Part shown: piece after piece, positions 1 through 47,190 of the stretch
Position numbering within the stretch: position 1 is the stretch's first letter
How the letters are laid out: every line of letters starts with the position of its first letter
Origin: a virus
IMG/VR virus record: IMGVR_UViG_3300045911_000356
Coordinates: 1-47,190 of that record
DNA length: 47,190 nucleotides
Strand: one strand, 5' to 3'
Notes under the pieces: generated by a model
The model's database searches: none
What the model was told of the DNA's origin: nothing
The model's input: only the letters and a program-made list of their open reading frames with translations
Program-made: the position numbers and the translations under genes

Positions 1-6
1 AAACAT

Positions 7-306
7 ATGTTCAAAATTAGCAACTGGAAAAGCGATGAAAATGAGGTTATAATTTATTCTAAAGAAGAATTAGAAATTATAAAAAACAATATGACTGAAT
101 ATCTTTTTTCTGAATTAACAAAAAAATCAGTTGAAATAATTAGTAATATTAAAATAGATCTTTCTGATATAATTAAGTCAGAAATGTTTGAAAAAAAAAT
201 GTCACATATATTTGAAAGAAATAACTTCTTTACCGAAATAATATCAAATATAACTGGATATAAATTTAATGGAGAATACAATAATTATAAAATTTGGATC
301 AAATAA
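7..306 (+). CDS. hypothetical protein, 99 aa
   Basis: I do not recognise this protein. It is a soluble-looking, Lys/Glu/Ile/Asn-rich polypeptide with no signal peptide or membrane segment, probably mostly helical. The ATG at 7 lies so close to the window edge that its promoter cannot be judged. It converges on the NUDIX gene with a 134-nt gap that holds an AT-rich hairpin. Its codon use matches the other phage genes, so I take it as real, but no function can be offered. Confidence 0.6.
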   Translation: MFKISNWKSDENEVIIYSKEELEIIKNNMTEYLFSELTKKSVEIISNIKIDLSDIIKSEMFEKKMSHIFERNNFFTEIISNITGYKFNGEYNNYKIWIK

Positions 307-386
307 ATTTAGATTTTTACATTTCATGTAACATCATGATATAACTTAACACTAATATAATATATGAATTATTAAACATTTGAATA

Positions 387-415
387 AATTTAATTGATTT
401 AATTTCAATTAAATT
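387..415. terminator. AT-rich hairpin between convergent genes, possible weak bidirectional terminator
   Basis: An 11-bp perfect inverted repeat (AATTTAATTGA / TCAATTAAATT) with a 7-nt loop lies between the 3' ends of the 99-aa gene and the NUDIX gene. The stem is almost purely A/T and no clear T-run follows, so termination is only inferred from position. Confidence 0.3.
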
Positions 416-440
416 ATGTTTGTTGATACTATCAAAACTT

Positions 441-971
441 TCAATTTTTATTTATATAATTTAAATATTTAAGAATTCTTTCATAATGATTATAAGCAAA
501 TTCGTAGTTTTTTAATTCATCAAATAATACCCATTTAACCTCATCTATTTCTCCATCTTCACAATTTTTATTATGAACAACTGGATCTTCTTCTGAATTT
601 ATGCAAATTCCATAATAAAGAGCCACATCTTGATTGTTATTAAATGTTGGGTTCGTTATTATATCCCATGGATTAAACATTGATTGGTGTGTTATTTTAT
701 CAGGAGTTTCTTCTATTATTTTGCTTAAGTCTATTCCTGTTTCTTCCCAAACTTCTCTTAATGATGCTTGAGTTCCACTCTCATTCCAATCAAGATATCC
801 ACATGGATTGCACCATTTACCGGCTTGTGTCATGTTCTTACCTCTTTTTACTATTAATGCTTTTTCGTTGTTTAGTATAACAGTTACAACAACTACAATT
901 GAGCGAGATAACCATCTTGTTTCACCATTGTGAATGATTGGTTCGTTTGGGATGTTATTGAATTTAGGCAT
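441..971 (-). CDS. NUDIX hydrolase
   Basis: A 176-residue NUDIX-family pyrophosphohydrolase. The NUDIX box is complete: G, five residues (YLDWN), E, seven residues, then REVWEETGI, which fits GX5EX7REUXEEXGU with all metal-binding Glu residues. The family hydrolyses nucleoside diphosphates linked to another group (damaged dNTPs, ADP-ribose, NADH, capped RNA); the substrate cannot be read from the sequence. The N-terminus (SRSIVVVVTVILNNEKALIVKRG) is the usual first strand of the fold. The ATG at 971 lies 2 nt after a small frame-interrupted gene on the same strand. A host-like TAnnTTTG box upstream of that small gene (1143-1150) suggests early expression by host polymerase. Confidence 0.92.
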   Translation of the reverse strand: MPKFNNIPNEPIIHNGETRWLSRSIVVVVTVILNNEKALIVKRGKNMTQAGKWCNPCGYLDWNESGTQASLREVWEETGIDLSKIIEETPDKITHQSMFNPWDIITNPTFNNNQDVALYYGICINSEEDPVVHNKNCEDGEIDEVKWVLFDELKNYEFAYNHYERILKYLNYINKN

Positions 972-973
972 TG

Positions 974-1119
974 TTATTGATTAATTTCATTTAATATATT
1001 AAGTGGTTTATAAGTAAGTTTTAAATCTTTAGCCGATTTTCCTTCTGAAAGAATGGCTTTTAGTTTTTTTGATATGGTGGAACCTTTTTTTTTACTTCGT
1101 CATTTTCTTCTTTATTCAT
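974..1119 (-). pseudogene. small gene (about 48 aa) split by a frameshift at an A9 run
   Basis: Read from the ATG at 1119, the frame MNKEENDEVKKK runs into nine A residues and stops soon after as VPPYQKN. The next frame continues smoothly as STISKKLKAILSEGKSAKD and then LKLTYKPLNILNEINQ, ending at a TAA at 974, 2 nt before the NUDIX start. One extra A would restore a continuous 48-codon gene. The cause may be an assembly error in the homopolymer, a real mutation or polymerase slippage. The charged N-terminus and lysine-rich body give no family. Confidence 0.5.
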
Positions 1120-1142
1120 TGTAAAATTATCTTCTACAAATA

Positions 1143-1150
1143 CAAATATA
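1143..1150 (-). promoter_or_regulatory. host-type -7 box TATATTTG upstream of the NUDIX operon
   Basis: The minus strand reads TATATTTG, an exact match to the Bacteroidetes -7 consensus TAnnTTTG, 24 nt upstream of the ATG at 1119. No good TTTG -33 box is visible, so support is partial. Confidence 0.4.
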
Positions 1151-1162
1151 CTAATTTTTAAA

Positions 1163-1172
1163 TTAATATATA
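1163..1172 (+). promoter_or_regulatory. phage promoter motif TTAATATATA (endolysin)
   Basis: Exact copy of the motif repeated upstream of many genes in this window, ending 17 nt before the endolysin ATG. It is probably the late promoter recognised through the gp55-like sigma factor. Confidence 0.6.
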
Positions 1173-1189
1173 TATAAAAAATTATAGTT

Positions 1190-1792
1190 ATGGATTACTC
1201 TATATTAAAAGGTAATGTACCTGATGTTGTTTATGAACAAATACCAATGGTTATTGAGAAATTTAATATTAATACACCATTGAGATTAGTTCACTTTTTG
1301 GCACAATGTTCCCATGAGTCAGGTGGATTTAAGATAACTATCGAGAATTTAAATTATTCTGCTGATGGTTTGAAAAAAATATTTGGTAAATATTTCCCTG
1401 GTGATTTAGCTACTCAATATGCAAGAAAACCAGAAAAGATAGCATCTAGAGTATATGGTGGTAGAATGGGTAATGGTGATGAATCAACCAAAGAGGGTTG
1501 GATTTTTAGAGGAAGAGGATATATTCAATTGACTGGCAAGAATAATTATAAATTATTTTCAACATCAATTGGAGAAGATTTAATATCTAATCCTGATTTA
1601 GTTGCTACTAAATATCCACTAGTGTCAGCCGCTTGGTTCTTTGATAGAAATAAATTAAATTCTATTTCAGATAAAGGAATATCTGATGTAGTTATTAAGG
1701 AACTAACAAAGAGAATAAATGGAGGATTCAATGGATTAGAACATCGTATTGCTGAAACAAAAAGATTTGCTAAGTTACTTGGTGTTAAATAA
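1190..1792 (+). CDS. GH19-type endolysin (chitinase/lysozyme-like)
   Basis: A 200-residue glycoside hydrolase family 19 domain that fills the whole protein. The catalytic acid lies in the HFLAQCSHESGGF segment near residue 45. Other family signatures are a run that reads NGDESTKEGWIFRGRGYIQL near residues 95-114, then TGKNNY, and a C-terminal AAWFF segment. Phage GH19 enzymes cut the peptidoglycan glycan strand during lysis. There is no signal peptide or membrane segment, so a holin or host route would be needed; none is recognised nearby. The gene stands alone on the plus strand behind a late-type motif, as expected for a lysis gene, and its last bases overlap a small minus-strand ORF. Confidence 0.88.
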   Translation: MDYSILKGNVPDVVYEQIPMVIEKFNINTPLRLVHFLAQCSHESGGFKITIENLNYSADGLKKIFGKYFPGDLATQYARKPEKIASRVYGGRMGNGDESTKEGWIFRGRGYIQLTGKNNYKLFSTSIGEDLISNPDLVATKYPLVSAAWFFDRNKLNSISDKGISDVVIKELTKRINGGFNGLEHRIAETKRFAKLLGVK

Positions 1793-1952
1793 CTGATCGA
1801 ATAAATTCGATTACTTCAGTTTTTTGATTATTATCTAAAGATGAGTTGATCAGAAATAATTCTAACTTTCTTTTTTTTTCTTCACTCACTTTATCACCTA
1901 AGATTTCATTAATCTTCTTAATTGTTGTTGTTTTTGATTTGATTTTTTTCAT
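1785..1952 (-). CDS. possible small protein, 55 aa
   Basis: A minus-strand reading frame starting MKKIKSKTTTIKKINEILGD and ending EFIRSVI. It is lysine-rich at the N-terminus and amphipathic after that, and would be the last gene of the minus-strand operon. It overlaps the preceding gene by 35 nt in another frame and the endolysin stop by 8 nt. The composition looks coding, but the overlaps on both sides make it uncertain. No family is recognised. Confidence 0.4.
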   Translation of the reverse strand: MKKIKSKTTTIKKINEILGDKVSEEKKRKLELFLINSSLDNNQKTEVIEFIRSVI

Positions 1953-2520
1953 AGTTTAGTATCTGTTTTAATTTAATATCTCTTATAACTTCTTTTAAGT
2001 CTGGGTGAGTATTTTGTAATACTTCCATTATCTTTTCTTTACTAAAGAATCCATCATATCTATTTATTAGATGATCATCATCTACTGTTTGAGTTAGAAA
2101 AGTCATGAATAGATTAGGTCTTAACCTTATTACTAATTTGAAATTTCTATCTTCAATAAGAAATGATTGTTCATACTCTTGACCAAGATTGAATTGACTA
2201 GGTTTGAAACCTATTGATTTAATATAATTTGTAACAAATTCATACCTTTTGTATCTATTGGTTAGTTTTATTTCAGTGTCATAGTAAGCAAATCTAGAAG
2301 GTAATTCTTTGAATTCAGTTTCATCACCTATGTAAAATACATTTTCACCTAATATTTCATCAATAACTATCTCTCTCAAGGTGCTTTTATCTGATCTGGT
2401 CTTTTTTATTTCATTTGAGGTTTTACTATCAAATATGAAATAAACATTTCTAGTTCTTTTAGATAATTCTTCACATTCGTCTATTAACTCTTTCGGTATT
2501 TCCAAATTTTTTAGTATCAT
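1918..2520 (-). CDS. hypothetical protein, 200 aa
   Basis: No recognised domain. A mixed alpha/beta, highly charged soluble protein. I place the start at the ATG at 2520 because it forms an ATGA overlap with the stop of the upstream gene, the same junction used by the neighbouring pair at 2831-2834; a start five codons earlier at 2535 is possible. The C-terminus ends in an asparagine run. It is the fifth gene of the 4874-to-1785 operon, and translational coupling with its neighbours is likely. Confidence 0.65.
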   Translation of the reverse strand: MILKNLEIPKELIDECEELSKRTRNVYFIFDSKTSNEIKKTRSDKSTLREIVIDEILGENVFYIGDETEFKELPSRFAYYDTEIKLTNRYKRYEFVTNYIKSIGFKPSQFNLGQEYEQSFLIEDRNFKLVIRLRPNLFMTFLTQTVDDDHLINRYDGFFSKEKIMEVLQNTHPDLKEVIRDIKLKQILNYEKNQIKNNNN

Positions 2521-2834
2521 TCTTTTTTGAACCAATCTTTTTGTCTTTGATCTATTATTATGAATAATTCTTTTTCAGAAATTTCAGGAATGTAGTCTTC
2601 AGATTCTTTGTATATTTTTTTATAATCACCTTGTATGACGACTTGGTACTTATCGTTTCCGTCTACTGTGAAATTAATGATTAGTGTGAACGGATTTGCT
2701 AATTTACAAGAAGGATTAGTAACCAATTTTTGTTTATTTTTAGAGACTATATTAGTACCCCATTTTTGTATTTTTTTACCTATCCAATGTAGAAATTTAT
2801 TTCCACCAACTTTTAATACAGAATCTTCAATCAT
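2517..2834 (-). CDS. hypothetical protein, 105 aa
   Basis: Unrecognised. The N-terminal third is basic (VGGNKFLHWIGKKIQKWG) and could form an amphipathic helix; the middle is beta-rich. It overlaps both operon neighbours by ATGA junctions (2831-2834 and 2517-2520), which supports both ends. No signal peptide or clear membrane span. Confidence 0.65.
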   Translation of the reverse strand: MIEDSVLKVGGNKFLHWIGKKIQKWGTNIVSKNKQKLVTNPSCKLANPFTLIINFTVDGNDKYQVVIQGDYKKIYKESEDYIPEISEKELFIIIDQRQKDWFKKE

Positions 2835-3055
2835 TTTTTATAGTTTAAATTGTGATCAAATCTTATATTTTTAAAATTAACTAAAGTTTCACAGTTTTCA
2901 TACTCTTCCCTTTCCTCGAAAAAAGATATCATCTTGTCAATGAATTCTTTATCATATGGTTTGAAGTTAGCATCATAATTCTTACCAGATTTTATTCTAT
3001 CTAATCCATCACGCATTAGATATTCATAGCTTCTCAGGACTAATTTATCTTTCAT
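2831..3055 (-). CDS. hypothetical protein, 74 aa
   Basis: A small charged soluble protein of unknown function starting MKDKLVLRSYEYLMRDGLDR. It begins 5 nt after the stop of the upstream membrane-anchored gene and ends in an ATGA overlap with the next gene, so it belongs to the same tightly packed operon. No motif is visible. Confidence 0.6.
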   Translation of the reverse strand: MKDKLVLRSYEYLMRDGLDRIKSGKNYDANFKPYDKEFIDKMISFFEEREEYENCETLVNFKNIRFDHNLNYKK

Positions 3056-3060
3056 AAAAA

Positions 3061-3654
3061 TTAAATTTTATAGTTCTTTAGAAATTCTTTTTCTTCGTTT
3101 GTTAAATTATTTATTCCAACTTTTGATATTTTATCTAAGATATCATCAATGTTAAATTTAGTATTGTTTTCCCTCATTATTTTATCAATATCTGATTCTT
3201 CAATAATTTTCATTTTTTCAGGATTCTTATAAGTTCTCTCAAAATATTCTCTTGAGAGTACAAATCCTAACACTTCAATCACGTCATTTATTTTATCTTC
3301 GAATTTATTCTCGATTGCATTTGATATTGATGATAATATATCTTTTTCAACCATTTCTGATGTGTAGATACATTTATTGTTCTTGAAAATGGCGATATCT
3401 TTTCTGTCCATTATGTAAACAACATTGACATCATCATACTCTTTTAACTTCATGTTGATGTAAACTATGTCATTAACACGGTTTTTGAATTTTGATTTAT
3501 TTGAAAGTATATTATTTAATACCTCCTTAAACTGATCGTTAATTTTTTTAATGAGACTATCTCTTCTTACTCTATCAACATAGTTATCTAAAAAAATTCT
3601 TGTTTGATAACCGATTAAAAATATTAATGTGTATAGTATAATGTTTATTATCAT
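3061..3654 (-). CDS. membrane-anchored hypothetical protein, 197 aa
   Basis: One strongly hydrophobic N-terminal segment (MIINIILYTLIFLIGYQTR) is followed by a basic flank and a long charged soluble domain, so the protein is probably anchored in the inner membrane with the bulk in the cytoplasm. No family is recognised. It follows the nucleotidyltransferase gene after a 41-nt gap that contains a poor match to the phage promoter motif (GATATATAAC). A role in altering the host envelope would be a guess. Confidence 0.6.
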   Translation of the reverse strand: MIINIILYTLIFLIGYQTRIFLDNYVDRVRRDSLIKKINDQFKEVLNNILSNKSKFKNRVNDIVYINMKLKEYDDVNVVYIMDRKDIAIFKNNKCIYTSEMVEKDILSSISNAIENKFEDKINDVIEVLGFVLSREYFERTYKNPEKMKIIEESDIDKIMRENNTKFNIDDILDKISKVGINNLTNEEKEFLKNYKI

Positions 3655-3695
3655 ATTGTTATATATCTTTAGTACAAAGGTATGAATAAACTTTT

Positions 3696-4874
3696 TTATA
3701 ATAGTCCGTAAACAGATTTTCTAATTTTGATAATTAATTCATTTATGAATTTTTCATCCACACTATTTGGTAGATTAGAATTTTTGAAAAGTTTATCAAT
3801 TTCAATGATTTCCTTTTCAACATGGTTAATTAGAGTTTGTAAATCAACTTCACCTTTTCTAATACCAATTAGTTCTTTAGCATTTGGTCTCCTAACTATA
3901 ATACCCTTACCTTCCGCAATTTCACGAGCCATATCTATAAGTCTTCGACAGTGCATCATATTCTTACCATCAATTTTCTGACCGTTTGATTTAACATCAA
4001 CATATCTTTGTTCATTTCTTTCTTTTAACCAAGTTTCATATGACTTATAATCATTACAGTGTTGAGTATATCCATCTTTGTTATAGGAGATATGACCAAT
4101 AAAGTAATGACTCGGTGTTTCTTTAGGTATAGAGCTTAATCTAATATCATTAGATTCTTCAAATGCAATACCTTTGAATCCCATAACATGGTATTTATAA
4201 CCAGTGATTTTATTTATGAAATTCATTATAGATTTTTTTAATTTTCCAGTTTTATCTGAATATATAGAAGCAGCAGCATAATCATAGAATAGTGAATACA
4301 CATCTCTTCCATGTGGTAATTTGGATAGACCGCAGAATTTTTGATCCATCTTATTTTTCTCAAGAAAGTCTATTAGTGGTAAAGATTTTTCACCTTGATG
4401 TAGGTAGCAGAAATCAAGAGGAGTTTTCCTTGTTATTCTATCTTTTTCCCAGTTTTGTTTTTTATCAGTTCCTTTAGCCTTTTTAATTTGCATCTTAGCG
4501 TAACCACCAAATGAATTGGCACAGATTTTAGTAATAAACTTATCACGATTTTCGAGTATTAAGTCAAACACAGGGTGTTTATAAAGAATACAATCCTCTG
4601 GGGTATTTAAAAGTTCTAATACAGTTGGATTATTTTTACTTAATAATTCGATGAACCTACGAACTTCATATCCGACTAGATCATTTGTATCATCATTTAC
4701 CTGTTCTGTTATATTACCGGATAAAATATTTTCAATTGGTAGTATATAAATGTATCTTCTATCCTCATCAGAGGTTGATATATTTGTACCATAAGCAATT
4801 GATCCAGATATTACTTCATAAAGTATTAGACCTTTATCTTTCAACCATTTATAATCTATTTTTTGATTTTCCAT
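3696..4874 (-). CDS. RlaP-like nucleotidyltransferase (pol beta superfamily)
   Basis: A 392-residue predicted nucleotidyltransferase of the RlaP/YcgL type. The signature GSIAYGTNISTSDEDRRYIY near residues 23-42 holds the GS...YG...SDxD pattern, in which the Asp residues bind the catalytic metals. The length and later conserved segments (a GHISYNKDGY stretch, a C-terminal helical region) fit the family, which is common in T4-like phages and linked to RNA repair or end modification. The actual substrate is unknown. It heads a minus-strand operon running to 1785, and a TAnnTTTG box upstream (4905-4912) suggests early expression. Confidence 0.82.
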   Translation of the reverse strand: MENQKIDYKWLKDKGLILYEVISGSIAYGTNISTSDEDRRYIYILPIENILSGNITEQVNDDTNDLVGYEVRRFIELLSKNNPTVLELLNTPEDCILYKHPVFDLILENRDKFITKICANSFGGYAKMQIKKAKGTDKKQNWEKDRITRKTPLDFCYLHQGEKSLPLIDFLEKNKMDQKFCGLSKLPHGRDVYSLFYDYAAASIYSDKTGKLKKSIMNFINKITGYKYHVMGFKGIAFEESNDIRLSSIPKETPSHYFIGHISYNKDGYTQHCNDYKSYETWLKERNEQRYVDVKSNGQKIDGKNMMHCRRLIDMAREIAEGKGIIVRRPNAKELIGIRKGEVDLQTLINHVEKEIIEIDKLFKNSNLPNSVDEKFINELIIKIRKSVYGLL

Positions 4875-4904
4875 TTTAATATAAAAAACACCTTAATTAG
4901 GTTA

Positions 4905-4912
4905 CAAATATA
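4905..4912 (-). promoter_or_regulatory. host-type -7 box TATATTTG upstream of the nucleotidyltransferase
   Basis: Minus-strand TATATTTG matches TAnnTTTG and lies 30 nt upstream of the ATG at 4874. A convincing TTTG -33 element is not seen. Confidence 0.4.
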
Positions 4913-5019
4913 TGAAAAATTTAAATAGTAAAAAAAAGATATAATTCTATGATAAGAGATAGTTCACTTTCTCATAAAAATATAATCTCTAGATAGGAGT
5001 AATTTGATTTTATTGATAA

Positions 5020-5166
5020 TCACCATATGTAGGAGAAAAAATATCAAAAATTTTAAAATTAAATGGTGTTAGATTAAAAGATAGAACCTACTATGGTAAA
5101 AGAGATACAAAAAAAATTAAAAATATTATCAGGGAAATTATGATTCAAATTGGATTTAGAATTTAA
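5020..5166 (+). pseudogene. remnant of a coding sequence, perhaps a homing-endonuclease C-terminus
   Basis: Within the 320-nt gap between the nucleotidyltransferase and the fibre genes, a 48-codon open stretch has no start codon near its beginning but reads like protein: KISKILKLNGVRLKDRTYYG followed by KRDTKKIKNII and ending IQIGFRI. The ISKILKxNGVxLxxR pattern is common in helix-turn-helix DNA-binding segments of phage homing endonucleases. A stop immediately precedes it, so I read it as a decayed fragment. The rest of the gap (4875-5019) holds nothing else I can name apart from the promoter box for the divergent gene. Confidence 0.4.
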
Positions 5167-5172
5167 TATATA
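5163..5172 (+). promoter_or_regulatory. phage promoter motif TTAATATATA (fibre block)
   Basis: Exact motif ending 22 nt before the ATG at 5195. It is positioned to drive the tail-fibre block. Confidence 0.6.
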
Positions 5173-5194
5173 AGAAAAATACATTAGATAAAAT

Positions 5195-6238
5195 ATGCCA
5201 TTAATAGGTAGTTATAGTTTTGGTAGCGCATCCGCTGATAGATATTCAACAGTGGATGAGCTATTATCACAGTTACCTGACAACACTGCAAACTTAATTG
5301 CTGCTCAAGATATTAGAGATTCTGTTTACACATTATGGAAGAATATTGAGGATGTTAGTATTGTTGCAGCTTCAGCTGCATCAGCGTCAGCTTTCTTTTA
5401 TAATCCTAACCCAACACCTATTACGGTCGGTGGTATAACAGCTGGATCTACGTTTGTCACACCGACTGATATGCAAACAATGTGGAATTTACTATTATAT
5501 CCATATGTTGCCCCAGCGGCATCAATTCAATTGACTTCTACTTTACCATATTATAATAATAGCGGTGTTTATGTTTCATCTGGTGGTCGTGAGTATGGTG
5601 CTCCTCTATCTGTTAATTTAAGTTGGTCGGTTATTAAGAATAGCAATCCTATTACTTCTATTATAGTAGCAGGATTCACTCAAGTTCCAAATGGTAACTC
5701 ACAATCGGGTTCTCAAGTAACTTTTGGTACACACTCCGTCTCGCCTGGTGTAAGTCAGACCAACACATTTAATATGTCTGTTAGTGATGGTATTTCTACA
5801 ACCAATGCGAGTACAACGTTAACATGGATGAACAGGAGGTATTGGGGATCTGTTGACCTTAGTGGTATAGGTAATCCAGATTTAACATTAAATCCTGGAC
5901 TTTCTTCATCAGTTGCTGCTTTTGTTACGAATGGTGTAATATTATCTTTAAATGGAGCTAATGCTAATTCTCAAGCATTTGGTAATGAGTTATCAACAAC
6001 TAAGAGTAAGACATACGTTGGTATAAATGGAGCAGGTAAACATTTAGTTTTTGCTTGGCCAAGTAATGTTAGTAATCCATATACTCCAACATTTACTGTT
6101 AATGGTTTACCAAATACTGCTTTTACAAGGATAAGAAGTAATTCTCCATTTGTTAATCAATATGGATTTACAACGAATTATGAAGTGTGGGTAAGTAATA
6201 CTTTACAAAACTCACCATTAAATATAGTTATAAGTTAA
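5195..6238 (+). CDS. tail-fibre/appendage structural protein, 347 aa
   Basis: A virion protein rich in Ser, Thr, Asn and Gly, probably mostly beta. After an N-terminal helical segment (residues 15-60) comes a module starting VGGITAGSTFVTPTDMQTMW, also present in the 548-aa protein two genes downstream (VGGIPAGTTFSNATMKDMW), then Ig-like strands ending in a WMNRRYWG segment and a C-terminal domain with FAWPS and a YGFTTNYEVW segment. The same order recurs in the 548-aa protein, so the two share the C-terminal half. It is the first gene of a plus-strand block with short gaps and no Shine-Dalgarno sequences. The exact position in the tail is not determined. Confidence 0.72.
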   Translation: MPLIGSYSFGSASADRYSTVDELLSQLPDNTANLIAAQDIRDSVYTLWKNIEDVSIVAASAASASAFFYNPNPTPITVGGITAGSTFVTPTDMQTMWNLLLYPYVAPAASIQLTSTLPYYNNSGVYVSSGGREYGAPLSVNLSWSVIKNSNPITSIIVAGFTQVPNGNSQSGSQVTFGTHSVSPGVSQTNTFNMSVSDGISTTNASTTLTWMNRRYWGSVDLSGIGNPDLTLNPGLSSSVAAFVTNGVILSLNGANANSQAFGNELSTTKSKTYVGINGAGKHLVFAWPSNVSNPYTPTFTVNGLPNTAFTRIRSNSPFVNQYGFTTNYEVWVSNTLQNSPLNIVIS

Positions 6239-6252
6239 AATAAAATATAGAA

Positions 6253-8910
6253 ATGGCTCAGAATACAGGAACATTAATATCAGCACCGATTAGACCAAAC
6301 GATTCTCAGGATCCAATTGCATCTGCTCATGCGGTTGAGATAAAGGGTGGTTTACATACTGCTGCTACAATCAATGATAGGAATAATATTATAGTTCAAA
6401 GAAGAGAATGGGGTATGATGTGTTATGTTATTGCTGATGATACATTATATCAATTAAAATATAATTATGTTGATAATGTAATTACTAATAACTCTAATTG
6501 GGTTCCATTTACAGGTGGATCTGGTGGTAGTGAATGGGTCGATTCTGTTATTACAAGAACTAACACACCTCCGGTATCTTCTTCGAATGGTGATAGGTAT
6601 TTAATTGCATCACCAGCTAGTGGAGCATGGGTTGGATCTGATAATTTAATTGCTGAGTATAATAATATTATTTCTGGTAGTTGGTCATATACAGTACCTA
6701 CTAATGGAATGACTGTTAGGGTTGATGATGAGGATAACACCATCTATAAATATGAGGGTGTTTACCCATTAGGTATTTGGAATAAAGAGTTGTTAAATCA
6801 AGTTAGATTTATAATAGCGACTAGTTCAAATGCTACACAATACACTGCTTTATCTACACCAGTTTTTGGTTCATATAATAAAGACATATTGTTCCTTGTT
6901 AATTTCGCGACAGCAAACTCAGGTACAGTTTCTATTAATATTAACAATGTTGGTGATACACTAGTTAAGAAGATATCTGGCACAGGATTGGTAGATATTG
7001 TCCCTAATGACTTAACACCTGGTTATATTTATAATATGACTTATGATGGTACATACTTTCAAGTTAATATTCCTACTGGAGCAACATCTGTTGGTGTGAT
7101 TGGACCGGCGGAAGATGGTGATTATACCGATGGATTATTCACTGATTTCACACCGATGACACCTATTGGTACACCAATAGATAGATTTAATGAGATATTA
7201 AAATCACTCGTACCTCCTTCTGCTCCAGATCTATCTGATTGGACAGGAAGTAAACCAGGTAGTGTTAATGGTAAATTGAGTTTTGATGGTAATAACCCTA
7301 TTGCTGGTAGTGTTTATATAAGTGCTACTAATTCACCTTCGTCTCCTATATCAGTGGATGGTTCTTGGACTATGTCTGGTAAAAGATTGGGTATAGCAGC
7401 ATCAGCATCAAATGATATCACCGGTATTCTTAATGATCAGGTTACTACACATACCGGGGTTCCAACACCAGCTTATGTTGCTGATTCATTTGGTGATGCT
7501 CATCTTGGTCAATTAAAAATGTATGTGAATGGTGTATTAAAGACATCTGCTACTATAAATTTAACAGTATTAACTGCTCAAGATACAACAATATCTGGTG
7601 CATCAACTGGGTTTAATGTTAGTGCTGCTACAGCTTCTAAATTCCCACAAGGTGATCCGTTTAATAATTTCTGGAATAGAACAGGTACTTGGAGACTAAA
7701 AGGAAATGATCCTGATATCGTATTGGGGTATAATTATGTACATGTTGTTCATGATAATGCTCCTTTTTTCACAAGAACGCTAGAAAGATATGAGTTTATT
7801 ATAGATCATAATACGACAGCTACTTCAATAACTGGAGCTACTATTACTGGATATACATTTACAGGTAGTAAGATGCTATCAGGTATTAATTATTTTACAG
7901 GAGGTACGGTTAATTATGATGTGACAATTAATAATTTGTATAGAAATACATATTATGGTGGTTCTGACGCTATTACATTTATAGAGAATAGTTCTGGTTC
8001 TACCATACCTATTATAAATACAACAGCTACATTAGCACTTGCCAATTCAGGAGGTAATGAACTTAAACAATTTAAGATATCTAATCTTGATCAACAGGGA
8101 GGACCTATAACATTTAGTGTTTATACATCAGGTAAGAGAAGGATAAATGAATCTATATCTTGGAGTGTTGGTGCTAAAAGAACGGTACAAGGTAATACTA
8201 CTGGTGGTAATGTTTCAATTAATAATGTGATGCTTGATAATGTTAATCCAACATCAACACTTCTAGCTGAATATTTTGATGATGAGAGATATAGATTAAA
8301 GAATACATATGGTGCATTCCAATATGATTTATTCTCAATGACATCATCAAATGCTTGGGAGTCAAATCAATCACTTGTAGGTCCTACTCAAGGTTGGAAT
8401 GAAGGTTTGCAAGTTATAAATGGTAGATTGATATACCCAGTTACTAATTTTAGTACAATTGGTAATTTAACAGTTAATCAGAACTTTGGTAATTTACTTG
8501 CCAATTATTCCACTGCTACAGGTAATAGACAATATGTTAGATGGTTTAGACAGGTCACTCCTACGACAGGTAACTTTACTATGGTGATAAATGGTTCGGG
8601 AGGGACTTTTGTATCAGCTGCCACTCCATTAACCGGTAATAACATAAGAGTTGAGATTAAAGCACCTGGTTCTGTATCAGCTGAGACAGGATGGTTAGAC
8701 GCTTATTCTGATTTCGCTACAGGTCAATGGAACGATGGTGATGGGTGTAGAAATGCCTCATCCGGGGTTGGTAGAGCATTTGGTACCACTTGGGGATTAA
8801 CAATAGGCACGAAGAATACAGCGAATACAAATGGTATGATGTTGATTCGAATAACAGTTGGATCATCATTTACTGGTTATATAGATAGTATAATATGGAA
8901 TTTTGCATAA
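6253..8910 (+). CDS. large tail-fibre protein, 885 aa
   Basis: A large beta-rich virion protein starting 14 nt after the previous gene. The first 100 residues form an attachment-like module: RREWGMMCYVIADDTLYQL matches RRREGMIVGIMSDNTYWKL in the 266-aa protein at 10604, so both probably dock on the same tail partner. A segment with GDRYLIASPASGAW (about residues 115-130) is common in phage fibres. The middle and C-terminal parts are Thr/Ser/Gly/Asn-rich and end with a WNEGLQVINGRLIYP segment and a jelly-roll-like domain that may bind carbohydrate. Receptor recognition is a reasonable inference; the specificity is not visible. Confidence 0.75.
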   Translation: MAQNTGTLISAPIRPNDSQDPIASAHAVEIKGGLHTAATINDRNNIIVQRREWGMMCYVIADDTLYQLKYNYVDNVITNNSNWVPFTGGSGGSEWVDSVITRTNTPPVSSSNGDRYLIASPASGAWVGSDNLIAEYNNIISGSWSYTVPTNGMTVRVDDEDNTIYKYEGVYPLGIWNKELLNQVRFIIATSSNATQYTALSTPVFGSYNKDILFLVNFATANSGTVSININNVGDTLVKKISGTGLVDIVPNDLTPGYIYNMTYDGTYFQVNIPTGATSVGVIGPAEDGDYTDGLFTDFTPMTPIGTPIDRFNEILKSLVPPSAPDLSDWTGSKPGSVNGKLSFDGNNPIAGSVYISATNSPSSPISVDGSWTMSGKRLGIAASASNDITGILNDQVTTHTGVPTPAYVADSFGDAHLGQLKMYVNGVLKTSATINLTVLTAQDTTISGASTGFNVSAATASKFPQGDPFNNFWNRTGTWRLKGNDPDIVLGYNYVHVVHDNAPFFTRTLERYEFIIDHNTTATSITGATITGYTFTGSKMLSGINYFTGGTVNYDVTINNLYRNTYYGGSDAITFIENSSGSTIPIINTTATLALANSGGNELKQFKISNLDQQGGPITFSVYTSGKRRINESISWSVGAKRTVQGNTTGGNVSINNVMLDNVNPTSTLLAEYFDDERYRLKNTYGAFQYDLFSMTSSNAWESNQSLVGPTQGWNEGLQVINGRLIYPVTNFSTIGNLTVNQNFGNLLANYSTATGNRQYVRWFRQVTPTTGNFTMVINGSGGTFVSAATPLTGNNIRVEIKAPGSVSAETGWLDAYSDFATGQWNDGDGCRNASSGVGRAFGTTWGLTIGTKNTANTNGMMLIRITVGSSFTGYIDSIIWNFA

Positions 8911-8925
8911 AATTAAAGATATAAA

Positions 8926-10572
8926 ATGAGTTTAACATCATCAACACAAGCATCTATAGCGTTTAAGAATATATCAGGTAAGTCAATTACCGACACCGGA
9001 AAGGGTGTTAATAATGAGGCGGAAGGTATATTTTTTAATATCGATTCCGATAATGTTTGGATAAGTCCTATGTCACCAACACCTAGTGTTCTGGTAGCAA
9101 ATGGTGTTGCTGTTTTCGTTACAGCTAACCTATCACTAGATATAACATCTAATGGTAGAGGATATTTTGCAACTTGGCCAGCTTCGGCTCCAGTTGGTAT
9201 AGATCCAATCACATCATTACCGTATTCTTATGGTGTTGGTGTACTGAATGGTATTAATTCTGGTGATAGAGTTAGAGATGCTATTCCACCATCATATGGT
9301 GTTCTTTATGAAGCGAAACCTTATTCAAGCGGACCTACTATTATACCACCCGGTGATCCAAGAAACTGGATATATCAATATAATTCGGGTGTATTTTTTC
9401 AACAAGATGTTATTGGTCCTGCTCCGATACAAATAGATTTATATGTTTATGTTGGTGAGAGATTATCTGACCAAACGGTTGTTGCTCAATCTTCAAATAT
9501 AAGAGTTACTGCACTTGGTACTGATAATTATAGCGGAATAGGTACACCTTCAATTGCTACATATTCATCGAGTGATATGTATCTCGTGGATTTTGAAAAT
9601 GTTAACACAGGTTCCACTGCTGTTACACTAGAAATAAATGGATTGGGAGCAGCTGAGGTTATTATATTTGATGAGAATGGATTTCCAGTTGGTTTAACAG
9701 GTGGTGGTGAAATAAATGCTGGTCAGATATATTATGTTACTTGGGATGGTATTAATTTTCAATTAAACTATAGCAATCCACAGACAACATCTCCTATTTT
9801 ATATACAAATTTAGTTGGGTCGGTTGCAGTTGGTGGTATACCGGCTGGGACAACGTTTAGTAATGCTACGATGAAGGACATGTGGGATGCTTTACTTAAA
9901 CCACCTTATCAACAATCAAATTTTACATCTTTTTCATTTAATCACGGTGGTGCGACTAGAGAAGTTGGTGATGCTATTATCGGCGGTCCTTATAATTTTA
10001 CCTGGGCTACTTCATTCCCCGCTAACGTTCAAACTGATAGTGTTACTATTAGAGATTTGACTAATAATGTTAATTTAATAAGCGGTACGGCTAATGATGG
10101 ATTTGCCACTTTAACATTATCTACAATTAATAAATCAATTCCAGCTACACACACCTGGAGAGCACAAGCTGTTAGAACAAACTCAACTGTATTTTACAGC
10201 GCTAATGTTACTGTTAGTTGGTTTTGGAAAAGATATCATGGTACACAGTCATTGACATCACTTACTGCTGCTCAGATACAATCATTAACCGGTGCTTTAT
10301 CTAACAGTAGATTGGGTAACTATACATTTGGTGCTGGTGGTTATAAATATTTTGCATGGCCAACATCATTTGGGGCTCCTGTTTTATTTAGAGATTTCAA
10401 TACTAATTTAGCTGTAGCGATGGCAGGTATTGATGAAGGTTATACATCACCAGTAGGGTCTTATTATGCACAAGTTGTTTCGGTTACGAATATTTGGGGA
10501 TATACAACAAATTATTATTTGTTTAGAACAAGAAATATTTTAGGTGGTTCAATAATTATCACTGTTACATAA
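8926..10572 (+). CDS. tail-fibre protein, 548 aa
   Basis: It starts MSLTSSTQASIAFKNISGKS, an N-terminal motif seen in many phage fibre proteins, followed by a GVNNEAEGIFF segment. The C-terminal half (from about residue 300) repeats the architecture of the 347-aa protein: VGGIPAGTTF, Ig-like strands, a WFWKRYHG segment and a FAWPTS/YTTNYYLF end. The middle (EINGLGAAEVIIFDENG) resembles a segment of the 885-aa protein (ININNVGDTLVKKISGTG), which is further module sharing. It probably forms an elongated trimer on the baseplate or fibre. Spacing to the neighbours is 15 and 31 nt. Confidence 0.74.
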   Translation: MSLTSSTQASIAFKNISGKSITDTGKGVNNEAEGIFFNIDSDNVWISPMSPTPSVLVANGVAVFVTANLSLDITSNGRGYFATWPASAPVGIDPITSLPYSYGVGVLNGINSGDRVRDAIPPSYGVLYEAKPYSSGPTIIPPGDPRNWIYQYNSGVFFQQDVIGPAPIQIDLYVYVGERLSDQTVVAQSSNIRVTALGTDNYSGIGTPSIATYSSSDMYLVDFENVNTGSTAVTLEINGLGAAEVIIFDENGFPVGLTGGGEINAGQIYYVTWDGINFQLNYSNPQTTSPILYTNLVGSVAVGGIPAGTTFSNATMKDMWDALLKPPYQQSNFTSFSFNHGGATREVGDAIIGGPYNFTWATSFPANVQTDSVTIRDLTNNVNLISGTANDGFATLTLSTINKSIPATHTWRAQAVRTNSTVFYSANVTVSWFWKRYHGTQSLTSLTAAQIQSLTGALSNSRLGNYTFGAGGYKYFAWPTSFGAPVLFRDFNTNLAVAMAGIDEGYTSPVGSYYAQVVSVTNIWGYTTNYYLFRTRNILGGSIIITVT

Positions 10573-10603
10573 ATATATATAGATAAAAAGAAATAAAATA
10601 TAA

Positions 10604-11404
10604 ATGGCATTAATTCCTGGTTCGATTCCTGTTACTGGCTTCATAGCACCTACTGATACATCAGATACATATGCTGTTACGGATGCTATTTACGGTATTG
10701 ATGGACTTCGTAATGTACCTACATATGCTGATATGTATAATATCTCACTCGAAAGAAGAAGAGAGGGTATGATTGTTGGCATAATGTCGGATAATACATA
10801 TTGGAAGTTATTACCATCAACAGGAAGTAATATTTGGAACATTGGTTCTGCTAGCAATTGGCAAGAGTTTGCTATTTTTGGTGGAGATGATATTATTAGT
10901 TCATATTTAACATCATCTACAATTGGATTTGATATAAATGGTGCTACATTATCTGCTAATATACTACCTAATAGCATAACCGCATCTTTATTAAGTACTA
11001 CAGCTGGATCCGCAACTGCTGGTTATGTCTTAACTAATGATGGTATTGGTAATTTTACCTGGATATCTCCTTCGAGTGTAGGTGGTGTAATATCTAGATT
11101 TGATAAGAATTATATTATGACCTATACTACATCAGGTGATGGTCAATTTACAGGACTTACTATATCAGCGACTCCGATTAATGGTTGTTATGTTGCTGTA
11201 TTTGTTAATGGTCAAGAATTTGATGTTGGAGATGGAGTTACATCAAGCGTTTCTTGTTATTTTAGTAATGATGGTGGTTTGACCGCTAGGAATTTCGCAT
11301 CTCCTAATCAAGTTCAAATCGGTGATGGGTTGTATTGGAATGGTTCATTTTCAGGTACAGATTTATACACAAGTTGGAGAATATCTCTATATTATCTGAC
11401 TTAA
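10604..11404 (+). CDS. short tail-fibre protein, 266 aa
   Basis: A two-part protein. The N-terminal half matches the attachment module of the 885-aa protein (RRREGMIVGIMSDNTYWKL). The C-terminal 100 residues contain VFVNGQEFDVGDGVTS, which matches VFVNGQLQTLGDGVTS at the end of the 1147-aa protein downstream. It therefore looks like a minimal fibre joining an attachment domain directly to a tip domain. A central segment (SITASLLSTTAGSATAGYVL, GNFTWISPS) is typical of phage fibres. Confidence 0.72.
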   Translation: MALIPGSIPVTGFIAPTDTSDTYAVTDAIYGIDGLRNVPTYADMYNISLERRREGMIVGIMSDNTYWKLLPSTGSNIWNIGSASNWQEFAIFGGDDIISSYLTSSTIGFDINGATLSANILPNSITASLLSTTAGSATAGYVLTNDGIGNFTWISPSSVGGVISRFDKNYIMTYTTSGDGQFTGLTISATPINGCYVAVFVNGQEFDVGDGVTSSVSCYFSNDGGLTARNFASPNQVQIGDGLYWNGSFSGTDLYTSWRISLYYLT

Positions 11405-11469
11405 TTTTAGAAAAAAAAGTTATTTATAAAATAAATATATTATAAGTAAAAAAAAAAAAATAAAACAGA

Positions 11470-14400
11470 ATGCCTTTATTAGATGGTAAGCAATTACGAA
11501 ACGGATCAATTGATCTTAGCAAGCTAAGTGGATCAGGTACTGTTTCGATCCAATCAGGAGCTGTATTATCCTTTTTATCAGGATCTCAGCTTACTACAGC
11601 TGATGCAAATATTAACAATGGTACAGATGTTGTTAACAAAAATTATGTTGATGGTGTAGCTGCTGGTTTATTACCTAAGACTCCGGTACAAGTCGTAGCT
11701 AATACACAATCATTATCACTTTCGGGTGTTGGTATGGTTATTGATGGATGGACCGTGTCAGCCGGAGATAGAATCTTAGTAAACTATCAAGCAGCAGGTG
11801 TTGCTACTGCATCTAATGGTATTTATGTCGCTACGGCTGGTTCTTGGTCAAGAGCTACTGATTCAGATGGTACTCCATCTAATGAAGTTCAACAAGGTAA
11901 TTTCGTTTTCGTTCATGAAGGTAGTACATATATACATAGTGGATGGGTTTTAGCCGAAACAAACGCATCTAATCCACAATCTATTTTAGTTGGTACAGAA
12001 TCACAAAGGTGGGTGCAGTTCTCTGAACAAACAAATATTCAAGCTGGTGATGGTTTATCTTTTACTGGTGTTAATTTAAATGTTAATACTGGTGTCGGTT
12101 TAACAATATCGTTTGATACTGTTAGACTTACAGATACAACTGTTATACCAACATCTTATGGTGGTGCTGCTAACGTTGCAACTTTCACAGTTGATCAACA
12201 AGGTCGTTTAACTGCAGCTTCAAATCAGTTAATTTCTATTCCGAGTGGTCAAGTTAATAACTTTACTGCGTCAGTTATTGCTCTTATTGATGGTGCCGAC
12301 ATTACTGGTGTTACAGCTGGTGCTGGTTTAAGTGGTGGTGGAACACAAGGATTTGTTACACTTGATGTTAATACATCTAATGGTTTAAGTATAGTTAATG
12401 ACTCTGTTGTTTTAGGTGGTACTTTAAGTCAAAGCACGACTATTGATTCATATGGCCAAGATTTTAAAATAATGGATTCAATAAGTGGAAGTTATATTAA
12501 AATGAATTCAAATGGATTTATATCAATTACATCATCAAATGGTATATCAAATACCGCAGATGGTGGTAATATATCAAATGTAGCTGAAGTTATAATAAAC
12601 ACATCGAATATTAGTATATCAAATACAACATCGACTGGAAATATAACAAATACATCAGGGAATGATATAATAAATACAGCGTATTATGATATAATAAATA
12701 CTGCATCAAATGGTATTATATCAAATACTGCATCAGATGGTATATCAAATACAACATCAAATGGTGATATATCAAATACATCATCAAATGATATAATAAA
12801 CACAGCATCAGGTGATATATCAAATACATCATCAAATGAAATAATAAACACTGCATCAAATGGTATATCAAATGGAACATCAAATGGTGATATATCAAAT
12901 ACAACATTAAATGGAAATATATCAAATACATCATCATCTGATATAATAAACACAGCGGATGGTGATATATCAAATACAACATCAAATGGTGATATATCAA
13001 ATACAACATCGATTGGAAATATATCAAATACAACATCGATTGGAAATATATCAAATACATCAGGAAGTGATATAATAAATAATGCAGATAATGATATAAT
13101 AAACACTGCATCAAATGGTATTATATCAAACACTGCATCAAATGGTATATCAAATACAACATCAAATGGTAGTATAATAAATACATCATCAGTTGATATA
13201 ATAAACACAGCATCAGGTGATATATCAAATACATCATCTGATATAATAAACACAGCATCAGCTAATATAATAAACACAGCAGAGATTAATATATCAAACA
13301 CTGCGGATTTTGATATATCAAATACAACATCAAATGGTGATATATCAAATACATCAGGAGGTGATATATTAAATACCGCATCAAATGGTATATCAAATAT
13401 AACATTAGGTGGTAATATAACAAACACATCAGGAGGTGACATAATAAACGACGCATCATTTGGTATTATATCAAATACAGCATCAAGTATAATAAACACC
13501 TCATCAGGTGATATAACAAACACAGCAGATGGTAGTATATATATCACTTCAAATTACGATAAAGTTTCTTTATCGTCATTTAATAATGGTAGTGTATCAG
13601 AAATAAAATTGTCTTCCTCCTCACCAGAGACTATACCAAATAACGGTAGTGATAATGTGATTATTATAACTGATGATGTTTATAATAAAGGTATGGTTTA
13701 TTCTGATGATTACTCAGCTAACTTTACACCTGAGTCATTAGTTTCCAAAAGATATGTCGATTCCGTTGTTACCGGTATTGGTTTAACTGCTGGAAATGGG
13801 TTGGTTAATAATGGAGGTGTAATAGATGTTAATATTGATAACGGTTTAAGTATAGTTAATGACTCTGTTGTTTTAGGTGGTACTTTATCACAAAATACCA
13901 CAATTAATAATGGATCATTCAATTATTTGATGTCATCTACAAGTGGTGATATAATAAACCAACGGGTAGCATTTGGTGTAACACATTCCTCTATAATAGA
14001 TAGTAGTGGGTCCAAGATTAGAACAAATACATCGAGTGGTACTCAATTGGTTGAGGTTACAGACGGTTATGCTCAAATGAATGTTAATGTTGCTGGGTCT
14101 CAATCTTATATAATGATTAGTAACTTTAATATACCAAACGCTGATTCATCCACAAATAATAGAATGGTTGTTAAAGATGATTACTATTTTAAGGGACTTG
14201 TTTATGATGATGACTACTCTGCTAATTTTACTGATAACTCATTGGTATCAAAAATATATGTTGATACCCAAGTATCTTCTGGTGTTACCGCTGGTCAAGG
14301 TTTATTCAAATCTGGCTCAATAATAGGAGTTAGTTACTCGTCTGTTGCTCAAGTTATGAGTGGAGCTGGATTAACTGCGAATGGTGGCGTTTTTGATGTT

Positions 14401-14913
14401 GGTGCGGGTGCTGGTATCACAGTAAGTGCTGATACAGTGGCTGTTGATTATACAGCGGTCGCTGCTCAATTAGCTGGTAATGGTTTATCTGCAAATGGTA
14501 CAACAATCGATGTTAACGTATCAAATGGTTTAACAATCATTAGTGACACTGTTCAAGTTTCATCAAGTATCGCTGGTACAGGATTAACATTCTCATCGGG
14601 TGTTCTATCAGTAATAGCTGGTAATTCTCAACCAGTGTATCAAATTGGTTTAACAACATCTGTTGCTACTGGAGAAACTGGTATATTATTATCATCTACA
14701 CCAAATGCATACTCAAGAATACAAGTATTCGTTAATGGTCAATTGCAAACATTAGGAGATGGTGTTACATCAAGAGATTGTCACTTTGGTACAACGACTT
14801 CAGCTGTTGCTTTATCTTCACTAACTTCGGGTGACCAGCTTGTTTGGAACTCCGGTAATGCAGGATTCTCGTTATCATTAACAGATAGAATTGATATCAT
14901 TTATGAGGCTTAA
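11470..14913 (+). CDS. long tail-fibre protein with solenoid repeat, 1147 aa
   Basis: The largest protein in the window. Residues 1-210 form a widespread fibre domain (LPKTPVQVVANTQSLSLSG, then RILVNYQ, a GIYVATAGSW run and QRWVQF). Residues 210-350 are a linker with GLSIVND and GGTLSQ. Residues 357-690 are about 35 short units of pattern (D/N)I(I/S)NT(A/S/T)S, period near 8, likely a beta-solenoid shaft. Residues 740-1050 repeat the linker (GLSIVND and GGTLSQ again, two DDYSANFT units). The last 100 residues are a tip shared with the 266-aa protein. A long antiparallel ORF over the repeat is a compositional shadow. The block ends at a strong terminator at 14933. Confidence 0.78.
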   Translation: MPLLDGKQLRNGSIDLSKLSGSGTVSIQSGAVLSFLSGSQLTTADANINNGTDVVNKNYVDGVAAGLLPKTPVQVVANTQSLSLSGVGMVIDGWTVSAGDRILVNYQAAGVATASNGIYVATAGSWSRATDSDGTPSNEVQQGNFVFVHEGSTYIHSGWVLAETNASNPQSILVGTESQRWVQFSEQTNIQAGDGLSFTGVNLNVNTGVGLTISFDTVRLTDTTVIPTSYGGAANVATFTVDQQGRLTAASNQLISIPSGQVNNFTASVIALIDGADITGVTAGAGLSGGGTQGFVTLDVNTSNGLSIVNDSVVLGGTLSQSTTIDSYGQDFKIMDSISGSYIKMNSNGFISITSSNGISNTADGGNISNVAEVIINTSNISISNTTSTGNITNTSGNDIINTAYYDIINTASNGIISNTASDGISNTTSNGDISNTSSNDIINTASGDISNTSSNEIINTASNGISNGTSNGDISNTTLNGNISNTSSSDIINTADGDISNTTSNGDISNTTSIGNISNTTSIGNISNTSGSDIINNADNDIINTASNGIISNTASNGISNTTSNGSIINTSSVDIINTASGDISNTSSDIINTASANIINTAEINISNTADFDISNTTSNGDISNTSGGDILNTASNGISNITLGGNITNTSGGDIINDASFGIISNTASSIINTSSGDITNTADGSIYITSNYDKVSLSSFNNGSVSEIKLSSSSPETIPNNGSDNVIIITDDVYNKGMVYSDDYSANFTPESLVSKRYVDSVVTGIGLTAGNGLVNNGGVIDVNIDNGLSIVNDSVVLGGTLSQNTTINNGSFNYLMSSTSGDIINQRVAFGVTHSSIIDSSGSKIRTNTSSGTQLVEVTDGYAQMNVNVAGSQSYIMISNFNIPNADSSTNNRMVVKDDYYFKGLVYDDDYSANFTDNSLVSKIYVDTQVSSGVTAGQGLFKSGSIIGVSYSSVAQVMSGAGLTANGGVFDVGAGAGITVSADTVAVDYTAVAAQLAGNGLSANGTTIDVNVSNGLTIISDTVQVSSSIAGTGLTFSSGVLSVIAGNSQPVYQIGLTTSVATGETGILLSSTPNAYSRIQVFVNGQLQTLGDGVTSRDCHFGTTTSAVALSSLTSGDQLVWNSGNAGFSLSLTDRIDIIYEA
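12540..13540 (+). repeat. degenerate short tandem repeat encoding the fibre solenoid
   Basis: About 1 kb of near-repeats of an ATATCAAATACAACATCAAA-like unit, mostly 21-27 nt long and interspersed with ATAATAAACACAGCATCA-type units. All copies keep the reading frame, encoding alternating ISNT and IINT units. Units differ by whole codons, as expected for expansion by slippage or recombination under protein-level selection. Confidence 0.85.
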
Positions 14914-14932
14914 TTCATAAATAATATAAATT

Positions 14933-14972
14933 AAAAAGGAGAAGGGGAATTAATTCTCTTCTCCTTTTTTAT
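14933..14972 (+). terminator. Rho-independent terminator after the fibre block
   Basis: A 12-bp perfect stem (AAAAAGGAGAAG at 14933-14944 with CTTCTCCTTTTT at 14958-14969), a 13-nt loop and a following T-rich run, 20 nt after the stop of the 1147-aa gene. Confidence 0.88.
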
Positions 14973-14999
14973 TTTTTTTTGAAAATGTGTTATAGATAA

Positions 15000-15009
15000 T
15001 TAATATATA
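15000..15009 (+). promoter_or_regulatory. phage promoter motif TTAATATATA (590-aa fibre gene)
   Basis: Exact motif just after the terminator at 14933-14972 and 30 nt before the ATG at 15040, so the next gene probably has its own transcript. Confidence 0.6.
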
Positions 15010-15039
15010 CACTATAAAAAAATATAACTACGCTAGTTA

Positions 15040-16812
15040 ATGGCTCAACTGAATATTAAGCAGGTAAAAGGCGCAACACAGGGTTCGGTTTTATTTCTAG
15101 ACACAAACGGTGTTGTTAGTGAAAATAATAACCGATTATTTTGGAGTAATTCAAATAGTGCTTTAATTATTGGTACTAACTCTTTATTCGGAACTGAGAA
15201 GCTTAGATTAATTGGAGATCAAAGAATTGAAGGTAATTTAGTTGTAACTGGAAGCTTCTCTGTACCTGGTGTTTTTTTAGTAAGAGGAGATGGTAATGTT
15301 GGAATAGGAGCAAGTAACCCTCAAGTAAGTCTACAAATAGGTACATCTTTTGATACAAAACAACTTCAAATTAACGGTGGGGGCGGATTTGACGAGACCT
15401 TCACTGTTCAAGCTCACAAGGTTTCTGGATATCTTTATACTTTTTACAATAGAGATTATTCAAGATATTTTGCTATATATTATCAAGATGGTCAAGGTGC
15501 AGGTACTAATGCGAGAGTTCAAATAATGGACGGAACGTTAGGAGTGTACCATGTTAATAACACTAATTACAGAATTGGATTTGGTAGTCATTTTGAGGGG
15601 GATTCATATTTATTGTCTTCTAGGCACAGTATGGGAGCTACTGGAACAGATGGATTATTTGCATGGTCCGATACTTATAATGAAATTGTTATAGATTCTG
15701 TTAAGGGAACTGGATTTACAGAACCTTTTTTAAGATTTAGAGGTGGTGATGGAATTTCACCAACAAAGATTGGTACTTTTAGACTTCATACCACGCTAGA
15801 CTCTTGGGTCGCAGTTTCAGAACTCGGAACTGTTGGGAATTTCGGAGTCGGTACTAGTAATCCAACTGCCAAGTTACATGTTAGAGGTGGAGGTGCAAAT
15901 TCTTCCACAAACAGTCTGTACATAACAAACAATAATTCGCTGCAAGCATTGACTGTCAGAGACGATCTTTTCACGTTGTCTAGAAGAATGATACTTGACA
16001 AAAGTGCCAATTATAACGATGGAGGATTGGCATCGCAAGACGTAACCATGTTAGTGCTTACATCAAATCAAACATCTATAAACAATTTTCAATCATTAAG
16101 TTTAATCTTTAAACCTCAAAATAATTCTGTTAATACTTTTTCTGGTATAAACTTTAGAAGTCTAAACAACTCTTTCGGTTCAGTGTTTGGAGTTCATCAC
16201 GTTGGGGATATATTCAATGATTTCGTGTGGTGGGGGAACGATGGAACAAACGAGGTGGAGAATATGAGGTTGAAGAACAATGGTAGATTAGGAATCGGCA
16301 CTAACAACCCAACTGCTAAGCTTCACATTTCAGCTACTCAGTCTGGTACAGGTTTTAGATTAACTGACACTTCTCAGGAAAATGGGTTTATCTTGAAGAC
16401 AGATGCTAATGGTTTTGGTTCTTGGCAACCGGAAAATCGTTACGTTTACATTGGATCAGTCACTTTCCAAGACATTAATCAAAATGTTGGATTCTCTTCT
16501 TTTACTTTACAAGGAGTAGTATCTGAATATGATGGTCCTATCATTTCCATTGCAGTAAAACTTCAAAGCTCTTTTACAGTTGATAGCGATATATCAGTTG
16601 GAATAATAGACGATAATAGCAATCAAGCTATTTACACGGATATTTCTGATCTTAGTACAAATTTTATTAGATCTTTTTCTCCTCCTCCGAGCACCAATTT
16701 TACTCAGCTTTCTAATTTTTCAATATATGTTTCTTCAAATGGTATAGTTTTTAACGGTGGAAATTCTCAAGGAGAAGTGTTTTTGTACATTTTATTTGGA
16801 AAAATAGCATAA
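15040..16812 (+). CDS. tail-fibre-like virion protein, 590 aa
   Basis: It contains the phage fibre motif N(V)GIGxxNPxxxLxxxx three times (GNVGIGASNPQVSLQIG near residue 90, FGVGTSNPTAKLHVRG near 270, RLGIGTNNPTAKLHIS near 420), each normally leading into a beta-helical shaft. The C-terminal 120 residues form a separate beta domain and do not look like the S74 self-cleaving chaperone that often follows these motifs. Codon choice is slightly less AT-extreme than in the upstream fibres. A role in host recognition or as a side fibre is inferred. Confidence 0.7.
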   Translation: MAQLNIKQVKGATQGSVLFLDTNGVVSENNNRLFWSNSNSALIIGTNSLFGTEKLRLIGDQRIEGNLVVTGSFSVPGVFLVRGDGNVGIGASNPQVSLQIGTSFDTKQLQINGGGGFDETFTVQAHKVSGYLYTFYNRDYSRYFAIYYQDGQGAGTNARVQIMDGTLGVYHVNNTNYRIGFGSHFEGDSYLLSSRHSMGATGTDGLFAWSDTYNEIVIDSVKGTGFTEPFLRFRGGDGISPTKIGTFRLHTTLDSWVAVSELGTVGNFGVGTSNPTAKLHVRGGGANSSTNSLYITNNNSLQALTVRDDLFTLSRRMILDKSANYNDGGLASQDVTMLVLTSNQTSINNFQSLSLIFKPQNNSVNTFSGINFRSLNNSFGSVFGVHHVGDIFNDFVWWGNDGTNEVENMRLKNNGRLGIGTNNPTAKLHISATQSGTGFRLTDTSQENGFILKTDANGFGSWQPENRYVYIGSVTFQDINQNVGFSSFTLQGVVSEYDGPIISIAVKLQSSFTVDSDISVGIIDDNSNQAIYTDISDLSTNFIRSFSPPPSTNFTQLSNFSIYVSSNGIVFNGGNSQGEVFLYILFGKIA

Positions 16813-16840
16813 ATTCAAAACAAATATAAACACGAAATAT

Positions 16841-17197
16841 ATGAATATGATTATTACTGATACTATCCTTTTAAGCACGGGAAGAACTGCTTTTAACGTA
16901 TATTGCGAAATTGTTCCACATATGAACACTATTGCGGTCGACGGAAAAATACCTTGTGATCTTATCTTTTACTATTCAGAAAAAGATAAAGATGATGGAT
17001 ATGATCCAATTTATCCGTTAGACGCCAATGGAAAAAAAATTACTCACGTAATTTTACAAATTTCTTCTTTTGATATCTTAAAATCTGAACCAAATTGCAC
17101 ATGGAATGATGTATTTAATGCAATTTATGAAATTTGTGCTAAAAAAAATGGAAGAGTTGTATGGATGGAAAAATATAAACTATTCAATATATGGTAA
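16841..17197 (+). CDS. hypothetical protein, 118 aa
   Basis: Unrecognised, soluble, with several Cys residues (CEI, CDL, NCTW, ICAKK) that are not in a recognisable zinc motif. It starts 28 nt after the 590-aa fibre gene and may share its transcript, so it could be a small accessory or chaperone of that fibre, but nothing in the sequence shows this. Confidence 0.55.
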   Translation: MNMIITDTILLSTGRTAFNVYCEIVPHMNTIAVDGKIPCDLIFYYSEKDKDDGYDPIYPLDANGKKITHVILQISSFDILKSEPNCTWNDVFNAIYEICAKKNGRVVWMEKYKLFNIW

Positions 17198-17309
17198 GTA
17201 TTAAAAAAATTAGAATTAGTAGAACTTTACGCAGTTCTAAAGTATTTGTCGAACAAGTCTTATGAATAAGTGTATAATCTAATCTAAATTTGCTTTGTTG
17301 TAAAAATTA

Positions 17310-17627
17310 ATGAAAATGATACGCAATTTACTTTTCACATTTGTATTAATTGTAGCATTAAATGTAAATGATAACAGAGATAAAAATCAAACTGTTACTA
17401 CCAAACTAATAATTAAAGATGATGTAACGCAAGAATTATTACCAGGAGTTGCTGTTAAAATTGATAATTCTAATAAAACTCTTTACACCGACTTAAACGG
17501 GGAACTTACCATTGCATTGATAAAGGGGTTAAAATACGATGTGGAAATTAATTATATTGGTTACCAATCTGAAACAATTCGAATGGAAGGTGGTACTGAA
17601 AAAATCAATATTAGTTTAAAACCTTAA
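17310..17627 (+). CDS. secreted carboxypeptidase-regulatory-like (CarboxypepD_reg) domain protein, 105 aa
   Basis: An N-terminal signal-peptide-like segment (MKMIRNLLFTFVLIVALNV) is followed by one small beta-sandwich. The pattern VTQELLPGVAVKIDN, then TDLNGELTIAL, then YIGYQSETI is that of the carboxypeptidase-regulatory-like domain at the N-termini of Bacteroidetes TonB-dependent outer-membrane receptors. In those receptors it sits in the periplasm; here it stands alone, so it could be exported and act on the host surface, for example in superinfection exclusion. That role is inference. There is no lipobox Cys. The gene lies between fibre and operon genes, ends at its own terminator, and looks acquired from a host. 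Confidence 0.72.
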   Translation: MKMIRNLLFTFVLIVALNVNDNRDKNQTVTTKLIIKDDVTQELLPGVAVKIDNSNKTLYTDLNGELTIALIKGLKYDVEINYIGYQSETIRMEGGTEKINISLKP

Positions 17628-17657
17628 AAATTCCTTCTTACCAGAAGGAATTTTTAT
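17626..17657 (+). terminator. Rho-independent terminator
   Basis: A 13-bp perfect stem (AAAAATTCCTTCT / AGAAGGAATTTTT) with a TACC loop and T-rich tail, overlapping the last bases of the secreted-domain gene. Confidence 0.88.
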
Positions 17658-17694
17658 TTACTATCACTTCTTATTTCATAATACCACCGGTTAA

Positions 17695-17775
17695 TCACAT
17701 AAGTTCTGTTTCAGAAGTAATAAGATTGTAAATCTCTTCCAGTTTATTTATTTCAGCTCGTAATACATGTTTCTT
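17695..17775 (-). other. possible decayed coding fragment in the intergenic gap
   Basis: In the gap between the terminator and the next promoter, the minus strand has a 26-codon open stretch (KKHVLRAEINKLEEIYNLIT then SETELM) bounded by a stop and lacking a start codon. It reads like the end of a coiled-coil protein. Nothing else is visible in 17658-17910. Confidence 0.25.
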
Positions 17776-17910
17776 CTAACATTTCTTGAATTAAATAAAT
17801 TAAATAGAATGTTTTTTTTAGACTTGATAATTTACAATCCTGTTGATTGTTCTTATTATTTAATTTTTTTTTCTATTTGTCTATACTATATAAATTCCAA
17901 ATAAATTTTT

Positions 17911-17920
17911 TTAATATATA
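17911..17920 (+). promoter_or_regulatory. phage promoter motif TTAATATATA, 4 nt before an ATG
   Basis: Exact motif followed by CTCT and the ATG at 17925. The 4-nt spacing recurs at six other genes here and decides the choice of start for this one. Confidence 0.65.
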
Positions 17921-17924
17921 CTCT

Positions 17925-19019
17925 ATGAGATTATTTAAATTTTTTGAATTCAAAGAATCAGATTTAGAGCCTATAAAATCCTTTAGAGTAAAGGACAACC
18001 TAAATACTAAATTATGGTCTAATTTTGAACTAGATGAGTCTGTTAGAGAACAATTATTACAAATAGCTCAGGATTTCTATGAATCAACTGAAATAAGTGC
18101 TGATGTTTTGGATATTGTTCTTTGTGGTTCATTATGTAATTATAACTGGTCTGAAAAATATTCAGATTATGATTTGCATATTATTATTAAATATTCAGAT
18201 GTTGATGAGAACAAGGAATTAGTTACACAACTTTGTGACTATGCTAAGAAAATATGGAATGAGCAACATGATATAACCATAAAGGGATATGAGGTTGAGG
18301 TTGCTATACAAGACGAACAAGATTTAAAGGATTCTATTGCTTCTGGTAGAATGGGTGGAGTTTTCTCACTTATGAAAAATAAGTGGATAAAGAGACCCGA
18401 TAAGATAGAATTTGAACCCGATGAGGATTTAATTGCTGAAAAAGCTAAGACTATAATGCAGAAAATAGATGATATTGAAGAACAAGTTGATGAAGATAAG
18501 TATTCCGCCTTCAAAGAGAAGATAGATAAGGTTTGGAAGAAAGTTAAAGATTATAGAAAGAGTGGTTTAGAAAGTGAAGGAGGTGAATACTCAATTGGTA
18601 ATTTAGTTTTTAAGTTACTTAGAAGAAATGGGTATATCAATAAAGTAATGAAACTTAAAAGATATGCTTATGATAAACAGTTTGAATCTTCTGAACACGA
18701 CAATGATGTATTGAGACTATTATATCTTATAGATCAATTGGATAAAGAAATGTCAAAGAAATCCGATGAGAGTTGGTCAATGAGTATATCATATGAGTAT
18801 GATGAGTCAAAAGATTATATTGATATACACTATTCATCACATGGTTATTCTGAGGGATTCTCTGATGATTTAAGAGTTTTCTACAAGGAAAGACCAATTA
18901 GAGTTTTAAGAGATAATAGTGGTAGAACTGTTTTTGGTGACTATGATAATAGTAGAGAAGAGAAATTTAATTCATTTGATGAATTAATAGATAATATAAA
19001 AGATGAATTTGGATTATGA
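17925..19019 (+). CDS. nucleotidyltransferase-fold protein with capsid-targeting-like leader
   Basis: A 364-residue protein. I choose the ATG at 17925 over an in-frame start 26 codons upstream because the upstream part would encode an implausible Phe/Tyr/Ile-rich stretch across the promoter motif, and because the chosen start gives the leader MRLFKFFEFKE, which fits the shared N-terminal family (F-x-E at 9-11). The segment GSLCNYNWSEKYSDYDLHII near residues 65-84 has the GS...SDxD pattern of pol beta-type nucleotidyltransferases, with the Asp pair as likely metal ligands. The C-terminal third is charged and includes DELIDNIKDEFGL. It overlaps the next gene by ATGA. If the leader is a capsid-targeting sequence, this enzyme travels in the virion. 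Target unknown. Confidence 0.72.
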   Translation: MRLFKFFEFKESDLEPIKSFRVKDNLNTKLWSNFELDESVREQLLQIAQDFYESTEISADVLDIVLCGSLCNYNWSEKYSDYDLHIIIKYSDVDENKELVTQLCDYAKKIWNEQHDITIKGYEVEVAIQDEQDLKDSIASGRMGGVFSLMKNKWIKRPDKIEFEPDEDLIAEKAKTIMQKIDDIEEQVDEDKYSAFKEKIDKVWKKVKDYRKSGLESEGGEYSIGNLVFKLLRRNGYINKVMKLKRYAYDKQFESSEHDNDVLRLLYLIDQLDKEMSKKSDESWSMSISYEYDESKDYIDIHYSSHGYSEGFSDDLRVFYKERPIRVLRDNSGRTVFGDYDNSREEKFNSFDELIDNIKDEFGL

Positions 19020-19708
19020 TAAAAATATCAGAAATAGAGCAAGTATTTAAGGATATCTTTGAGGAAGAAGAAGGTGTTGTTAATTCAGTTGAGACTGTAT
19101 ATGAATCTCCCGAAGAGGGTGACTTTTTAAGATTGGTTATATCAATACATGGTTTATCAACAGAAGATACTTCTATTATACATACTAAGTTTATATTCAA
19201 GGTTGACACTAATAAAAGACATGTTTTAGAAGATACGTTTATATACCTTTATGATATAAACTGTGTTTATCACAGGATTGAGTTTAATAATGTTGTTGAT
19301 TTGAAGAAAAAGATTGAAGGTATAATAGAGTCTAAAAATTTTGGTGAGGATTTACAGATATTATCCGACTTTATCGAAGCTCCGGCTATGTTCTTAAACT
19401 ATTATATGAGAAGAGCTAAGATTACAGATTATTCTGTTTTTGATGTTAAGTATGATCCCAAGTTTAAAACAACTCCTTGTGATAAAACTACATTTGATTT
19501 TAAGATTAATATTAATAACAACTACCATATTAATTTATCTATCTATAAAATAGATAGAGATAAAGAGGAAGAAACAGATGTTTATAAGTATCAGTTTAAG
19601 TTTATGGATGAGATTGAGACTTATGATACTGATACGTTAAAGAACATGCACTATTTCATTGGAGACCGTATTGCTAGAATTCTTGATAAAAAGTTAAAGA
19701 ATAAATAA
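19016..19708 (+). CDS. hypothetical protein, 230 aa
   Basis: Unrecognised acidic, soluble alpha/beta protein. It is the middle gene of a three-gene operon: the start overlaps the nucleotidyltransferase stop (ATGA at 19016-19019) and its stop overlaps the next start (TAATG at 19706-19710). The coupling suggests it works with the nucleotidyltransferase, possibly as a partner or antitoxin-like factor, but no motif proves it. It lacks the shared leader. Confidence 0.62.
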   Translation: MIKISEIEQVFKDIFEEEEGVVNSVETVYESPEEGDFLRLVISIHGLSTEDTSIIHTKFIFKVDTNKRHVLEDTFIYLYDINCVYHRIEFNNVVDLKKKIEGIIESKNFGEDLQILSDFIEAPAMFLNYYMRRAKITDYSVFDVKYDPKFKTTPCDKTTFDFKININNNYHINLSIYKIDRDKEEETDVYKYQFKFMDEIETYDTDTLKNMHYFIGDRIARILDKKLKNK

Positions 19709-20367
19709 TGAAACATCTTAAAGAATTTTTTAATTATATTAAGGAATCCAAGAGTATAGATAAGGAAGAGGTTGAAACTATGTTATTACCTATAAAGGAT
19801 ATGGGGTTTCGAATTTCATATTCAGAAGGAGTTATTATATCCGTTAATGTTAGAGATAAGAACCATGGTAAGAAATATCTAAAAGTGCATATTGATTTAA
19901 GTTCATTGAATAGGTCGGATATAATTATAGATGGTTATAGAACAAAGGAAATAGATGATAATAGACTTTGGGAGATATTGGATGAAATAATGTCATTAAG
20001 GGGTAGATTAATGGGTGAACATATAGAGAATTGTATTATTGACTTTATTATAAGAGAAAATTATTTTGCAATATCGCTTATTTTAGTTGGTAATAAAGAG
20101 GAGGAAAAAAGTGATGAATTTTTACTTATTGAGTTGATGTCTATACTAAAATCTAAATTGAATAATATGAAAACTGATTTCTCTTATAACACACTTGTTA
20201 GTTTAAATAATGATAATGGCGAATATAGTATTGATATTAAATCCAATCCATATTGGTATACTGATAGAAAATTAAATAATTTATTTAGGGGTATTGATAT
20301 GTCTAGATTTAATGTGAATAAGTATATTGGTAGTAATGTCATAAATAGAATAACTATTAAAAAATAA
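19708..20367 (+). CDS. hypothetical protein with capsid-targeting-like leader, 219 aa
   Basis: Begins MKHLKEFFNYIKES, very like the T4 internal-protein leader (MK, aromatic residues, then I-x-E), so removal of the first 13 residues by the phage protease is predicted. The remaining roughly 205 residues have no recognised domain. It is the last gene of the operon; a host-type promoter for the tmRNA begins 11 nt after its stop. Confidence 0.65.
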   Translation: MKHLKEFFNYIKESKSIDKEEVETMLLPIKDMGFRISYSEGVIISVNVRDKNHGKKYLKVHIDLSSLNRSDIIIDGYRTKEIDDNRLWEILDEIMSLRGRLMGEHIENCIIDFIIRENYFAISLILVGNKEEEKSDEFLLIELMSILKSKLNNMKTDFSYNTLVSLNNDNGEYSIDIKSNPYWYTDRKLNNLFRGIDMSRFNVNKYIGSNVINRITIKK

Positions 20368-20377
20368 TTTGAACTTT

Positions 20378-20409
20378 TTTGATTTTTTAGAATATTATAT
20401 ATACATTTG
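20378..20409 (+). promoter_or_regulatory. Bacteroidetes-type promoter for the tmRNA
   Basis: TTTG at 20378-20381 and TACATTTG at 20402-20409 (exact TAnnTTTG) are separated by 20 nt, as in Bacteroidetes sigma-ABfr promoters. Transcription would begin around 20415-20420, just upstream of the mature tmRNA 5' end at 20432, leaving a short leader for RNase P to remove. Confidence 0.65.
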
Positions 20410-20431
20410 TAAAGTAATAATTACAAAACTT

Positions 20432-20814
20432 GGGGATGTAATAGAATTGATTCGCGGAGTAAGTGTAGTTATGCAGGCATCGGTTGGTTAAATATCCGAT
20501 TAATAAATTAGTTAACAAATTTGTAAACGGCAACGTTAATGAAGTAGGTACTCGTGAAGATTTAGTAGCGACTCTACAAAACAATTTGTTCTTGGTAGAA
20601 GAACTAGCAACTGCGTAATATCAGAGGCTATAAAAAAAATTCTCCAACTGTTTCACACAGTTAAAAAAAGGTGAGGCTTTTTGTTTTTACTTGTTAGAAG
20701 TCTTTTCGAAATCAAGTAAATATTTTGTAAGTTTAGAAAAATTTTACTAAGCCTGTGAACGAATAAAGACACTTAACTGAGGAAGACACGATGGGCAGTT
20801 CATCGTCATCTCCA
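20432..20814 (+). ncRNA. ssrA: transfer-messenger RNA (tmRNA)
   Basis: tmRNA rescues stalled ribosomes by acting as alanyl-tRNA and then as a short mRNA. The acceptor stem is GGGGATG (20432-20438) with CATCTCC (20807-20813), fully paired with a G.U at the third pair, the alanine identity element. Helix H2 pairs GTT-AT-GCAGGC (from 20468) with GCCTGT-G-AAC (from 20751), matching the known H2 layout. Pseudoknot PK1 is ATCGG/CCGAT plus GTTAA/TTAAC (20479-20518). A single open frame starts at GGC 20529 and stops at TAA 20616-20618. Further stems (AACTGT/ACAGTT, TTTACTTG/CAAGTAAA) fit downstream pseudoknots. The T-arm is odd: ACGAT/ATCGT with a 9-nt loop. CCA is not encoded. No smpB is seen in the window, so host SmpB is presumably used. 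Confidence 0.85.
20529..20618 (+). other. tmRNA tag reading frame, 29 codons plus stop
   Basis: The only frame open after PK1: the other two stop at 20524-20526 and 20537-20539. It begins GGC, with A at -4 as in other tmRNAs, and encodes GNVNEVG at the start and VEELATA at the end. Most bacterial tags have 8-15 codons and end in LAA, so both length and terminus are unusual; Mycoplasma tags are a known long class. Confidence 0.7.
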
Positions 20815-20821
20815 CAAGAAG

Positions 20822-20850
20822 AAACCCACAATTTTATTGTGGGTTTTTTT
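20822..20850 (+). terminator. Rho-independent terminator of the tmRNA
   Basis: An 11-bp perfect stem (AAACCCACAAT / ATTGTGGGTTT) with a TTT loop and a following T-run, 7 nt after the tmRNA discriminator base. Confidence 0.92.
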
Positions 20851-20856
20851 AATTTT

Positions 20857-20890
20857 TTTGTCTTTATTTAAAGAAGAAATATTATATTTG
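20857..20890 (+). promoter_or_regulatory. Bacteroidetes-type promoter for the NADAR/methylase operon
   Basis: TTTG at 20857-20860 and TATATTTG at 20883-20890 (exact TAnnTTTG), spacing 22 nt, upstream of the ATG at 20947. The -7 box is good, the spacing slightly long. Confidence 0.5.
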
Positions 20891-20946
20891 TAGTATTAAA
20901 AATAAACGAGATAGAGTGAGTATGTGAGTAAAAAAATAACTTTCAT

Positions 20947-21267
20947 ATGAAACACTTAAACAAGCACTGGTTGAGAGAGAAAGAATATATCTCTCTTAAA
21001 AAAGAACTAGATGAAATTTATTGTAAAATGAATTCAGCTAGATATATAAGATTGCCAAATACAAGAGTTTGTGAAATTAATAGAAAGTTAGACTATAAGT
21101 TCTATAACGAAAAACATGGTTGTTATCATACTGCTCCTAAATGGTATAGAAAAATGAAGAATCGAATACAAAGAGTTAAATCTAAACGTACTCTTTATAA
21201 GATTGTTAATATTTCTGATGATTACACATTTGAAGATAATTATAAAGATGCTCCTTGGTACTGGTAA
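20947..21267 (+). CDS. small basic protein with capsid-targeting-like leader, 106 aa
   Basis: Starts MKHLNKHWLREKEY, with L-R-E at residues 9-11, the same position as in the LRR and amidoligase leaders. The rest is basic (many Lys/Arg), with three Tyr-rich segments and Cys 26, 42 and 59, suggesting nucleic-acid binding, but no domain is recognised. It is the first gene of the host-promoter operon that continues with NADAR. If the leader works, this is a small DNA-associated internal head protein like T4 IP proteins, although a host-type promoter would be unusual for such a gene. Confidence 0.6.
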   Translation: MKHLNKHWLREKEYISLKKELDEIYCKMNSARYIRLPNTRVCEINRKLDYKFYNEKHGCYHTAPKWYRKMKNRIQRVKSKRTLYKIVNISDDYTFEDNYKDAPWYW

Positions 21268-21298
21268 AAACTTTAGTATTTATACAAATATAAAAGAT

Positions 21299-21769
21299 AT
21301 GATTAGTAAATTCGAAGGTCGATATAGATTTTTATCAAATTTTTATCCTGCTAAAATAGAACACCAAGGTATTGAATATCCTAGTGTTGAACACTACTAC
21401 GTTGCTATGAAGGTTAACGACCAGCAATTTATAAATGGTAAATACTACACACCAGGTGATTTTCGTGAAATGATTGCCTCTATTTCTGATCCTGGTCAGG
21501 TAAAAAGAATTGGTCGAATGGTTAAATTGAGAAAAGACTGGGAGATTCAACGATTAAAGGTTATGAATTGGGGAGTTTATCAGAAATTCAAAAATCATGA
21601 AGACCTTAGACAAATGCTATTAGATACTGGTGACCAAGAATTAGTTGAGGGTAATTGGTGGCATGATAATTTCTTCGGTTCTTGTATTTGTACTAAATGT
21701 GGAAACAAAGGTGAAAATCACTTAGGTAAGATATTAATGAAAGTTAGAAGTGAGTTACGATGTGGATGA
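21299..21769 (+). CDS. NADAR (YbiA-like) domain protein, 156 aa
   Basis: A complete NADAR-family protein. FLSNFYPAKIEHQGIEYPSV near residues 10-29, followed by EHYYVAMK, and the later GNWWHDNFFGSC and ENHLGKILMKVR segments are the conserved family blocks. NADAR enzymes hydrolyse ADP-ribose or related N-glycosides; some remove ADP-ribose from guanine in DNA (antitoxins of DarT-like systems), while YbiA acts on riboflavin-pathway intermediates. In a phage, countering an ADP-ribosylating defence or managing NAD is plausible but unproven. The start at 21299 gives the family length; an upstream in-frame ATG at 21203 would overlap the previous gene. The CICTKCG insertion (three Cys) could bind zinc. 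Confidence 0.85.
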   Translation: MISKFEGRYRFLSNFYPAKIEHQGIEYPSVEHYYVAMKVNDQQFINGKYYTPGDFREMIASISDPGQVKRIGRMVKLRKDWEIQRLKVMNWGVYQKFKNHEDLRQMLLDTGDQELVEGNWWHDNFFGSCICTKCGNKGENHLGKILMKVRSELRCG

Positions 21770-21770
21770 A

Positions 21771-21878
21771 ATGGTTGATTTATCTTATACAAAGATTCTA
21801 AAGTTTTTTGAGTATAAAAAAAAAGAAACTTTCAATAAAGTGTTCTCTATAACTAAAGAGAAAAAATATAGAAAATAA
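21771..21878 (+). CDS. possible small basic protein, 35 aa
   Basis: An ORF placed exactly between its neighbours: ATG 1 nt after the NADAR stop and TAA 2 nt before the methylase ATG. It encodes MVDLSYTKILKFFEYKKKE and a lysine-rich tail. The tight fit argues for a real, translationally coupled micro-protein; its size makes this uncertain. Confidence 0.45.
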   Translation: MVDLSYTKILKFFEYKKKETFNKVFSITKEKKYRK

Positions 21879-21880
21879 AT

Positions 21881-22852
21881 ATGTGCGCAATGATTTCCTA
21901 TTTTGGGGGAAAGAGTTCTCCTGTTTTTATGGAGTTTATTAATTCTAAAATTCCTAAGACTGGAATAAAAACATATATAGAACCTTTTAGTGGTAGTTTT
22001 GCTACTTATATGGATGATGATCAACTTGAATTTGATAAAGTTATCTACAATGATAAGAATCGACATCAGGTGAACTTGTATAAGTGTTGTTCTGAGCCCG
22101 AAAAATTTCTTCCATATTTAGAGAATTTAAAAAATACTCTTCTTAAAACAGAAGAAAAGGATCCACTAAAAAAATGGGACTTTTATAAGGGTATTTATAA
22201 AGAATATATCAAAAACGATTTCCTAGATAACAATGATTTTGAAATAGGTGATTTTGAAAAAGCTGCTATATACGCATTTTTAATCACATCAGCTCATAAT
22301 TCTGTTTACCCACGAGGAGCGGGTTTCAATGGATATAAGAAAGATAAAGATAAACTAAAGTTAGAAGTTCTTATTGATAAATTAAAGAAGAACAAATATA
22401 CTAAGAAATTACAATCTATCACTGAGTTCAATAATATTGATTTTGAAGAGTTAATTAGAAAATATGATTCAGAAGATACTTACCTATATTTAGATCCACC
22501 ATATGCAAGATTTAATGAAGAAAAGGGAGAGGATGATGCTAAGAGGCTATTCTGGTATGGTGCTGACTCTGATGGTGTATTCGGACCCGCTTCACATAGA
22601 AGATTATTGGAATTACTAAAGACTACAAAATGTAGATGGTCTTTATCATACTACTACTTCCCATTACTCGATGAGTTATTACCAAGAGACCAATATGTAT
22701 GGACTCAGAAAGAAGTTTTCAGAAGTTCAGCACATGGTGGTAATAATTCTAGCCTTAAAGGTGAACAAACTAAAGGGGTTGAGTTACTTATTATGAATTA
22801 TGATCCAAATACTGGATTAAGAACAAATATACAGTATGAGTCTAGAGTGTAA
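21881..22852 (+). CDS. dam: DNA adenine methylase (Dam-type, D12 class)
   Basis: A 323-residue class-D12 N6-adenine methyltransferase. The SAM-binding motif is PFSGSF (35-40) with an upstream YFGGKSSP (7-14), and the catalytic motif is YLDPPYARF (DPPY at 205-208). The AHNSVYPRGAGFNGY segment (about 138-152) is typical of the family between the two motifs. It transfers methyl to adenine, probably at a short palindrome, and would protect phage DNA from host restriction or mark packaged DNA. An alternative start is M4. It shares an operon with the NADAR gene and overlaps the next gene by 17 nt. Confidence 0.92.
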   Translation: MCAMISYFGGKSSPVFMEFINSKIPKTGIKTYIEPFSGSFATYMDDDQLEFDKVIYNDKNRHQVNLYKCCSEPEKFLPYLENLKNTLLKTEEKDPLKKWDFYKGIYKEYIKNDFLDNNDFEIGDFEKAAIYAFLITSAHNSVYPRGAGFNGYKKDKDKLKLEVLIDKLKKNKYTKKLQSITEFNNIDFEELIRKYDSEDTYLYLDPPYARFNEEKGEDDAKRLFWYGADSDGVFGPASHRRLLELLKTTKCRWSLSYYYFPLLDELLPRDQYVWTQKEVFRSSAHGGNNSSLKGEQTKGVELLIMNYDPNTGLRTNIQYESRV

Positions 22853-23597
22853 TTTGTTAGATAGTATAAATAATTTATCATTTAAATTATTAAATTTACC
22901 AGATTTTTTTAACATTCAGGTGTGTGATTATAGTTTACCTGAGAGATTAGAAGCATCTTTTAGTATAAAAACTATACCTCAAGTTTTTGATATTGATATT
23001 AAGTCTGAAATATTAAAACAAATATGTAATGACCTTACAACAAAAGTTGTTAATAATTCTCTACAAGAAATGTCAAATTCAAGTAATATAGTAGTTGATT
23101 TTATCGATAAAAGAGGACTGGGAGATATCACAATTATTCCATATTCTGATATAGAGGATTTTGTTTCTGAAATAGTGAATCAGTGTCGAGGTTATAAAAA
23201 TATTGTTTGTAGTGGGTCTGTTGCTATTGTAATACAGGATGATTCGAGATTACATTTTTCACCACAAAATGAAAATTTCATAAAGACACAATCATTTATT
23301 TATAAGGTTGGTGTTATATGTGGTATCAATGTGTGGATAGATCCATATATGAAATATAATGATTATAAGATAATGGCTTTTAATGATATTGATATTAAAC
23401 TTAGTGGATTATCAAGTAAAATTGTATCTGAATCAAATTTTGACCAAAAAATTATCATAGGTTTTACTAAACTTACGAGTATAGGTGATGTTAAGAAGTT
23501 ATATATTATAATTAATGAGTCATCTGAGGGGTGGATGATATTTGTTCAAAAAAATAGAGATTCAAAAATTAATAATATTTTGAATGAGGAAAAGTAG
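22836..23597 (+). CDS. capsid-protein-derived domain protein, 253 aa
   Basis: Most of this protein resembles the central-to-C-terminal part of the phage's own major capsid protein. The clearest block is INVWIDPYMKYNDYKI (about 164-179), against ISIYVDPYMKYNDNRI in gp23 (about 480-495). Upstream, EIVNQCRGYKNIVCSGSVAI aligns with the gp23 segment around IAHASNYI and YLITNGGLAAALQD, and PERLEASFSIKTI resembles the T4 gp23 motif ending RQLKAAYSIEL. The N-arm and the last 60 residues of gp23 have no counterpart. It could be a vertex or minor capsid protein (as gp24 derives from gp23), an assembly factor, or a repurposed domain. It overlaps dam by 17 nt and lies outside the head block. Confidence 0.6.
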   Translation: MSLECNLLDSINNLSFKLLNLPDFFNIQVCDYSLPERLEASFSIKTIPQVFDIDIKSEILKQICNDLTTKVVNNSLQEMSNSSNIVVDFIDKRGLGDITIIPYSDIEDFVSEIVNQCRGYKNIVCSGSVAIVIQDDSRLHFSPQNENFIKTQSFIYKVGVICGINVWIDPYMKYNDYKIMAFNDIDIKLSGLSSKIVSESNFDQKIIIGFTKLTSIGDVKKLYIIINESSEGWMIFVQKNRDSKINNILNEEK

Positions 23598-23642
23598 AAA
23601 CACGTTTTTAAAGATTTTTAACCAGAATGGATAGATATTCTT

Positions 23643-24146
23643 TTAGAAAGGTATGTCTTTCTCTTCTTTAGAACTATCTTCTTCATCATTAGCATCGTTT
23701 TCTTCTTCTCCATCATATACAAGTTCATCTTTATATGTGAAATTGAATGTTAATATAGGTCTACCATCTTTAGTTTCCCATAATTCGAATTCAGATTCAT
23801 ATTGTAATAGTATGTCATTTTTAAGCTTTTTAGCTAAATCAAATACACTCAGTATATTTTTCATTTTTTCTCTTTTGTTGAGAACTACATATATAGATAT
23901 ATTTAGACCCTCACTATCAACATCGGCTTCTATACCAACATTTTTGAATAATGATCTAATTAGATATAGTAGATGTTGCATATCCTCACTTTGTATATAC
24001 TCATCTTCCTTATCGGGATCATATCCAGCATGAATTGATTTTTTTGAATAGTTTGGTCTTCCATATAAGAAGCCATCTGAATTATCATACTCGATCTCTA
24101 CTGGATCGATTTCTTCGAATAATTTTTTATATTTTTTTAATTTCAT
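23643..24146 (-). CDS. capsid-targeting-like leader plus SSB-like acidic DIPF tail, 167 aa
   Basis: Two end signals flank an unrecognised body. The N-terminus MKLKKYKKLFEEI carries L-F-E at 9-11, as in the shared leader. The last 25 residues are strongly acidic and end KEEKDIPF, the form of the bacterial SSB C-terminal tip (acidic tail then DIPF) that docks RecO, RecQ, PriA, exonuclease I and the Pol III chi subunit. The body (20-140) is alpha/beta and not an obvious OB-fold. It may be an SSB-tip mimic delivered with the DNA to recruit or block host repair nucleases, or a phage SSB. It is the last gene of the minus-strand head operon and directly abuts the peptidase gene. Confidence 0.6.
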   Translation of the reverse strand: MKLKKYKKLFEEIDPVEIEYDNSDGFLYGRPNYSKKSIHAGYDPDKEDEYIQSEDMQHLLYLIRSLFKNVGIEADVDSEGLNISIYVVLNKREKMKNILSVFDLAKKLKNDILLQYESEFELWETKDGRPILTFNFTYKDELVYDGEEENDANDEEDSSKEEKDIPF

Positions 24147-25508
24147 TTATTTCAATTCAATTTTTAGATATGTGTTTGAGAATGTAAGGTCGGGGTCTAA
24201 TTTATGTTTTCTTAAAATAACAGACATTGATGATAATGTATTGTGTATTTCATCTATGCTAGAATCTTCTAAATCTATCCTTATAAATACAACGCCTTCA
24301 TTACCAACAACTTTTGTTTCTGAATCAAATATAGACTCTTTAATATCCTTAATTAAGTGCTTGTATTTTTTTAATAATTCTTCATCAATTCCAACTTTTC
24401 TAACAGTTGGTAATGAGTTCCAATTAACTCTTAGAGTAGCTTGACATAACTTTATTAGATAAGTCATATTTTGGCTTTCATCTCTAGTATGTTCTTTATT
24501 ATAACCAACAGAAACATTTGTGCATTCTGGTATTTGATCAATAAATGAAGCTGAATCAGTATATACACCAGTTGGATCTAATGATAATTTTAGACCACTT
24601 TTATTAAATTCTTTACACAATGCTGTTGCGAACTCATTTGAACAGCATTTTCTACCCATTTGTTGCGTGATAACAGAGTGTGTTTTTCTTCTATCAAAAG
24701 AGATACATCTTTTGATGTTTTTTAAGTATTCTACTTCATCATACACATATGATAATTGATGAGATCCTATTCCACCTCTTTCTTCCCCAATGAAGAAATA
24801 GTATAGTCCTGGTATATTATGAGCCATCATATACATCATAATAGTTACACCTGATTTATCATCAGCTCCTAATATAGTATTACCATCTGTTATGATATAT
24901 TCATTTCCTTCATGTATTACACTAAATAGATTAACTTCTGATTGATTTCTATCAGCCGTATCTAAGTGAGATGTGAACATTGTCTCAGGCTTATCACCTA
25001 TTATATAATAGTAGTTACCAACAACATCTTTTTTGAGGTTTTGTGGTAAGAATTTCAATACTTCATGTTCGTGTCCGTGCGGGTACGTCATTGTCACCAT
25101 TGACAGAAATGTTGATCTAACGTCTTTTGGGTTATATTTGAATTCACCCACTGTTATAGGTTTACCTCCAAATCTACTTTCTACTGTATCGCCTTTTACA
25201 CCAGTTAATTTATGTATTCTATTTACGAATTTAGCGATATCCGACCTCATTATTGTTCCTTTGAAGAAATATTCAGCGAACCTATCTATCCTCATTGGAC
25301 GAACCTTGTCATCAATTGTTACATCAAATGAACCAGGTGTTCTGGATAAATCTACTTTAGTTATTTTTAGACCATTATGATACTCAGCATCCGGTTCTGT
25401 CATCCATAGTAACTCGAAAGCCAAATATAGATTTTCACTTTCTAGTTTTTTTAATACACCTATAAGTGCTTTAGAGAATTCTATCTTTGGTAAACTGTTT
25501 TCTGACAT
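24147..25508 (-). CDS. M20/M28/M42-type zinc metallopeptidase
   Basis: A 453-residue protein whose C-terminal two thirds is a co-catalytic zinc aminopeptidase-like fold. Likely ligands and catalytic residues: H181 and D183 in TSHLDTADR, D216 in GADDKSG, E242/E243 in IGEERGG, D272 in SFDRR and H340 in GYNKEHTRDE. All five zinc-ligand positions are therefore present, which argues for activity. Relatives cleave N-terminal residues or small peptides. The first 130 residues are not part of the fold and are unrecognised. A phage peptidase next to head genes might finish degrading scaffold peptides or recycle host peptides; this is inference. A phage promoter motif lies 25 nt upstream. Confidence 0.8.
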   Translation of the reverse strand: MSENSLPKIEFSKALIGVLKKLESENLYLAFELLWMTEPDAEYHNGLKITKVDLSRTPGSFDVTIDDKVRPMRIDRFAEYFFKGTIMRSDIAKFVNRIHKLTGVKGDTVESRFGGKPITVGEFKYNPKDVRSTFLSMVTMTYPHGHEHEVLKFLPQNLKKDVVGNYYYIIGDKPETMFTSHLDTADRNQSEVNLFSVIHEGNEYIITDGNTILGADDKSGVTIMMYMMAHNIPGLYYFFIGEERGGIGSHQLSYVYDEVEYLKNIKRCISFDRRKTHSVITQQMGRKCCSNEFATALCKEFNKSGLKLSLDPTGVYTDSASFIDQIPECTNVSVGYNKEHTRDESQNMTYLIKLCQATLRVNWNSLPTVRKVGIDEELLKKYKHLIKDIKESIFDSETKVVGNEGVVFIRIDLEDSSIDEIHNTLSSMSVILRKHKLDPDLTFSNTYLKIELK

Positions 25509-25533
25509 TACTTATTATAATTTTATAGTAATA

Positions 25534-25543
25534 TATATATTAA
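25534..25543 (-). promoter_or_regulatory. phage promoter motif TTAATATATA (peptidase)
   Basis: Exact motif on the minus strand ending 25 nt before the peptidase ATG at 25508. Confidence 0.55.
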
Positions 25544-25545
25544 TA

Positions 25546-26238
25546 TTAAACATCAATTTCGTTGGCATTTATGTAGTCAACTTTTACTTGACCATTATTC
25601 ATCCCCGGCTCTTTTTTGACAAATTTTCTTTTACAGTAAACAACCGTTACTTTATTATCCTTTGGTGATTTACTATTTTTTTTGGCAATTGATGCTGCTT
25701 TTTTTATTACTTCGTTTGTTGGTAATTTATCATTTACTCTTATTACTATGTGACTACCAGGTACACCTTTTGCATGCATCCATATATCTTCTTTATTAGC
25801 TATATTGAATGTTAAATGGTCATTTGACAAAGCATCTTTACCTATATAGATTGTAAATCCGTCAATTTCCATTTTTTTAATATTAGGAAATTTATTTTTT
25901 TTAGACTCATTAAATAAACTAAAATTCATTATTTTACTTTCTTTTATGTTATCCAAACAAAAATCAGTGAATTTATCCCAGTCACCTTTTTCTATATTAC
26001 CAATTTTTAATGATATCAATTCTTCTTCACCTTTAAATATATAATAATTTGTTTCGTTTTCTTCGATTCTCTCCTCAACACAACTATAAGGTGGATTATT
26101 AAAATCTTCAATATCCATATCATCATATATTAATTTATTACAAATATATGCGTATATCCCAGTTAAGTTATTAAAGTATTTTATTATTATATTTTGATCG
26201 TCATTCCGATTTTCAATTAATAGATATTTGCCACTCAT
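25546..26238 (-). CDS. NFACT-R (RqcH/NEMF-type) domain protein, 230 aa
   Basis: The C-terminal half is a well conserved NFACT-R domain: the segment GFTIYIGKDALSNDHLTF (127-144), then EDIWMHAKGVPGSHIVIR (150-167), then KVTVVYCKRKFVKKEPG (196-212) follow the family pattern, including DxWxHxKGxPGSH. In RqcH and NEMF this part helps bind obstructed 50S subunits and tRNA and supports Ala tailing. The N-terminal NFACT-N domain and coiled coil are absent; residues 1-120 are unrelated and unrecognised. It may therefore capture or block the host rescue pathway rather than replace RqcH. The motif TTAATATATA lies exactly 4 nt before the ATG, and a terminator separates it from the capsid gene, so it is an independent late transcript. 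Confidence 0.86.
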   Translation of the reverse strand: MSGKYLLIENRNDDQNIIIKYFNNLTGIYAYICNKLIYDDMDIEDFNNPPYSCVEERIEENETNYYIFKGEEELISLKIGNIEKGDWDKFTDFCLDNIKESKIMNFSLFNESKKNKFPNIKKMEIDGFTIYIGKDALSNDHLTFNIANKEDIWMHAKGVPGSHIVIRVNDKLPTNEVIKKAASIAKKNSKSPKDNKVTVVYCKRKFVKKEPGMNNGQVKVDYINANEIDV

Positions 26239-26242
26239 AATG

Positions 26243-26252
26243 TATATATTAA
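26243..26252 (-). promoter_or_regulatory. phage promoter motif TTAATATATA, 4 nt before an ATG (NFACT-R gene)
   Basis: Minus strand reads TTAATATATACATTATG, so exactly 4 nt separate the motif from the start codon at 26238. Confidence 0.65.
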
Positions 26253-26273
26253 TTACAAATTATTTAAAAAAAG

Positions 26274-26299
26274 AAAAAAGACTCCGAAGAGTCTTTTTT
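26274..26299 (-). terminator. capsid-gene terminator with UUCG tetraloop
   Basis: On the minus strand the stem AAAAAAGACTC/GAGTCTTTTTT closes a TTCG loop, giving the very stable C(UUCG)G tetraloop. T4 is known to use such loops. It lies 19 nt after the gp23 stop. Confidence 0.93.
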
Positions 26300-26317
26300 C
26301 AATATATGGTAACTTAA

Positions 26318-28009
26318 TTAGTTAAGTAAACCTTTACTGTCATCAACTTTGATAGTCATGAACTGCTTTTGAGGGAACCAACCTACCTCAGCGATTGCAT
26401 AACGGCTTCTTAATAACATTCTTGGAGCGAATGTTGCTTCAGAAATAACAGTAATAGACTGAGCCATTAAGTAAGGTACGAAAATGATACCTGGTTGGTC
26501 AGGATTGTTCTTTCTACCAAGAACGATTCTGTTATCGTTATACTTCATATATGGATCAACGTAGATAGAGATATCTCCGATAGAACCTACTGGGTATAAT
26601 TGACCTTGAGCATTCATCTTAGATTTAACTGGGTTAATTGTATAACCTGCAATATCTTGAAGAGCCGCAGCAAGACCTCCGTTTGTGATTAGATACTGAG
26701 CAGGACCAATACGACCTTCAGTTGCTATGTAGTTCGAAGCATGAGCTATCTTAGTGATAAGTTTTCTTTGAACTGCATGTGTAGTTTCACCACCAACGTT
26801 AGTACCAGCGTAAGCTGTATCTAAGTCAAATATTGTCATATTTGGGATGTTATTTAAACCAGAATTAGAAAGAGGAGCTGATTCTCTGTTAAGATCACCC
26901 ATTTCAAAAATCTTAGCAACTATTTGCTTAGAGATTGTTTGAGATAATTCGTTAACAAGTATAGATTCCATTTTTTGAACTATATCCATACCTGTGTTAG
27001 CTTTAATGTCTTCGATTTCAGTCCTTCTTAATGCTGAACTTACTTCAATAGTACCAACTGCAATTGTTTTAGAAGAAATCTTAGGACCGATAACACCTGC
27101 GTAGCTATCATCATCTTTTTGACGATCCATTGGGTAGTTTCCAGCGAATCCTGTTGTGCTTGACATCCAGTTAGCTGAAAATCCTGGGATATGATCTTCA
27201 AGAGCTGATACTAATTCAACTGTTAAGTTACCAGAACCAGAAGTTACTGATGCTGTACCGATTGTTGTGATTTGATCAACCATTGATTGTGTTGGATTGA
27301 ATGTGTTTCTTGTTTGATCGAATGACCAAAGTGTGCTTGCTGTATTAACCGCGGTGTGAGCTGTGTTAAATTGTCTGTAAGCTCTGAACATTGGGTATCC
27401 GTCAATACGAGAGAAACCTAAGAACTCAACAATACCAGCTTTTGAACCAGTTGGCTCAGTAGCTGTATTTACAGTAGGACCGTAGATATTTGTAAACCAT
27501 CTACCAGTTAAACCACCTTGAGTTTGTTGACCAGCGTTTGCAGTTAAAGTAGCGTTAACTAAAGATCTTTCAGTTGCATTAGCAATATTTAATTTGAAAA
27601 CTTGTGGTCTTTCATCTTGAGCCCCTAAACGAGTATCATCGTATTGGAAGTCGATGTAAAGTAAATCGATTTTTGGACCCGGAGAAGGCTTAACAGCTAC
27701 TAAATCAAGACCAATTGTATGAGCTGCAATTTTCATAGCTACTGGTAAAAGGTTCTGACCAACATCACCTGAACCAACTAATGTTGAGTTATTACCTATT
27801 GTTTGACCAGCTAATAATGATGGTTGAGGAGCAACAACTGCACCCATACCTGCTAAGTTAGATGCGTTAACGTAAGCGTTTTCGTTGATAGAGTGATACT
27901 CAGCGTATTCAGACATCCAATCAATTTTCTCACTGTTAACACCCATGTTCTCAAGAACTGGAGACCATTTCTTGATTGCTTTTTGTTTGTCTATTCTAAT
28001 GTGTGACAT
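26318..28009 (-). CDS. gp23: major capsid protein, T4 gp23-like
   Basis: A 563-residue HK97-fold major capsid protein of the T4 type. Supporting blocks are KKWSPVLENMGV near the N-terminus (as in gp23 KWKPLLEG), IAVGTIEVSSALRRTEIEDI in the E-loop/spine region, a GDISIYVDPYMKYND strand at about 478-492 and the C-terminal RSRYAIAEVGWFP. In T4 the protease gp21 removes the first 65 residues after an L/I-x-E-type site; here candidate sites lie around residues 32-45 (SEYAE, SINEN). It follows the protease-scaffold gene in the conserved order portal, protease, capsid. A TTTATATATA box 32 nt upstream and a strong terminator suggest a separate, abundant late mRNA. Confidence 0.95.
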   Translation of the reverse strand: MSHIRIDKQKAIKKWSPVLENMGVNSEKIDWMSEYAEYHSINENAYVNASNLAGMGAVVAPQPSLLAGQTIGNNSTLVGSGDVGQNLLPVAMKIAAHTIGLDLVAVKPSPGPKIDLLYIDFQYDDTRLGAQDERPQVFKLNIANATERSLVNATLTANAGQQTQGGLTGRWFTNIYGPTVNTATEPTGSKAGIVEFLGFSRIDGYPMFRAYRQFNTAHTAVNTASTLWSFDQTRNTFNPTQSMVDQITTIGTASVTSGSGNLTVELVSALEDHIPGFSANWMSSTTGFAGNYPMDRQKDDDSYAGVIGPKISSKTIAVGTIEVSSALRRTEIEDIKANTGMDIVQKMESILVNELSQTISKQIVAKIFEMGDLNRESAPLSNSGLNNIPNMTIFDLDTAYAGTNVGGETTHAVQRKLITKIAHASNYIATEGRIGPAQYLITNGGLAAALQDIAGYTINPVKSKMNAQGQLYPVGSIGDISIYVDPYMKYNDNRIVLGRKNNPDQPGIIFVPYLMAQSITVISEATFAPRMLLRSRYAIAEVGWFPQKQFMTIKVDDSKGLLN

Positions 28010-28041
28010 AGTTTTTTATTATTTTTTTTTTCTTTATAATC

Positions 28042-28051
28042 TATATATAAA
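28042..28051 (-). promoter_or_regulatory. variant phage promoter motif TTTATATATA (gp23)
   Basis: One mismatch to TTAATATATA, the same variant as upstream of gp25, ending 32 nt before the capsid ATG. Confidence 0.45.
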
Positions 28052-28092
28052 TCCTAATTTTCTTTATTTTTTCAAGGTGGATTTTTTATAGA

Positions 28093-30171
28093 TTAGATGT
28101 TTTTGAATCTTTCCATTATAGCTTGGACTTCTTTATCAGAAAGTTTATCTTCTTGTATTAAACTTTCATGTGACACAAGCTTCTTAGTAACAGATTCATT
28201 TTTTTTGAGATTTCTAGTTAACCAGAAATGCTCAATTTGATTTTCAGTTTTTAATACATCTTCTGGGTATAATCTAGCTTGTGATAAGATAGACTTTTTA
28301 GAAGATTCATTTAACTGATTCCAGATTGGCTTAATGTTTTCAGGCATCAATCTGATTATTCTTTCTTCAAGAGATTCATTCTTAGATGAAAGTGCTTCAG
28401 CGATCAAAGAAAGTACATCTTTCTGTGTGAAATAACTTCTTTCGTTTATGTGAAGTTTAACAGTTTCTTGTTCTTCTTCTGATAGTGCATAAAAGCTATC
28501 AACTTGTGACTTGTTCAAGAATTTTAAGAAATTCAAGTCAGTTGATTCAGAAACTTTACGTTTTTTAGCTTCTTCAATTAATTTATCAATAGATTTAGAT
28601 AATTCTGTATCTGATTTGCCTTCGTATGTTGATTCTTCTTCATCTTTATTATCTTCCTCTTCTTCTTTATTATAAACCTTTTCTGAGTTAACTTTAGAAA
28701 CACCATTTAATTCACAAGGTTCACATACTTCTTTTTCCTCTTCTTCCTCTTCTATATTTTCAAAACCAGCGTCTTGCAATGAAGGGAAAGATTCTTCAAC
28801 AGATTCAAATAATTTACCACTGTTTAATTTCTCAACGATCATTCCTTGATAAGAAATAGATTTGTCAAGATTTTCAGCGATATATTCAGAATATGCAATG
28901 TTGTCATCTAAATGTTCGGCAATGTACTCAGAGTAAGCAATGTTACCTTCGATATGTTCTGCTAAATATTCAGAATATGCAATTGAGTTATCAACATGTT
29001 CAGCAATATATTCAGAATAGGAAATATTCTTGTCAAGATTTTCAGCTATATACTCAGAGTAAGCAATATTCTTATCTAAATTCTCAGCTAAATACTCAGA
29101 GTAAGCGATGTTCTTATCAAGATTTTCAGCAATATATTCAGAATAAGAAATATTCTTGTCAAGATTTTCAGCAATATATTCAGAATAAGAAATATTCTTA
29201 TCTAAATTCTCAGCTAAATACTCAGAATATTCAATGTTTTTGTCAAGATTCTCAGCAAGATATTCAGAGTAGTTAATTGCTTTCTCTAGATTCTCAGCTA
29301 AGTAGTCATTGTGCTTAATAAGCTTTTCAGCTGTTTCTTTTAGAGATTTATTTTCATTAACAACAACCTGTACTTTTTCAGCCAAGTAATCAAGATATTT
29401 AATCACTTGTGAGTTAGTTTTGTTTAATTCTTCATAGTATTCAATTAACTGCTCAAGTTTTTTAGGGTTCATATTACCCTTAGTGATGGCACTTTTAACT
29501 TCTTTTTTAGTAGAAGCTATTTCATTAACTAAGTACTGAGAGTATTCAGTTAATTGTTTTTTTGTAACATAATCGTTCTTATTCATGTTAAATATCTCAT
29601 TTATTTTGGACTCATCGGACATTTCATATATCCTAAAGTTAGATTTTGGGTTTGTGTAACCTAGAGACTCATTAAGAACTTTAACACTCATTTTAGCAGA
29701 TGAGAAACCCGGATCCGCAACAATGTCATAAGTGAATAGCTTCTTTAATGAAACAGATCCATCAGATTCGGTAATACCTGCTGCTCTGGAAGAAACAAAA
29801 ATAGGACACCCGTCATCGACAAGAGCCTTAGCTTCTTTACCCCAGTAAGTATTAAGTAATTTGATTTCACCTTCTACTTTGTTTGATTCTTTTACATAAG
29901 AAGCTTTGGTAATAATGTGAGATGCTCTTGAAAGAGAAGTGTCAAATACATCGGGGTGATCAAACTCCCCATATACAACACCTAAGCTTTTAATTCTTTC
30001 ATTAAGTTCATCAAGAGCAGGAAGGAATTTATCAGCGGTATATATTCTTTCGTTACGGTTTTTAACTCCGAACTCGGTAAAAGTACCGCCTAAAACATAA
30101 TCCTTCTTACCAGCACTGTTCTCTCTTATAAGAGAGCTAGTTGAATTTTCTACAATTAAAACTGGTTTCAT
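28093..30171 (-). CDS. gp21: prohead protease fused to scaffold-like coiled coil (gp21-gp22-like)
   Basis: A 692-residue protein in the position of T4 genes 21 and 22. Residues 1-175 are a gp21-type serine protease: likely catalytic His72 in VYGEFDHPD and Ser127/128 in FVSSRAAG, with the substrate-site segment GGTFTEFGVKNRNERIY near 28-44. T4 gp21 is about 210 residues and scaffold gp22 is a separate gene; here about 500 further residues follow. Residues 291-447 are a 14-residue repeat (YSEYIAENLDKNIS-type, two heptads, coiled coil), each with LAE, IAE or IVE, which fits the T4 protease site L/I-x-E. Then comes an acidic stretch (450-520) and a helical C-terminus. It would drive core assembly and later destroy itself. 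Confidence 0.9.
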   Translation of the reverse strand: MKPVLIVENSTSSLIRENSAGKKDYVLGGTFTEFGVKNRNERIYTADKFLPALDELNERIKSLGVVYGEFDHPDVFDTSLSRASHIITKASYVKESNKVEGEIKLLNTYWGKEAKALVDDGCPIFVSSRAAGITESDGSVSLKKLFTYDIVADPGFSSAKMSVKVLNESLGYTNPKSNFRIYEMSDESKINEIFNMNKNDYVTKKQLTEYSQYLVNEIASTKKEVKSAITKGNMNPKKLEQLIEYYEELNKTNSQVIKYLDYLAEKVQVVVNENKSLKETAEKLIKHNDYLAENLEKAINYSEYLAENLDKNIEYSEYLAENLDKNISYSEYIAENLDKNISYSEYIAENLDKNIAYSEYLAENLDKNIAYSEYIAENLDKNISYSEYIAEHVDNSIAYSEYLAEHIEGNIAYSEYIAEHLDDNIAYSEYIAENLDKSISYQGMIVEKLNSGKLFESVEESFPSLQDAGFENIEEEEEEKEVCEPCELNGVSKVNSEKVYNKEEEEDNKDEEESTYEGKSDTELSKSIDKLIEEAKKRKVSESTDLNFLKFLNKSQVDSFYALSEEEQETVKLHINERSYFTQKDVLSLIAEALSSKNESLEERIIRLMPENIKPIWNQLNESSKKSILSQARLYPEDVLKTENQIEHFWLTRNLKKNESVTKKLVSHESLIQEDKLSDKEVQAIMERFKNI
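28831..29301 (-). repeat. 42-bp in-frame repeat encoding 14-residue cleavage-site units
   Basis: Twelve units with LAE/IAE/IVE at residues 291, 305, 319, 333, 347, 361, 375, 389, 403, 417, 431 and 445 (first residue), exact period 14. A further LAE at 263 keeps phase (28 before 291). DNA copies differ at silent sites, so the repeat is old or held by selection. The ORF on the opposite strand is a shadow. Confidence 0.9.
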
Positions 30172-30201
30172 TTAAAATATTTATTTTTTGTCGTTGTATC
30201 A

Positions 30202-30211
30202 TATATATTAT
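30202..30211 (-). promoter_or_regulatory. variant phage promoter motif ATAATATATA (gp21)
   Basis: One mismatch to the consensus, 30 nt before the gp21 ATG at 30171. Confidence 0.35.
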
Positions 30212-30215
30212 CAAT

Positions 30216-30248
30216 AAAAAATCTACTATTTTCAAAGGTGGATTTTTT
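30216..30248. terminator. probable terminator between portal and protease genes
   Basis: A 12-bp stem with two G.T pairs (AAAAAATCTACT / GGTGGATTTTTT) and a 9-nt loop, T-rich on both sides. It sits where the portal transcript would end before gp21; a similar GGTGGATTTTTTAT element recurs at 28076-28090 after gp21. Confidence 0.45.
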
Positions 30249-30313
30249 ATTGTCTATCTTTAGAGGAAAAAAACAATATTTAATAAATATTAGAAAATAT
30301 CACGGTTTTTTTA

Positions 30314-30712
30314 ATGATTCTTACAAGAGAAATAAACATTAAGATAAATGAATCCAACTATTCTTATTATGAGGATTTGGGATATGATGTTGCTATAGGT
30401 GAAATAATTACAATACCTATTGAACTAATATCAAGAGGATCTCATTATAAGATTAAGTGTAAGTGTGATGGGTGTGGTGTTGAAAAGGATGTCATATTTA
30501 AGAATTATGTTAAATATGATAATAAGTGGGGTGAATATTTTTGTAGAAAATGTTCAGAGAAGAAAAGAAAAGAAACACTTAGAAAAAATTTTGGTGTTGA
30601 TTATCCTATACAGAATAAGATAGTTCTTGACAAAATGAAGACTACTCTTATGGAGAAGTATGGTGTTGATAACATTTCTAAGAGAGATAAGAAAAGTGAA
30701 AAATCTGTTTAA
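30314..30712 (+). CDS. truncated homing-endonuclease-like protein (zinc-ribbon N-domain only), 132 aa
   Basis: The sequence YSYYEDLGYDVAIGEIITI (17-35), then CKCDGCGVEKDVIFKN and CRKCSEKKRKETLRKN (two CxxC pairs, a zinc ribbon), then FGVDYPIQNK and KYGVDNISK units, is the DNA-binding front of a phage homing-endonuclease family. The nuclease domain is missing: the frame stops at 30712, and 5 nt later another frame reads NYQLYVKSD, like the linker that normally precedes the nuclease. It is probably a dead or truncated endonuclease. It lies on the plus strand between minus-strand head genes, a typical insertion point for selfish elements. Confidence 0.6.
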   Translation: MILTREINIKINESNYSYYEDLGYDVAIGEIITIPIELISRGSHYKIKCKCDGCGVEKDVIFKNYVKYDNKWGEYFCRKCSEKKRKETLRKNFGVDYPIQNKIVLDKMKTTLMEKYGVDNISKRDKKSEKSV

Positions 30713-30717
30713 TTATA

Positions 30718-30774
30718 AATTATCAACTTTATGTTAAATCTGATGAGGTTTTCCATCATATTATCCTCTTATAA
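30718..30774 (+). pseudogene. out-of-frame remnant of the homing endonuclease
   Basis: An 18-codon stretch, NYQLYVKSDEVFHHIILL, follows the truncated gene in another frame. The remaining gap to the portal stop at 30932 shows no coding sequence and no clear hairpin that I can support. Confidence 0.3.
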
Positions 30775-30931
30775 ATTATATATAATAAGAAAATTCAATT
30801 TGATATTTAATATATTCGATAAGGTTGACATTTTTTCAATTTTTCATTAACTTACCAATACAGAAAAAATATTATGGGAAATTTTACTTATTAAAATTAT
30901 CTATACGATTCTGTAAAAATCATTTTATTTA

Positions 30932-32641
30932 TTAGAATTCGAATTCACCGCTGGATTCTCCAGATTCTCCACCGGCTTCTTCGCTTCCACTTTCGGTTGT
31001 TTCTTGTGATACTCCTGTTTCTCCGCCAGATTCAGGTGTTGCTTGTGATCCGGTCGTTTCGATGCCTTCGGATCCAATTTCACTACCCTCAGATCCACTT
31101 TCTGTTGTTGATCCAGATGATGATGAATCTTTTAGCCAGTACTTTTTATTTTCCTCTTTTTCTTCTGGTGTTAATTTAAATATGTGATCCATAATATAGT
31201 CAATATGGAAGTAAGGTTTTTCACCATTCATTATACCAAGCATTGTATTTACAATGTCAGCTTTCTTTTGAATGTTTCCTAATTTTTTCCATTCTTCAAA
31301 CACTTGGTTTGAGTTGAAGTTAATATCTATTTGATTCAAGAATGATTCATCATTCTTTAACTCTGGGAACTCTATTAGAATTTGCAGTTTAATTGGTTTA
31401 ACAATTAATTCCTTGAAGTTTGCTCTTAATCTATTGATGAAGTTAGAGAACTTAATCTCATCTCTTGTCATCTCAGCAGCATCTGTGAATAGATTACCGC
31501 CACCATTTTCTTTTTCAAATCTTTGAAATGGTATCTTTGATGCTCTTTTTAATGCATTGTAGAACCAAGTTAACATGTCTGACTCATTCAGGTTGTGTCC
31601 TTCTGGTGACACTAAATCCATTTGTGGTGTACCAGCGTCTCCCTCAGGAAACCATATTTGTTTATTATATGGTAAGTGCTTAGATCCATTTATAGTTAAT
31701 GTACCTAAAGTATCATCCCATTCAACCTCTTCTGAATAGTCATGTATTAATTGACCAATTTGTTCTTCGGCTCTTTGTCTTGACATACCTTTAATAGGTA
31801 TTGTGAATTTTTGATAAACTGTGGCGTTAATAATATTGAACATTATTCTTGTTTGCTCAAGAATCTTTAATTGATTATAAGGCTTTATTAACCCTTCAAC
31901 ATAAGAAGTTTCTGAATAGTCATTTTGCGTAGCATATGATATATAAACTATTTGCGAGTCTAAGAATATTCTCCTTAATTGAGGATCTTCTGGATATTGA
32001 ATCCATAAATGTCCTATACTTGGTTCATATGCTGGAACTAGTGTTTCTGGTCTTAATCTATTAAATCCAATGATGTTTTTCTTTTTATCATCATATATGA
32101 TTTCCATTGCAATAAATCCATCAATTAGGAAATCTTTCATCATGTTCCATGCTGTTATATTGTCTGAGAATCCAAATTTATTATAGATTTTCTCGAAATA
32201 TTCTTGATACTTATCTTTTATTTCTTGTGAATAATCATTTGATAATGGTTTAGGTGAACAAAAATCTTTATCGTTATATACGATAGTCTCATCTGCTATT
32301 GTACTAATAAAGTCTCTAATTTCATCCTTTATCGAATATTCTCTTAATATTCTTCTTTTATCAGCATAAGATTTGTCTAAATATGGAATAGATTTTCTAT
32401 TTAATACAGAAGCTACGGCCCTTTGTGAGAAAAAATCGTACATGCTATTTCCTCTAGCAGCTAATGGATCTTCATTTATTCCAATACCTACTTGGTTTCT
32501 GACGATCATATCGTCATAGTTCATTCCATAGTTTGAAAGATTTCTTAATATTCTACTAAATAACCCTTTATTTTCAATAGCTGTATTGATGTATATTCCG
32601 CCTGTGTTTCTTGAGTTAAATGGATTATATGATTGAGCCAT
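30932..32641 (-). CDS. gp20: portal protein, T4 gp20-like
   Basis: A 569-residue portal. Family blocks include the NLNESDMLTWFYNALKRASK segment and the following IPFQRF (about 355-380), then AAEMTRDEIKFSNFINRLRA (about 395-414), the equivalents of the T4 gp20 stem/wing motifs YFRRKLYKALNVP and ITRDELKFTKFVQRLR. It forms the dodecameric ring through which DNA is packaged. The last 60 residues are a Ser/Gly/Glu-rich tail that T4 gp20 lacks in this form. It lies upstream of the protease gene, with an inserted homing-endonuclease fragment between the two, and a TTAATATATA motif lies 22 nt before the ATG. Confidence 0.93.
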   Translation of the reverse strand: MAQSYNPFNSRNTGGIYINTAIENKGLFSRILRNLSNYGMNYDDMIVRNQVGIGINEDPLAARGNSMYDFFSQRAVASVLNRKSIPYLDKSYADKRRILREYSIKDEIRDFISTIADETIVYNDKDFCSPKPLSNDYSQEIKDKYQEYFEKIYNKFGFSDNITAWNMMKDFLIDGFIAMEIIYDDKKKNIIGFNRLRPETLVPAYEPSIGHLWIQYPEDPQLRRIFLDSQIVYISYATQNDYSETSYVEGLIKPYNQLKILEQTRIMFNIINATVYQKFTIPIKGMSRQRAEEQIGQLIHDYSEEVEWDDTLGTLTINGSKHLPYNKQIWFPEGDAGTPQMDLVSPEGHNLNESDMLTWFYNALKRASKIPFQRFEKENGGGNLFTDAAEMTRDEIKFSNFINRLRANFKELIVKPIKLQILIEFPELKNDESFLNQIDINFNSNQVFEEWKKLGNIQKKADIVNTMLGIMNGEKPYFHIDYIMDHIFKLTPEEKEENKKYWLKDSSSSGSTTESGSEGSEIGSEGIETTGSQATPESGGETGVSQETTESGSEEAGGESGESSGEFEF

Positions 32642-32663
32642 TTAAAAATTTAAAAATTTAATT

Positions 32664-32673
32664 TATATATTAA
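32664..32673 (-). promoter_or_regulatory. phage promoter motif TTAATATATA (gp20)
   Basis: Exact motif on the minus strand, 22 nt before the portal ATG. Confidence 0.6.
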
Positions 32674-32693
32674 AAAATCGCGGCTCTCTCTGG

Positions 32694-33170
32694 TTAGATA
32701 TAGAATGTTCTTGATATAACCTTTATGTCATCAGGCGTTAGGTTCATTTCAATCAACAGCTTCTTTATTTCCTCATTGAAGTTAGCTAACATCTTTAAAA
32801 GTTTTTGGTAGTCATTTACAGATTTTCTATTTGCAAATTTATTGTATTCTCTCCAAGCAACCGAACCATCTTTATTTAGTGTAGCAAGTACTCTATGTGT
32901 ATTATTAGGTTCTGATGTAAAAATACATAATATTCCATTTGCGTTACTTTCTCTTGAAACTGTTGCCTTAAAGAATTTTGCATTATTAAATATTCTTGTT
33001 TCACCAACTAGTATATCAAATGATAATTCATTTATCTTATTCATTTCCATTTCTTCAGCGTGTAATCTAATCTTTTCAGCTCTTGATTTCTGACCGTATT
33101 GTGATAGTTTGTCAGCAGCGCTTTTGTATGTTGAATAATCCAGTTCTTCAAATTTTCTAAGATGTTTCAT
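32694..33170 (-). CDS. hypothetical protein with capsid-targeting-like leader, 158 aa
   Basis: Begins MKHLRKFEELDYSTYKS, a shorter member of the shared leader family with F-E-E at 7-9. The first 50 residues are helical and charged; the middle (about 55-110) looks like a small beta barrel or SH3-like domain. No family is recognised. It sits directly upstream of the portal gene with its own promoter motif, so a head location is plausible. Confidence 0.6.
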   Translation of the reverse strand: MKHLRKFEELDYSTYKSAADKLSQYGQKSRAEKIRLHAEEMEMNKINELSFDILVGETRIFNNAKFFKATVSRESNANGILCIFTSEPNNTHRVLATLNKDGSVAWREYNKFANRKSVNDYQKLLKMLANFNEEIKKLLIEMNLTPDDIKVISRTFYI

Positions 33171-33193
33171 ATTTTAAGAATATTTTATGTGTT

Positions 33194-33203
33194 TATATAT
33201 TAA
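33194..33203 (-). promoter_or_regulatory. phage promoter motif TTAATATATA (158-aa gene)
   Basis: Exact motif on the minus strand, 23 nt before the ATG at 33170 and next to a 22-bp tandem duplication. Confidence 0.55.
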
Positions 33204-33206
33204 TAT

Positions 33207-33251
33207 TTTTCTTCCATATTTTTTAAGCTTTTCTTCCATATTTTTTTAAGC
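33207..33251. repeat. 22/23-bp tandem duplication at a gene 3' end
   Basis: TTTTCTTCCATATTTTTTAAGC at 33207-33228 is repeated at 33229-33251 with one extra T. The second copy encodes the last codons (YGRKA) and stop of the minus-strand gene; the first copy is downstream and noncoding. Confidence 0.8.
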
Positions 33252-33921
33252 TTTTCTGAAGTCTATTAATGTGGTCATTTAATACTACATATTTATCGGA
33301 TATATCATTCTCTATTTTATAGAAGTCGCTTATAAGAGATGATACCATCTCTTGATTTCTTTTATCTCTCTTCTCTATCTTAGCATTCCATATATCCATT
33401 AAGGCATTTGGATCATATTTATTTTTGGGATGTTGAGAATATAAAAATCTCGGAACCATTTCTAGTGATATCTTATGAACATATTCTATTTGTGACATAT
33501 TGAATTCGGTTATTGCATATTCAAATCCTAAACTTCTTAACTCATCATACATTCCTTTATAGTTAACTGATAGTAAGGCATCTTTTTCAAAGTCTTGTTC
33601 CGATATGAATTTGTCAAATACACCAACTCTTATTTCAATTGGAATAAAGTTAAAATTAACACCAAATATTATAATCATATTTGAGAATTTTCTGAAGTCT
33701 ACTGTGAATATAGGTGCCCATTTCATCCAATTGGAATCGTCTTTATAGTGTAAAAAGTAAAATCCACCTATCTGCATTTTACCAACAGGTATGTTAAGAA
33801 CATATTTATCACTCTTACTATACTTCTCATAGAAGAAAAGTGAATTGTTTTTAAAGTTTTCAACAGGATCATTTCCATTAACTAATAAGTTTAGATTAAC
33901 TCTATCTCTTAAAGCACCCAC
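33223..33921 (-). CDS. virion-associated hypothetical protein, 232 aa (possible gp2-like)
   Basis: No firm identification. The segment PVGKMQIGGFYFLHYKDDSN, followed by APIFTVDFRKFSNMIIIFGVN and FNFIPIEIR, resembles a phage family with the pattern short barrel, P-x-F-V/I, G-x-N-F/L-x-F/Y-x-P-x-x-x-R that is sometimes annotated as a gp2-type DNA end protector; I give this low weight. The C-terminal 60 residues form a charged helix ending KKYGRKA. The start is GTG at 33921, behind a TTTATATATA box 19 nt upstream. It is the first gene of the head block. Confidence 0.6.
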   Translation of the reverse strand: MGALRDRVNLNLLVNGNDPVENFKNNSLFFYEKYSKSDKYVLNIPVGKMQIGGFYFLHYKDDSNWMKWAPIFTVDFRKFSNMIIIFGVNFNFIPIEIRVGVFDKFISEQDFEKDALLSVNYKGMYDELRSLGFEYAITEFNMSQIEYVHKISLEMVPRFLYSQHPKNKYDPNALMDIWNAKIEKRDKRNQEMVSSLISDFYKIENDISDKYVVLNDHINRLQKSLKKYGRKA

Positions 33922-33940
33922 TATGTAGATTATTTTCTTT

Positions 33941-33950
33941 TATATATAAA
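33941..33950 (-). promoter_or_regulatory. variant phage promoter motif TTTATATATA (head block)
   Basis: 19 nt before the GTG at 33921, on the minus strand, divergent from the promoter at 34015. Confidence 0.45.
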
Positions 33951-34014
33951 AAAATGAAGAACACAGTGCGTACTAAATTATTTTTTGGAATTTATATATA
34001 GGATATCTGAATTT

Positions 34015-34024
34015 TTAATATATA
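34015..34024 (+). promoter_or_regulatory. phage promoter motif TTAATATATA (homing endonuclease/gp4)
   Basis: Exact motif, 6 nt before the ATG at 34031. It probably also serves gp4 downstream. Confidence 0.6.
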
Positions 34025-34030
34025 GTAGTG

Positions 34031-35617
34031 ATGACAACAAATGAAAAAATTATAGAAAGGATTAGGTTAATACATGGTGATAAATATTCACTTGATAAAT
34101 TTATTTATTCATCTTATAAAGAAAAGGTAACTCTCGTTTGTAAATTACATGGTGATTTTAGTATAAGTCTAAGTAATTTGATAAGTAATAAAAGGGGATG
34201 TCCAACTTGTGGAAAATTAAAATCAAAAAACTCCAATAGATCAAATACTGAGGAGTTTATTTCAAAGGCAAATAAAGTGCATAATTTTAAATATAGATAT
34301 GATAATGTTGATTATTATAATTGGAAGAAAAAAGTTTCAATAATATGTGAAAAACATGGTGAATTTAAACAATCGCCATTTAACCACCTAAGAGGAAGTG
34401 GGTGCCCTAAATGCAATAAAGGAAGACCCCCTATGAAAAAAAATATTGAAACACAAGGTATAGATGATAAAATATCATATAGATTAAAAAAGTTTATAGA
34501 AATTTCAAATAAAGTGCATAACAACAAATATGATTACTCAAATGTTATATATTACTCTTCCAATAAAAAGGTAAAAATAATATGTAAAAAACACGGTGAA
34601 TTTGAACAAACACCAAGTCACCATAAAAGAGGCAATGGGTGCCCATCTTGTTCATATGAAAACAGTTTCGGGTCAAGAATAAAGACATCCGACTTTATAT
34701 CAATTTCTAAAAATAGACACCAAGGTTATTATAGTTATAATAAATCTATATACTTGGGAAATAAAGAGAAAATAATAATAACTTGTCCAATACACGGTGA
34801 TTTTAAACAATTACCTAAGTATCATATGAATGGTGGTGGTTGTCCAAAATGTAATATAGGAAAACATGGAAGAGGTGGTGGTAAAGGAAATAAAAAATTA
34901 AAATACACAACAGATGAATTTATAAAAATTTGTAATAATTTACACAACAATAAATATGATTACTCAGAAAGTAAGTATAACGGATCAAAAAGTAAAATAA
35001 AAGTTAATTGCTTAAAACATGGAACATTCGATGTTTTAGCATATCATCATATGAATGGGGTAGGTTGTGTTTTTTGTTCAATAGACGATAAAAAGAGAAC
35101 AAGAGAAGAATTAATAAATGAATTAAATATTATACATAACAATAAATACGAATATATTTTTCTCGATGATTTTATATCTACAAAGGATGATATAAAAATA
35201 CTATGCCCAACACATGGTGAATTTTTTCAAAATGTAGAAGTTCATTTAAGGGGTAGTGGATGCACATTATGTAAAACCAAAAGTAGGGGAGAAATTTTAA
35301 TAAAAAATATACTAAATAAATATAATATAGATTTTACAAAAGAAAAAAAATTTGATAATCTTAGTAGATTTAGATTTGATTTTTGGGTACCAAAGTTAAA
35401 TACAGTGATAGAATTTGATGGAAAACACCACTTTAAATCTATACCATTTTTTGGTGGTAAAAATACATTTGAAAAAATTAAGAAAAACGATTTAATCAAA
35501 AATACCTATTGTGTAGAAAATAACATAAACTTAATAAGAATAAGTTATAGTGACTTGAAAAATATTGAAGAAATAATAAAAAAACAAATAATAGAAAATG
35601 TTAAACTCCAAACCTAA
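34031..35617 (+). CDS. homing-endonuclease-like protein with six zinc-ribbon repeats and a PD-(D/E)XK nuclease domain
   Basis: A 528-residue protein in two parts. Residues 1-410 hold about six repeats of some 60-70 residues with the pattern CxxHGxF...(H)...GxGCPxC (for example ICEKHGEF then GSGCPKC), probable zinc-binding DNA-recognition units. The last 100 residues form a VSR/PD-(D/E)XK-like nuclease: RFRFDFWVPKLNTVIEFDGK followed by HH supplies the Asp and the E-x-D-G-K-H core, and a NLIRISYSD strand follows. Such proteins cut DNA site-specifically and copy themselves into vacant sites. The 3' end overlaps the gp4 start by 20 nt, so the element sits directly ahead of gp4. A GTG one codon upstream is an alternative start. 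Confidence 0.78.
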   Translation: MTTNEKIIERIRLIHGDKYSLDKFIYSSYKEKVTLVCKLHGDFSISLSNLISNKRGCPTCGKLKSKNSNRSNTEEFISKANKVHNFKYRYDNVDYYNWKKKVSIICEKHGEFKQSPFNHLRGSGCPKCNKGRPPMKKNIETQGIDDKISYRLKKFIEISNKVHNNKYDYSNVIYYSSNKKVKIICKKHGEFEQTPSHHKRGNGCPSCSYENSFGSRIKTSDFISISKNRHQGYYSYNKSIYLGNKEKIIITCPIHGDFKQLPKYHMNGGGCPKCNIGKHGRGGGKGNKKLKYTTDEFIKICNNLHNNKYDYSESKYNGSKSKIKVNCLKHGTFDVLAYHHMNGVGCVFCSIDDKKRTREELINELNIIHNNKYEYIFLDDFISTKDDIKILCPTHGEFFQNVEVHLRGSGCTLCKTKSRGEILIKNILNKYNIDFTKEKKFDNLSRFRFDFWVPKLNTVIEFDGKHHFKSIPFFGGKNTFEKIKKNDLIKNTYCVENNINLIRISYSDLKNIEEIIKKQIIENVKLQT

Positions 35618-36133
35618 TAATAACGATAAATATTATCAAGGTAATTATTTACCAATAAATAAAGAAAAAATATTGAAATTGAACAACCAGGGCGGAATCT
35701 TTTACCGTAGCTCCTGGGAAAAAAAAAAAAAATAATGACTTGGTTGGATCATAATCCAAATATAATAAAATGGGGAGCTGAATGTATTAGAATACCATAT
35801 CAAATGACTCACTTTGAAAATGGTGATTCTAAGATAAAGGAGCACTCCTATTATCCAGATTTTTATTATGAAATAAAGCTATCTGATGGTAGAGTTGATA
35901 AAGTTGTTGCTGAGGTTAAACCAATGAAAGAATATAAAATGGTTTTGGATCTTAATGAGGGAAAACTATCTGTTCCAGATAAGGGTTTGAAGAAATTGAA
36001 GAATTTCGAATATGATCTAAAGATGGCTTATAAGAATAAGAATAAATGGGAGACTATGATTAATTGGTGTAATTTAAAAGGTTATAAGTTTATTGTTATA
36101 ACTGAGGATATTCTTAAAAGGTTTAACATATAA
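35598..36133 (+). pseudogene. gp4: head-completion nuclease gp4, interrupted by a frameshift at A14
   Basis: Both halves match T4 gp4. The first frame (ATG 35598) reads KYYQGNYLPINKEKIL, then NNQGGIFYRSSWEK, the conserved YRSxWE block, and meets fourteen A residues at 35719-35732, after which it stops. The second frame continues MTWLDHNPNIIKWG, then YYPDFYYEI, VVAEVKP and a WETMINWC segment. PDF and ExK form a PD-(D/E)XK nuclease core. One extra A (or two fewer) restores one protein of about 178 residues. gp4 finishes filled heads before tail joining and is essential in T4, so the product is probably still made, either because the A count is an assembly error or through slippage on the A-run. 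Confidence 0.85.
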
Positions 36134-36464
36134 AATGTAGTAATATTATTACCGATATGTATATAGATGATATTATTGGTAGAATAGTATCATATATAAT
36201 GTACAGTTTTCTATTTATATGATATAAAGGGGATTTTAATAATTTTAGGATTAATAATATTGAGAAGCTTAATGGATTAATGAATAATCCAATTACTATA
36301 AATATCCACATTAATAATCTTGTAAAATAGAAAAGGAAGTCAGTTACTGGTGTTGATTCTATGTCTTTATTTTTGAAATTTATATCTAATCTGTCTCTAT
36401 TGTAGAGATAGTATATTTCATTCCAAATGAATAGTGATGAAAATATGTAGAAAAGTGTAATCAT
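36123..36464 (-). CDS. membrane protein with three predicted spans, 113 aa
   Basis: Hydrophobic segments at about 1-20 (MITLFYIFSSLFIWNEIYYL), 43-80 (two adjoining spans) and 92-112 (TILPIISSIYISVIILLHF). No family is recognised. It overlaps the upstream gene by ATGA (36461-36464) and the gp4 3' end by 11 nt on the opposite strand. A holin role is conceivable from the size and spans, but the neighbourhood gives no support. Confidence 0.6.
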   Translation of the reverse strand: MITLFYIFSSLFIWNEIYYLYNRDRLDINFKNKDIESTPVTDFLFYFTRLLMWIFIVIGLFINPLSFSILLILKLLKSPLYHINRKLYIIYDTILPIISSIYISVIILLHFIC

Positions 36465-36766
36465 GGTTTTATTATTAATTCGCCCATATTTATTAGGTTG
36501 TTTAGTTGATTTTCAGCTATTTTGATTGACTTCTCCTTTTGTAGTATTGTAAATAATTTATCGTCTATAAATACTTCCATTTCTTCACCAAGTGTATTTT
36601 CATATTCATTTGGAGCTGGTTCCATTCTTTCTGAATATATAGAGTTGATATATTTAATTCTCTCTTCACTATTTGTGTGTATCGAACATCCACTAGATCT
36701 AATGTTTGATTTGTCATCAGAGCATTTTTCGTAATATTCCCAAAGTTGCATAATTGCTTTATTCAT
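36461..36766 (-). CDS. hypothetical protein, 101 aa
   Basis: Unrecognised soluble protein. I take the ATG at 36766 (MNKAIMQLWEYYEKC); a TTG 13 codons upstream is the only longer alternative. The C-terminal half (EEMEVFIDDKLFTILQKEKS) is acidic then helical. It is translationally coupled to the membrane-protein gene, so the pair may act together at the envelope. Confidence 0.55.
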   Translation of the reverse strand: MNKAIMQLWEYYEKCSDDKSNIRSSGCSIHTNSEERIKYINSIYSERMEPAPNEYENTLGEEMEVFIDDKLFTILQKEKSIKIAENQLNNLINMGELIIKP

Positions 36767-36853
36767 ACTATTCAAATTTATAAAAAATTGTATGTTTTTG
36801 GACAAACTAAGTTTTAAAAATTAATATAATAAACAAAAAAAATAACTGAATTT

Positions 36854-37942
36854 ATGAATAAAATAATGCTAGAGTATATTTGGTTGGATGGTAATAACCC
36901 TCAACAACTAAGAAGTAAGACTAAAATCGTTGATAAAGTAGATACTTTTCTAGCTAAGGATTATCCTGTTTGGTCATTTGATGGTAGTTCAACCAATCAA
37001 GCTAACTCTGGAAAGGGAAAGAATACAGATTGTTTATTGAAACCTGTATATGTCACATTGGATCCATTTAGAGGTGGTAATAATAGATTAGTTCTGTGTG
37101 AAGTGTTGAATCCTGATTTAACACCGCATTCGTCAAATAATCGACATAAATTAGTTTCCAAATTAAAAGAATTGAATATTGACGAGAATTCAACACCTAT
37201 GTCATTATTGCCTTGGTTTGGATGGGAGCAAGAATATACTTTGACACACAAACCAGTTTCGCCATTTTCAGAGGGTGTTGGATTGCCACTTGGCTTTTCA
37301 CCTGGTATGTCACCAAGACCACAAGGTGATTACTATTGCGGAATTGGATCAGATTCTGTTGTTGGTCGTGAAATTGTAGAAGAACACATGCGTAAGTGCA
37401 TTGAGATAGGATTAAATATTTCTGGTATAAATTCTGAAGTTTTATTGGGTCAATGGGAATATCAAATAGGACCTGTGAAACCACTTGATGGTTCTGATCA
37501 ACTATGGATATCAAGATACATATTACAAAGAGTTGCTGAGAAACACAATGTCAATGTTTCATTACACCCAAAACCTATTGAGGGTGATTGGAACGGAACG
37601 GGATGTCATGTTAATTTCTCAACTAATGAGATGAGAAGTGAAGGTGGTATAGATATTATCGAAGAAACAATGAAGAAGTTAGAAAAAGCACACAATGAAC
37701 ACATCAGTGTTTATGGTTTACATAATGAAAAGAGATTAACAGGCAAACATGAGACATCTGGTATACATGAATTTAGTTATGGATACAGTACTAGAGATAC
37801 ATCTATAAGAATCCCAGCTCAGGCTATTATAGATAAGAAAGGGTATTTTGAAGACAGAAGACCAGCTTCTAATTGTGATCCTTATTTAGTGTCTAGTAGG
37901 ATGTTACAGACAGTTTATAGTAAAGTAGAAGAGTTAGTATAA
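36854..37942 (+). CDS. glnA: glutamine synthetase, type II (eukaryote-like)
   Basis: A full-length 362-residue GSII that makes glutamine from glutamate, ammonia and ATP. Diagnostic blocks: YIWLDG (8-13), WSFDGSSTNQA (40-50), WFGWEQEYTL (121-130, metal-binding E125/E127), PQGDYYCGIG (156-165), GINSEVLLGQWEYQIG (191-206, E195/E202), GDWNGTGCHVNFST (244-257), NEKRLTGKHET (291-301), SIRIP (317-321) and YFEDRRPASNCDPY (331-344). No catalytic residue appears lost. GSII is the short, eukaryote-type enzyme; many Bacteroidetes rely on GSIII, so the phage copy is unusual. It may sustain nucleotide synthesis under nitrogen limitation or have been adapted for another ligation. A degenerate motif (TTAATATAAT) precedes it and a strong terminator follows. 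Confidence 0.95.
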   Translation: MNKIMLEYIWLDGNNPQQLRSKTKIVDKVDTFLAKDYPVWSFDGSSTNQANSGKGKNTDCLLKPVYVTLDPFRGGNNRLVLCEVLNPDLTPHSSNNRHKLVSKLKELNIDENSTPMSLLPWFGWEQEYTLTHKPVSPFSEGVGLPLGFSPGMSPRPQGDYYCGIGSDSVVGREIVEEHMRKCIEIGLNISGINSEVLLGQWEYQIGPVKPLDGSDQLWISRYILQRVAEKHNVNVSLHPKPIEGDWNGTGCHVNFSTNEMRSEGGIDIIEETMKKLEKAHNEHISVYGLHNEKRLTGKHETSGIHEFSYGYSTRDTSIRIPAQAIIDKKGYFEDRRPASNCDPYLVSSRMLQTVYSKVEELV

Positions 37943-38130
37943 TCAAAAAACCCACTCAATTGAGTGGGTTTTTTTATTCCATATACTTTTTTTATTGCAT
38001 TTCTTCTTTTTGTTATTCTCAGTGGTACTAGTTTAATGTGATTTGCTACAGATGGTGGTTTTATGACAATATCGAATGTTTTAATATTAACAATACTAAG
38101 ATTAGATTGAGTGTAATCCTTGTCCGTCAT
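37915..38130 (-). CDS. possible small protein, 71 aa, coupled to the sigma gene
   Basis: An ORF starting MTDKDYTQSNLSIVNIKTF inside the end of the sigma gene (29-nt overlap, different frame). Residues to about 55 (PPSVANHIKLVPLRITKRRN) look like real protein. The last 18 codons run through the glnA terminator stem and into the glnA 3' end, so the gene may be genuine but extended, or a remnant. Confidence 0.35.
   Translation of the reverse strand: MTDKDYTQSNLSIVNIKTFDIVIKPPSVANHIKLVPLRITKRRNAIKKVYGIKKPTQLSGFFDYTNSSTLL
37945..37975. terminator. strong bidirectional terminator after glnA
   Basis: A nearly perfect 15+15 nt palindrome (AAAAAACCCACTCAA / TTGAGTGGGTTTTTT) 3 nt after the glnA stop, with A-run and T-run flanks so it can work in both directions. 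Confidence 0.92.
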
Positions 38131-38428
38131 TTGATCCTTCAATAGATATTAGTTTTATTTGATGTTCGTTGTCTCCTTTTTTCTTATAAAGTTCGTTATA
38201 GCCTTTAGCTATACCTCTTTTGAACACTTCTGTGAAGTATGCAAATGCATTTACTGATTTATCTTCGTTAAAGTTATACCAGTTTTGAAACATATCGAGT
38301 AGTCCACTTTGATAACAGTCTAGTTTATCATCGTTTGACCAGTATCTCATTTTTTTGATCGTTTTCTTTGCTAGAAGTTCTAGCATTTTCTCAGCATTTT
38401 TTGTTAATTTTCCTTGTGCTTTTGACAC
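38102..38428 (-). CDS. gp55: late-transcription sigma factor, T4 gp55-like
   Basis: A 108-residue small sigma-70-family protein, shorter than T4 gp55 (185). The core matches sigma region 2: YWSNDDKLDCYQSGLLDMFQ (about 29-48), then NWYNFNEDKSVNAFAYFTEV (49-68), then FKRGIAKGYNELYKKK, the counterpart of gp55 EMIADGIEASIKGLHNFDE and [20 protein letters not shown]. It would direct host RNA polymerase to the phage late promoter, presumably TTAATATATA. The gp55 C-terminal clamp-binding motif is not visible. The start is GTG at 38428, only 3 nt from an 18-bp palindrome that could control its expression. Confidence 0.78.
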   Translation of the reverse strand: MSKAQGKLTKNAEKMLELLAKKTIKKMRYWSNDDKLDCYQSGLLDMFQNWYNFNEDKSVNAFAYFTEVFKRGIAKGYNELYKKKGDNEHQIKLISIEGSNDGQGLHSI

Positions 38429-38431
38429 GAT

Positions 38432-38449
38432 GATCTCTATATAGAGATC
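38432..38449. promoter_or_regulatory. 18-bp perfect palindrome at the sigma-gene start
   Basis: GATCTCTATATAGAGATC is a perfect palindrome 3 nt upstream of the GTG start. It could be a protein-binding operator or, in RNA, a hairpin hiding the start codon. Confidence 0.5.
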
Positions 38450-38562
38450 TTTATTATTTAGATAAATAAGCGTTGGATTATTTTTTTAGAGTTATTAACT
38501 CTTAAATTTATTCATTTATTATATATTTTTTTTAATAAAAAAAGTTTAATTAATTCAATATT

Positions 38563-38831
38563 TTAATAAACCTTTTCAAATTTTATTTTAACACAATCAT
38601 ATATTTTAAAAATTCCATTATCTTTCATATATTGATTTTCTGTTATCTCTTTTATTTTAAAAATTTTTCCTGAATATCTTTAGATTGCATTAAAAATTCA
38701 ACACCATATCTTTCTGAATTTTCTATACTTATTTCAAAAGTATCACCGGAAGTATCATATCCAAGGTTTTTGAAATAATCTAACCTCCTGTTTCCAAAAG
38801 TATTTAAAATTATTTTCTTATTAATTATCAT
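38563..38831 (-). pseudogene. frameshifted remnant related to the homing-endonuclease N-domain
   Basis: The first frame (ATG 38831) reads NKKIILNTFGNRRLDYFKNL and then GYDTSGDTFEISIEN, similar in layout to the N-terminus of the ORF at 30314 (YSYYEDLGYDVAIGEIITI). It stops at 38652. The -1 frame continues YSGKIFKIKEITENQYMKDN and then GIFKIYDCVKIKFEKVY to 38563. Both parts look coding, so a one-base loss (or two-base gain) broke the gene. The rest of 38429-38926 holds only the palindrome and a terminator. Confidence 0.5.
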
Positions 38832-38878
38832 ATTTTATATACTAATTATTAAATGGTATGGTGATTTCTTTTAATAAA

Positions 38879-38910
38879 AAAAATCCAGAAATTAATATTT
38901 CTGGATTTTT
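38879..38910 (-). terminator. terminator after the 427-aa gene
   Basis: A 14-bp perfect stem (AAAAATCCAGAAAT / ATTTCTGGATTTTT) with a TAAT loop, 16 nt downstream of the stop at 38927 on the minus strand. Confidence 0.88.
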
Positions 38911-38926
38911 AATATTATAAATTAGA

Positions 38927-40210
38927 TTATAATTTAATTCTTTCTTTATATTGTAGCTCCTTGACTGCTTGCAATTCACTATTAAGATTTGAACTTCTTT
39001 TTTCTAAATTTTCAAGAGCGGTTTTTAATATCTCTGATTCACCAATCATTTGAATGGAACTTTTAATTTTATCAATATTAAATTTAATATCTTCTAATTT
39101 AAGAGTAATTTCTCTTTCTTTATCTTCGAGTTTTCTTTTAATAATTAGTTCTTTACTTAATTTATTTTCATAAAAATAAGTCAAGTCATAATTTAATTCA
39201 TTTTTCACCTCGTTAACCAACTCAAGAGCTGATTCATATTTGAAGAAGGAGTTACCATATCTTTCATCGCATCTATAAACAAAAATATTATTTTTGTAAT
39301 TAAATGCAAATATTTCAAGATAAGGGTTTATTAGGTTGTTAACTTTTTTAACAACGTCTAATTCTACGAATTTATCAAGATTTTTAGATACTTCTAATAA
39401 GATAGGGTAGAAGTTTTTATTTACTATTGGAACAATAGGTGATGAGAATAGGCTTTCTAATGTAGTTTCTTCGTTTAATTCTTCATCATTTATGAAGATA
39501 GCGCCTTTTTTATTAACAGATAATCCAACTGTTAGATACTCAGAAATTCTAAAATTAATTTTGTCTTCTGATATAGAAGCATATTTCATAGCTGTTTCTA
39601 ACATCCTTAGAGATCTTAAATCTTGTTCATTTTTAACATTATTTTCTAGAAGAGTTTTCTCGATTGTGTTTTCACTTAAAAGGAACCAAGAATCTTTAAC
39701 AAGTGCAATATGACCATCTTCCACTTGCTCTACAATTGTGTAGACTGACTCACCCTTACCTCCACTTAGAAGGTTAGCTTTTTGTTCAGGGGATTTTGTT
39801 AAATTGTGTACGAATAGTTTTATTTCTGGGACCCAGTCATAAACAGCTAATTCATTAAGAATCTTAGACATTCTATCTTGATCTGAATCAAGGTTTATTG
39901 TTTGTAATAGAACATTTATTGGTTGTCTATAAAGCTCTCCTTGATTCTTAGAGTTAAGGACATTATATAAATTCTTTAATTCATATAAAATCTCATATTT
40001 CTTTATATCATTATTAAGATTTTCAAGTAAAGATTTAACACTTTTATCATAAGTATATGGCTTAAGCTTTTCGTTTAATGAATTTATGATTGTCTTCTCC
40101 GACATACTATTACATACATTCATATGTGCCTCAATAATTACTGATATCTCTTCTTGGTCAAGAGAAAGTCCTTTTTTGAAGTTAAACAATTCAAGTTTAA
40201 GATTCTTCAT
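38927..40210 (-). CDS. hypothetical protein with C-terminal coiled coil, 427 aa
   Basis: No recognised domain. It starts MKNLKLELFNFKKGLSLDQE, which is only loosely like the shared leader and lacks the site at 9-11. The body is alpha-rich; the last 70 residues (REITLKLEDIKFNIDKIKSS onward) form a predicted coiled coil. The gene lies between gp15-like and sigma genes, with its own exact promoter motif and a strong terminator, so it is a separate late transcript and likely a virion or assembly protein. Segments such as GHIALVKDSWFLLSE and FNYKNNIFVYRCDERYGNSF may help remote-homology searches. Confidence 0.65.
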   Translation of the reverse strand: MKNLKLELFNFKKGLSLDQEEISVIIEAHMNVCNSMSEKTIINSLNEKLKPYTYDKSVKSLLENLNNDIKKYEILYELKNLYNVLNSKNQGELYRQPINVLLQTINLDSDQDRMSKILNELAVYDWVPEIKLFVHNLTKSPEQKANLLSGGKGESVYTIVEQVEDGHIALVKDSWFLLSENTIEKTLLENNVKNEQDLRSLRMLETAMKYASISEDKINFRISEYLTVGLSVNKKGAIFINDEELNEETTLESLFSSPIVPIVNKNFYPILLEVSKNLDKFVELDVVKKVNNLINPYLEIFAFNYKNNIFVYRCDERYGNSFFKYESALELVNEVKNELNYDLTYFYENKLSKELIIKRKLEDKEREITLKLEDIKFNIDKIKSSIQMIGESEILKTALENLEKRSSNLNSELQAVKELQYKERIKL

Positions 40211-40237
40211 ATTTTAAAATATTTTTTTTATATAAAC

Positions 40238-40247
40238 TATATATTAA
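40238..40247 (-). promoter_or_regulatory. phage promoter motif TTAATATATA (427-aa gene)
   Basis: Exact motif on the minus strand, 27 nt before the ATG at 40210. Confidence 0.6.
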
Positions 40248-40273
40248 TGTTAAAAAGTCATTTTTTACCACTT

Positions 40274-41038
40274 TTAATTATTCGGTTTTGCTTCGTCTCC
40301 GTTTGGATTTGTGTTCCTAATAATTGACTTTTCCCTTGTTTTTAACATATTATTATACCATCTTGTCCTCTTAGGGGCTATTATATAATTTGGATCATAT
40401 GATCCCCTGTCTTTTCTTAATGCGGGGTAGTATGTATGTACTTCAAATGAAACAGTTAATTTTATTGTATTATCACTTGTTAAATTTTTCTCCCTCGCAA
40501 TTTCTATTTGTTTTGAATCAGGTAGTATCATAACAGCATCTATATTCATGAAGTTATGTTCAAAGTACATAAATCTATATAACCATAGAGTATCCATTAT
40601 CGCCTGACTACACTTGAATATATCAACCTCATTCGATAATAGTATTGCTAGATCATAGTTTACAGATATTGGAACAGCTCTTACTTTAGCAAGAACTCTT
40701 CTTATTTCTTTGGTATCTTCAACTACCATTCTTAACCAAACATTTGGATTGGCAAACTCATCAGACTTTATATTAAACCCAGTTAATGTTAAGTGACCCC
40801 TAGGTATTATATCAGTATTCAACTCAACAAATCTGTTGTTTGATACTATATCATCTTGAAAAGAGTCTAATAGGAATCTTTCATCTCCTGTAAGTGAATA
40901 GTAGAAAGGTACATTAACATAAACATCTCCGGTTGAAAACCTATTTACCCAATTAATTTGACCTTCCATTGTATCTAACACACAAGTGGTTAAGTCTCTG
41001 AAAAAGACATCTTCGAAATTAAATCTTTCACCAATCAT
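40274..41038 (-). CDS. gp15: tail completion/sheath stabiliser, T4 gp15-like
   Basis: A 254-residue protein with the T4 gp15 layout: an N-terminal helix with FFRDLTTCVLDTM, then RFSTGDVYVNVPFYYS (gp15 has SGDKFIRVPITYAS), then DIIPRGHLTLTGFNIKSDEF (gp15 LPRINLHLVDFSYN), then VRAVPISVNYDLAILLSNEV (gp15 SPIKMIYELSIFT) and a C-terminal TIKLTVSFEVHTYYP strand. gp15 caps the tail and sheath and joins the head. Identity is low, so the call rests on the order of motifs. The motif TTAATATATA lies exactly 4 nt before the ATG. Confidence 0.68.
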   Translation of the reverse strand: MIGERFNFEDVFFRDLTTCVLDTMEGQINWVNRFSTGDVYVNVPFYYSLTGDERFLLDSFQDDIVSNNRFVELNTDIIPRGHLTLTGFNIKSDEFANPNVWLRMVVEDTKEIRRVLAKVRAVPISVNYDLAILLSNEVDIFKCSQAIMDTLWLYRFMYFEHNFMNIDAVMILPDSKQIEIAREKNLTSDNTIKLTVSFEVHTYYPALRKDRGSYDPNYIIAPKRTRWYNNMLKTREKSIIRNTNPNGDEAKPNN

Positions 41039-41042
41039 ACTT

Positions 41043-41052
41043 TATATATTAA
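41043..41052 (-). promoter_or_regulatory. phage promoter motif TTAATATATA, 4 nt before an ATG (gp15-like)
   Basis: Minus strand reads TTAATATATAAAGTATG. Confidence 0.65.
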
Positions 41053-41085
41053 TAAACTTTCTTTCCTTTTTTCTATACATGAAAT

Positions 41086-42054
41086 ATGACAAGCGTTAAA
41101 TCACTTTTACTCTGGGAGAAATGGAGACCCACTAAAATAGATGATATTATCCTTTTACCTAGAATCCGTAAGCATTTTGAAAACGGATTAACACAGAACT
41201 ACATATTTTACGGCCATTATGGTACAGGAAAAACATCATTGGCTAGAATTTTAATTGGTAAATATACAAAGGATAAGCCATTTTTAGAGATAAATAGCTC
41301 ATTATATACATCAATTGATGTTCTTAGAAATGAGATAGAGGATTTCTGTAAAACAAGACCAATTATGGAGTACGACTCCGATGTTAAGTATGTGTTCCTT
41401 GATGAGTTTGAGAGAGTTTCTGCTCAATTTCAAGACGCATTTAAGGCATTTATTGAAAAGTATAGTAGGCTTGGTGTTAGGTTTATAATAACAACTAATC
41501 ATATAAACAAAGTTTCAGATGGTATAAAATCAAGAATAGCTAAGATAGATTTCAATTGCCAAAGTTTGGAAGAGGAAAAATATCTTAAAATGGAGATTTT
41601 TAAGAGAATAAATGGAATTATATTACCAACCGAGGGTAAGGAAGTACCTAAGGGAGAACTAATTTCTATTATTAATAAGAAGTTTCCAGATTTTCGTTCC
41701 ATAATGGTTGAATTACAAAACTATTTGGAAACAGGTAATTCTGTATCTGGTTCTTCTAATATATCAAATAAAGTTAAGATGGATTTATATAACTGTATCT
41801 ATAATTCATCTCTTTCATATGATTCAATTTACCATTTCCTAATGAATACATTTGGGGCTGATAAGATAGATGTTATGATAGGTTTGTTGGGAAAGCCATT
41901 TATTGAATGGAGTATCGCTGAGAAAAAGAATGTAGATAAACTATTCCAGTGTAATTATGTAATTGCTGATTGTGCTTCTAAGTTGGATACAAATACTGAT
42001 CCGATTGTATTGGGTATGACAATTATTGGAAAGTTTAGAGATATACTACTTTAA
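41086..42054 (+). CDS. gp44: sliding-clamp loader ATPase, T4 gp44-like
   Basis: A 322-residue AAA+ clamp-loader subunit. Walker A is GHYGTGKTS (43-51), Walker B YVFLDEFER (102-110), sensor 1 IITTN (134-138) and the arginine-finger SRC-type motif KSRI (148-151). LLWEKWRPTKIDDII near residues 8-22 matches the start of RFC/DnaX-like loaders (EKYRPxxxDDxI). With a gp62-type partner it loads the gp45 clamp for replication and, in T4, for late transcription. No partner gene is visible here. It is divergent from the gp15-like gene; no promoter box is obvious in the 47-nt gap on its strand. Confidence 0.93.
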   Translation: MTSVKSLLLWEKWRPTKIDDIILLPRIRKHFENGLTQNYIFYGHYGTGKTSLARILIGKYTKDKPFLEINSSLYTSIDVLRNEIEDFCKTRPIMEYDSDVKYVFLDEFERVSAQFQDAFKAFIEKYSRLGVRFIITTNHINKVSDGIKSRIAKIDFNCQSLEEEKYLKMEIFKRINGIILPTEGKEVPKGELISIINKKFPDFRSIMVELQNYLETGNSVSGSSNISNKVKMDLYNCIYNSSLSYDSIYHFLMNTFGADKIDVMIGLLGKPFIEWSIAEKKNVDKLFQCNYVIADCASKLDTNTDPIVLGMTIIGKFRDILL

Positions 42055-42096
42055 TATTCATTTGTAATTTCTCTGTAAAATTATAGTTTTATATGA

Positions 42097-42284
42097 TCAC
42101 TTGAGTAATTTATCTCTTAGGTCAAGTATAATATCATCACTATGTGATAGTATATGTGGTAGGTAGTCATGATAAGTTTCTAATATATCATTTATTGATC
42201 TATCACACGTTCCAGACACATCATTTAGTAGTATTGTTATACATTCTTTATACATTCTTCGTCTATCTTTTTAATATCATGCAT
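42097..42284 (-). pseudogene. small gene broken by an 11-bp tandem duplication
   Basis: From the ATG at 42284 the frame reads MHDIKKIDEECIKNV then stops. Deleting one copy of an 11-bp direct repeat gives a continuous 58-codon gene: MHDIKKIDEECITILLNDVS, then GTCDRSINDILETYHDYLPH and ILSHSDDIILDLRDKLLK. A strong AAAGGAGG lies 12 nt before the ATG, the only clear Shine-Dalgarno sequence I found. A shorter in-frame start at 42255 (MYKEC) could still give a 52-residue product. Confidence 0.55.
42237..42258. repeat. 11-bp tandem direct repeat
   Basis: TTATACATTCT occurs twice in a row (42237-42247 and 42248-42258). Its presence shifts the reading frame of the small minus-strand gene. Confidence 0.95.
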
Positions 42285-42302
42285 CCTGTTACTTGCCTCC
42301 TT

Positions 42303-42433
42303 TCAGTGTGACCAAAGAAGATTAACTATTTTTTGAGATATAGATTCATCATATTCGTTAGAGTATTTTGATCTCAATATTTTTCTAATTTTTTTTGTTG
42401 GGTTCTAGATTCTAATTATTTTATGTATTTCAT
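42303..42433 (-). pseudogene. second decayed small gene upstream of the duplication
   Basis: ATG at 42433 gives MKYIK and a stop; after a frame change the sequence reads NPTKKIRKILRSKYSNEYDE and then SISQKIVNLLWSH to a TGA just before the Shine-Dalgarno of the next small gene. The MKYIK start resembles the leader of the LRR proteins. With the previous entry this accounts for the 409-nt gap between gp44 and gp25. Confidence 0.35.
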
Positions 42434-42449
42434 ACAAGTATATATTATT

Positions 42450-42459
42450 TTTATATATA
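42450..42459 (+). promoter_or_regulatory. variant phage promoter motif TTTATATATA, 4 nt before an ATG (gp25)
   Basis: The same one-base variant as upstream of gp23, followed by GTTT and the gp25 ATG at 42464. Confidence 0.55.
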
Positions 42460-42463
42460 GTTT

Positions 42464-42841
42464 ATGGCAACATTTAACTTCACTGACTTTTATATAGCTT
42501 ACCCTGGTCATCCAAGATTCACCGATAAGGAATTAATAGAGGATGAGGTTGTTAGGGTTATTATTCAGAAGTATGAAATGATAGTATTCACTAATAAAGG
42601 AGAACTTTTTGGTGATCCAAATTTTGGAGCAGACTTGGTTAAATTATTACATGAGACCAAAGTATCAGCTAAAGTTGTTGAGAACGATATTAGAAGTCAG
42701 ATAATAGAGTATATTCCTGAAATTAAAGATATATCATATGAGCTTTCTGTTTCCTTCTATCAGGATCCGGAGAATTACCAAGACGTTATGGAAATATTTT
42801 TCAAGATATCTGAATATGAAGTTTTTTTAACGGTTTCATAA
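42464..42841 (+). CDS. gp25: baseplate wedge protein, T4 gp25-like
   Basis: A 125-residue GPW/gp25-family protein. The hallmark is TNKGELFGDPNFGADLVKLL (about 46-65), followed by a helix and two strands (DISYELSVSFYQDPENY). gp25 is a conserved part of the baseplate wedge at the base of the sheath in contractile tails and contractile injection machines. Length and content match T4 gp25 (132 residues). It is monocistronic or leads to the amidoligase-like gene 54 nt downstream, which has its own promoter motif. Confidence 0.92.
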   Translation: MATFNFTDFYIAYPGHPRFTDKELIEDEVVRVIIQKYEMIVFTNKGELFGDPNFGADLVKLLHETKVSAKVVENDIRSQIIEYIPEIKDISYELSVSFYQDPENYQDVMEIFFKISEYEVFLTVS

Positions 42842-42877
42842 AAAAAATTTTTCGGATTATTTTATTAACATGTTATT

Positions 42878-42887
42878 TTAATATATA
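42878..42887 (+). promoter_or_regulatory. phage promoter motif TTAATATATA (amidoligase-like gene)
   Basis: Exact motif, 8 nt before the ATG at 42896. Confidence 0.6.
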
Positions 42888-42895
42888 GAATTTGT

Positions 42896-44023
42896 ATGAA
42901 GCATCTTTTACGTTTTTCATTATTCGAGGAGGTTAATCCAAGAGACATTTCATTCGTTACACAAATGGATGACTATTTCACAGTCGCGTTTGAATTTGAA
43001 ATAGAAACAGTTGATAAAAAAAACATCAAAATTGACTTTAGTATATTGTATGATGATGATGATGTTATTGATATGTTGGATATTATAATAAAGGAAATGA
43101 ATCTTAGAAAGAAATCCGAGAAGAAACTTGTTGAGGATATAATCTACTCTGTAATTGATGTGCTGGAGGAAGGGATAATAACAAAAAAATTAAAAACAAA
43201 TTACAAGATAATAGATGAGATGTTATTTGATATCTTCAATCCTGATAATTTTAAATCTAGTAGAGATGCCGAGATAGCTTCTTTTACTAAATCAATATTA
43301 ATGAGTCATATATTTAGCGAAGATTTGAGTTATATGAAGAAGCAAGCTAAAAAATATTTGCCGAATTTTACAAGAAAATGGGCTAGGAAAATAGACTATG
43401 TTGGGGACGTGACTTTAGAAAGAGGAATAGAGATAAAACCTAAGAAATACCTTATTGGTTTGTCAGAAGGTATAGAAATGATAAATGATTTCTTCACTGA
43501 TTTCGAATCGCAGGATTATTGGAAATTCACCGATAGAACAGGATTGCATATTAACATTGGTGTTAATAAAAAAAATGTTGAGTGGAATCCTATAAAGGGT
43601 TTACTTATGTTGAATGATGTTGGTAAAGATGATTCAGTTCCATTGGTATTTAAGGATATGAACTGGAGAATGAATAATAAATTTTGTGGATCATTAATTA
43701 CATCTATTAGAAAAATAGATCCATCTAAGATAGATGATATCAAGAAGTCTATTAATATGAATGACATCAATTCAACAGAAGATTTTTTTAATAAATTTTT
43801 AACAGATAAGATAAAAGAATGGGGTTATAAGAACTTCGGATTTAATATTACAAAATTGGATCATAATTATGTAGAGTTTAGATATGTTGGTGGTGTTATA
43901 TCTAGAGAGTTGCTTATAAATAAATTAAAGTATTTTTCATTTATTGTATATGCCATGACTAACAAGGATTATAAAAGAAGAGAATATCTAAAGAAGTTAT
44001 ATAAGTTTGTTGATAGCTTATAA
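42896..44023 (+). CDS. amidoligase-like protein with capsid-targeting-like leader, 375 aa
   Basis: The first 11 residues, MKHLLRFSLFE, match the shared leader (L-F-E at 9-11). The body fits the putative amidoligase (COOH-NH2 ligase) family: FEFEIET (32-38, likely metal-binding Glu residues), RGIEIKPKKYL (176-186), TGLHINIGVNKKN (215-227) and YVEFRYVGG (325-333). These enzymes use a glutamine-synthetase-like fold to form amide bonds with ATP, for example on peptides or cell-wall groups. If packaged, it could modify a host component at the start of infection. The substrate is unknown. It converges on the LRR cluster with a 13-nt gap. Confidence 0.7.
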   Translation: MKHLLRFSLFEEVNPRDISFVTQMDDYFTVAFEFEIETVDKKNIKIDFSILYDDDDVIDMLDIIIKEMNLRKKSEKKLVEDIIYSVIDVLEEGIITKKLKTNYKIIDEMLFDIFNPDNFKSSRDAEIASFTKSILMSHIFSEDLSYMKKQAKKYLPNFTRKWARKIDYVGDVTLERGIEIKPKKYLIGLSEGIEMINDFFTDFESQDYWKFTDRTGLHINIGVNKKNVEWNPIKGLLMLNDVGKDDSVPLVFKDMNWRMNNKFCGSLITSIRKIDPSKIDDIKKSINMNDINSTEDFFNKFLTDKIKEWGYKNFGFNITKLDHNYVEFRYVGGVISRELLINKLKYFSFIVYAMTNKDYKRREYLKKLYKFVDSL

Positions 44024-44036
44024 TCAATTATTGCAT

Positions 44037-44867
44037 TTAATTAATAAAAGAATATTTTTTTATCAATTTTATCAATTCACTTTCTGTTTTAGGCTTTCTT
44101 ATTTGGTCTAGAAAATCGATTAATCTATCAAGAAAAATTGAATCTCCTTGAATAATATCCATATCGTTAAATAATTCTATTTTATCTTTATCCTTAAATA
44201 AATTCCATATTTGAAATACTGGGTTAAATTGACAGTAGAAATCACCACCAATCCATTCTGGACTGCCTTCTAGTGAAATTAATTTGTTATTGTCACAGTA
44301 GAAATTTCCACCAACCGATTTAGGACTTCCTTCTAGTGAAATTAATTTGTTGTTGTCACAGTAGAAATCACTACCAACCGATTTAGGACTACCTTCTAGT
44401 GAAGTTAGGTTGTTATTGGAACACCAGAAATCCCTACCAACTGATTTAGGACTACCTTTTAGTGAGGTTAGGTTGTTATAGGAACAGTAGAAACCCCCAC
44501 TAATCGATTCGGGACTGCCTTCTAGTGAACTTAGATTGTTATTACGACAGTAGAAATCATCACCAACCCATTCAGGAGCATCTTCTAGAGAGGTTAGGTT
44601 GTTAAAAGAACAGTCGAAATCTCCACCAACCGATTTAGGACCTCCTTCTAGAGAGGTTAGGTTGTTAAAGGGACAGTAGAAATTACCGGTAACATTTCTA
44701 AATTTAATGGGTATTTTATCCAATTCTTTATAGGATAGATCAACATCACCATCTACATCAATAGATCCATCACTATTTATAGTAAAATTTTGTATACTGT
44801 ACTCACTACATGTTGATTCAATATCCTTGTTGGATTCAAATAATCTGTATTGAATTAGGTGTTTCAT
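44037..44867 (-). CDS. leucine-rich-repeat protein with capsid-targeting-like leader, 276 aa
   Basis: Start chosen at 44867 because it gives MKHLIQYRLFESNKD, lies exactly 4 nt after a TTAATATATA motif and matches the two paralogues upstream; an in-frame ATG 11 codons earlier would cross the motif. After a 60-residue N-domain ending KELDKIPIKFRN come about 8 units of 21 residues (NNLTSLEGSPKSVGGDFYC type), a short LRR variant with a Cys/Asn ladder. The C-terminal 65 residues (FNDMDIIQGDSIFLDRLIDF) are shared by all four paralogues. It is probably a protein-binding solenoid; the partner is unknown. Confidence 0.78.
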   Translation of the reverse strand: MKHLIQYRLFESNKDIESTCSEYSIQNFTINSDGSIDVDGDVDLSYKELDKIPIKFRNVTGNFYCPFNNLTSLEGGPKSVGGDFDCSFNNLTSLEDAPEWVGDDFYCRNNNLSSLEGSPESISGGFYCSYNNLTSLKGSPKSVGRDFWCSNNNLTSLEGSPKSVGSDFYCDNNKLISLEGSPKSVGGNFYCDNNKLISLEGSPEWIGGDFYCQFNPVFQIWNLFKDKDKIELFNDMDIIQGDSIFLDRLIDFLDQIRKPKTESELIKLIKKYSFIN

Positions 44868-44871
44868 TATG

Positions 44872-44881
44872 TATATATTAA
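44872..44881 (-). promoter_or_regulatory. phage promoter motif TTAATATATA, 4 nt before an ATG (LRR 1)
   Basis: Minus strand reads TTAATATATACATAATG. Confidence 0.65.
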
Positions 44882-45771
44882 AGGATAAATTTATAATCAT
44901 TAATTAACTTTCTTAATTCTTCTTCACTTTTAGGCTTTCCTATTTCGTCTAGAAAATCGATTAATCTATTAAGAATAATTGAATTTCCTTGAATAATATC
45001 CATATCATTAAATAATTCTATTTTATCTTTATCTCTAAATAAATTCCATATCTGTTCTACTGGGTTATTTTTACAGTCGAAACGACCATCAATTGATTCC
45101 GGAGCACCTTCTAGTGAAATTAGTTTGTTATTAGAACACCAGAATTCACTACCAACCCATTTAGGACTGCCTTCTAGTGAAATTAGTTTGTTATTGCAAC
45201 AGAAGAAAACACCACTAACTGATTTAGGACCGCCTTCTAGTGAGGTTAGTTTGTTATTAGAACAGAAGAAACCACCACTAACCGATTTAGGACTGCCTTC
45301 TAGTGAGGTTAGTTTGTTAAAGGAACATTCAAAATTTCTACCAACTGATTCAGGACAGCCTTCTAGATAGGTTAGATTGTTATAGGAACAGTTGAAATCA
45401 CCGCTAACTGATTCAGGGCCTCCTTCTAGTGAAGTTAGGTTGTTATAGGAACAAATAAAATCCCCAAAAATCAATTTAGGACATCCCTCTAGTGAAGTTA
45501 GTTTGTTATTACGACAGTATAAATGACCACCAACCGATTTGGGACAACCTTTTAGTGAAGTTAGATTGTTATTGGAACAGTAGAAATTACCACTTACATT
45601 TCTAAATTTAAGGGGTATTCTATCTAATCCTTTATCAGATAGATTAACATTACCATTCACATCAATAGATCCATCAATATTTATAGTAAAACTTTGTATA
45701 CCATATTCTTTACATATAGATTTAATATCCTTATTAGATTCAAATAATCTATATTTAATTAAATATTTCAT
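44878..45771 (-). CDS. leucine-rich-repeat protein with capsid-targeting-like leader, 297 aa
   Basis: Starts MKYLIKYRLFESNKDIKS, with L-F-E at 9-11. The N-domain (about 60 residues) is followed by roughly 9 units of 21 residues (NNKLTSLEGCPK type) and the common C-terminal domain. The stop overlaps the promoter motif of the next gene, so each paralogue carries its own promoter in a head-to-tail array. It differs from its neighbours mainly in repeat number and in the variable positions of each unit. Confidence 0.78.
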   Translation of the reverse strand: MKYLIKYRLFESNKDIKSICKEYGIQSFTINIDGSIDVNGNVNLSDKGLDRIPLKFRNVSGNFYCSNNNLTSLKGCPKSVGGHLYCRNNKLTSLEGCPKLIFGDFICSYNNLTSLEGGPESVSGDFNCSYNNLTYLEGCPESVGRNFECSFNKLTSLEGSPKSVSGGFFCSNNKLTSLEGGPKSVSGVFFCCNNKLISLEGSPKWVGSEFWCSNNKLISLEGAPESIDGRFDCKNNPVEQIWNLFRDKDKIELFNDMDIIQGNSIILNRLIDFLDEIGKPKSEEELRKLINDYKFIL

Positions 45772-45775
45772 AATG

Positions 45776-45785
45776 TATATATTAA
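45776..45785 (-). promoter_or_regulatory. phage promoter motif TTAATATATA, 4 nt before an ATG (LRR 2)
   Basis: Minus strand reads TTAATATATACATTATG; the motif overlaps the stop codon region of the upstream paralogue. Confidence 0.65.
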
Positions 45786-47053
45786 AGGATAAATCTATAA
45801 TCCTTAATAACCCTTCTTAATTCTTCTTCACTTTTAGGCTTGCCTATTTGGTCTAGAAAATCGATTAATCTATTAAGAATAATTGAATCCCCTTGAATAA
45901 TATCCATATCATTAAATAATTCTATTTTATCCTTATCCTCAAATAATTTCCATATTTGATAGACTGGGTTATATTGACAGTTGAAATAACCTCCAATTGA
46001 TTCCGGAGCACCTTCTAGTAAAATTAGTTTGTTATTAGAGCAATAGAAATCTCTAACAACCGATTTAGGACCGCCTTCTAGTGAAGTTAGGTTGTTATTG
46101 TAACACCAGAAATCTCTACCAACCGATTTAGGACCGCCTTCTAGTGAAGTTAGGTTGTTACTGTGGCAGTAGAAACCACCATCAACCGATTTAGGACCGC
46201 CTTCTAGTGAAATTAGTTTGTTATTAGAACACCAGAAATCTCCACCAACACATTTATGACCGCCTTCTAGTGAAATTAGTTTGTTATTGTTGCAGTAGAA
46301 ATTCCCACCAACCGATTTAGGACCGCCTTCTAGTGAAGTTAGGTTGTTATTGTAACATTTGAAATGACCACCAACCGATTTAGGACCGCCCTCTAGCGAA
46401 GTTAGATTGTTATTGAAACAGTGGAAATCTCCACCAACCGATTTAGGACCGCCTTGTAGTGAAGTTAGGTTATTATTGTTGCAGTAGAAACTCACACTAA
46501 TAGATTCGGGACAACCTTCTAGTGAAGTTAGGTTGTTATAGGAGCAGTAGAAACTACCACCAACCGATTTAGGACCCCCTTCTAGTGAAGTTAGATTGTT
46601 ATTGTCACAATAGAAATCCCTACCAGCCGATTTAGGACAGCCTTCTAATGAAGATAGGTTGTTATAGGAACAAATAAAATCACTACCAACTGATTCCGGT
46701 GATCCTTCTAGTGAAGTTAGGTTGTTATAGGAGCAGTTGAAATCACTACCAACTGATTCCGGTGACCCTTCTAGTGAAGTTAGATTGTTATTGTAACAGT
46801 AGAAATGACCACCAACCGATTCAGGACAGCCTTCTAAAGAGGTTAATTTGTTATAGGAACAGTTGAAATTACCACTTACATTTCTAAATTTAATGGGTAG
46901 TTTATCTAATTCTTTACCGGATAGATCAACATCACCATTTACGTCAATAGATCCATCTTCATTTATAGTCCAATTTTGGATACCATATTCCTCACATATC
47001 GACTCAATATCTCCGGTAGATTCAAATAATCTATATTTAATTAAATATTTCAT
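45782..47053 (-). CDS. leucine-rich-repeat protein with capsid-targeting-like leader, 423 aa
   Basis: The longest complete paralogue. Leader MKYLIKYRLFESTGD, N-domain, then about 15 units of 21 residues (for example GGPKSVGGDFYCSNNNLTSL) and the shared C-terminal domain. In DNA the units are 63-bp near-repeats, so repeat number can change by recombination. The variable positions (the residue after Phe/Cys and those before NNLT) would line one face of the solenoid. Confidence 0.8.
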   Translation of the reverse strand: MKYLIKYRLFESTGDIESICEEYGIQNWTINEDGSIDVNGDVDLSGKELDKLPIKFRNVSGNFNCSYNKLTSLEGCPESVGGHFYCYNNNLTSLEGSPESVGSDFNCSYNNLTSLEGSPESVGSDFICSYNNLSSLEGCPKSAGRDFYCDNNNLTSLEGGPKSVGGSFYCSYNNLTSLEGCPESISVSFYCNNNNLTSLQGGPKSVGGDFHCFNNNLTSLEGGPKSVGGHFKCYNNNLTSLEGGPKSVGGNFYCNNNKLISLEGGHKCVGGDFWCSNNKLISLEGGPKSVDGGFYCHSNNLTSLEGGPKSVGRDFWCYNNNLTSLEGGPKSVVRDFYCSNNKLILLEGAPESIGGYFNCQYNPVYQIWKLFEDKDKIELFNDMDIIQGDSIILNRLIDFLDQIGKPKSEEELRRVIKDYRFIL

Positions 47054-47057
47054 AATG

Positions 47058-47067
47058 TATATATTAA
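47058..47067 (-). promoter_or_regulatory. phage promoter motif TTAATATATA, 4 nt before an ATG (LRR 3)
   Basis: Minus strand reads TTAATATATACATTATG, identical to the copy at 45776. Confidence 0.65.
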
Positions 47068-47190
47068 AGGATAAATTTATAATCCTTAATAACCCTTCTT
47101 AATTCTTCTTCACTTTTAGGCTTGCCTATTTGGTCTAGAAAATCGATTAATCTATTAAGAATAATTGAATCCCCTTGAATAATATCCATA
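47064..47190 (-). CDS. fourth leucine-rich-repeat paralogue, C-terminal fragment cut by window end
   Basis: The last 41 codons read MDIIQGDSIILNRLIDFLDQ, then IGKPKSEEELRR and DYKFIL, almost identical to the C-terminal domain of the 423-aa protein. The rest lies beyond the window, so the tandem array continues. Confidence 0.85.
   Translation of the reverse strand, partial: MDIIQGDSIILNRLIDFLDQIGKPKSEEELRRVIKDYKFIL

Follow-up and report, generated by a model that had tools for sequence, protein, structure and literature searches.

In bacteriophage T4 the internal proteins IPI, IPII, IPIII and Alt carry a capsid-targeting sequence, an N-terminal leader of about ten residues with hydrophobic or aromatic residues at positions 4 and 7 and a closing Glu, which is cut off by the protease gp21. 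The protein bodies behind it are unrelated and are encoded by accessory genes, alongside head genes of the gp21/gp23 type. The targeting of IPIII is affected by residues 4 and 7 and its processing, at L/I-x-E, by residues 8 and 10 (PMC9026906). In the giant phages phiKZ and SPN3US many head proteins are likewise processed after Glu by a gp21-like protease (PMC5694885, PMC9026906); most of their propeptides are long (often >100 residues), and phiKZ proteins are cut at S/A-x-E. Phage polyvalent proteins are injected, multidomain proteins.

The DNA analyzed here (the window) is a self-standing virus record of 47,190 bases and a piece of a Mahaphage-like genome. It encodes a gp23-family capsid protein, a head maturation protease, a portal protein, a tail sheath stabiliser and a baseplate wedge protein. 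Its closest relatives in the phage collection were LR756502 (642 kb, W01) and LR745206 (635 kb, W02), with capsid identities of 77% and 76% to the window; LR756504, LR756501 (735 kb, W04) and LR756500 were remoter. The Mahaphage clade includes genomes of 634, 636, 642 and 735 kb, with Bacteroidetes as predicted hosts (PMC7162821). Tenacibaculum phage PTm1 (W05) and Sphingomonas phage PAU (W06) were also compared. Genes in the comparison genomes were called with our own simple ORF caller, which mostly ignored GTG and TTG starts, and gene counts are therefore approximate.

As in T4, a short N-terminal leader of about ten residues, hydrophobic or aromatic at 4 and 7 and ending in Glu, is common to otherwise unrelated, accessory proteins of a phage with gp21-family protease and gp23-family capsid genes. 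The capsid protein matched Gp23 at 4.4e-29 and the protease phrog_207 at 1.6e-29; the protease match to Pfam S77 (2e-4) was under the curated cut-off, which counts against the capsid-targeting reading. Unlike in T4, about 100 proteins rather than a handful bear the leader, which has several lengths; P3 may be F or Y besides I or L (also T), and the junction is internal in some proteins. Cleavage and packaging are established for T4, whereas the leader described here is known from sequence only. The phages share giant size with phiKZ and SPN3US, but leaders of 8-14 residues and a junction that is mostly I/L/F/Y-x-E fit neither the long propeptide nor the site of the phiKZ type. A link to polyvalent proteins is suggested by a sub-threshold ART-PolyVal-like domain behind a leader-like start in two relatives, and by multidomain cargo; here, however, the cargo consists mostly of single small proteins, and domains are apparently separated by predicted protease sites. 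A literature search, with most subscription papers outside its reach, found no report of a leader of this type in huge phages. Most likely, the T4 capsid-targeting principle is present here in a new, much enlarged form.

An earlier sequence-only reading of the window had named nine leaders, all of which were found at their starts with the sequences given. In agreement with that reading's count, L/I/F-x-E falls exactly at residues 9-11 in seven, at 11-13 in the protein starting at 19708, and is lacking in the one starting at 33170. In the list that follows a slash marks the junction after the closing Glu. The protein at 17925..19019 (plus strand, 364 aa) has the leader MRLFKFFE/F, and its orthologs have MIMLSKFYE/F and MKLNKFYE/F; the Glu shared by orthologs is thus residue 8 (KF[FY]E/F) and not residue 11, where the leader had been closed. 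The protein at 19708..20367 (plus strand, 219 aa) begins MKHLKEFFNYIKE/S, and its relatives have the family leaders MKYLHKFLQHLNE/S and MRYLENFVTYINE/S. At 20947..21267 (plus strand) the leader MKHLNKHWLRE is present but doubtful, the LR745206 ortholog beginning MSKHTNKYWLRE. On the minus strand, a 167 aa protein (23643..24146) starts MKLKKYKKLFE/E and has about 40 homologs close to the capsid gene; in most of these the C-terminal tip is acidic and ends in PF or PW. A 158 aa protein (32694..33170, minus strand) starts MKHLRKFE/ELDYSTY, kept in many relatives. The protein at 42896..44023 (plus strand, 375 aa) starts MKHLLRFSLFE/EVNPRD, and its domain is preceded in three relatives by SLFE, LILE or FLNE. 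Three LRR proteins follow on the minus strand: 44037..44867 (276 aa, MKHLIQYRLFE/S), 44878..45771 (297 aa, MKYLIKYRLFE/S, with a leaderless LR745206 homolog) and 45782..47053 (423 aa, MKYLIKYRLFE/S). The bodies had been called unrelated, but these three are close paralogs, and the nine leaders therefore amount to seven independent cases. For the labels 'amidoligase' and 'nucleotidyltransferase' Pfam and NCBIfam yielded no significant match; 'amidoligase', proposed for 42896, had no Pfam, NCBIfam or PDB match.

One further case had been overlooked. In the NFACT-R protein at 25546..26238 (minus strand, read from 26238 to 25546) the leader motif is internal, MNFSLFNE/SKK standing at an in-frame Met (residue 104) before the NFACT-R domain. 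The major capsid protein of the gp23 family follows at 26318..28009 (minus strand; predicted maturation site INE/N), then the head maturation protease with a fused scaffold-like repeat region at 28093..30171 (minus strand; predicted sites IVE/N, LNE/S and KLFE/S) and the portal protein at 30932..32641 (minus strand), which is without a leader and has a TTTAATATATA element upstream.

The leader was confirmed as a real signal, above chance. A first criterion, built on the description in the sequence-only reading, required M[KR], a hydrophobic residue at 4, an aromatic residue or His at 7 and an [LIF]xE whose last residue falls at 10-14; expected counts were obtained by shuffling residues 3-16. 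It was matched by 6/47 first-ATG starts of the window (0.19 expected) and by 0/189 internal methionines. LR756502 gave 53 matches (2.2 expected; internal methionines, 2) and LR745206 gave 33 (1.6 expected; internal methionines, 1). Applied to T4, the same criterion found ipII, ipIII and gp61.1 (3 versus 0.25 expected) and missed ipI and alt. A head motif, M[KR][HYFI][LIV]xx[YFH], was simplified after the sequences had been viewed, and its counts are therefore descriptive only: it starts 116/920 LR756502 proteins against 1/2635 internal Met, and 91/889 LR745206 proteins against 2/2471. A Glu is found at 8-14 in 109/116 and 89/91 of these leaders, respectively. A general N-terminal bias of phage proteins is ruled out, since 0/52 T4 homologs and 0/84 core genes had the head motif, zeros that are valid for this motif only; the T4 RNA-ligase-1 homologs W01_491690 and W02_470485 have wider, T4-like starts, MKKLHRYNSFIKE/S and MKLFKYIEFINE/N.

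That the leader could be used to find further proteins genome-wide held true, 111 being found in LR756502 and 92 in LR745206. The pattern proposed for the search, MKxLxx(F/Y)xx(L/I/F)xE, should be shortened by one residue: it has one match in the window, against five with Glu at 11. The leader is 8-14 residues long, and its closing Glu is usually followed by S, N, A or G (S in 50/111 LR756502 and 39/92 LR745206 leaders). Common forms are MK[HY][LI]xxYK[IL]FE/S (Glu 11), MK[HY]LKxYNE/S (Glu 9) and MK[HY]LKxFE/S (Glu 8). The exact first form occurred in 42 stretches of IMG/VR, and in 42/42 it opens an ORF of 89 codons or more. The proposed cut is not strictly that of T4, L/I-x-E: P3 is L or I in 47/111 LR756502 leaders and F or Y in 42/111, and the frequent F, Y or T at this position counts against the capsid-targeting reading. 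Residues 4 and 7 are hydrophobic or aromatic, partly by construction, since the search motif uses both positions. W04 has a cousin leader, MI[KRTS][KST][FY]x[IL]FE. A search of PTm1, which has related head genes, gave no match to the head motif, and this counts against the capsid-targeting reading.

The same junction was found in head proteins. In W01_80294 and W02_93266 the leader directly precedes a stretch that copies the mature capsid N-arm, and in alignments to the W02 capsid (E 5e-7 and 1.5e-6) the leader Glu falls on the INE/N site; W04_730457 and L258_13861 have the same arrangement, judged by eye. The predicted capsid site INE/N was present in 80/80 relatives scored. In the protease-scaffold protein, whose sites are themselves predictions, the commonest K-x-x-E junctions in relatives were LNE/S (26), LFE/S (19), LFE/N (5) and LNE/N (5); LNE/S or INE/S stands behind the protease domain in the 55 relatives that fit our pattern, and the window's GKLFE/S equals the leader's KLFE/S. 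In the NFACT-R family adjoining the capsid gene, 32 N-terminal leaders of 8-13 residues were collected through the body and were more variable at the targeting positions; 32/32 end in Glu, followed by S or G in 31/32, figures that describe the chosen frame only, because the list was made by hand, the border was moved by one residue in four rows so as to track the Glu and three remoter hits were omitted. L258_13861 is ordered, by eye, as leader, capsid N-arm, domain, its repeat and NFACT-R domain, with IFE/N, LNE/N, VFE/S and LNE/S between the domains. Orthologs swap leaders of unequal length and mostly keep the junction Glu, as in MKYIKTYE/SYW versus MKYIKSYKIFE/STY and MKYLRTYE/GFDHL versus MIIKKYIKFINE/EFDHL, and the leader is thus portable between proteins.

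The bodies behind the leader are diverse and mostly accessory. With the leader removed, 211 leader proteins with a closing Glu (window included) fell into 148 blastp clusters, a rough count; the largest has 36 members, and its profile matches 73 proteins, 56 of them leader-bearing by our criterion. Pfam searches on 142 representatives matched nine families only, with a single member each (lysozyme, M15 peptidase, SET, NUDIX, two HNH models, DUF6576, LRR and Toprim). The leader was on 85/457 unique genes versus 0/41 core genes in LR756502, and on 63/432 versus 0/43 in LR745206. A true DNA primase with a leader would have argued against packaging; the DNA-primase match among the leader proteins proved to be a Toprim-type protein standing alone, about 190 aa long, and its ortholog carries a different leader. 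An ADP-ribosyltransferase identity, guessed for the L146 family, found no support, and the ART-PolyVal matches of L232 and L241 were under the curated cut-off. Two structure models (mean pLDDT 52 and 73) gave no Foldseek match at E <= 0.001.

A promoter-like element, TTTAATATATA, precedes the genes starting at 17925 (17910..17920, plus strand) and 42896 (42877..42887, plus strand). The motif TAATATA was present in the 45 nt preceding 95/211 leader genes, 16/31 structural genes, 4/41 replication or metabolism genes and 286/1645 non-leader genes (leader versus rest, Fisher 8e-18). TAATATA itself was derived by a k-mer search of the DNA preceding the leader genes, and the independent evidence is therefore the structural-gene comparison. 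When the analysis was limited to genes whose intergenic gap was 40 nt or more, the difference persisted in LR745206 (26/31 leader genes versus 68/326) and was weaker in LR756502 (14/30 versus 82/331, p = 0.016), which counts against the capsid-targeting reading. The element resembles the T4 late promoter TATAAATA. We infer from this resemblance, and from its being common to structural genes, that the element is a late promoter.

The leader probably acts as a propeptide for capsid targeting, in the manner of the leader of the T4 internal proteins. In the late phase of infection it would attach the protein to the prohead's protease-scaffold core through the basic residue at 2, the hydrophobic residue at 4 and the aromatic residue at 7. 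The gp21-type protease would then cut after the closing Glu, at [I/L/F/Y]-x-E/S, N, A or G, and would cut the capsid protein (INE/N) and its own polypeptide (LNE/S and K-L-[F/N]-E/[S/N]) in the same way. The released proteins would remain in the head, from which many would pass into the host together with the DNA. T4-like targeting and cleavage, which the sequence-only reading had proposed, thus appears well supported, though indirectly, and its term 'effectors' is too broad: the capsid N-arm proteins and the NFACT-R protein beside the capsid gene resemble head parts, and some leader proteins may be such parts. To our knowledge, about 100 packaged proteins would exceed the content of known phage heads, which counts against the capsid-targeting reading. 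There is perhaps an even chance that Mahaphages give about one tenth of their genes to virion-packaged cargo with cleavable leaders, a repertoire far above T4's, some of it made as polyproteins cut in the head by the capsid protease.

The number of proteins, large for one head, would also suit a peptide that stays uncut and sorts or docks the proteins to another site in the infected cell (a membrane, the replication compartment or a phage organelle), its Glu merely ending a short helix; in the model of the 19708 protein, residues 5-13 are predicted to be helical. Such a peptide is unlikely, as the junction is also shared by the capsid and protease-scaffold proteins and is seen between domains inside proteins, where a sorting signal would need none and the motif therefore points to a protease site. 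Prohead targeting could be real and the leader uncut, or not generally cut, with only some forms fitting a protease site; P3 varies widely, and in T4 an Asp at position 10 stops cutting and not targeting (PMC9026906). The near-constant Glu of the head-motif leaders, mostly followed by S, N, A, G or T, and the junction mostly kept across changing leader lengths make this very unlikely.

Descent of the leader proteins as diverged copies of one family would be in line with the 36-member cluster (73 by profile, 56 with leader) and the LRR paralogs, and is highly improbable given 148 clusters among 211 leader-stripped proteins and related domains that exist both with and without a leader. In many leader genes no more than 13-15 nt separate the promoter-like element from the ATG, as would be expected if the pattern were a translation or promoter constraint at the 5' ends of late genes and not a protein signal. 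Leader residues are fixed while their codons change synonymously, so the constraint acts on the protein; structural genes bear the same element without a leader, and the motif is found internally too. A constraint of this kind is accordingly extremely improbable.

If the capsid-targeting reading is true, the leader allows the packaged and probably injected proteins of the largest phages known to be listed by a rule applied to sequence; almost all of these proteins are of unknown function. The T4 proteins Ip1-3 are injected and each inhibits different GmrSD restriction enzymes (PMC12373910); the accessory leader proteins are therefore candidate effectors, and the roughly 100 leader proteins of each genome would supply a list of counter-defence candidates. 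PAU, which is cultured, opens the head-assembly logic of the uncultured giants to testing. Its leader has the form MKT[LI]xxLYE...NE and, in favour of the capsid-targeting reading, clusters near the genes for portal, protease and scaffold; two of its carriers, gp142 and gp154, bear, as annotation only, the name 'internal capsid protein'.

T4 RNA ligase 1 homologs with a T4-like leader, a short N-terminal peptide closed by Glu, were found in two close relatives of the window's phage, at 491690-492961 of LR756502 and 470485-471747 of LR745206, where the leaders end in FIKE|S and FINE|N, respectively. If packaged, such a ligase could mend tRNA cleaved by host defence. The 195-kb contig IMGVR_UViG_3300045921_000484 (L187, L188) encodes a capsid protein and a 42896..44023 (+) leader protein that are 100% identical to those of the window. 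It probably belongs to the same phage and, being longer, would serve to extend the list of leaders.

Many start codons lie only 13-15 nt downstream of a TTTAATATATA element, present for example at 17910-17920 and 42877-42887 of the window, upstream of leader genes, a spacing which would suggest that transcripts of the leader genes behind it have almost no 5' untranslated region.

An acidic C-terminal tip (e.g., DDEAPF, DDGIPF or DDYPW) was seen, in addition to the leader, in most members of the family formed by the 23643-24146 (-) leader protein and about 40 homologs. These ends resemble the C-terminal tip of bacterial SSB, of which they are possibly a mimic.

The head maturation protease at 28093-30171 (-) carries, C-terminal of the protease domain, about 12 copies of the 14-residue repeat YSEY[LI]AENLDKNI. 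In the relatives, other small proteins contain pieces of the repeat, and pieces of the capsid propeptide are likewise found in such proteins.

The window also encodes a NADAR-domain protein without leader (21281-21769 (+); PF08719, 1.3e-31) and a probable tail or fibre protein of 1147 residues (11470-14913 (+)), in which SNTTSNGDISNT-like repeats form a long array.

A second short motif besides the leader, the hexapeptide DPYGEE, is spread genome-wide in the more distant relative LR756501, the only one of six genomes examined to contain it. Of the 968 proteins called there (approximate, from a simple ORF caller), 94 contain it, with 109 copies in all; counting in six frames likewise gave 109. 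The copies, encoded by numerous synonymous codons, are frequently C-terminal and usually directly followed by x-W.

Follow-up and report, generated by a model that had tools for sequence, protein, structure and literature searches.

A head-cluster protein of huge T4-like phages with a conserved C-terminus resembling the SSB tip

Bacterial DNA repair, restart and recombination are organised around the C-terminal tip of SSB, which serves as their hub. Binding of this peptide (SSB-Ct) places the terminal Phe in a hydrophobic pocket and requires the free carboxylate and the acidic residues (PMC10164576). The Pro is also important, since an SSB peptide in which it is altered, like one that has lost the Phe, binds RecG much more weakly (PMC10164576). 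A second system that bears on the locus described here is that of the T4 internal proteins, which are packaged via a 10-residue N-terminal capsid targeting sequence (CTS) that is removed by gp21 (PMC9026906). We describe a phage protein with an acidic, SSB-like C-terminal tip and a CTS-like start. The encoding gene, here called the tip gene, is carried by relatives of the "Mahaphage" genomes of 634-642 kb, and Bacteroidetes have been predicted as hosts of phages with genomes of such sizes (Al-Shayeb et al., PMC7162821). An open-access literature search returned no report of such a non-SSB phage protein with an SSB-type tip.

The tip protein and its C-terminal end

The window, i.e., the whole stretch of 47,190 nt of viral DNA that was analysed, carries the tip gene among the clustered head genes of a huge, T4-like phage. 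The encoded protein of 167 aa starts with MKLKKYKKLFEE and ends in ...YDGEEENDANDEEDSSKEEKDIPF, i.e., ...SSKEEKDIPF. The first-pass annotation had proposed an SSB-type DIPF tail for this reading frame, and both the frame, at exactly the coordinates then given, and the tail are confirmed. Its parts are as follows.

23643..24146, minus strand: gene of the tip-bearing protein, 167 aa, ATG start
24111..24146, minus strand: CTS-like N-terminus MKLKKYKKLFEE; gp21-type cleavage may occur after LFE (from motif enrichment, family N-termini and the T4 CTS background, PMC9026906)
23997..24110, minus strand: acidic disordered linker, residues 13-50 (pLDDT mostly <50; length variable across the family)
23727..23996, minus strand: folded core, residues 51-140, helix-strand-strand-helix-strand-strand (AlphaFold2 pLDDT >90 over most of it; 55% mean pairwise identity)
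23646..23726, minus strand: acidic disordered C-terminal tail, residues 141-167, ending DIPF (from family ends, AlphaFold2 and identity figures)
23646..23651, minus strand: terminal Pro-Phe codons, the invariant P-aromatic tip (from codon comparison)

Of named genomes, LR756502.1 (642 kb) and LR745206.1 (634 kb) come closest. The protein recurs unchanged on an IMG/VR contig of 195 kb (L001), and no homologues were found in bacterial genomes. A profile search gave 38 viral loci in addition to the two named genomes; two of these lose the C-terminus at contig ends and one (L022) is frameshifted by a single base, its next frame holding ...GEGEGDDDAPF, which leaves 37 intact loci with 30 distinct sequences. 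In all 37, an acidic stretch leads into a terminal Pro-Phe (27 loci) or Pro-Trp (10 loci, nine distinct sequences). The Pro-Trp ends form one clade, and in the family tree, which has long branches, the difference between the two endings is a single change with support 100/100. As to the first-pass concern that homologues might lack DIPF, the Pro-aromatic end is thus kept throughout, but the exact letters are not. Counting from the C-terminus in 22 representatives, position -2 is Pro in all 22, position -1 holds Phe 17 times and Trp five times, and Asp occupies position -5 in 19 and position -6 in 16. Mean pairwise identity is 82% in the tip, against 44% in the remaining tail and 36% in the N-terminal linker. 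The stretch just before the tip varies in sequence and in length (approximately 10 to 27 residues), with the tip always at the extreme C-terminus.

Sequence composition would lead one to expect about 1.6e-4 acidic-P[FW] ends per ORF, or 0.008 for the window with its 47 ORFs and about 0.15 per genome, so that a single case would be no more than suggestive and conservation has to decide. That the resemblance is a chance one without function could appeal to the per-genome figure, and to an unrelated 65-aa ORF of LR745206 that happens to end in NDLPF. It is refuted by the 37 of 37 intact loci that keep the end while their tip codons differ synonymously (Pro CCT or CCA, Phe TTT or TTC), and we give it next to no weight: on this comparison of sequences, the SSB-like tip is real and strongly constrained across a deep family.

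An OB fold for residues 15-140 had also been suggested. The AlphaFold2 model, for which 22 sequences were the input, instead predicts with confidence a core of the alpha-beta-beta-alpha-beta-beta type, flanked by disordered N- and C-terminal arms. Together with the absence of a PF00436 match in any member this rules out the OB fold, and since the predicted core is of a different kind we conclude that the protein is not an SSB. Searches of Pfam, PHROGs and PDB sequences with the family gave no convincing match, and scattered FecR_C matches in five members (best E 0.0013) were judged weak. With Foldseek the core found nothing in the PDB at E 0.001 or better, and one match among viral models, a small protein of an uncultured marine phage (TM 0.83 over 87 aa, E 1.7e-4). 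In VIA-align, the core scores Z 7-8.6 against circularly permuted S6 and against a number of tail-terminator or neck proteins of phages (SaPI1 neck 8.6, lambda gpU 7.9, phage NF5 neck 7.5), values near 8 that may reflect a common arrangement only. No paralogue of the core was found in LR756502.1 or LR745206.1 at E 0.05 or better; around the tip gene, Rfam gave no match and a promoter scan no frequency above that in shuffles.

Within these phages the tip stands by itself. Of approximately 980 ORFs in one large genome and 943 in the other, only the tip gene and the unrelated 65-aa ORF have an acidic P-F or P-W end, and no conserved gene other than the tip gene bears such a tip in either genome. 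The tip is no general cargo tag, because no other CTS-bearing protein of these phages has it. No PF00436 SSB was found in the two genomes; the ssDNA-binding protein of the phage is a gp32 homologue with the C-terminus EEDDFFADL, and we rejected the tip protein as the SSB of the phage because this gp32-like gene fills that place. Two other tails were noticed in these phages: a CTS-like protein with a long acidic tail and terminal ELPL (LR756502.1 207030-207584, LR745206.1 182319-182906), and the portal proteins (window 30932-32641, minus strand, and both large genomes), whose Gly/Glu/Pro-rich tail has a conserved terminal EFEF.

The head-gene cluster and the CTS-like start

Upstream of the tip gene, on the same strand, lie the following genes.

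24147..25508, minus strand: Zn-peptidase-like gene (phrog_4191), directly upstream of the tip gene
25546..26238, minus strand: NFACT-R domain protein, a conserved neighbour, with a CTS-like start in relatives
26318..28009, minus strand: major capsid protein (MCP, Gp23), head cluster
28093..30171, minus strand: prohead protease (gp21-like) with a long scaffold-like C-terminal part, head cluster

The peptidase gene directly precedes the tip gene in all loci with enough sequence, and wherever the start codon of the tip gene can be read, the peptidase stop codon abuts or overlaps it. The order MCP, NFACT-R, peptidase, tip gene is kept in nearly all of these loci. No homologue of the tip gene was seen beside the peptidase relatives of a 735 kb and a 636 kb genome. 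A strong terminator-like hairpin of 12 pairs with a T-run (26273-26300, minus strand) occupies the gap between the capsid and NFACT-R genes, so that co-transcription with the capsid gene may occur by read-through only. The NFACT-R (Rqc2-type RNA-binding) domain protein, whose gene immediately follows that of the capsid protein, may itself be packaged, since a CTS-like sequence begins the stand-alone domain of relatives.

Several further genes accompany the cluster. The product of 22836-23597 (plus strand), 253 aa, is weakly similar to Gp23 in part (Pfam E 0.0014) and lies just 3' of a Dam-type methyltransferase gene; fragments similar to it occur in several relatives. A NADAR-domain gene (21203-21769, plus strand) and a gene at 36854-37942 (plus strand), which from reading its sequence we take to be glutamine-synthetase-like, are each kept in the vicinity of the head cluster among relatives.

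N-termini that match MK-x(3-4)-[FY]...[FLIYN]E are found in 75 of 938 ORFs of one large genome and in 57 of 908 of the other, compared with 7.4 and 6.4 in shuffles. The CTS-like N-terminus noted in the first pass is thus a real motif, enriched genome-wide. Its spacing in the tip protein differs from that in T4. The starts found in the family (LFE, IFE, FLE, VNE and LKE) would fit a gp21-type cleavage after [hydrophobic]-x-E, and such a start is, together with the capsid-operon location, compatible with a packaged protein, although we infer packaging from a short motif only. T4-CTS-like starts (MKHLKxYKxFE and variants) are common to dozens of otherwise different proteins, many of them in consecutive runs (in the window, e.g., 19708-20367, 32694-33170, 42896-44023, 44878-45771 and 45782-47053), which suggests a very large set of possibly packaged proteins.

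What the tail may bind

To compare the tip with those of the likely hosts, we collected 134 C-terminal ends of Bacteroidota SSB-family proteins: 80 by a sequence query with a Bacteroides-like SSB composed for the purpose, which matched real SSBs at up to 86%, and 54 by family searches of two Bacteroidota genomes and a sample of the phylum. PF ends 125 of the 134, mostly as DDLPF, PY ends one and PW none. The features that the phage family conserves, i.e., the terminal aromatic, the free carboxylate and the acidic residues, are those that SSB-Ct sites read. Because the tail keeps these features, and because the SSBs of Bacteroidetes hosts end in PF, docking in the manner of an SSB tip is the best single explanation, and the sequences suggest that the virus imitates the SSB docking signal. 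Specifically, we propose that the protein is made late, is probably packaged and docks, by a peptide like the SSB tip, onto the partners of host SSB. We put this at somewhat short of an even chance, because of the Trp in one clade and because a protein from the capsid operon may have a phage partner. The absence of PW from the host SSBs checked also means that the pocket addressed by that clade may be different, and the clade counts against a strict mimic of the host tip. The variable residue at position -3 and the placing of the Asp pair, described below, likewise speak against the docking explanation. The first-pass reading, an injected tip mimic with targets such as RecO, PriA or ExoI, is supported in part: mimicry is plausible and the tip well conserved, whereas injection and action on host enzymes are putative.

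The proposed course of events would be the following. The tip gene, a capsid-operon gene presumably expressed late in this clade of huge T4-like Bacteroidetes phages, would yield a small folded domain to which a flexible, acidic tail with Pro-Phe or Pro-Trp at its end is attached. The CTS-like N-terminus would probably direct it into the prohead, where the gp21-type phage protease would trim it, and it would then enter the host along with the phage DNA. There the tail would most likely act like the SSB C-terminal tip, with the terminal aromatic and carboxylate in a pocket and the Asp residues on a basic ridge of one or more SSB-interacting host proteins, e.g., RecG, RecO, PriA or RecQ. It could thereby compete with host SSB for the enzyme, or bring the enzyme to the incoming phage DNA. 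Searches of the two large genomes for SSB, RecO, UDG and type IA topoisomerase families found none, which makes cellular tip-binding partners natural candidates; the RecO search did detect RecO in its Bacteroides control genome.

The strongest competitor, which we consider less likely, is that the tail docks onto a phage partner encoded in its own operon or present in the virion (capsid, neck, NFACT-R protein or coupled peptidase), and that its likeness to SSB is convergence on a generic acidic-aromatic C-terminal peptide. The preserved gene order, the tight junction with the peptidase gene and the Pro-Trp clade with its departure from host SSB tips all point this way, as does the middling structural resemblance of the core to tail-terminator and neck proteins. 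However, a shared arrangement could account for such Z scores, and a separate gp15-like tail-terminator candidate is encoded elsewhere in both genomes, with weak scores (E 2e-4 to 4e-4, below the curated cut-off). Moreover, the other CTS-bearing proteins of these phages lack the tip, and the peptidase has relatives in many phages that lack a tip gene.

Alternatively, the acidic PF tail could be an internal regulator that folds onto its own core or onto the nucleic-acid-binding surface of a neighbouring subunit, like the acidic ends of SSB, gp2.5 and Hfq. An acidic tail that closes with an aromatic residue is indeed typical of phage ssDNA-binding proteins. Hfq provides a precedent (PMC5606850). 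But the model places the tail on the core without confidence (pLDDT approximately 50 or less), and since the protein has a pI of 4.1-4.5 and its core lies between neutral and slightly acidic, there is no obvious nucleic-acid-binding surface, which makes this explanation improbable. Still less probable, in our estimate, is a Pro-aromatic end kept for stability or proteolysis, e.g., one that avoids or attracts a host protease that senses C-termini: the conserved trait is indeed the extreme C-terminal position, but the acidic residues are not obviously needed for this, and other proteins of these phages lack such an end.

Returning to SSB-tip-like docking, its most specific form is that huge Bacteroidetes phages deliver with their DNA a non-SSB protein whose evolved imitation of the SSB tip seizes SSB-interacting repair or restart enzymes of the host as infection begins; we advance this tentatively, as a possibility. 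If true, an SSB-unrelated phage protein that keeps the tip clade-wide would mean that viruses imitate the hub, possibly via an injected effector, and would offer a natural competitor peptide for the study or inhibition of SSB-partner contacts.

Comparison with known systems

Compared with the bacterial SSB-Ct (DFDDDIPF in E. coli, DDLPF in Bacteroidota), the tip is likewise acidic, at the extreme C-terminus behind a variable disordered linker, and has an invariant Pro and a terminal aromatic. The tip family differs in that position -3 is variable, often A, T, K or Y in place of the I/L of SSB, in that the Asp pair lies one residue farther from PF than in DDLPF, and in the PW of one clade. Unlike SSB itself, the protein has no OB fold and no PF00436 match, and its gene is located in a capsid operon.

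With T4 IPI-IPIII and Alt the tip protein shares the short MK...aromatic...[hydrophobic]xE start and the character of a small accessory protein, in a cluster that likewise holds a T4-type capsid protein and a gp21-like protease; a sequence relation is not evident, the motif spacing is unlike that of T4, and packaging and cleavage are putative here. The alpha-beta arrangement of the core is similar, over about 88 residues, to that of tail-terminator or neck proteins such as lambda gpU and the SaPI1 neck protein 9mu3 (Z 7-8.6), but the tip protein has no sequence similarity to them and carries long acidic disordered arms, and the candidate gp15-like gene lies elsewhere. Finally, an acidic C-terminal tail is common to T4 gp32 and T7 gp2.5, the latter with a terminal Phe, whereas the tip protein lacks an OB fold and the phage has its separate gp32 homologue, with a different tail.

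Follow-up and report, generated by a model that had tools for sequence, protein, structure and literature searches.

A stand-alone NFACT-R protein of large phages with a capsid-targeting-like peptide: a candidate for packaging and injection

Why would a phage keep a single domain of the ribosome quality control protein RqcH beside its capsid gene, and when and on what would that domain act? The question is raised by a gene for a protein of 230 amino acids in a 47,190-base IMG/VR record, which also carries genes for a gp23-type capsid protein, an S77-type protease and a portal. This whole stretch of DNA is called the window here, and its relevant features are collected in Table 1. In Pfam searches the protein matches NFACT-R_1 (PF05670) over residues 124–220, with an E-value of 6.6e-15 and 56 bits against a cut-off of 29.8. 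It lies over the curated cut-off and keeps the DxWxHxK-G-PGSH core, and is thus a member of the NFACT-R family; the match to NFACT-R_2 (1.2e-5) falls slightly below the cut-off of that family. A phmmer comparison with Bacillus subtilis RqcH (2.6e-16) covers RqcH 448–550, which is the R domain only, and Pfam gives no match to NFACT-N or to the coiled coil. The sequence-only reading had described a stand-alone NFACT-R domain without these two parts, and that description holds. Membership in RqcH/NEMF proper would call for NFACT-N, HhH and coiled-coil/M regions, and of the whole architecture the R domain alone is matched in the window protein. No PHROGs family was found for it.

Table 1. Features of the window around the NFACT-R gene (^ marks a predicted cleavage site)
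Feature	Position	Strand	Details
NFACT-R gene, whole	25546..26238	-	ATG start, 230 aa; acidic N-terminal segment, cleavable linker and NFACT-R domain
Acidic N-terminal segment, residues 1-111, predicted propeptide	25906..26238	-	charge -12.5
Capsid-targeting-like segment KIMNFSLFNE^S, residues 102-111	25906..25935	-	predicted prohead-protease site after E111
Predicted mature product, residues 112-230	25549-25905	-	charge about +9.7, pI 9.7
NFACT-R domain, residues 124-220	25579..25869	-	PF05670; AF2 pLDDT about 90
AATATATA box, late-type promoter-like	26243..26250	-	12 bases upstream of NFACT-R ATG
Terminator-like hairpin, capsid/NFACT-R intergenic	26280..26299	-	from sequence; same place in two relatives (L031, L032)
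Major capsid protein, gp23-like	26318..28009	-	PF07068 4.4e-29; processing-type site INE^N
Prohead protease, S77-like, fused to long C-terminal part	28093..30171	-	phrog_207 1.6e-29; PF03420 2e-4, below cut-off
Peptidase-like protein, conserved partner	24147..25508	-	phrog_4191 1.8e-67; immediately downstream in nearly all loci
Small protein with start MKLKKYKKLFE, second tagged gene of the operon	23643..24146	-	profile score 14.8; position conserved
Divergent tmRNA	20432..20814	+	opposite strand, about 5.7 kb from NFACT-R gene; tag frame 20529-20618, GNVNEVGTREDLVATLQNNLFLVEELATA*

The gene is not peculiar to this record. Scanning viral contigs twice and phage records once yielded about 85 loci, among them the genomes LR756502 (642 kb) and LR745206 (634 kb); the NFACT-R gene has been conserved across more than 80 phage loci. 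In most of them the order is prohead protease, capsid, NFACT-R, peptidase, a small protein starting MKLKKYKxxFE, and then often a tmRNA. The phage domains form one clade, separate from the sampled cellular RqcH with a tree support of 1.0, where the cellular set was chosen by pattern and is mostly from Firmicutes. The domain is under purifying selection, with a median dN/dS of about 0.15 over 57 pairs. Further records labelled as phage (H3–H12; Enterococcus, Listeria, Helicobacter and faecal records) were set aside as likely host or host-derived FbpA. They show about 36–51% identity, one is annotated as FbpA and nearly all are without annotation. Elsewhere in the window, positions 34028–35617 give a strong match to an HNH/homing-type endonuclease (phrog_559, 4.3e-95), standing between the portal region and later genes, and positions 37942–38005 form a strong bidirectional terminator hairpin (AAAACCCACTCAATTGAGTGGGTTTT) whose weak Rfam matches to Leu/Phe leaders cover essentially the terminator stem only.

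The strongest clue to the role of the protein, which the sequence-only reading had missed, is a short peptide that precedes the domain, in a gene beside the capsid and prohead protease genes, and it points to a protein that would be packaged and injected. In every family member inspected, a hydrophobic-x-E sequence followed by a small residue or K stands right before the domain core. Most members are about 130 amino acids long and start with this peptide (e.g. MIKKYNYFFE, MKYIKSFNE or MRLKKYSQFNE, then S, G or A and the domain), so their N-terminal peptide ends in hydrophobic-x-E^small, as in T4-type capsid-targeting (CTS) cargo. The peptide of T4 ipII and ipIII is MKTYQEFIAE^A, to which the NFACT-R peptides are similar (e.g. 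MIKKYNYFFE^S). Capsid-targeting sequences of T4 direct their proteins to the prohead and are cleaved off by gp21 (PMC3012670, PMC5694885). In SPN3US, propeptides of more than 100 residues are cut at xE sites and the proteins are injected (PMC5694885).

In the window protein, and likewise in long-form relatives, the peptide is internal and not N-terminal. In an alignment of 14 sequences E111 is invariant and the remainder of the N terminus is variable. Confidence in the structure model is lowest at the linker (pLDDT 26 vs about 90 in the domain), and the predicted cut after E111 would divide the acidic part of the protein from the basic part. An acidic segment of about 105 residues is found in a minority of the family, namely in this phage and a few relatives; the other members lack it and begin directly at the short peptide. 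These 105 residues match no known family and have no second copy in LR756502. By eye they resemble repeated modules in one relative (L021). That relative and another one encode longer NFACT-R proteins (L021 9335–10612, L022 7890–9194) with strings of modules split by xE^ sites (FE^N, LNE^N, FE^S, LNE^S), which look like a polyprotein of internal head proteins.

If the peptide is a packaging signal, other proteins of the same genome may carry it. A profile trained on the NFACT-R peptides alone was run on 909 open reading frames of LR756502; calling took the longest frame from an ATG in 20-kb pieces, a simple rule that leaves the counts approximate. A score of at least 10 was reached by 62 of the 909 proteins, compared to 3.7 (at most 10 in 50 rounds) after shuffling of residues 2–25, and by 0.17% of internal methionines. 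Paralogy as the source of the common peptide was excluded by clustering the proteins after removal of the first 22 residues: 57 clusters are positive (52 vs 2.8 in shuffled sequences when one protein per cluster is taken), and shared descent of the protein bodies is therefore no explanation. In T4, none of 407 open reading frames reaches a score of 10 with this profile; ipII and ipIII score 2.9, at a rank of about 36 of 407, and ipI is not recovered. The relation to T4 therefore lies in the layout and the xE rule, not in close sequence similarity. The same rule can be read in the capsid protein: each of the 63 examples found carries INE^N close to the N terminus, and N also occupies P2 of the tag in 51 of 84 cases. 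The gp23 protein of T4 is also processed near its N terminus. Thus a gp21-type protease and a gp23-type capsid protein with the same cleavage rule, as read from sequence, occur in the genome together with the tagged proteins, and cleavage at the xE sites is expected from the S77-like prohead protease.

What else is tagged can be illustrated by 67 proteins with such N termini that were selected by hand, 60 of them from LR756502 and seven from the window. The set includes an RNA ligase of the T4 Rnl1 type (MKKLHRYNSFIKE^S), a CCA-adding enzyme (MIITKYAKFLE^S) and a 2'-5' phosphoesterase matching LigT/Acb1 (MIKKYLEFMKE^S), as well as a DHH protein, an RNase_T exonuclease and a PPK2 kinase, the last of which was not traced to an open reading frame. 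Since the set was picked partly by eye, it shows contents and no enrichment for RNA functions. Dozens of unrelated proteins of LR756502 (L033–L065), and those at 17925, 23643, 42896, 44878 and 45782 of the window, start with MK(Y/H)LKxYKIFE^S or MxxKKYxxFINE^S. The proteins with the common N-terminal peptide can be taken as a candidate list of packaged proteins.

The timing of expression can be judged from the promoter. The sequence-only reading had assigned a late-type promoter to the gene, and this is supported: the AATATATA box in front of the ATG belongs to a motif class common to structural genes, and in the window it also precedes the protease, portal and fibre genes. Over LR756502 and the window, 57 genes have the box at exactly -12, and it is enriched upstream of tagged genes when these are defined by a looser tag pattern (odds ratio 4.4, p 2e-15). 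In the same two sequences the distance of the box from the ATG peaks sharply at two values, -12 and about -30. Should transcription begin some 10 bases downstream, genes of the -12 class would yield almost leaderless transcripts.

A late promoter can also be understood in another way, namely that the protein is a late cytoplasmic ribosome-rescue factor working with a phage tmRNA, with the xE peptide as some other tag or as a translation leader. The tmRNA itself was part of the sequence-only reading, and the window does contain one, with an acceptor stem and a conserved tag frame. ARAGORN and Rfam (RF00023) at standard settings found no tmRNA at threshold in the window, and relaxed ARAGORN settings gave only noise; the gene was instead located by reading the gap between genes and comparing tags. 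It has 383 bases, its ends pair as GGGGAUG/CAUCUCC, and its tag frame (NEV..EDLV..L.NN) is homologous to the tags of tmRNAs called by ARAGORN or Rfam in relatives (L019–L022 and others). It was missed by the tools probably because its T arm lacks the usual loop with TTCGA. The phage tags are long, about 27–30 amino acids, with the pattern NEV..EDLV..L.NN... (seen in the window, L016, L018–L022 and L150–L210), and end in ATV, AVV, AVA, ATA and similar, not in ALAA; they may not be degrons of the ClpXP type.

Most relatives have a tmRNA of this single, distinct tag family some 2 kb downstream from the NFACT-R gene, which speaks for a joint role in rescue. A cellular hint in the same direction is a 129-aa stand-alone NFACT-R in a Spirochaetes MAG, directly followed by a GGQ release-factor-like open reading frame (L095 3004–3810). 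However, where enough flank was available the tag was found in 45 of 70 loci and none lay near the gene in the other 25, a few of which cannot judge the matter because in the window and in two relatives (L173/L177) the tmRNA sits 5–6 kb off on the other strand. No tmRNA was found in the 642 kb of LR756502 either. The NFACT-R gene is therefore kept without the tmRNA, and the two are not obligate partners. In addition, dozens of unrelated proteins carry the peptide at their extreme N terminus under the xE rule of the capsid, and a translation leader is therefore no explanation for it. On balance, late cytoplasmic rescue seems improbable to us.

In the sequence-only reading, the lone domain might block or divert the RqcH of the host, which would take place on the 50S subunit. 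The clear match to the R domain of RqcH in both sequence and fold would suit such a competitor, but the parts with which RqcH grips tRNA and uL11 (NFACT-N and the M domain) are absent from it. In RqcH, tRNA is selected by the DR motif of NFACT-N (PMC8373112), and this motif is missing from the window protein together with NFACT-N. The likely hosts matter as well. For the Mahaphage genomes of 634 and 642 kb, which we infer to be LR745206 and LR756502, Bacteroidetes hosts were predicted (PMC7162821), and rqcH was detected in no more than 404 of the 1,956 genomes surveyed from the FCB group, to which this phylum belongs, where the column order was taken from the gene list of the figure legend (PMC11633108). 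Inhibition of RqcH is unlikely as a general role because most of the surveyed genomes of the Bacteroidota group are without rqcH. This suggestion is thus not supported, and we regard it as highly improbable.

A more serious competitor grants the packaging and denies the ribosome: the protein would be structural, a basic dsDNA-binding protein that condenses or ejects the genome and never reaches ribosomes. The mature domain is basic, with a phage-specific basic helix, the gene stands beside the capsid gene in most relatives, and in T4 the internal proteins touch DNA through their lysines (PMC3012670). In structure prediction, which the sequence-only reading had proposed as a check, the AF2 fold of the domain matches both RqcH and dsDNA-bound CCDC25. 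In Foldseek, CCDC25 including its dsDNA complexes is matched at 4e-8 with an rmsd of 2.6–2.7 over about 120 columns (2.6 for the dsDNA-bound form), and the window protein has the lone NFACT-R fold of the CCDC25 type. Phages and cells have in common the NFACT-R signature DxWxHxK-GxPGSH, SK and VxK. The conserved cellular K-P-G-F-V is N-D-G-Q-V in the phage domain, and one helix has turned basic; the target may therefore differ from the cellular one. These two changes, with the fold match to CCDC25 on dsDNA, keep the DNA alternative alive, and action on DNA is possible. Against a purely structural protein, the median charge of the domain over the phage family is modest (+2.1 vs +0.8 in cells), the retained signature suggests that an ancestral RNA-related surface is still in use, and several other tagged proteins are RNA enzymes, not packing proteins. 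We consider it rather unlikely. Because the RqcH signature is retained and RNA-repair enzymes carry the same tag, tRNA or the 50S subunit is favoured as the probable target, which is more weakly inferred than the packaging.

The explanation that we prefer, with moderate confidence, is that of a late internal head protein, processed by the protease and injected with the DNA, whose domain most likely works on tRNA or the 50S subunit. The NFACT-R gene would be expressed late, and a T4-type capsid-targeting peptide, N-terminal in most relatives, would carry its product into the prohead. In this phage the targeting peptide would end an acidic propeptide of 111 residues, and the S77-like prohead protease would cut after xE (FNE111^S112), leaving a basic NFACT-R protein of 119 residues that is packed and injected with the DNA. 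In the host the domain would most likely bind tRNA or obstructed 50S subunits, just as within RqcH, and aid translation from the first minutes, alongside the tagged proteins (in LR756502, the RNA ligase, CCA-adding enzyme and Acb1/LigT-like phosphoesterase) and a tmRNA that is made later. Packaging, cleavage and injection are all predicted from sequence. A protein that is packaged and injected would therefore act at the start of infection, and late expression would serve packaging. More tentatively, a lineage of huge phages of Bacteroidota may pre-load its heads with dozens of proteins by means of the T4-like peptide, including a kit for translation and tRNA repair (NFACT-R, RNA ligase, CCA-adding enzyme, Acb1/LigT-like), with rescue and counter-defence beginning at DNA entry and NFACT-R as a strongly conserved cargo in the capsid operon.

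If this is true, a domain of ribosome quality control has been turned into an effector delivered by the virion, and one short peptide predicts the head-carried proteins among the about 900 of a 640-kb phage. A direct list of candidates for injection, with roles in anti-defence and translation, would follow for phages of which most knowledge comes from metagenomes. Late expression for packaging and late action, which are easily confused from sequence alone, are also kept apart in this way. Among the open-access papers searched, no phage NFACT-R protein in such a role and no paper on CCDC25 together with NFACT were found.

Among known systems, RqcH/Rqc2/NEMF share the NFACT-R domain, the signature residues and the fold with the phage protein. 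Unlike them, it has no NFACT-N, HhH, coiled coil or M domain, its K-P-G-F-V is changed, it has the basic helix and it is joined to a cleavable targeting-like peptide. CCDC25, a eukaryotic stand-alone NFACT-R protein and dsDNA sensor, is likewise a lone NFACT-R without NFACT-N and matches in fold over 120 columns, whereas the phage protein shows no coiled-coil segment, has about 28% identity to it and stands among viral head genes. Short viral proteins in BFVD, such as M1HME1 with 110 amino acids, are alike in having a short lone NFACT-R fold, this being a fold match only; M1HME1, M1ICD2 and A0A0P0YM59 place such folds in other viral entries, where independent capture is possible. With ejection proteins of the SPN3US/phiKZ type there is the likeness of propeptides of more than 100 residues that are cut at xE sites, followed by injection (PMC5694885), which for the present protein is read from sequence, while the phage lineage and the cargo are different. 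The internal proteins IPI–IPIII of T4 have a similarly built short N-terminal peptide (in the window protein it is internal), rich in Lys and aromatic residues and ending in hydrophobic-x-E^small, with a gp21/S77-type protease, a gp23-type capsid protein and late-type expression. They differ in that the cargo here is a nucleic-acid-binding domain common to cells, that the xE site is mostly F/Y/I-N-E and not I-A-E, and that this phage has a propeptide of 111 residues, with the tag found on dozens of proteins of one genome.

Follow-up and report, generated by a model that had tools for sequence, protein, structure and literature searches.

This locus raises the question of what a 14-residue repeat is for when it lies in the same reading frame as a prohead protease and presents a potential site for that protease in every unit: does it serve to dismantle a scaffold, or only to build one? 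The initial annotation of the window (i.e., the whole stretch of 47,190 nucleotides of viral DNA analyzed here, the source record of which is a 47-kb fragment) had placed the ORF at positions 28093 to 30171. These coordinates were right; the strand, which had not been given, is minus.

A gp21-type protease fused to a putative scaffold

The gene is situated between the portal and major capsid genes, and the features needed to follow the first part of the argument are these:

30932 to 32641, minus strand: portal protein of the T4 gp20 type (Pfam Portal_T4, 6.8e-60)
28093 to 30171, minus strand: prohead protease-putative scaffold ORF of 692 aa, fused in all 80 IMG/VR relatives
29692 to 30171, minus strand: protease domain (aa 1 to 160) of the T4 gp21/Peptidase S77 type, from profile and fold matches
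29956 to 29958, minus strand: catalytic His72 (T4 His85), from alignment to T4
29791 to 29793, minus strand: catalytic Ser127 (T4 Ser140), from alignment to T4
26318 to 28009, minus strand: major capsid protein of the T4 gp23 type (Pfam Gp23, 4.4e-29)

As originally annotated, the N-terminal domain is a member of the T4 gp21/Peptidase S77 family, with sequence, profile, fold, and the catalytic His and Ser all in agreement. A PHROG profile search matched residues 5 to 267 to the head maturation protease PHROG_207 (E = 1.6e-29); the Pfam S77 match (2e-4) was under the gathering score. When solved structures were searched with the single fusion protein, i.e., without a profile of its relatives, no match was obtained, and the structure of T4 gp21 (5jbl) was found by a profile, A2, built from 46 relatives (E = 0.004). 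The AlphaFold2 model, from the input alignment of which two rows from another collection were left out, matched the same structure in Foldseek (E = 1.2e-8; probability, 1.00; TM score, 0.66 over the target). Since the confidence of the whole model was moderate (mean, 62) and its pTM low (0.29), this protease match is the only part of it that we used as structural evidence. Both His72 and Ser127 are invariant in A2; of the serine pair 127/128 put forward initially, it is residue 127 that aligns with T4 Ser140 and is catalytic, and residue 128 is not.

The resulting gene order can be written gp20-[21::22]-23. In 92 of 92 loci, the gap between the fusion and the capsid gene is 23 to 95 nucleotides, and therefore no separate scaffold gene fits ahead of the capsid gene. 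T4, 121Q, Cassandra, SCTP-2, and S-TIM4 each have a separate scaffold gene after the protease gene, and a single tblastn alignment piece of the fusion protein spans both the protease and the scaffold genes of 121Q. The interval on the portal side is more variable (37 to 117 nucleotides in some relatives and 625 to 3402 in others); in the window, it holds a 132-aa fragment matching DUF7487 (30314 to 30712, plus strand), which resembles the N terminus of a 599-aa protein in locus L083 and is possibly homing endonuclease-like. Immediately downstream of the capsid gene, a protein with an NFACT-R RNA-binding domain is encoded (25546 to 26238, minus strand; PF05670, 6.6e-15). Elsewhere in the window, we noted a phage-encoded glutamine synthetase (36854 to 37942, plus strand; PF00120, 1.2e-18), three tandem paralogues of approximately 20-residue NNNLTSLEGGPKSVGGDFYC repeats (44037 to 47053, minus strand), and a tail fiber-like protein of 1147 aa with many ISNTTSNGDISNTS repeats (11470 to 14913, plus strand).

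Fusion and repeat are common to all 80 IMG/VR relatives and to five huge-phage genomes of 634 to 735 kb, phages of this size being predicted to have Bacteroidetes as hosts (PMC7162821). A sister group, consisting of L083 (from a 462-kb phage) and L091 to L111, has kept both at 34 to 40% identity. Two further phages, Lak-B6 (547 kb; TAG read as Gln), in which a related C-terminal domain is also present, and the cultivated Tenacibaculum phage pT24, with an annotated 527-aa fusion, carry the fusion without the 14-residue repeat, and the fusion of protease and scaffold is thus older and more widespread than the ladder. The fusion itself is not what is new about the locus, for this reason and because herpesviruses have one as well (PMC4498786).

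The 14-residue repeat and its [LI]xE sites

Downstream of the protease domain, three regions follow one another:

28810 to 29397, minus strand: 14 repeats of 14 aa (aa 259 to 454), putative scaffold helix, modeled as a helix over aa 279 to 449
28831 to 29301, minus strand: twelve-site ladder as first described (aa 291 to 447), read from the sequence
28612 to 28809, minus strand: acidic linker (aa 455 to 520), predicted to be disordered (pLDDT < 50 over most of it)
28207 to 28614, minus strand: conserved C-terminal helical domain (aa 520 to 655), shared with Lak and, by eye, with pT24

The sequences LAE, IAE, and IVE do recur from residues 291 and 305 up to 445, with a spacing of exactly 14, twelve times, and with the last Glu at 447. 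However, the true total is 14 units; LAE263 and LKE277 lie in register upstream of the ladder, so that [LI]xE is present in 14 of 14 units. The consensus, YSEY[LI]AENLDKNI[AS], points to tandem duplication, and the twelve sites are therefore not independent chance events. For the same reason, their regularity is unsurprising; what wants explaining is their retention. All 80 IMG/VR relatives have kept the repeat, with 12 to 16 units each and numbers differing by whole 14-mers, and because it is conserved among them in spite of many synonymous codon changes, it must be under selection and is no assembly artifact. Matches of the repeat to bZIP, PSCyt2, T4SS_LegC2C7, and tail fibers were far under the curated cutoffs or represented coiled-coil noise and were discarded.

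As regards a possible coiled coil, the AlphaFold2 model has a single long helix over residues 279 to 449 (pLDDT, ~70), but it is a model of a monomer, in which coiled-coil partners cannot appear, and two heptad frames compete within the repeat. As for the C-terminal domain, we ruled out gp22, to which it matched with a probability of 0.2%. Its own model had a pTM of 0.35, so that its matches in the viral library, the best named of which were annotated prohead protease or scaffold proteins, carry little weight. Similarly, the scaffold region matched no scaffold PHROG (T4 gp22 itself matches phrog_237). On the basis of position and composition, then, and not of sequence homology, we infer that this part of the protein is the equivalent of gp22; contact of its C-terminal domain with the capsid protein is a possibility.

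In T4, gp21 cuts at L/I-x-E (PMC9026906), as the initial annotation had stated, and two predicted sites outside the repeat follow the same rule:

29668 to 29676, minus strand: LNE166-168 followed by Ser, putative protease/scaffold release site, with [LIV]-N-E present without exception in the relatives examined
27881 to 27889, minus strand: INE41-43 followed by Asn, where maturation cleavage of the capsid protein is predicted, from motif conservation

At the end of the protease domain, Asn-Glu is invariant, the next residue is Ser or Ala in most relatives, and the sister group has VNE throughout. In the capsid protein, [ILM]-x-E followed by Asn (by Ser in one case) was found at the expected place of N-terminal trimming in every relative examined. 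Autocleavage of gp21 itself has been treated for T4 (PMC9026906, PMC9958956).

We then counted [LI]xE against composition shuffles. Residues 169 to 692 of the fusion contain 29 such sites, with 14.5 expected (z = 4.5), and the part of the scaffold outside the repeat contains 14, with 8.3 expected (z = 2.4); the capsid (z = 1.0) and portal (z = -1.3) proteins of the window showed no enrichment in the same shuffles. Within the repeat, the test is weak, since any repeat is periodic and E-x-[LI] is enriched there even above [LI]-x-E. Separate scaffolds that lack such a repeat are enriched too, namely, those of T4 (gp22; 16 versus 5.8), 121Q (24 versus 6.8), SCTP-2 (23 versus 9.4), Cassandra (19 versus 8.9), and a cyanophage (12 versus 5.1), as is the pT24 fusion (18 versus 7.7). 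For the sister-clade scaffolds, z is 4.3 to 4.9, including L083, in which the ladder has decayed (16 versus 6.5; z = 4.3). Scaffolds of the gp22 type are thus generally rich in [LI]xE.

A proposed self-digesting scaffold and its alternatives

We consider it probable that the gene encodes a self-digesting polyprotein, in which a gp21-type protease is followed by its own scaffold and cuts the latter at L/I-x-E sites, those of each repeat included. In this scaffold, a long helix built of two-heptad repeats, each 14 residues in length, would be followed by the acidic linker and the conserved C-terminal domain; the prohead would be formed by the fusion and the capsid protein together. The active protease might then free itself after LNE168, trim the capsid protein after INE43, and break down the scaffold wherever L/I-x-E occurs, the exposed Glu in every repeat unit being among these sites, and fragments of approximately 14 residues would leave ahead of DNA packaging. 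The predicted 14-mers have calculated MH+ values of 1658.79 (NLDKNISYSEYIAE), 1642.80 (NLDKNIAYSEY[IL]AE), 1610.73 (HVDNSIAYSEYLAE), 1608.75 (HIEGNIAYSEYIAE), and 1652.74 (HLDDNIAYSEYIAE). Against this reading, it may be said that an intact helix needs local opening before it can be cut and that membership of the scaffold class is based on position and composition.

The main alternative, which we regard as unlikely, is that the repeat is structural only, a tandemly duplicated unit of a coiled coil or core lattice in which the Glu makes interhelix or capsid contacts and the [LI]xE pattern arises incidentally; cutting by the protease would then be confined to the release site and a handful of sites in the linker, with the helix exiting mostly whole. 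The enrichment of E-x-[LI] that comes with periodicity fits this alternative, whereas the enrichment of related scaffolds without the repeat does not, and neither does the digestion of T4 gp22 to small peptides (PMC9958956). Conservation of the Glu at position 6 of the unit, scored after the repeat register had been set with that position masked, can be read in both directions. In the main clade, Glu6 is the least variable of the 14 positions (693 of 728 units, or 95%; entropy, 0.39), but in the core repeats of 41 close sequences, Tyr0, Glu2, and Tyr3 are just as invariant (0 changes), and P3 switches among Ile, Leu, and Val (42 changes), with Val in approximately 9% of repeats. The sister clade, moreover, has lost Glu6 in 32% of its units though it kept the repeat, often has Val at P3, and conserves position 9 (D/N) to a comparable degree. 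On the other hand, Glu6 is located at an exposed heptad position (b or f), and at greater depth it outlasts other polar positions: Glu6 is retained in 23 of 24 units of L081 and L082 and in 54 of 79 sister-clade units, compared with 15 of 24 and 31 of 79, respectively, for Glu2. Least variable in the sister clade are the first Tyr and then the aliphatic P3 and the Glu at P1, with P2 free.

Taken with gene order, the helix, and the [LI]xE enrichment, this conserved and exposed P1 Glu argues for the self-digesting scaffold proposed at the outset. That every rung is necessary is made less likely by the Val at P3 and the Glu-less units of the sister clade. The ladder is best read as a clade-specific refinement that a self-digesting protease-scaffold polyprotein would have acquired.

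A role as a length ruler, with repeat number setting the size of the core and hence of the capsid and with cut sites secondary, would suit the variation by whole units (12 to 16) and the presence of the largest known phages among the carriers but is most unlikely, as unit number does not scale with genome size (13 or 14 units in several genomes of 636 to 735 kb and 12 in the 462-kb sister phage), the 547-kb Lak-B6 has no units at all, and close relatives differ by 1 or 2.

Two huge phages also encode small separate proteins with three or four units of the same 14-residue repeat (L118, LR756501, 735 kb, positions 1123 to 1746; L130, LR745206, positions 1453 to 1704, minus strand). The site reads, e.g., IAE, ISE, LCE, or LKD; one of the proteins has a collagen-like linker and the other a basic tail. 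Perhaps these proteins are targeted to the core. We speculate, as a distinctly improbable extension, that the scaffold is both nested and self-erasing, with 14 residues as the unit of assembly and of degradation alike, which would yield uniform peptides able to leave a very large capsid, and that in the small proteins the repeat serves as a tag that gives access to the core and can be removed.

A possible internal start and comparison with known systems

The T4 head contains approximately 580 copies of gp22 to 55 of gp21 (PMC9958956). A fusion would force a ratio of 1:1, and a nested scaffold-only product would therefore explain an excess of scaffold. Three features bear on this:

29620 to 29622, minus strand: Met184, candidate internal start, leader in the 99th percentile of in-frame internal Met codons
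29584 to 29586, minus strand: Met196, candidate internal start, leader likewise in the 99th percentile
29602 to 29649, minus strand: codons 175 to 190, peak of raised synonymous constraint around Met184

Genes in this DNA have A-rich leaders, as is the case for translation starts in Bacteroidetes (PMC6847099), and with such leaders, a Shine-Dalgarno reading of the AGGA ahead of Met184 was not favored. In a leader model, 41 of 45 nonredundant members, distant ones included, had their best internal start where protease and scaffold meet (8.3 expected), and the start of the capsid gene has a synonymous constraint peak similar to that at the junction. A scaffold-only product from Met184 or Met196 is thus quite conceivable, if short of probable. 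We find it somewhat probable that only the full-length fusion is made, with the A-rich junction reflecting a Lys/Asn-rich linker and the constraint at codons 175 to 190 an unrelated DNA element, e.g., a promoter. In line with this, synonymous shuffles at the junction gave P values of mostly 0.1 to 0.3 per sequence, the pT24 and Lak-B6 junctions have no strong A-rich leader, and synonymous conservation is also raised across the C-terminal half of the gene (28207 to 28730, minus strand). The choice concerns the internal start alone; a self-digesting scaffold is compatible with either.

Of the known systems, T4 gp21 and gp22 resemble the fusion in protease fold, catalytic residues, the order portal-protease-scaffold-capsid, a predicted mostly helical scaffold dense in L/I-x-E between the protease and capsid genes, and an [ILM]xE site near the N terminus of the capsid protein; they differ in being two genes, in the lack of the 14-residue repeat, and in that no sequence similarity was found between gp22 and the C-terminal domain of the fusion. 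Closer in layout are the pT24 "prohead core scaffold" (BAV39266.1, 527 aa), enriched in [LI]xE and with a C-terminal domain related by eye, and the Prevotella Lak phage fusion (581 aa; TAG = Gln), with a C-terminal domain matching at an E value of ~1e-5. Both join a protease to a scaffold-like region, but instead of the repeat, they have an acidic or irregular middle region.

Phage lambda C/Nu3 is likewise a protease-scaffold fusion with a nested scaffold, although its protease belongs to an unrelated family and it has no repeat ladder. In herpesvirus UL26/UL26.5, one ORF encodes a protease and then a scaffold (PMC4498786). The single ORF, the junction release site (putative here), and a possible in-frame scaffold-only product are points of likeness, whereas the protease family and specificity differ, and cut sites are few and form no ladder; in a fold search, the similarity was weak and nonsignificant. 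What is new here is the strict periodicity only, for the theme of a scaffold that is rich in cut sites and destroys itself is already that of T4 gp22, which is broken down to small peptides.

Our literature search found no biochemical data on how capsids are built and cleared in the largest phages (634 to 735 kb). If the proposed reading is true, a single protein would offer a minimal expressible system in which one repeat couples assembly of the scaffold to its removal, and the natural variants, with the ladder present, partly decayed, or absent, would test the part that cut-site spacing plays in the clearing of large proheads. The locus also bears on how a protease and a scaffold that are fused may be maintained in unequal numbers.
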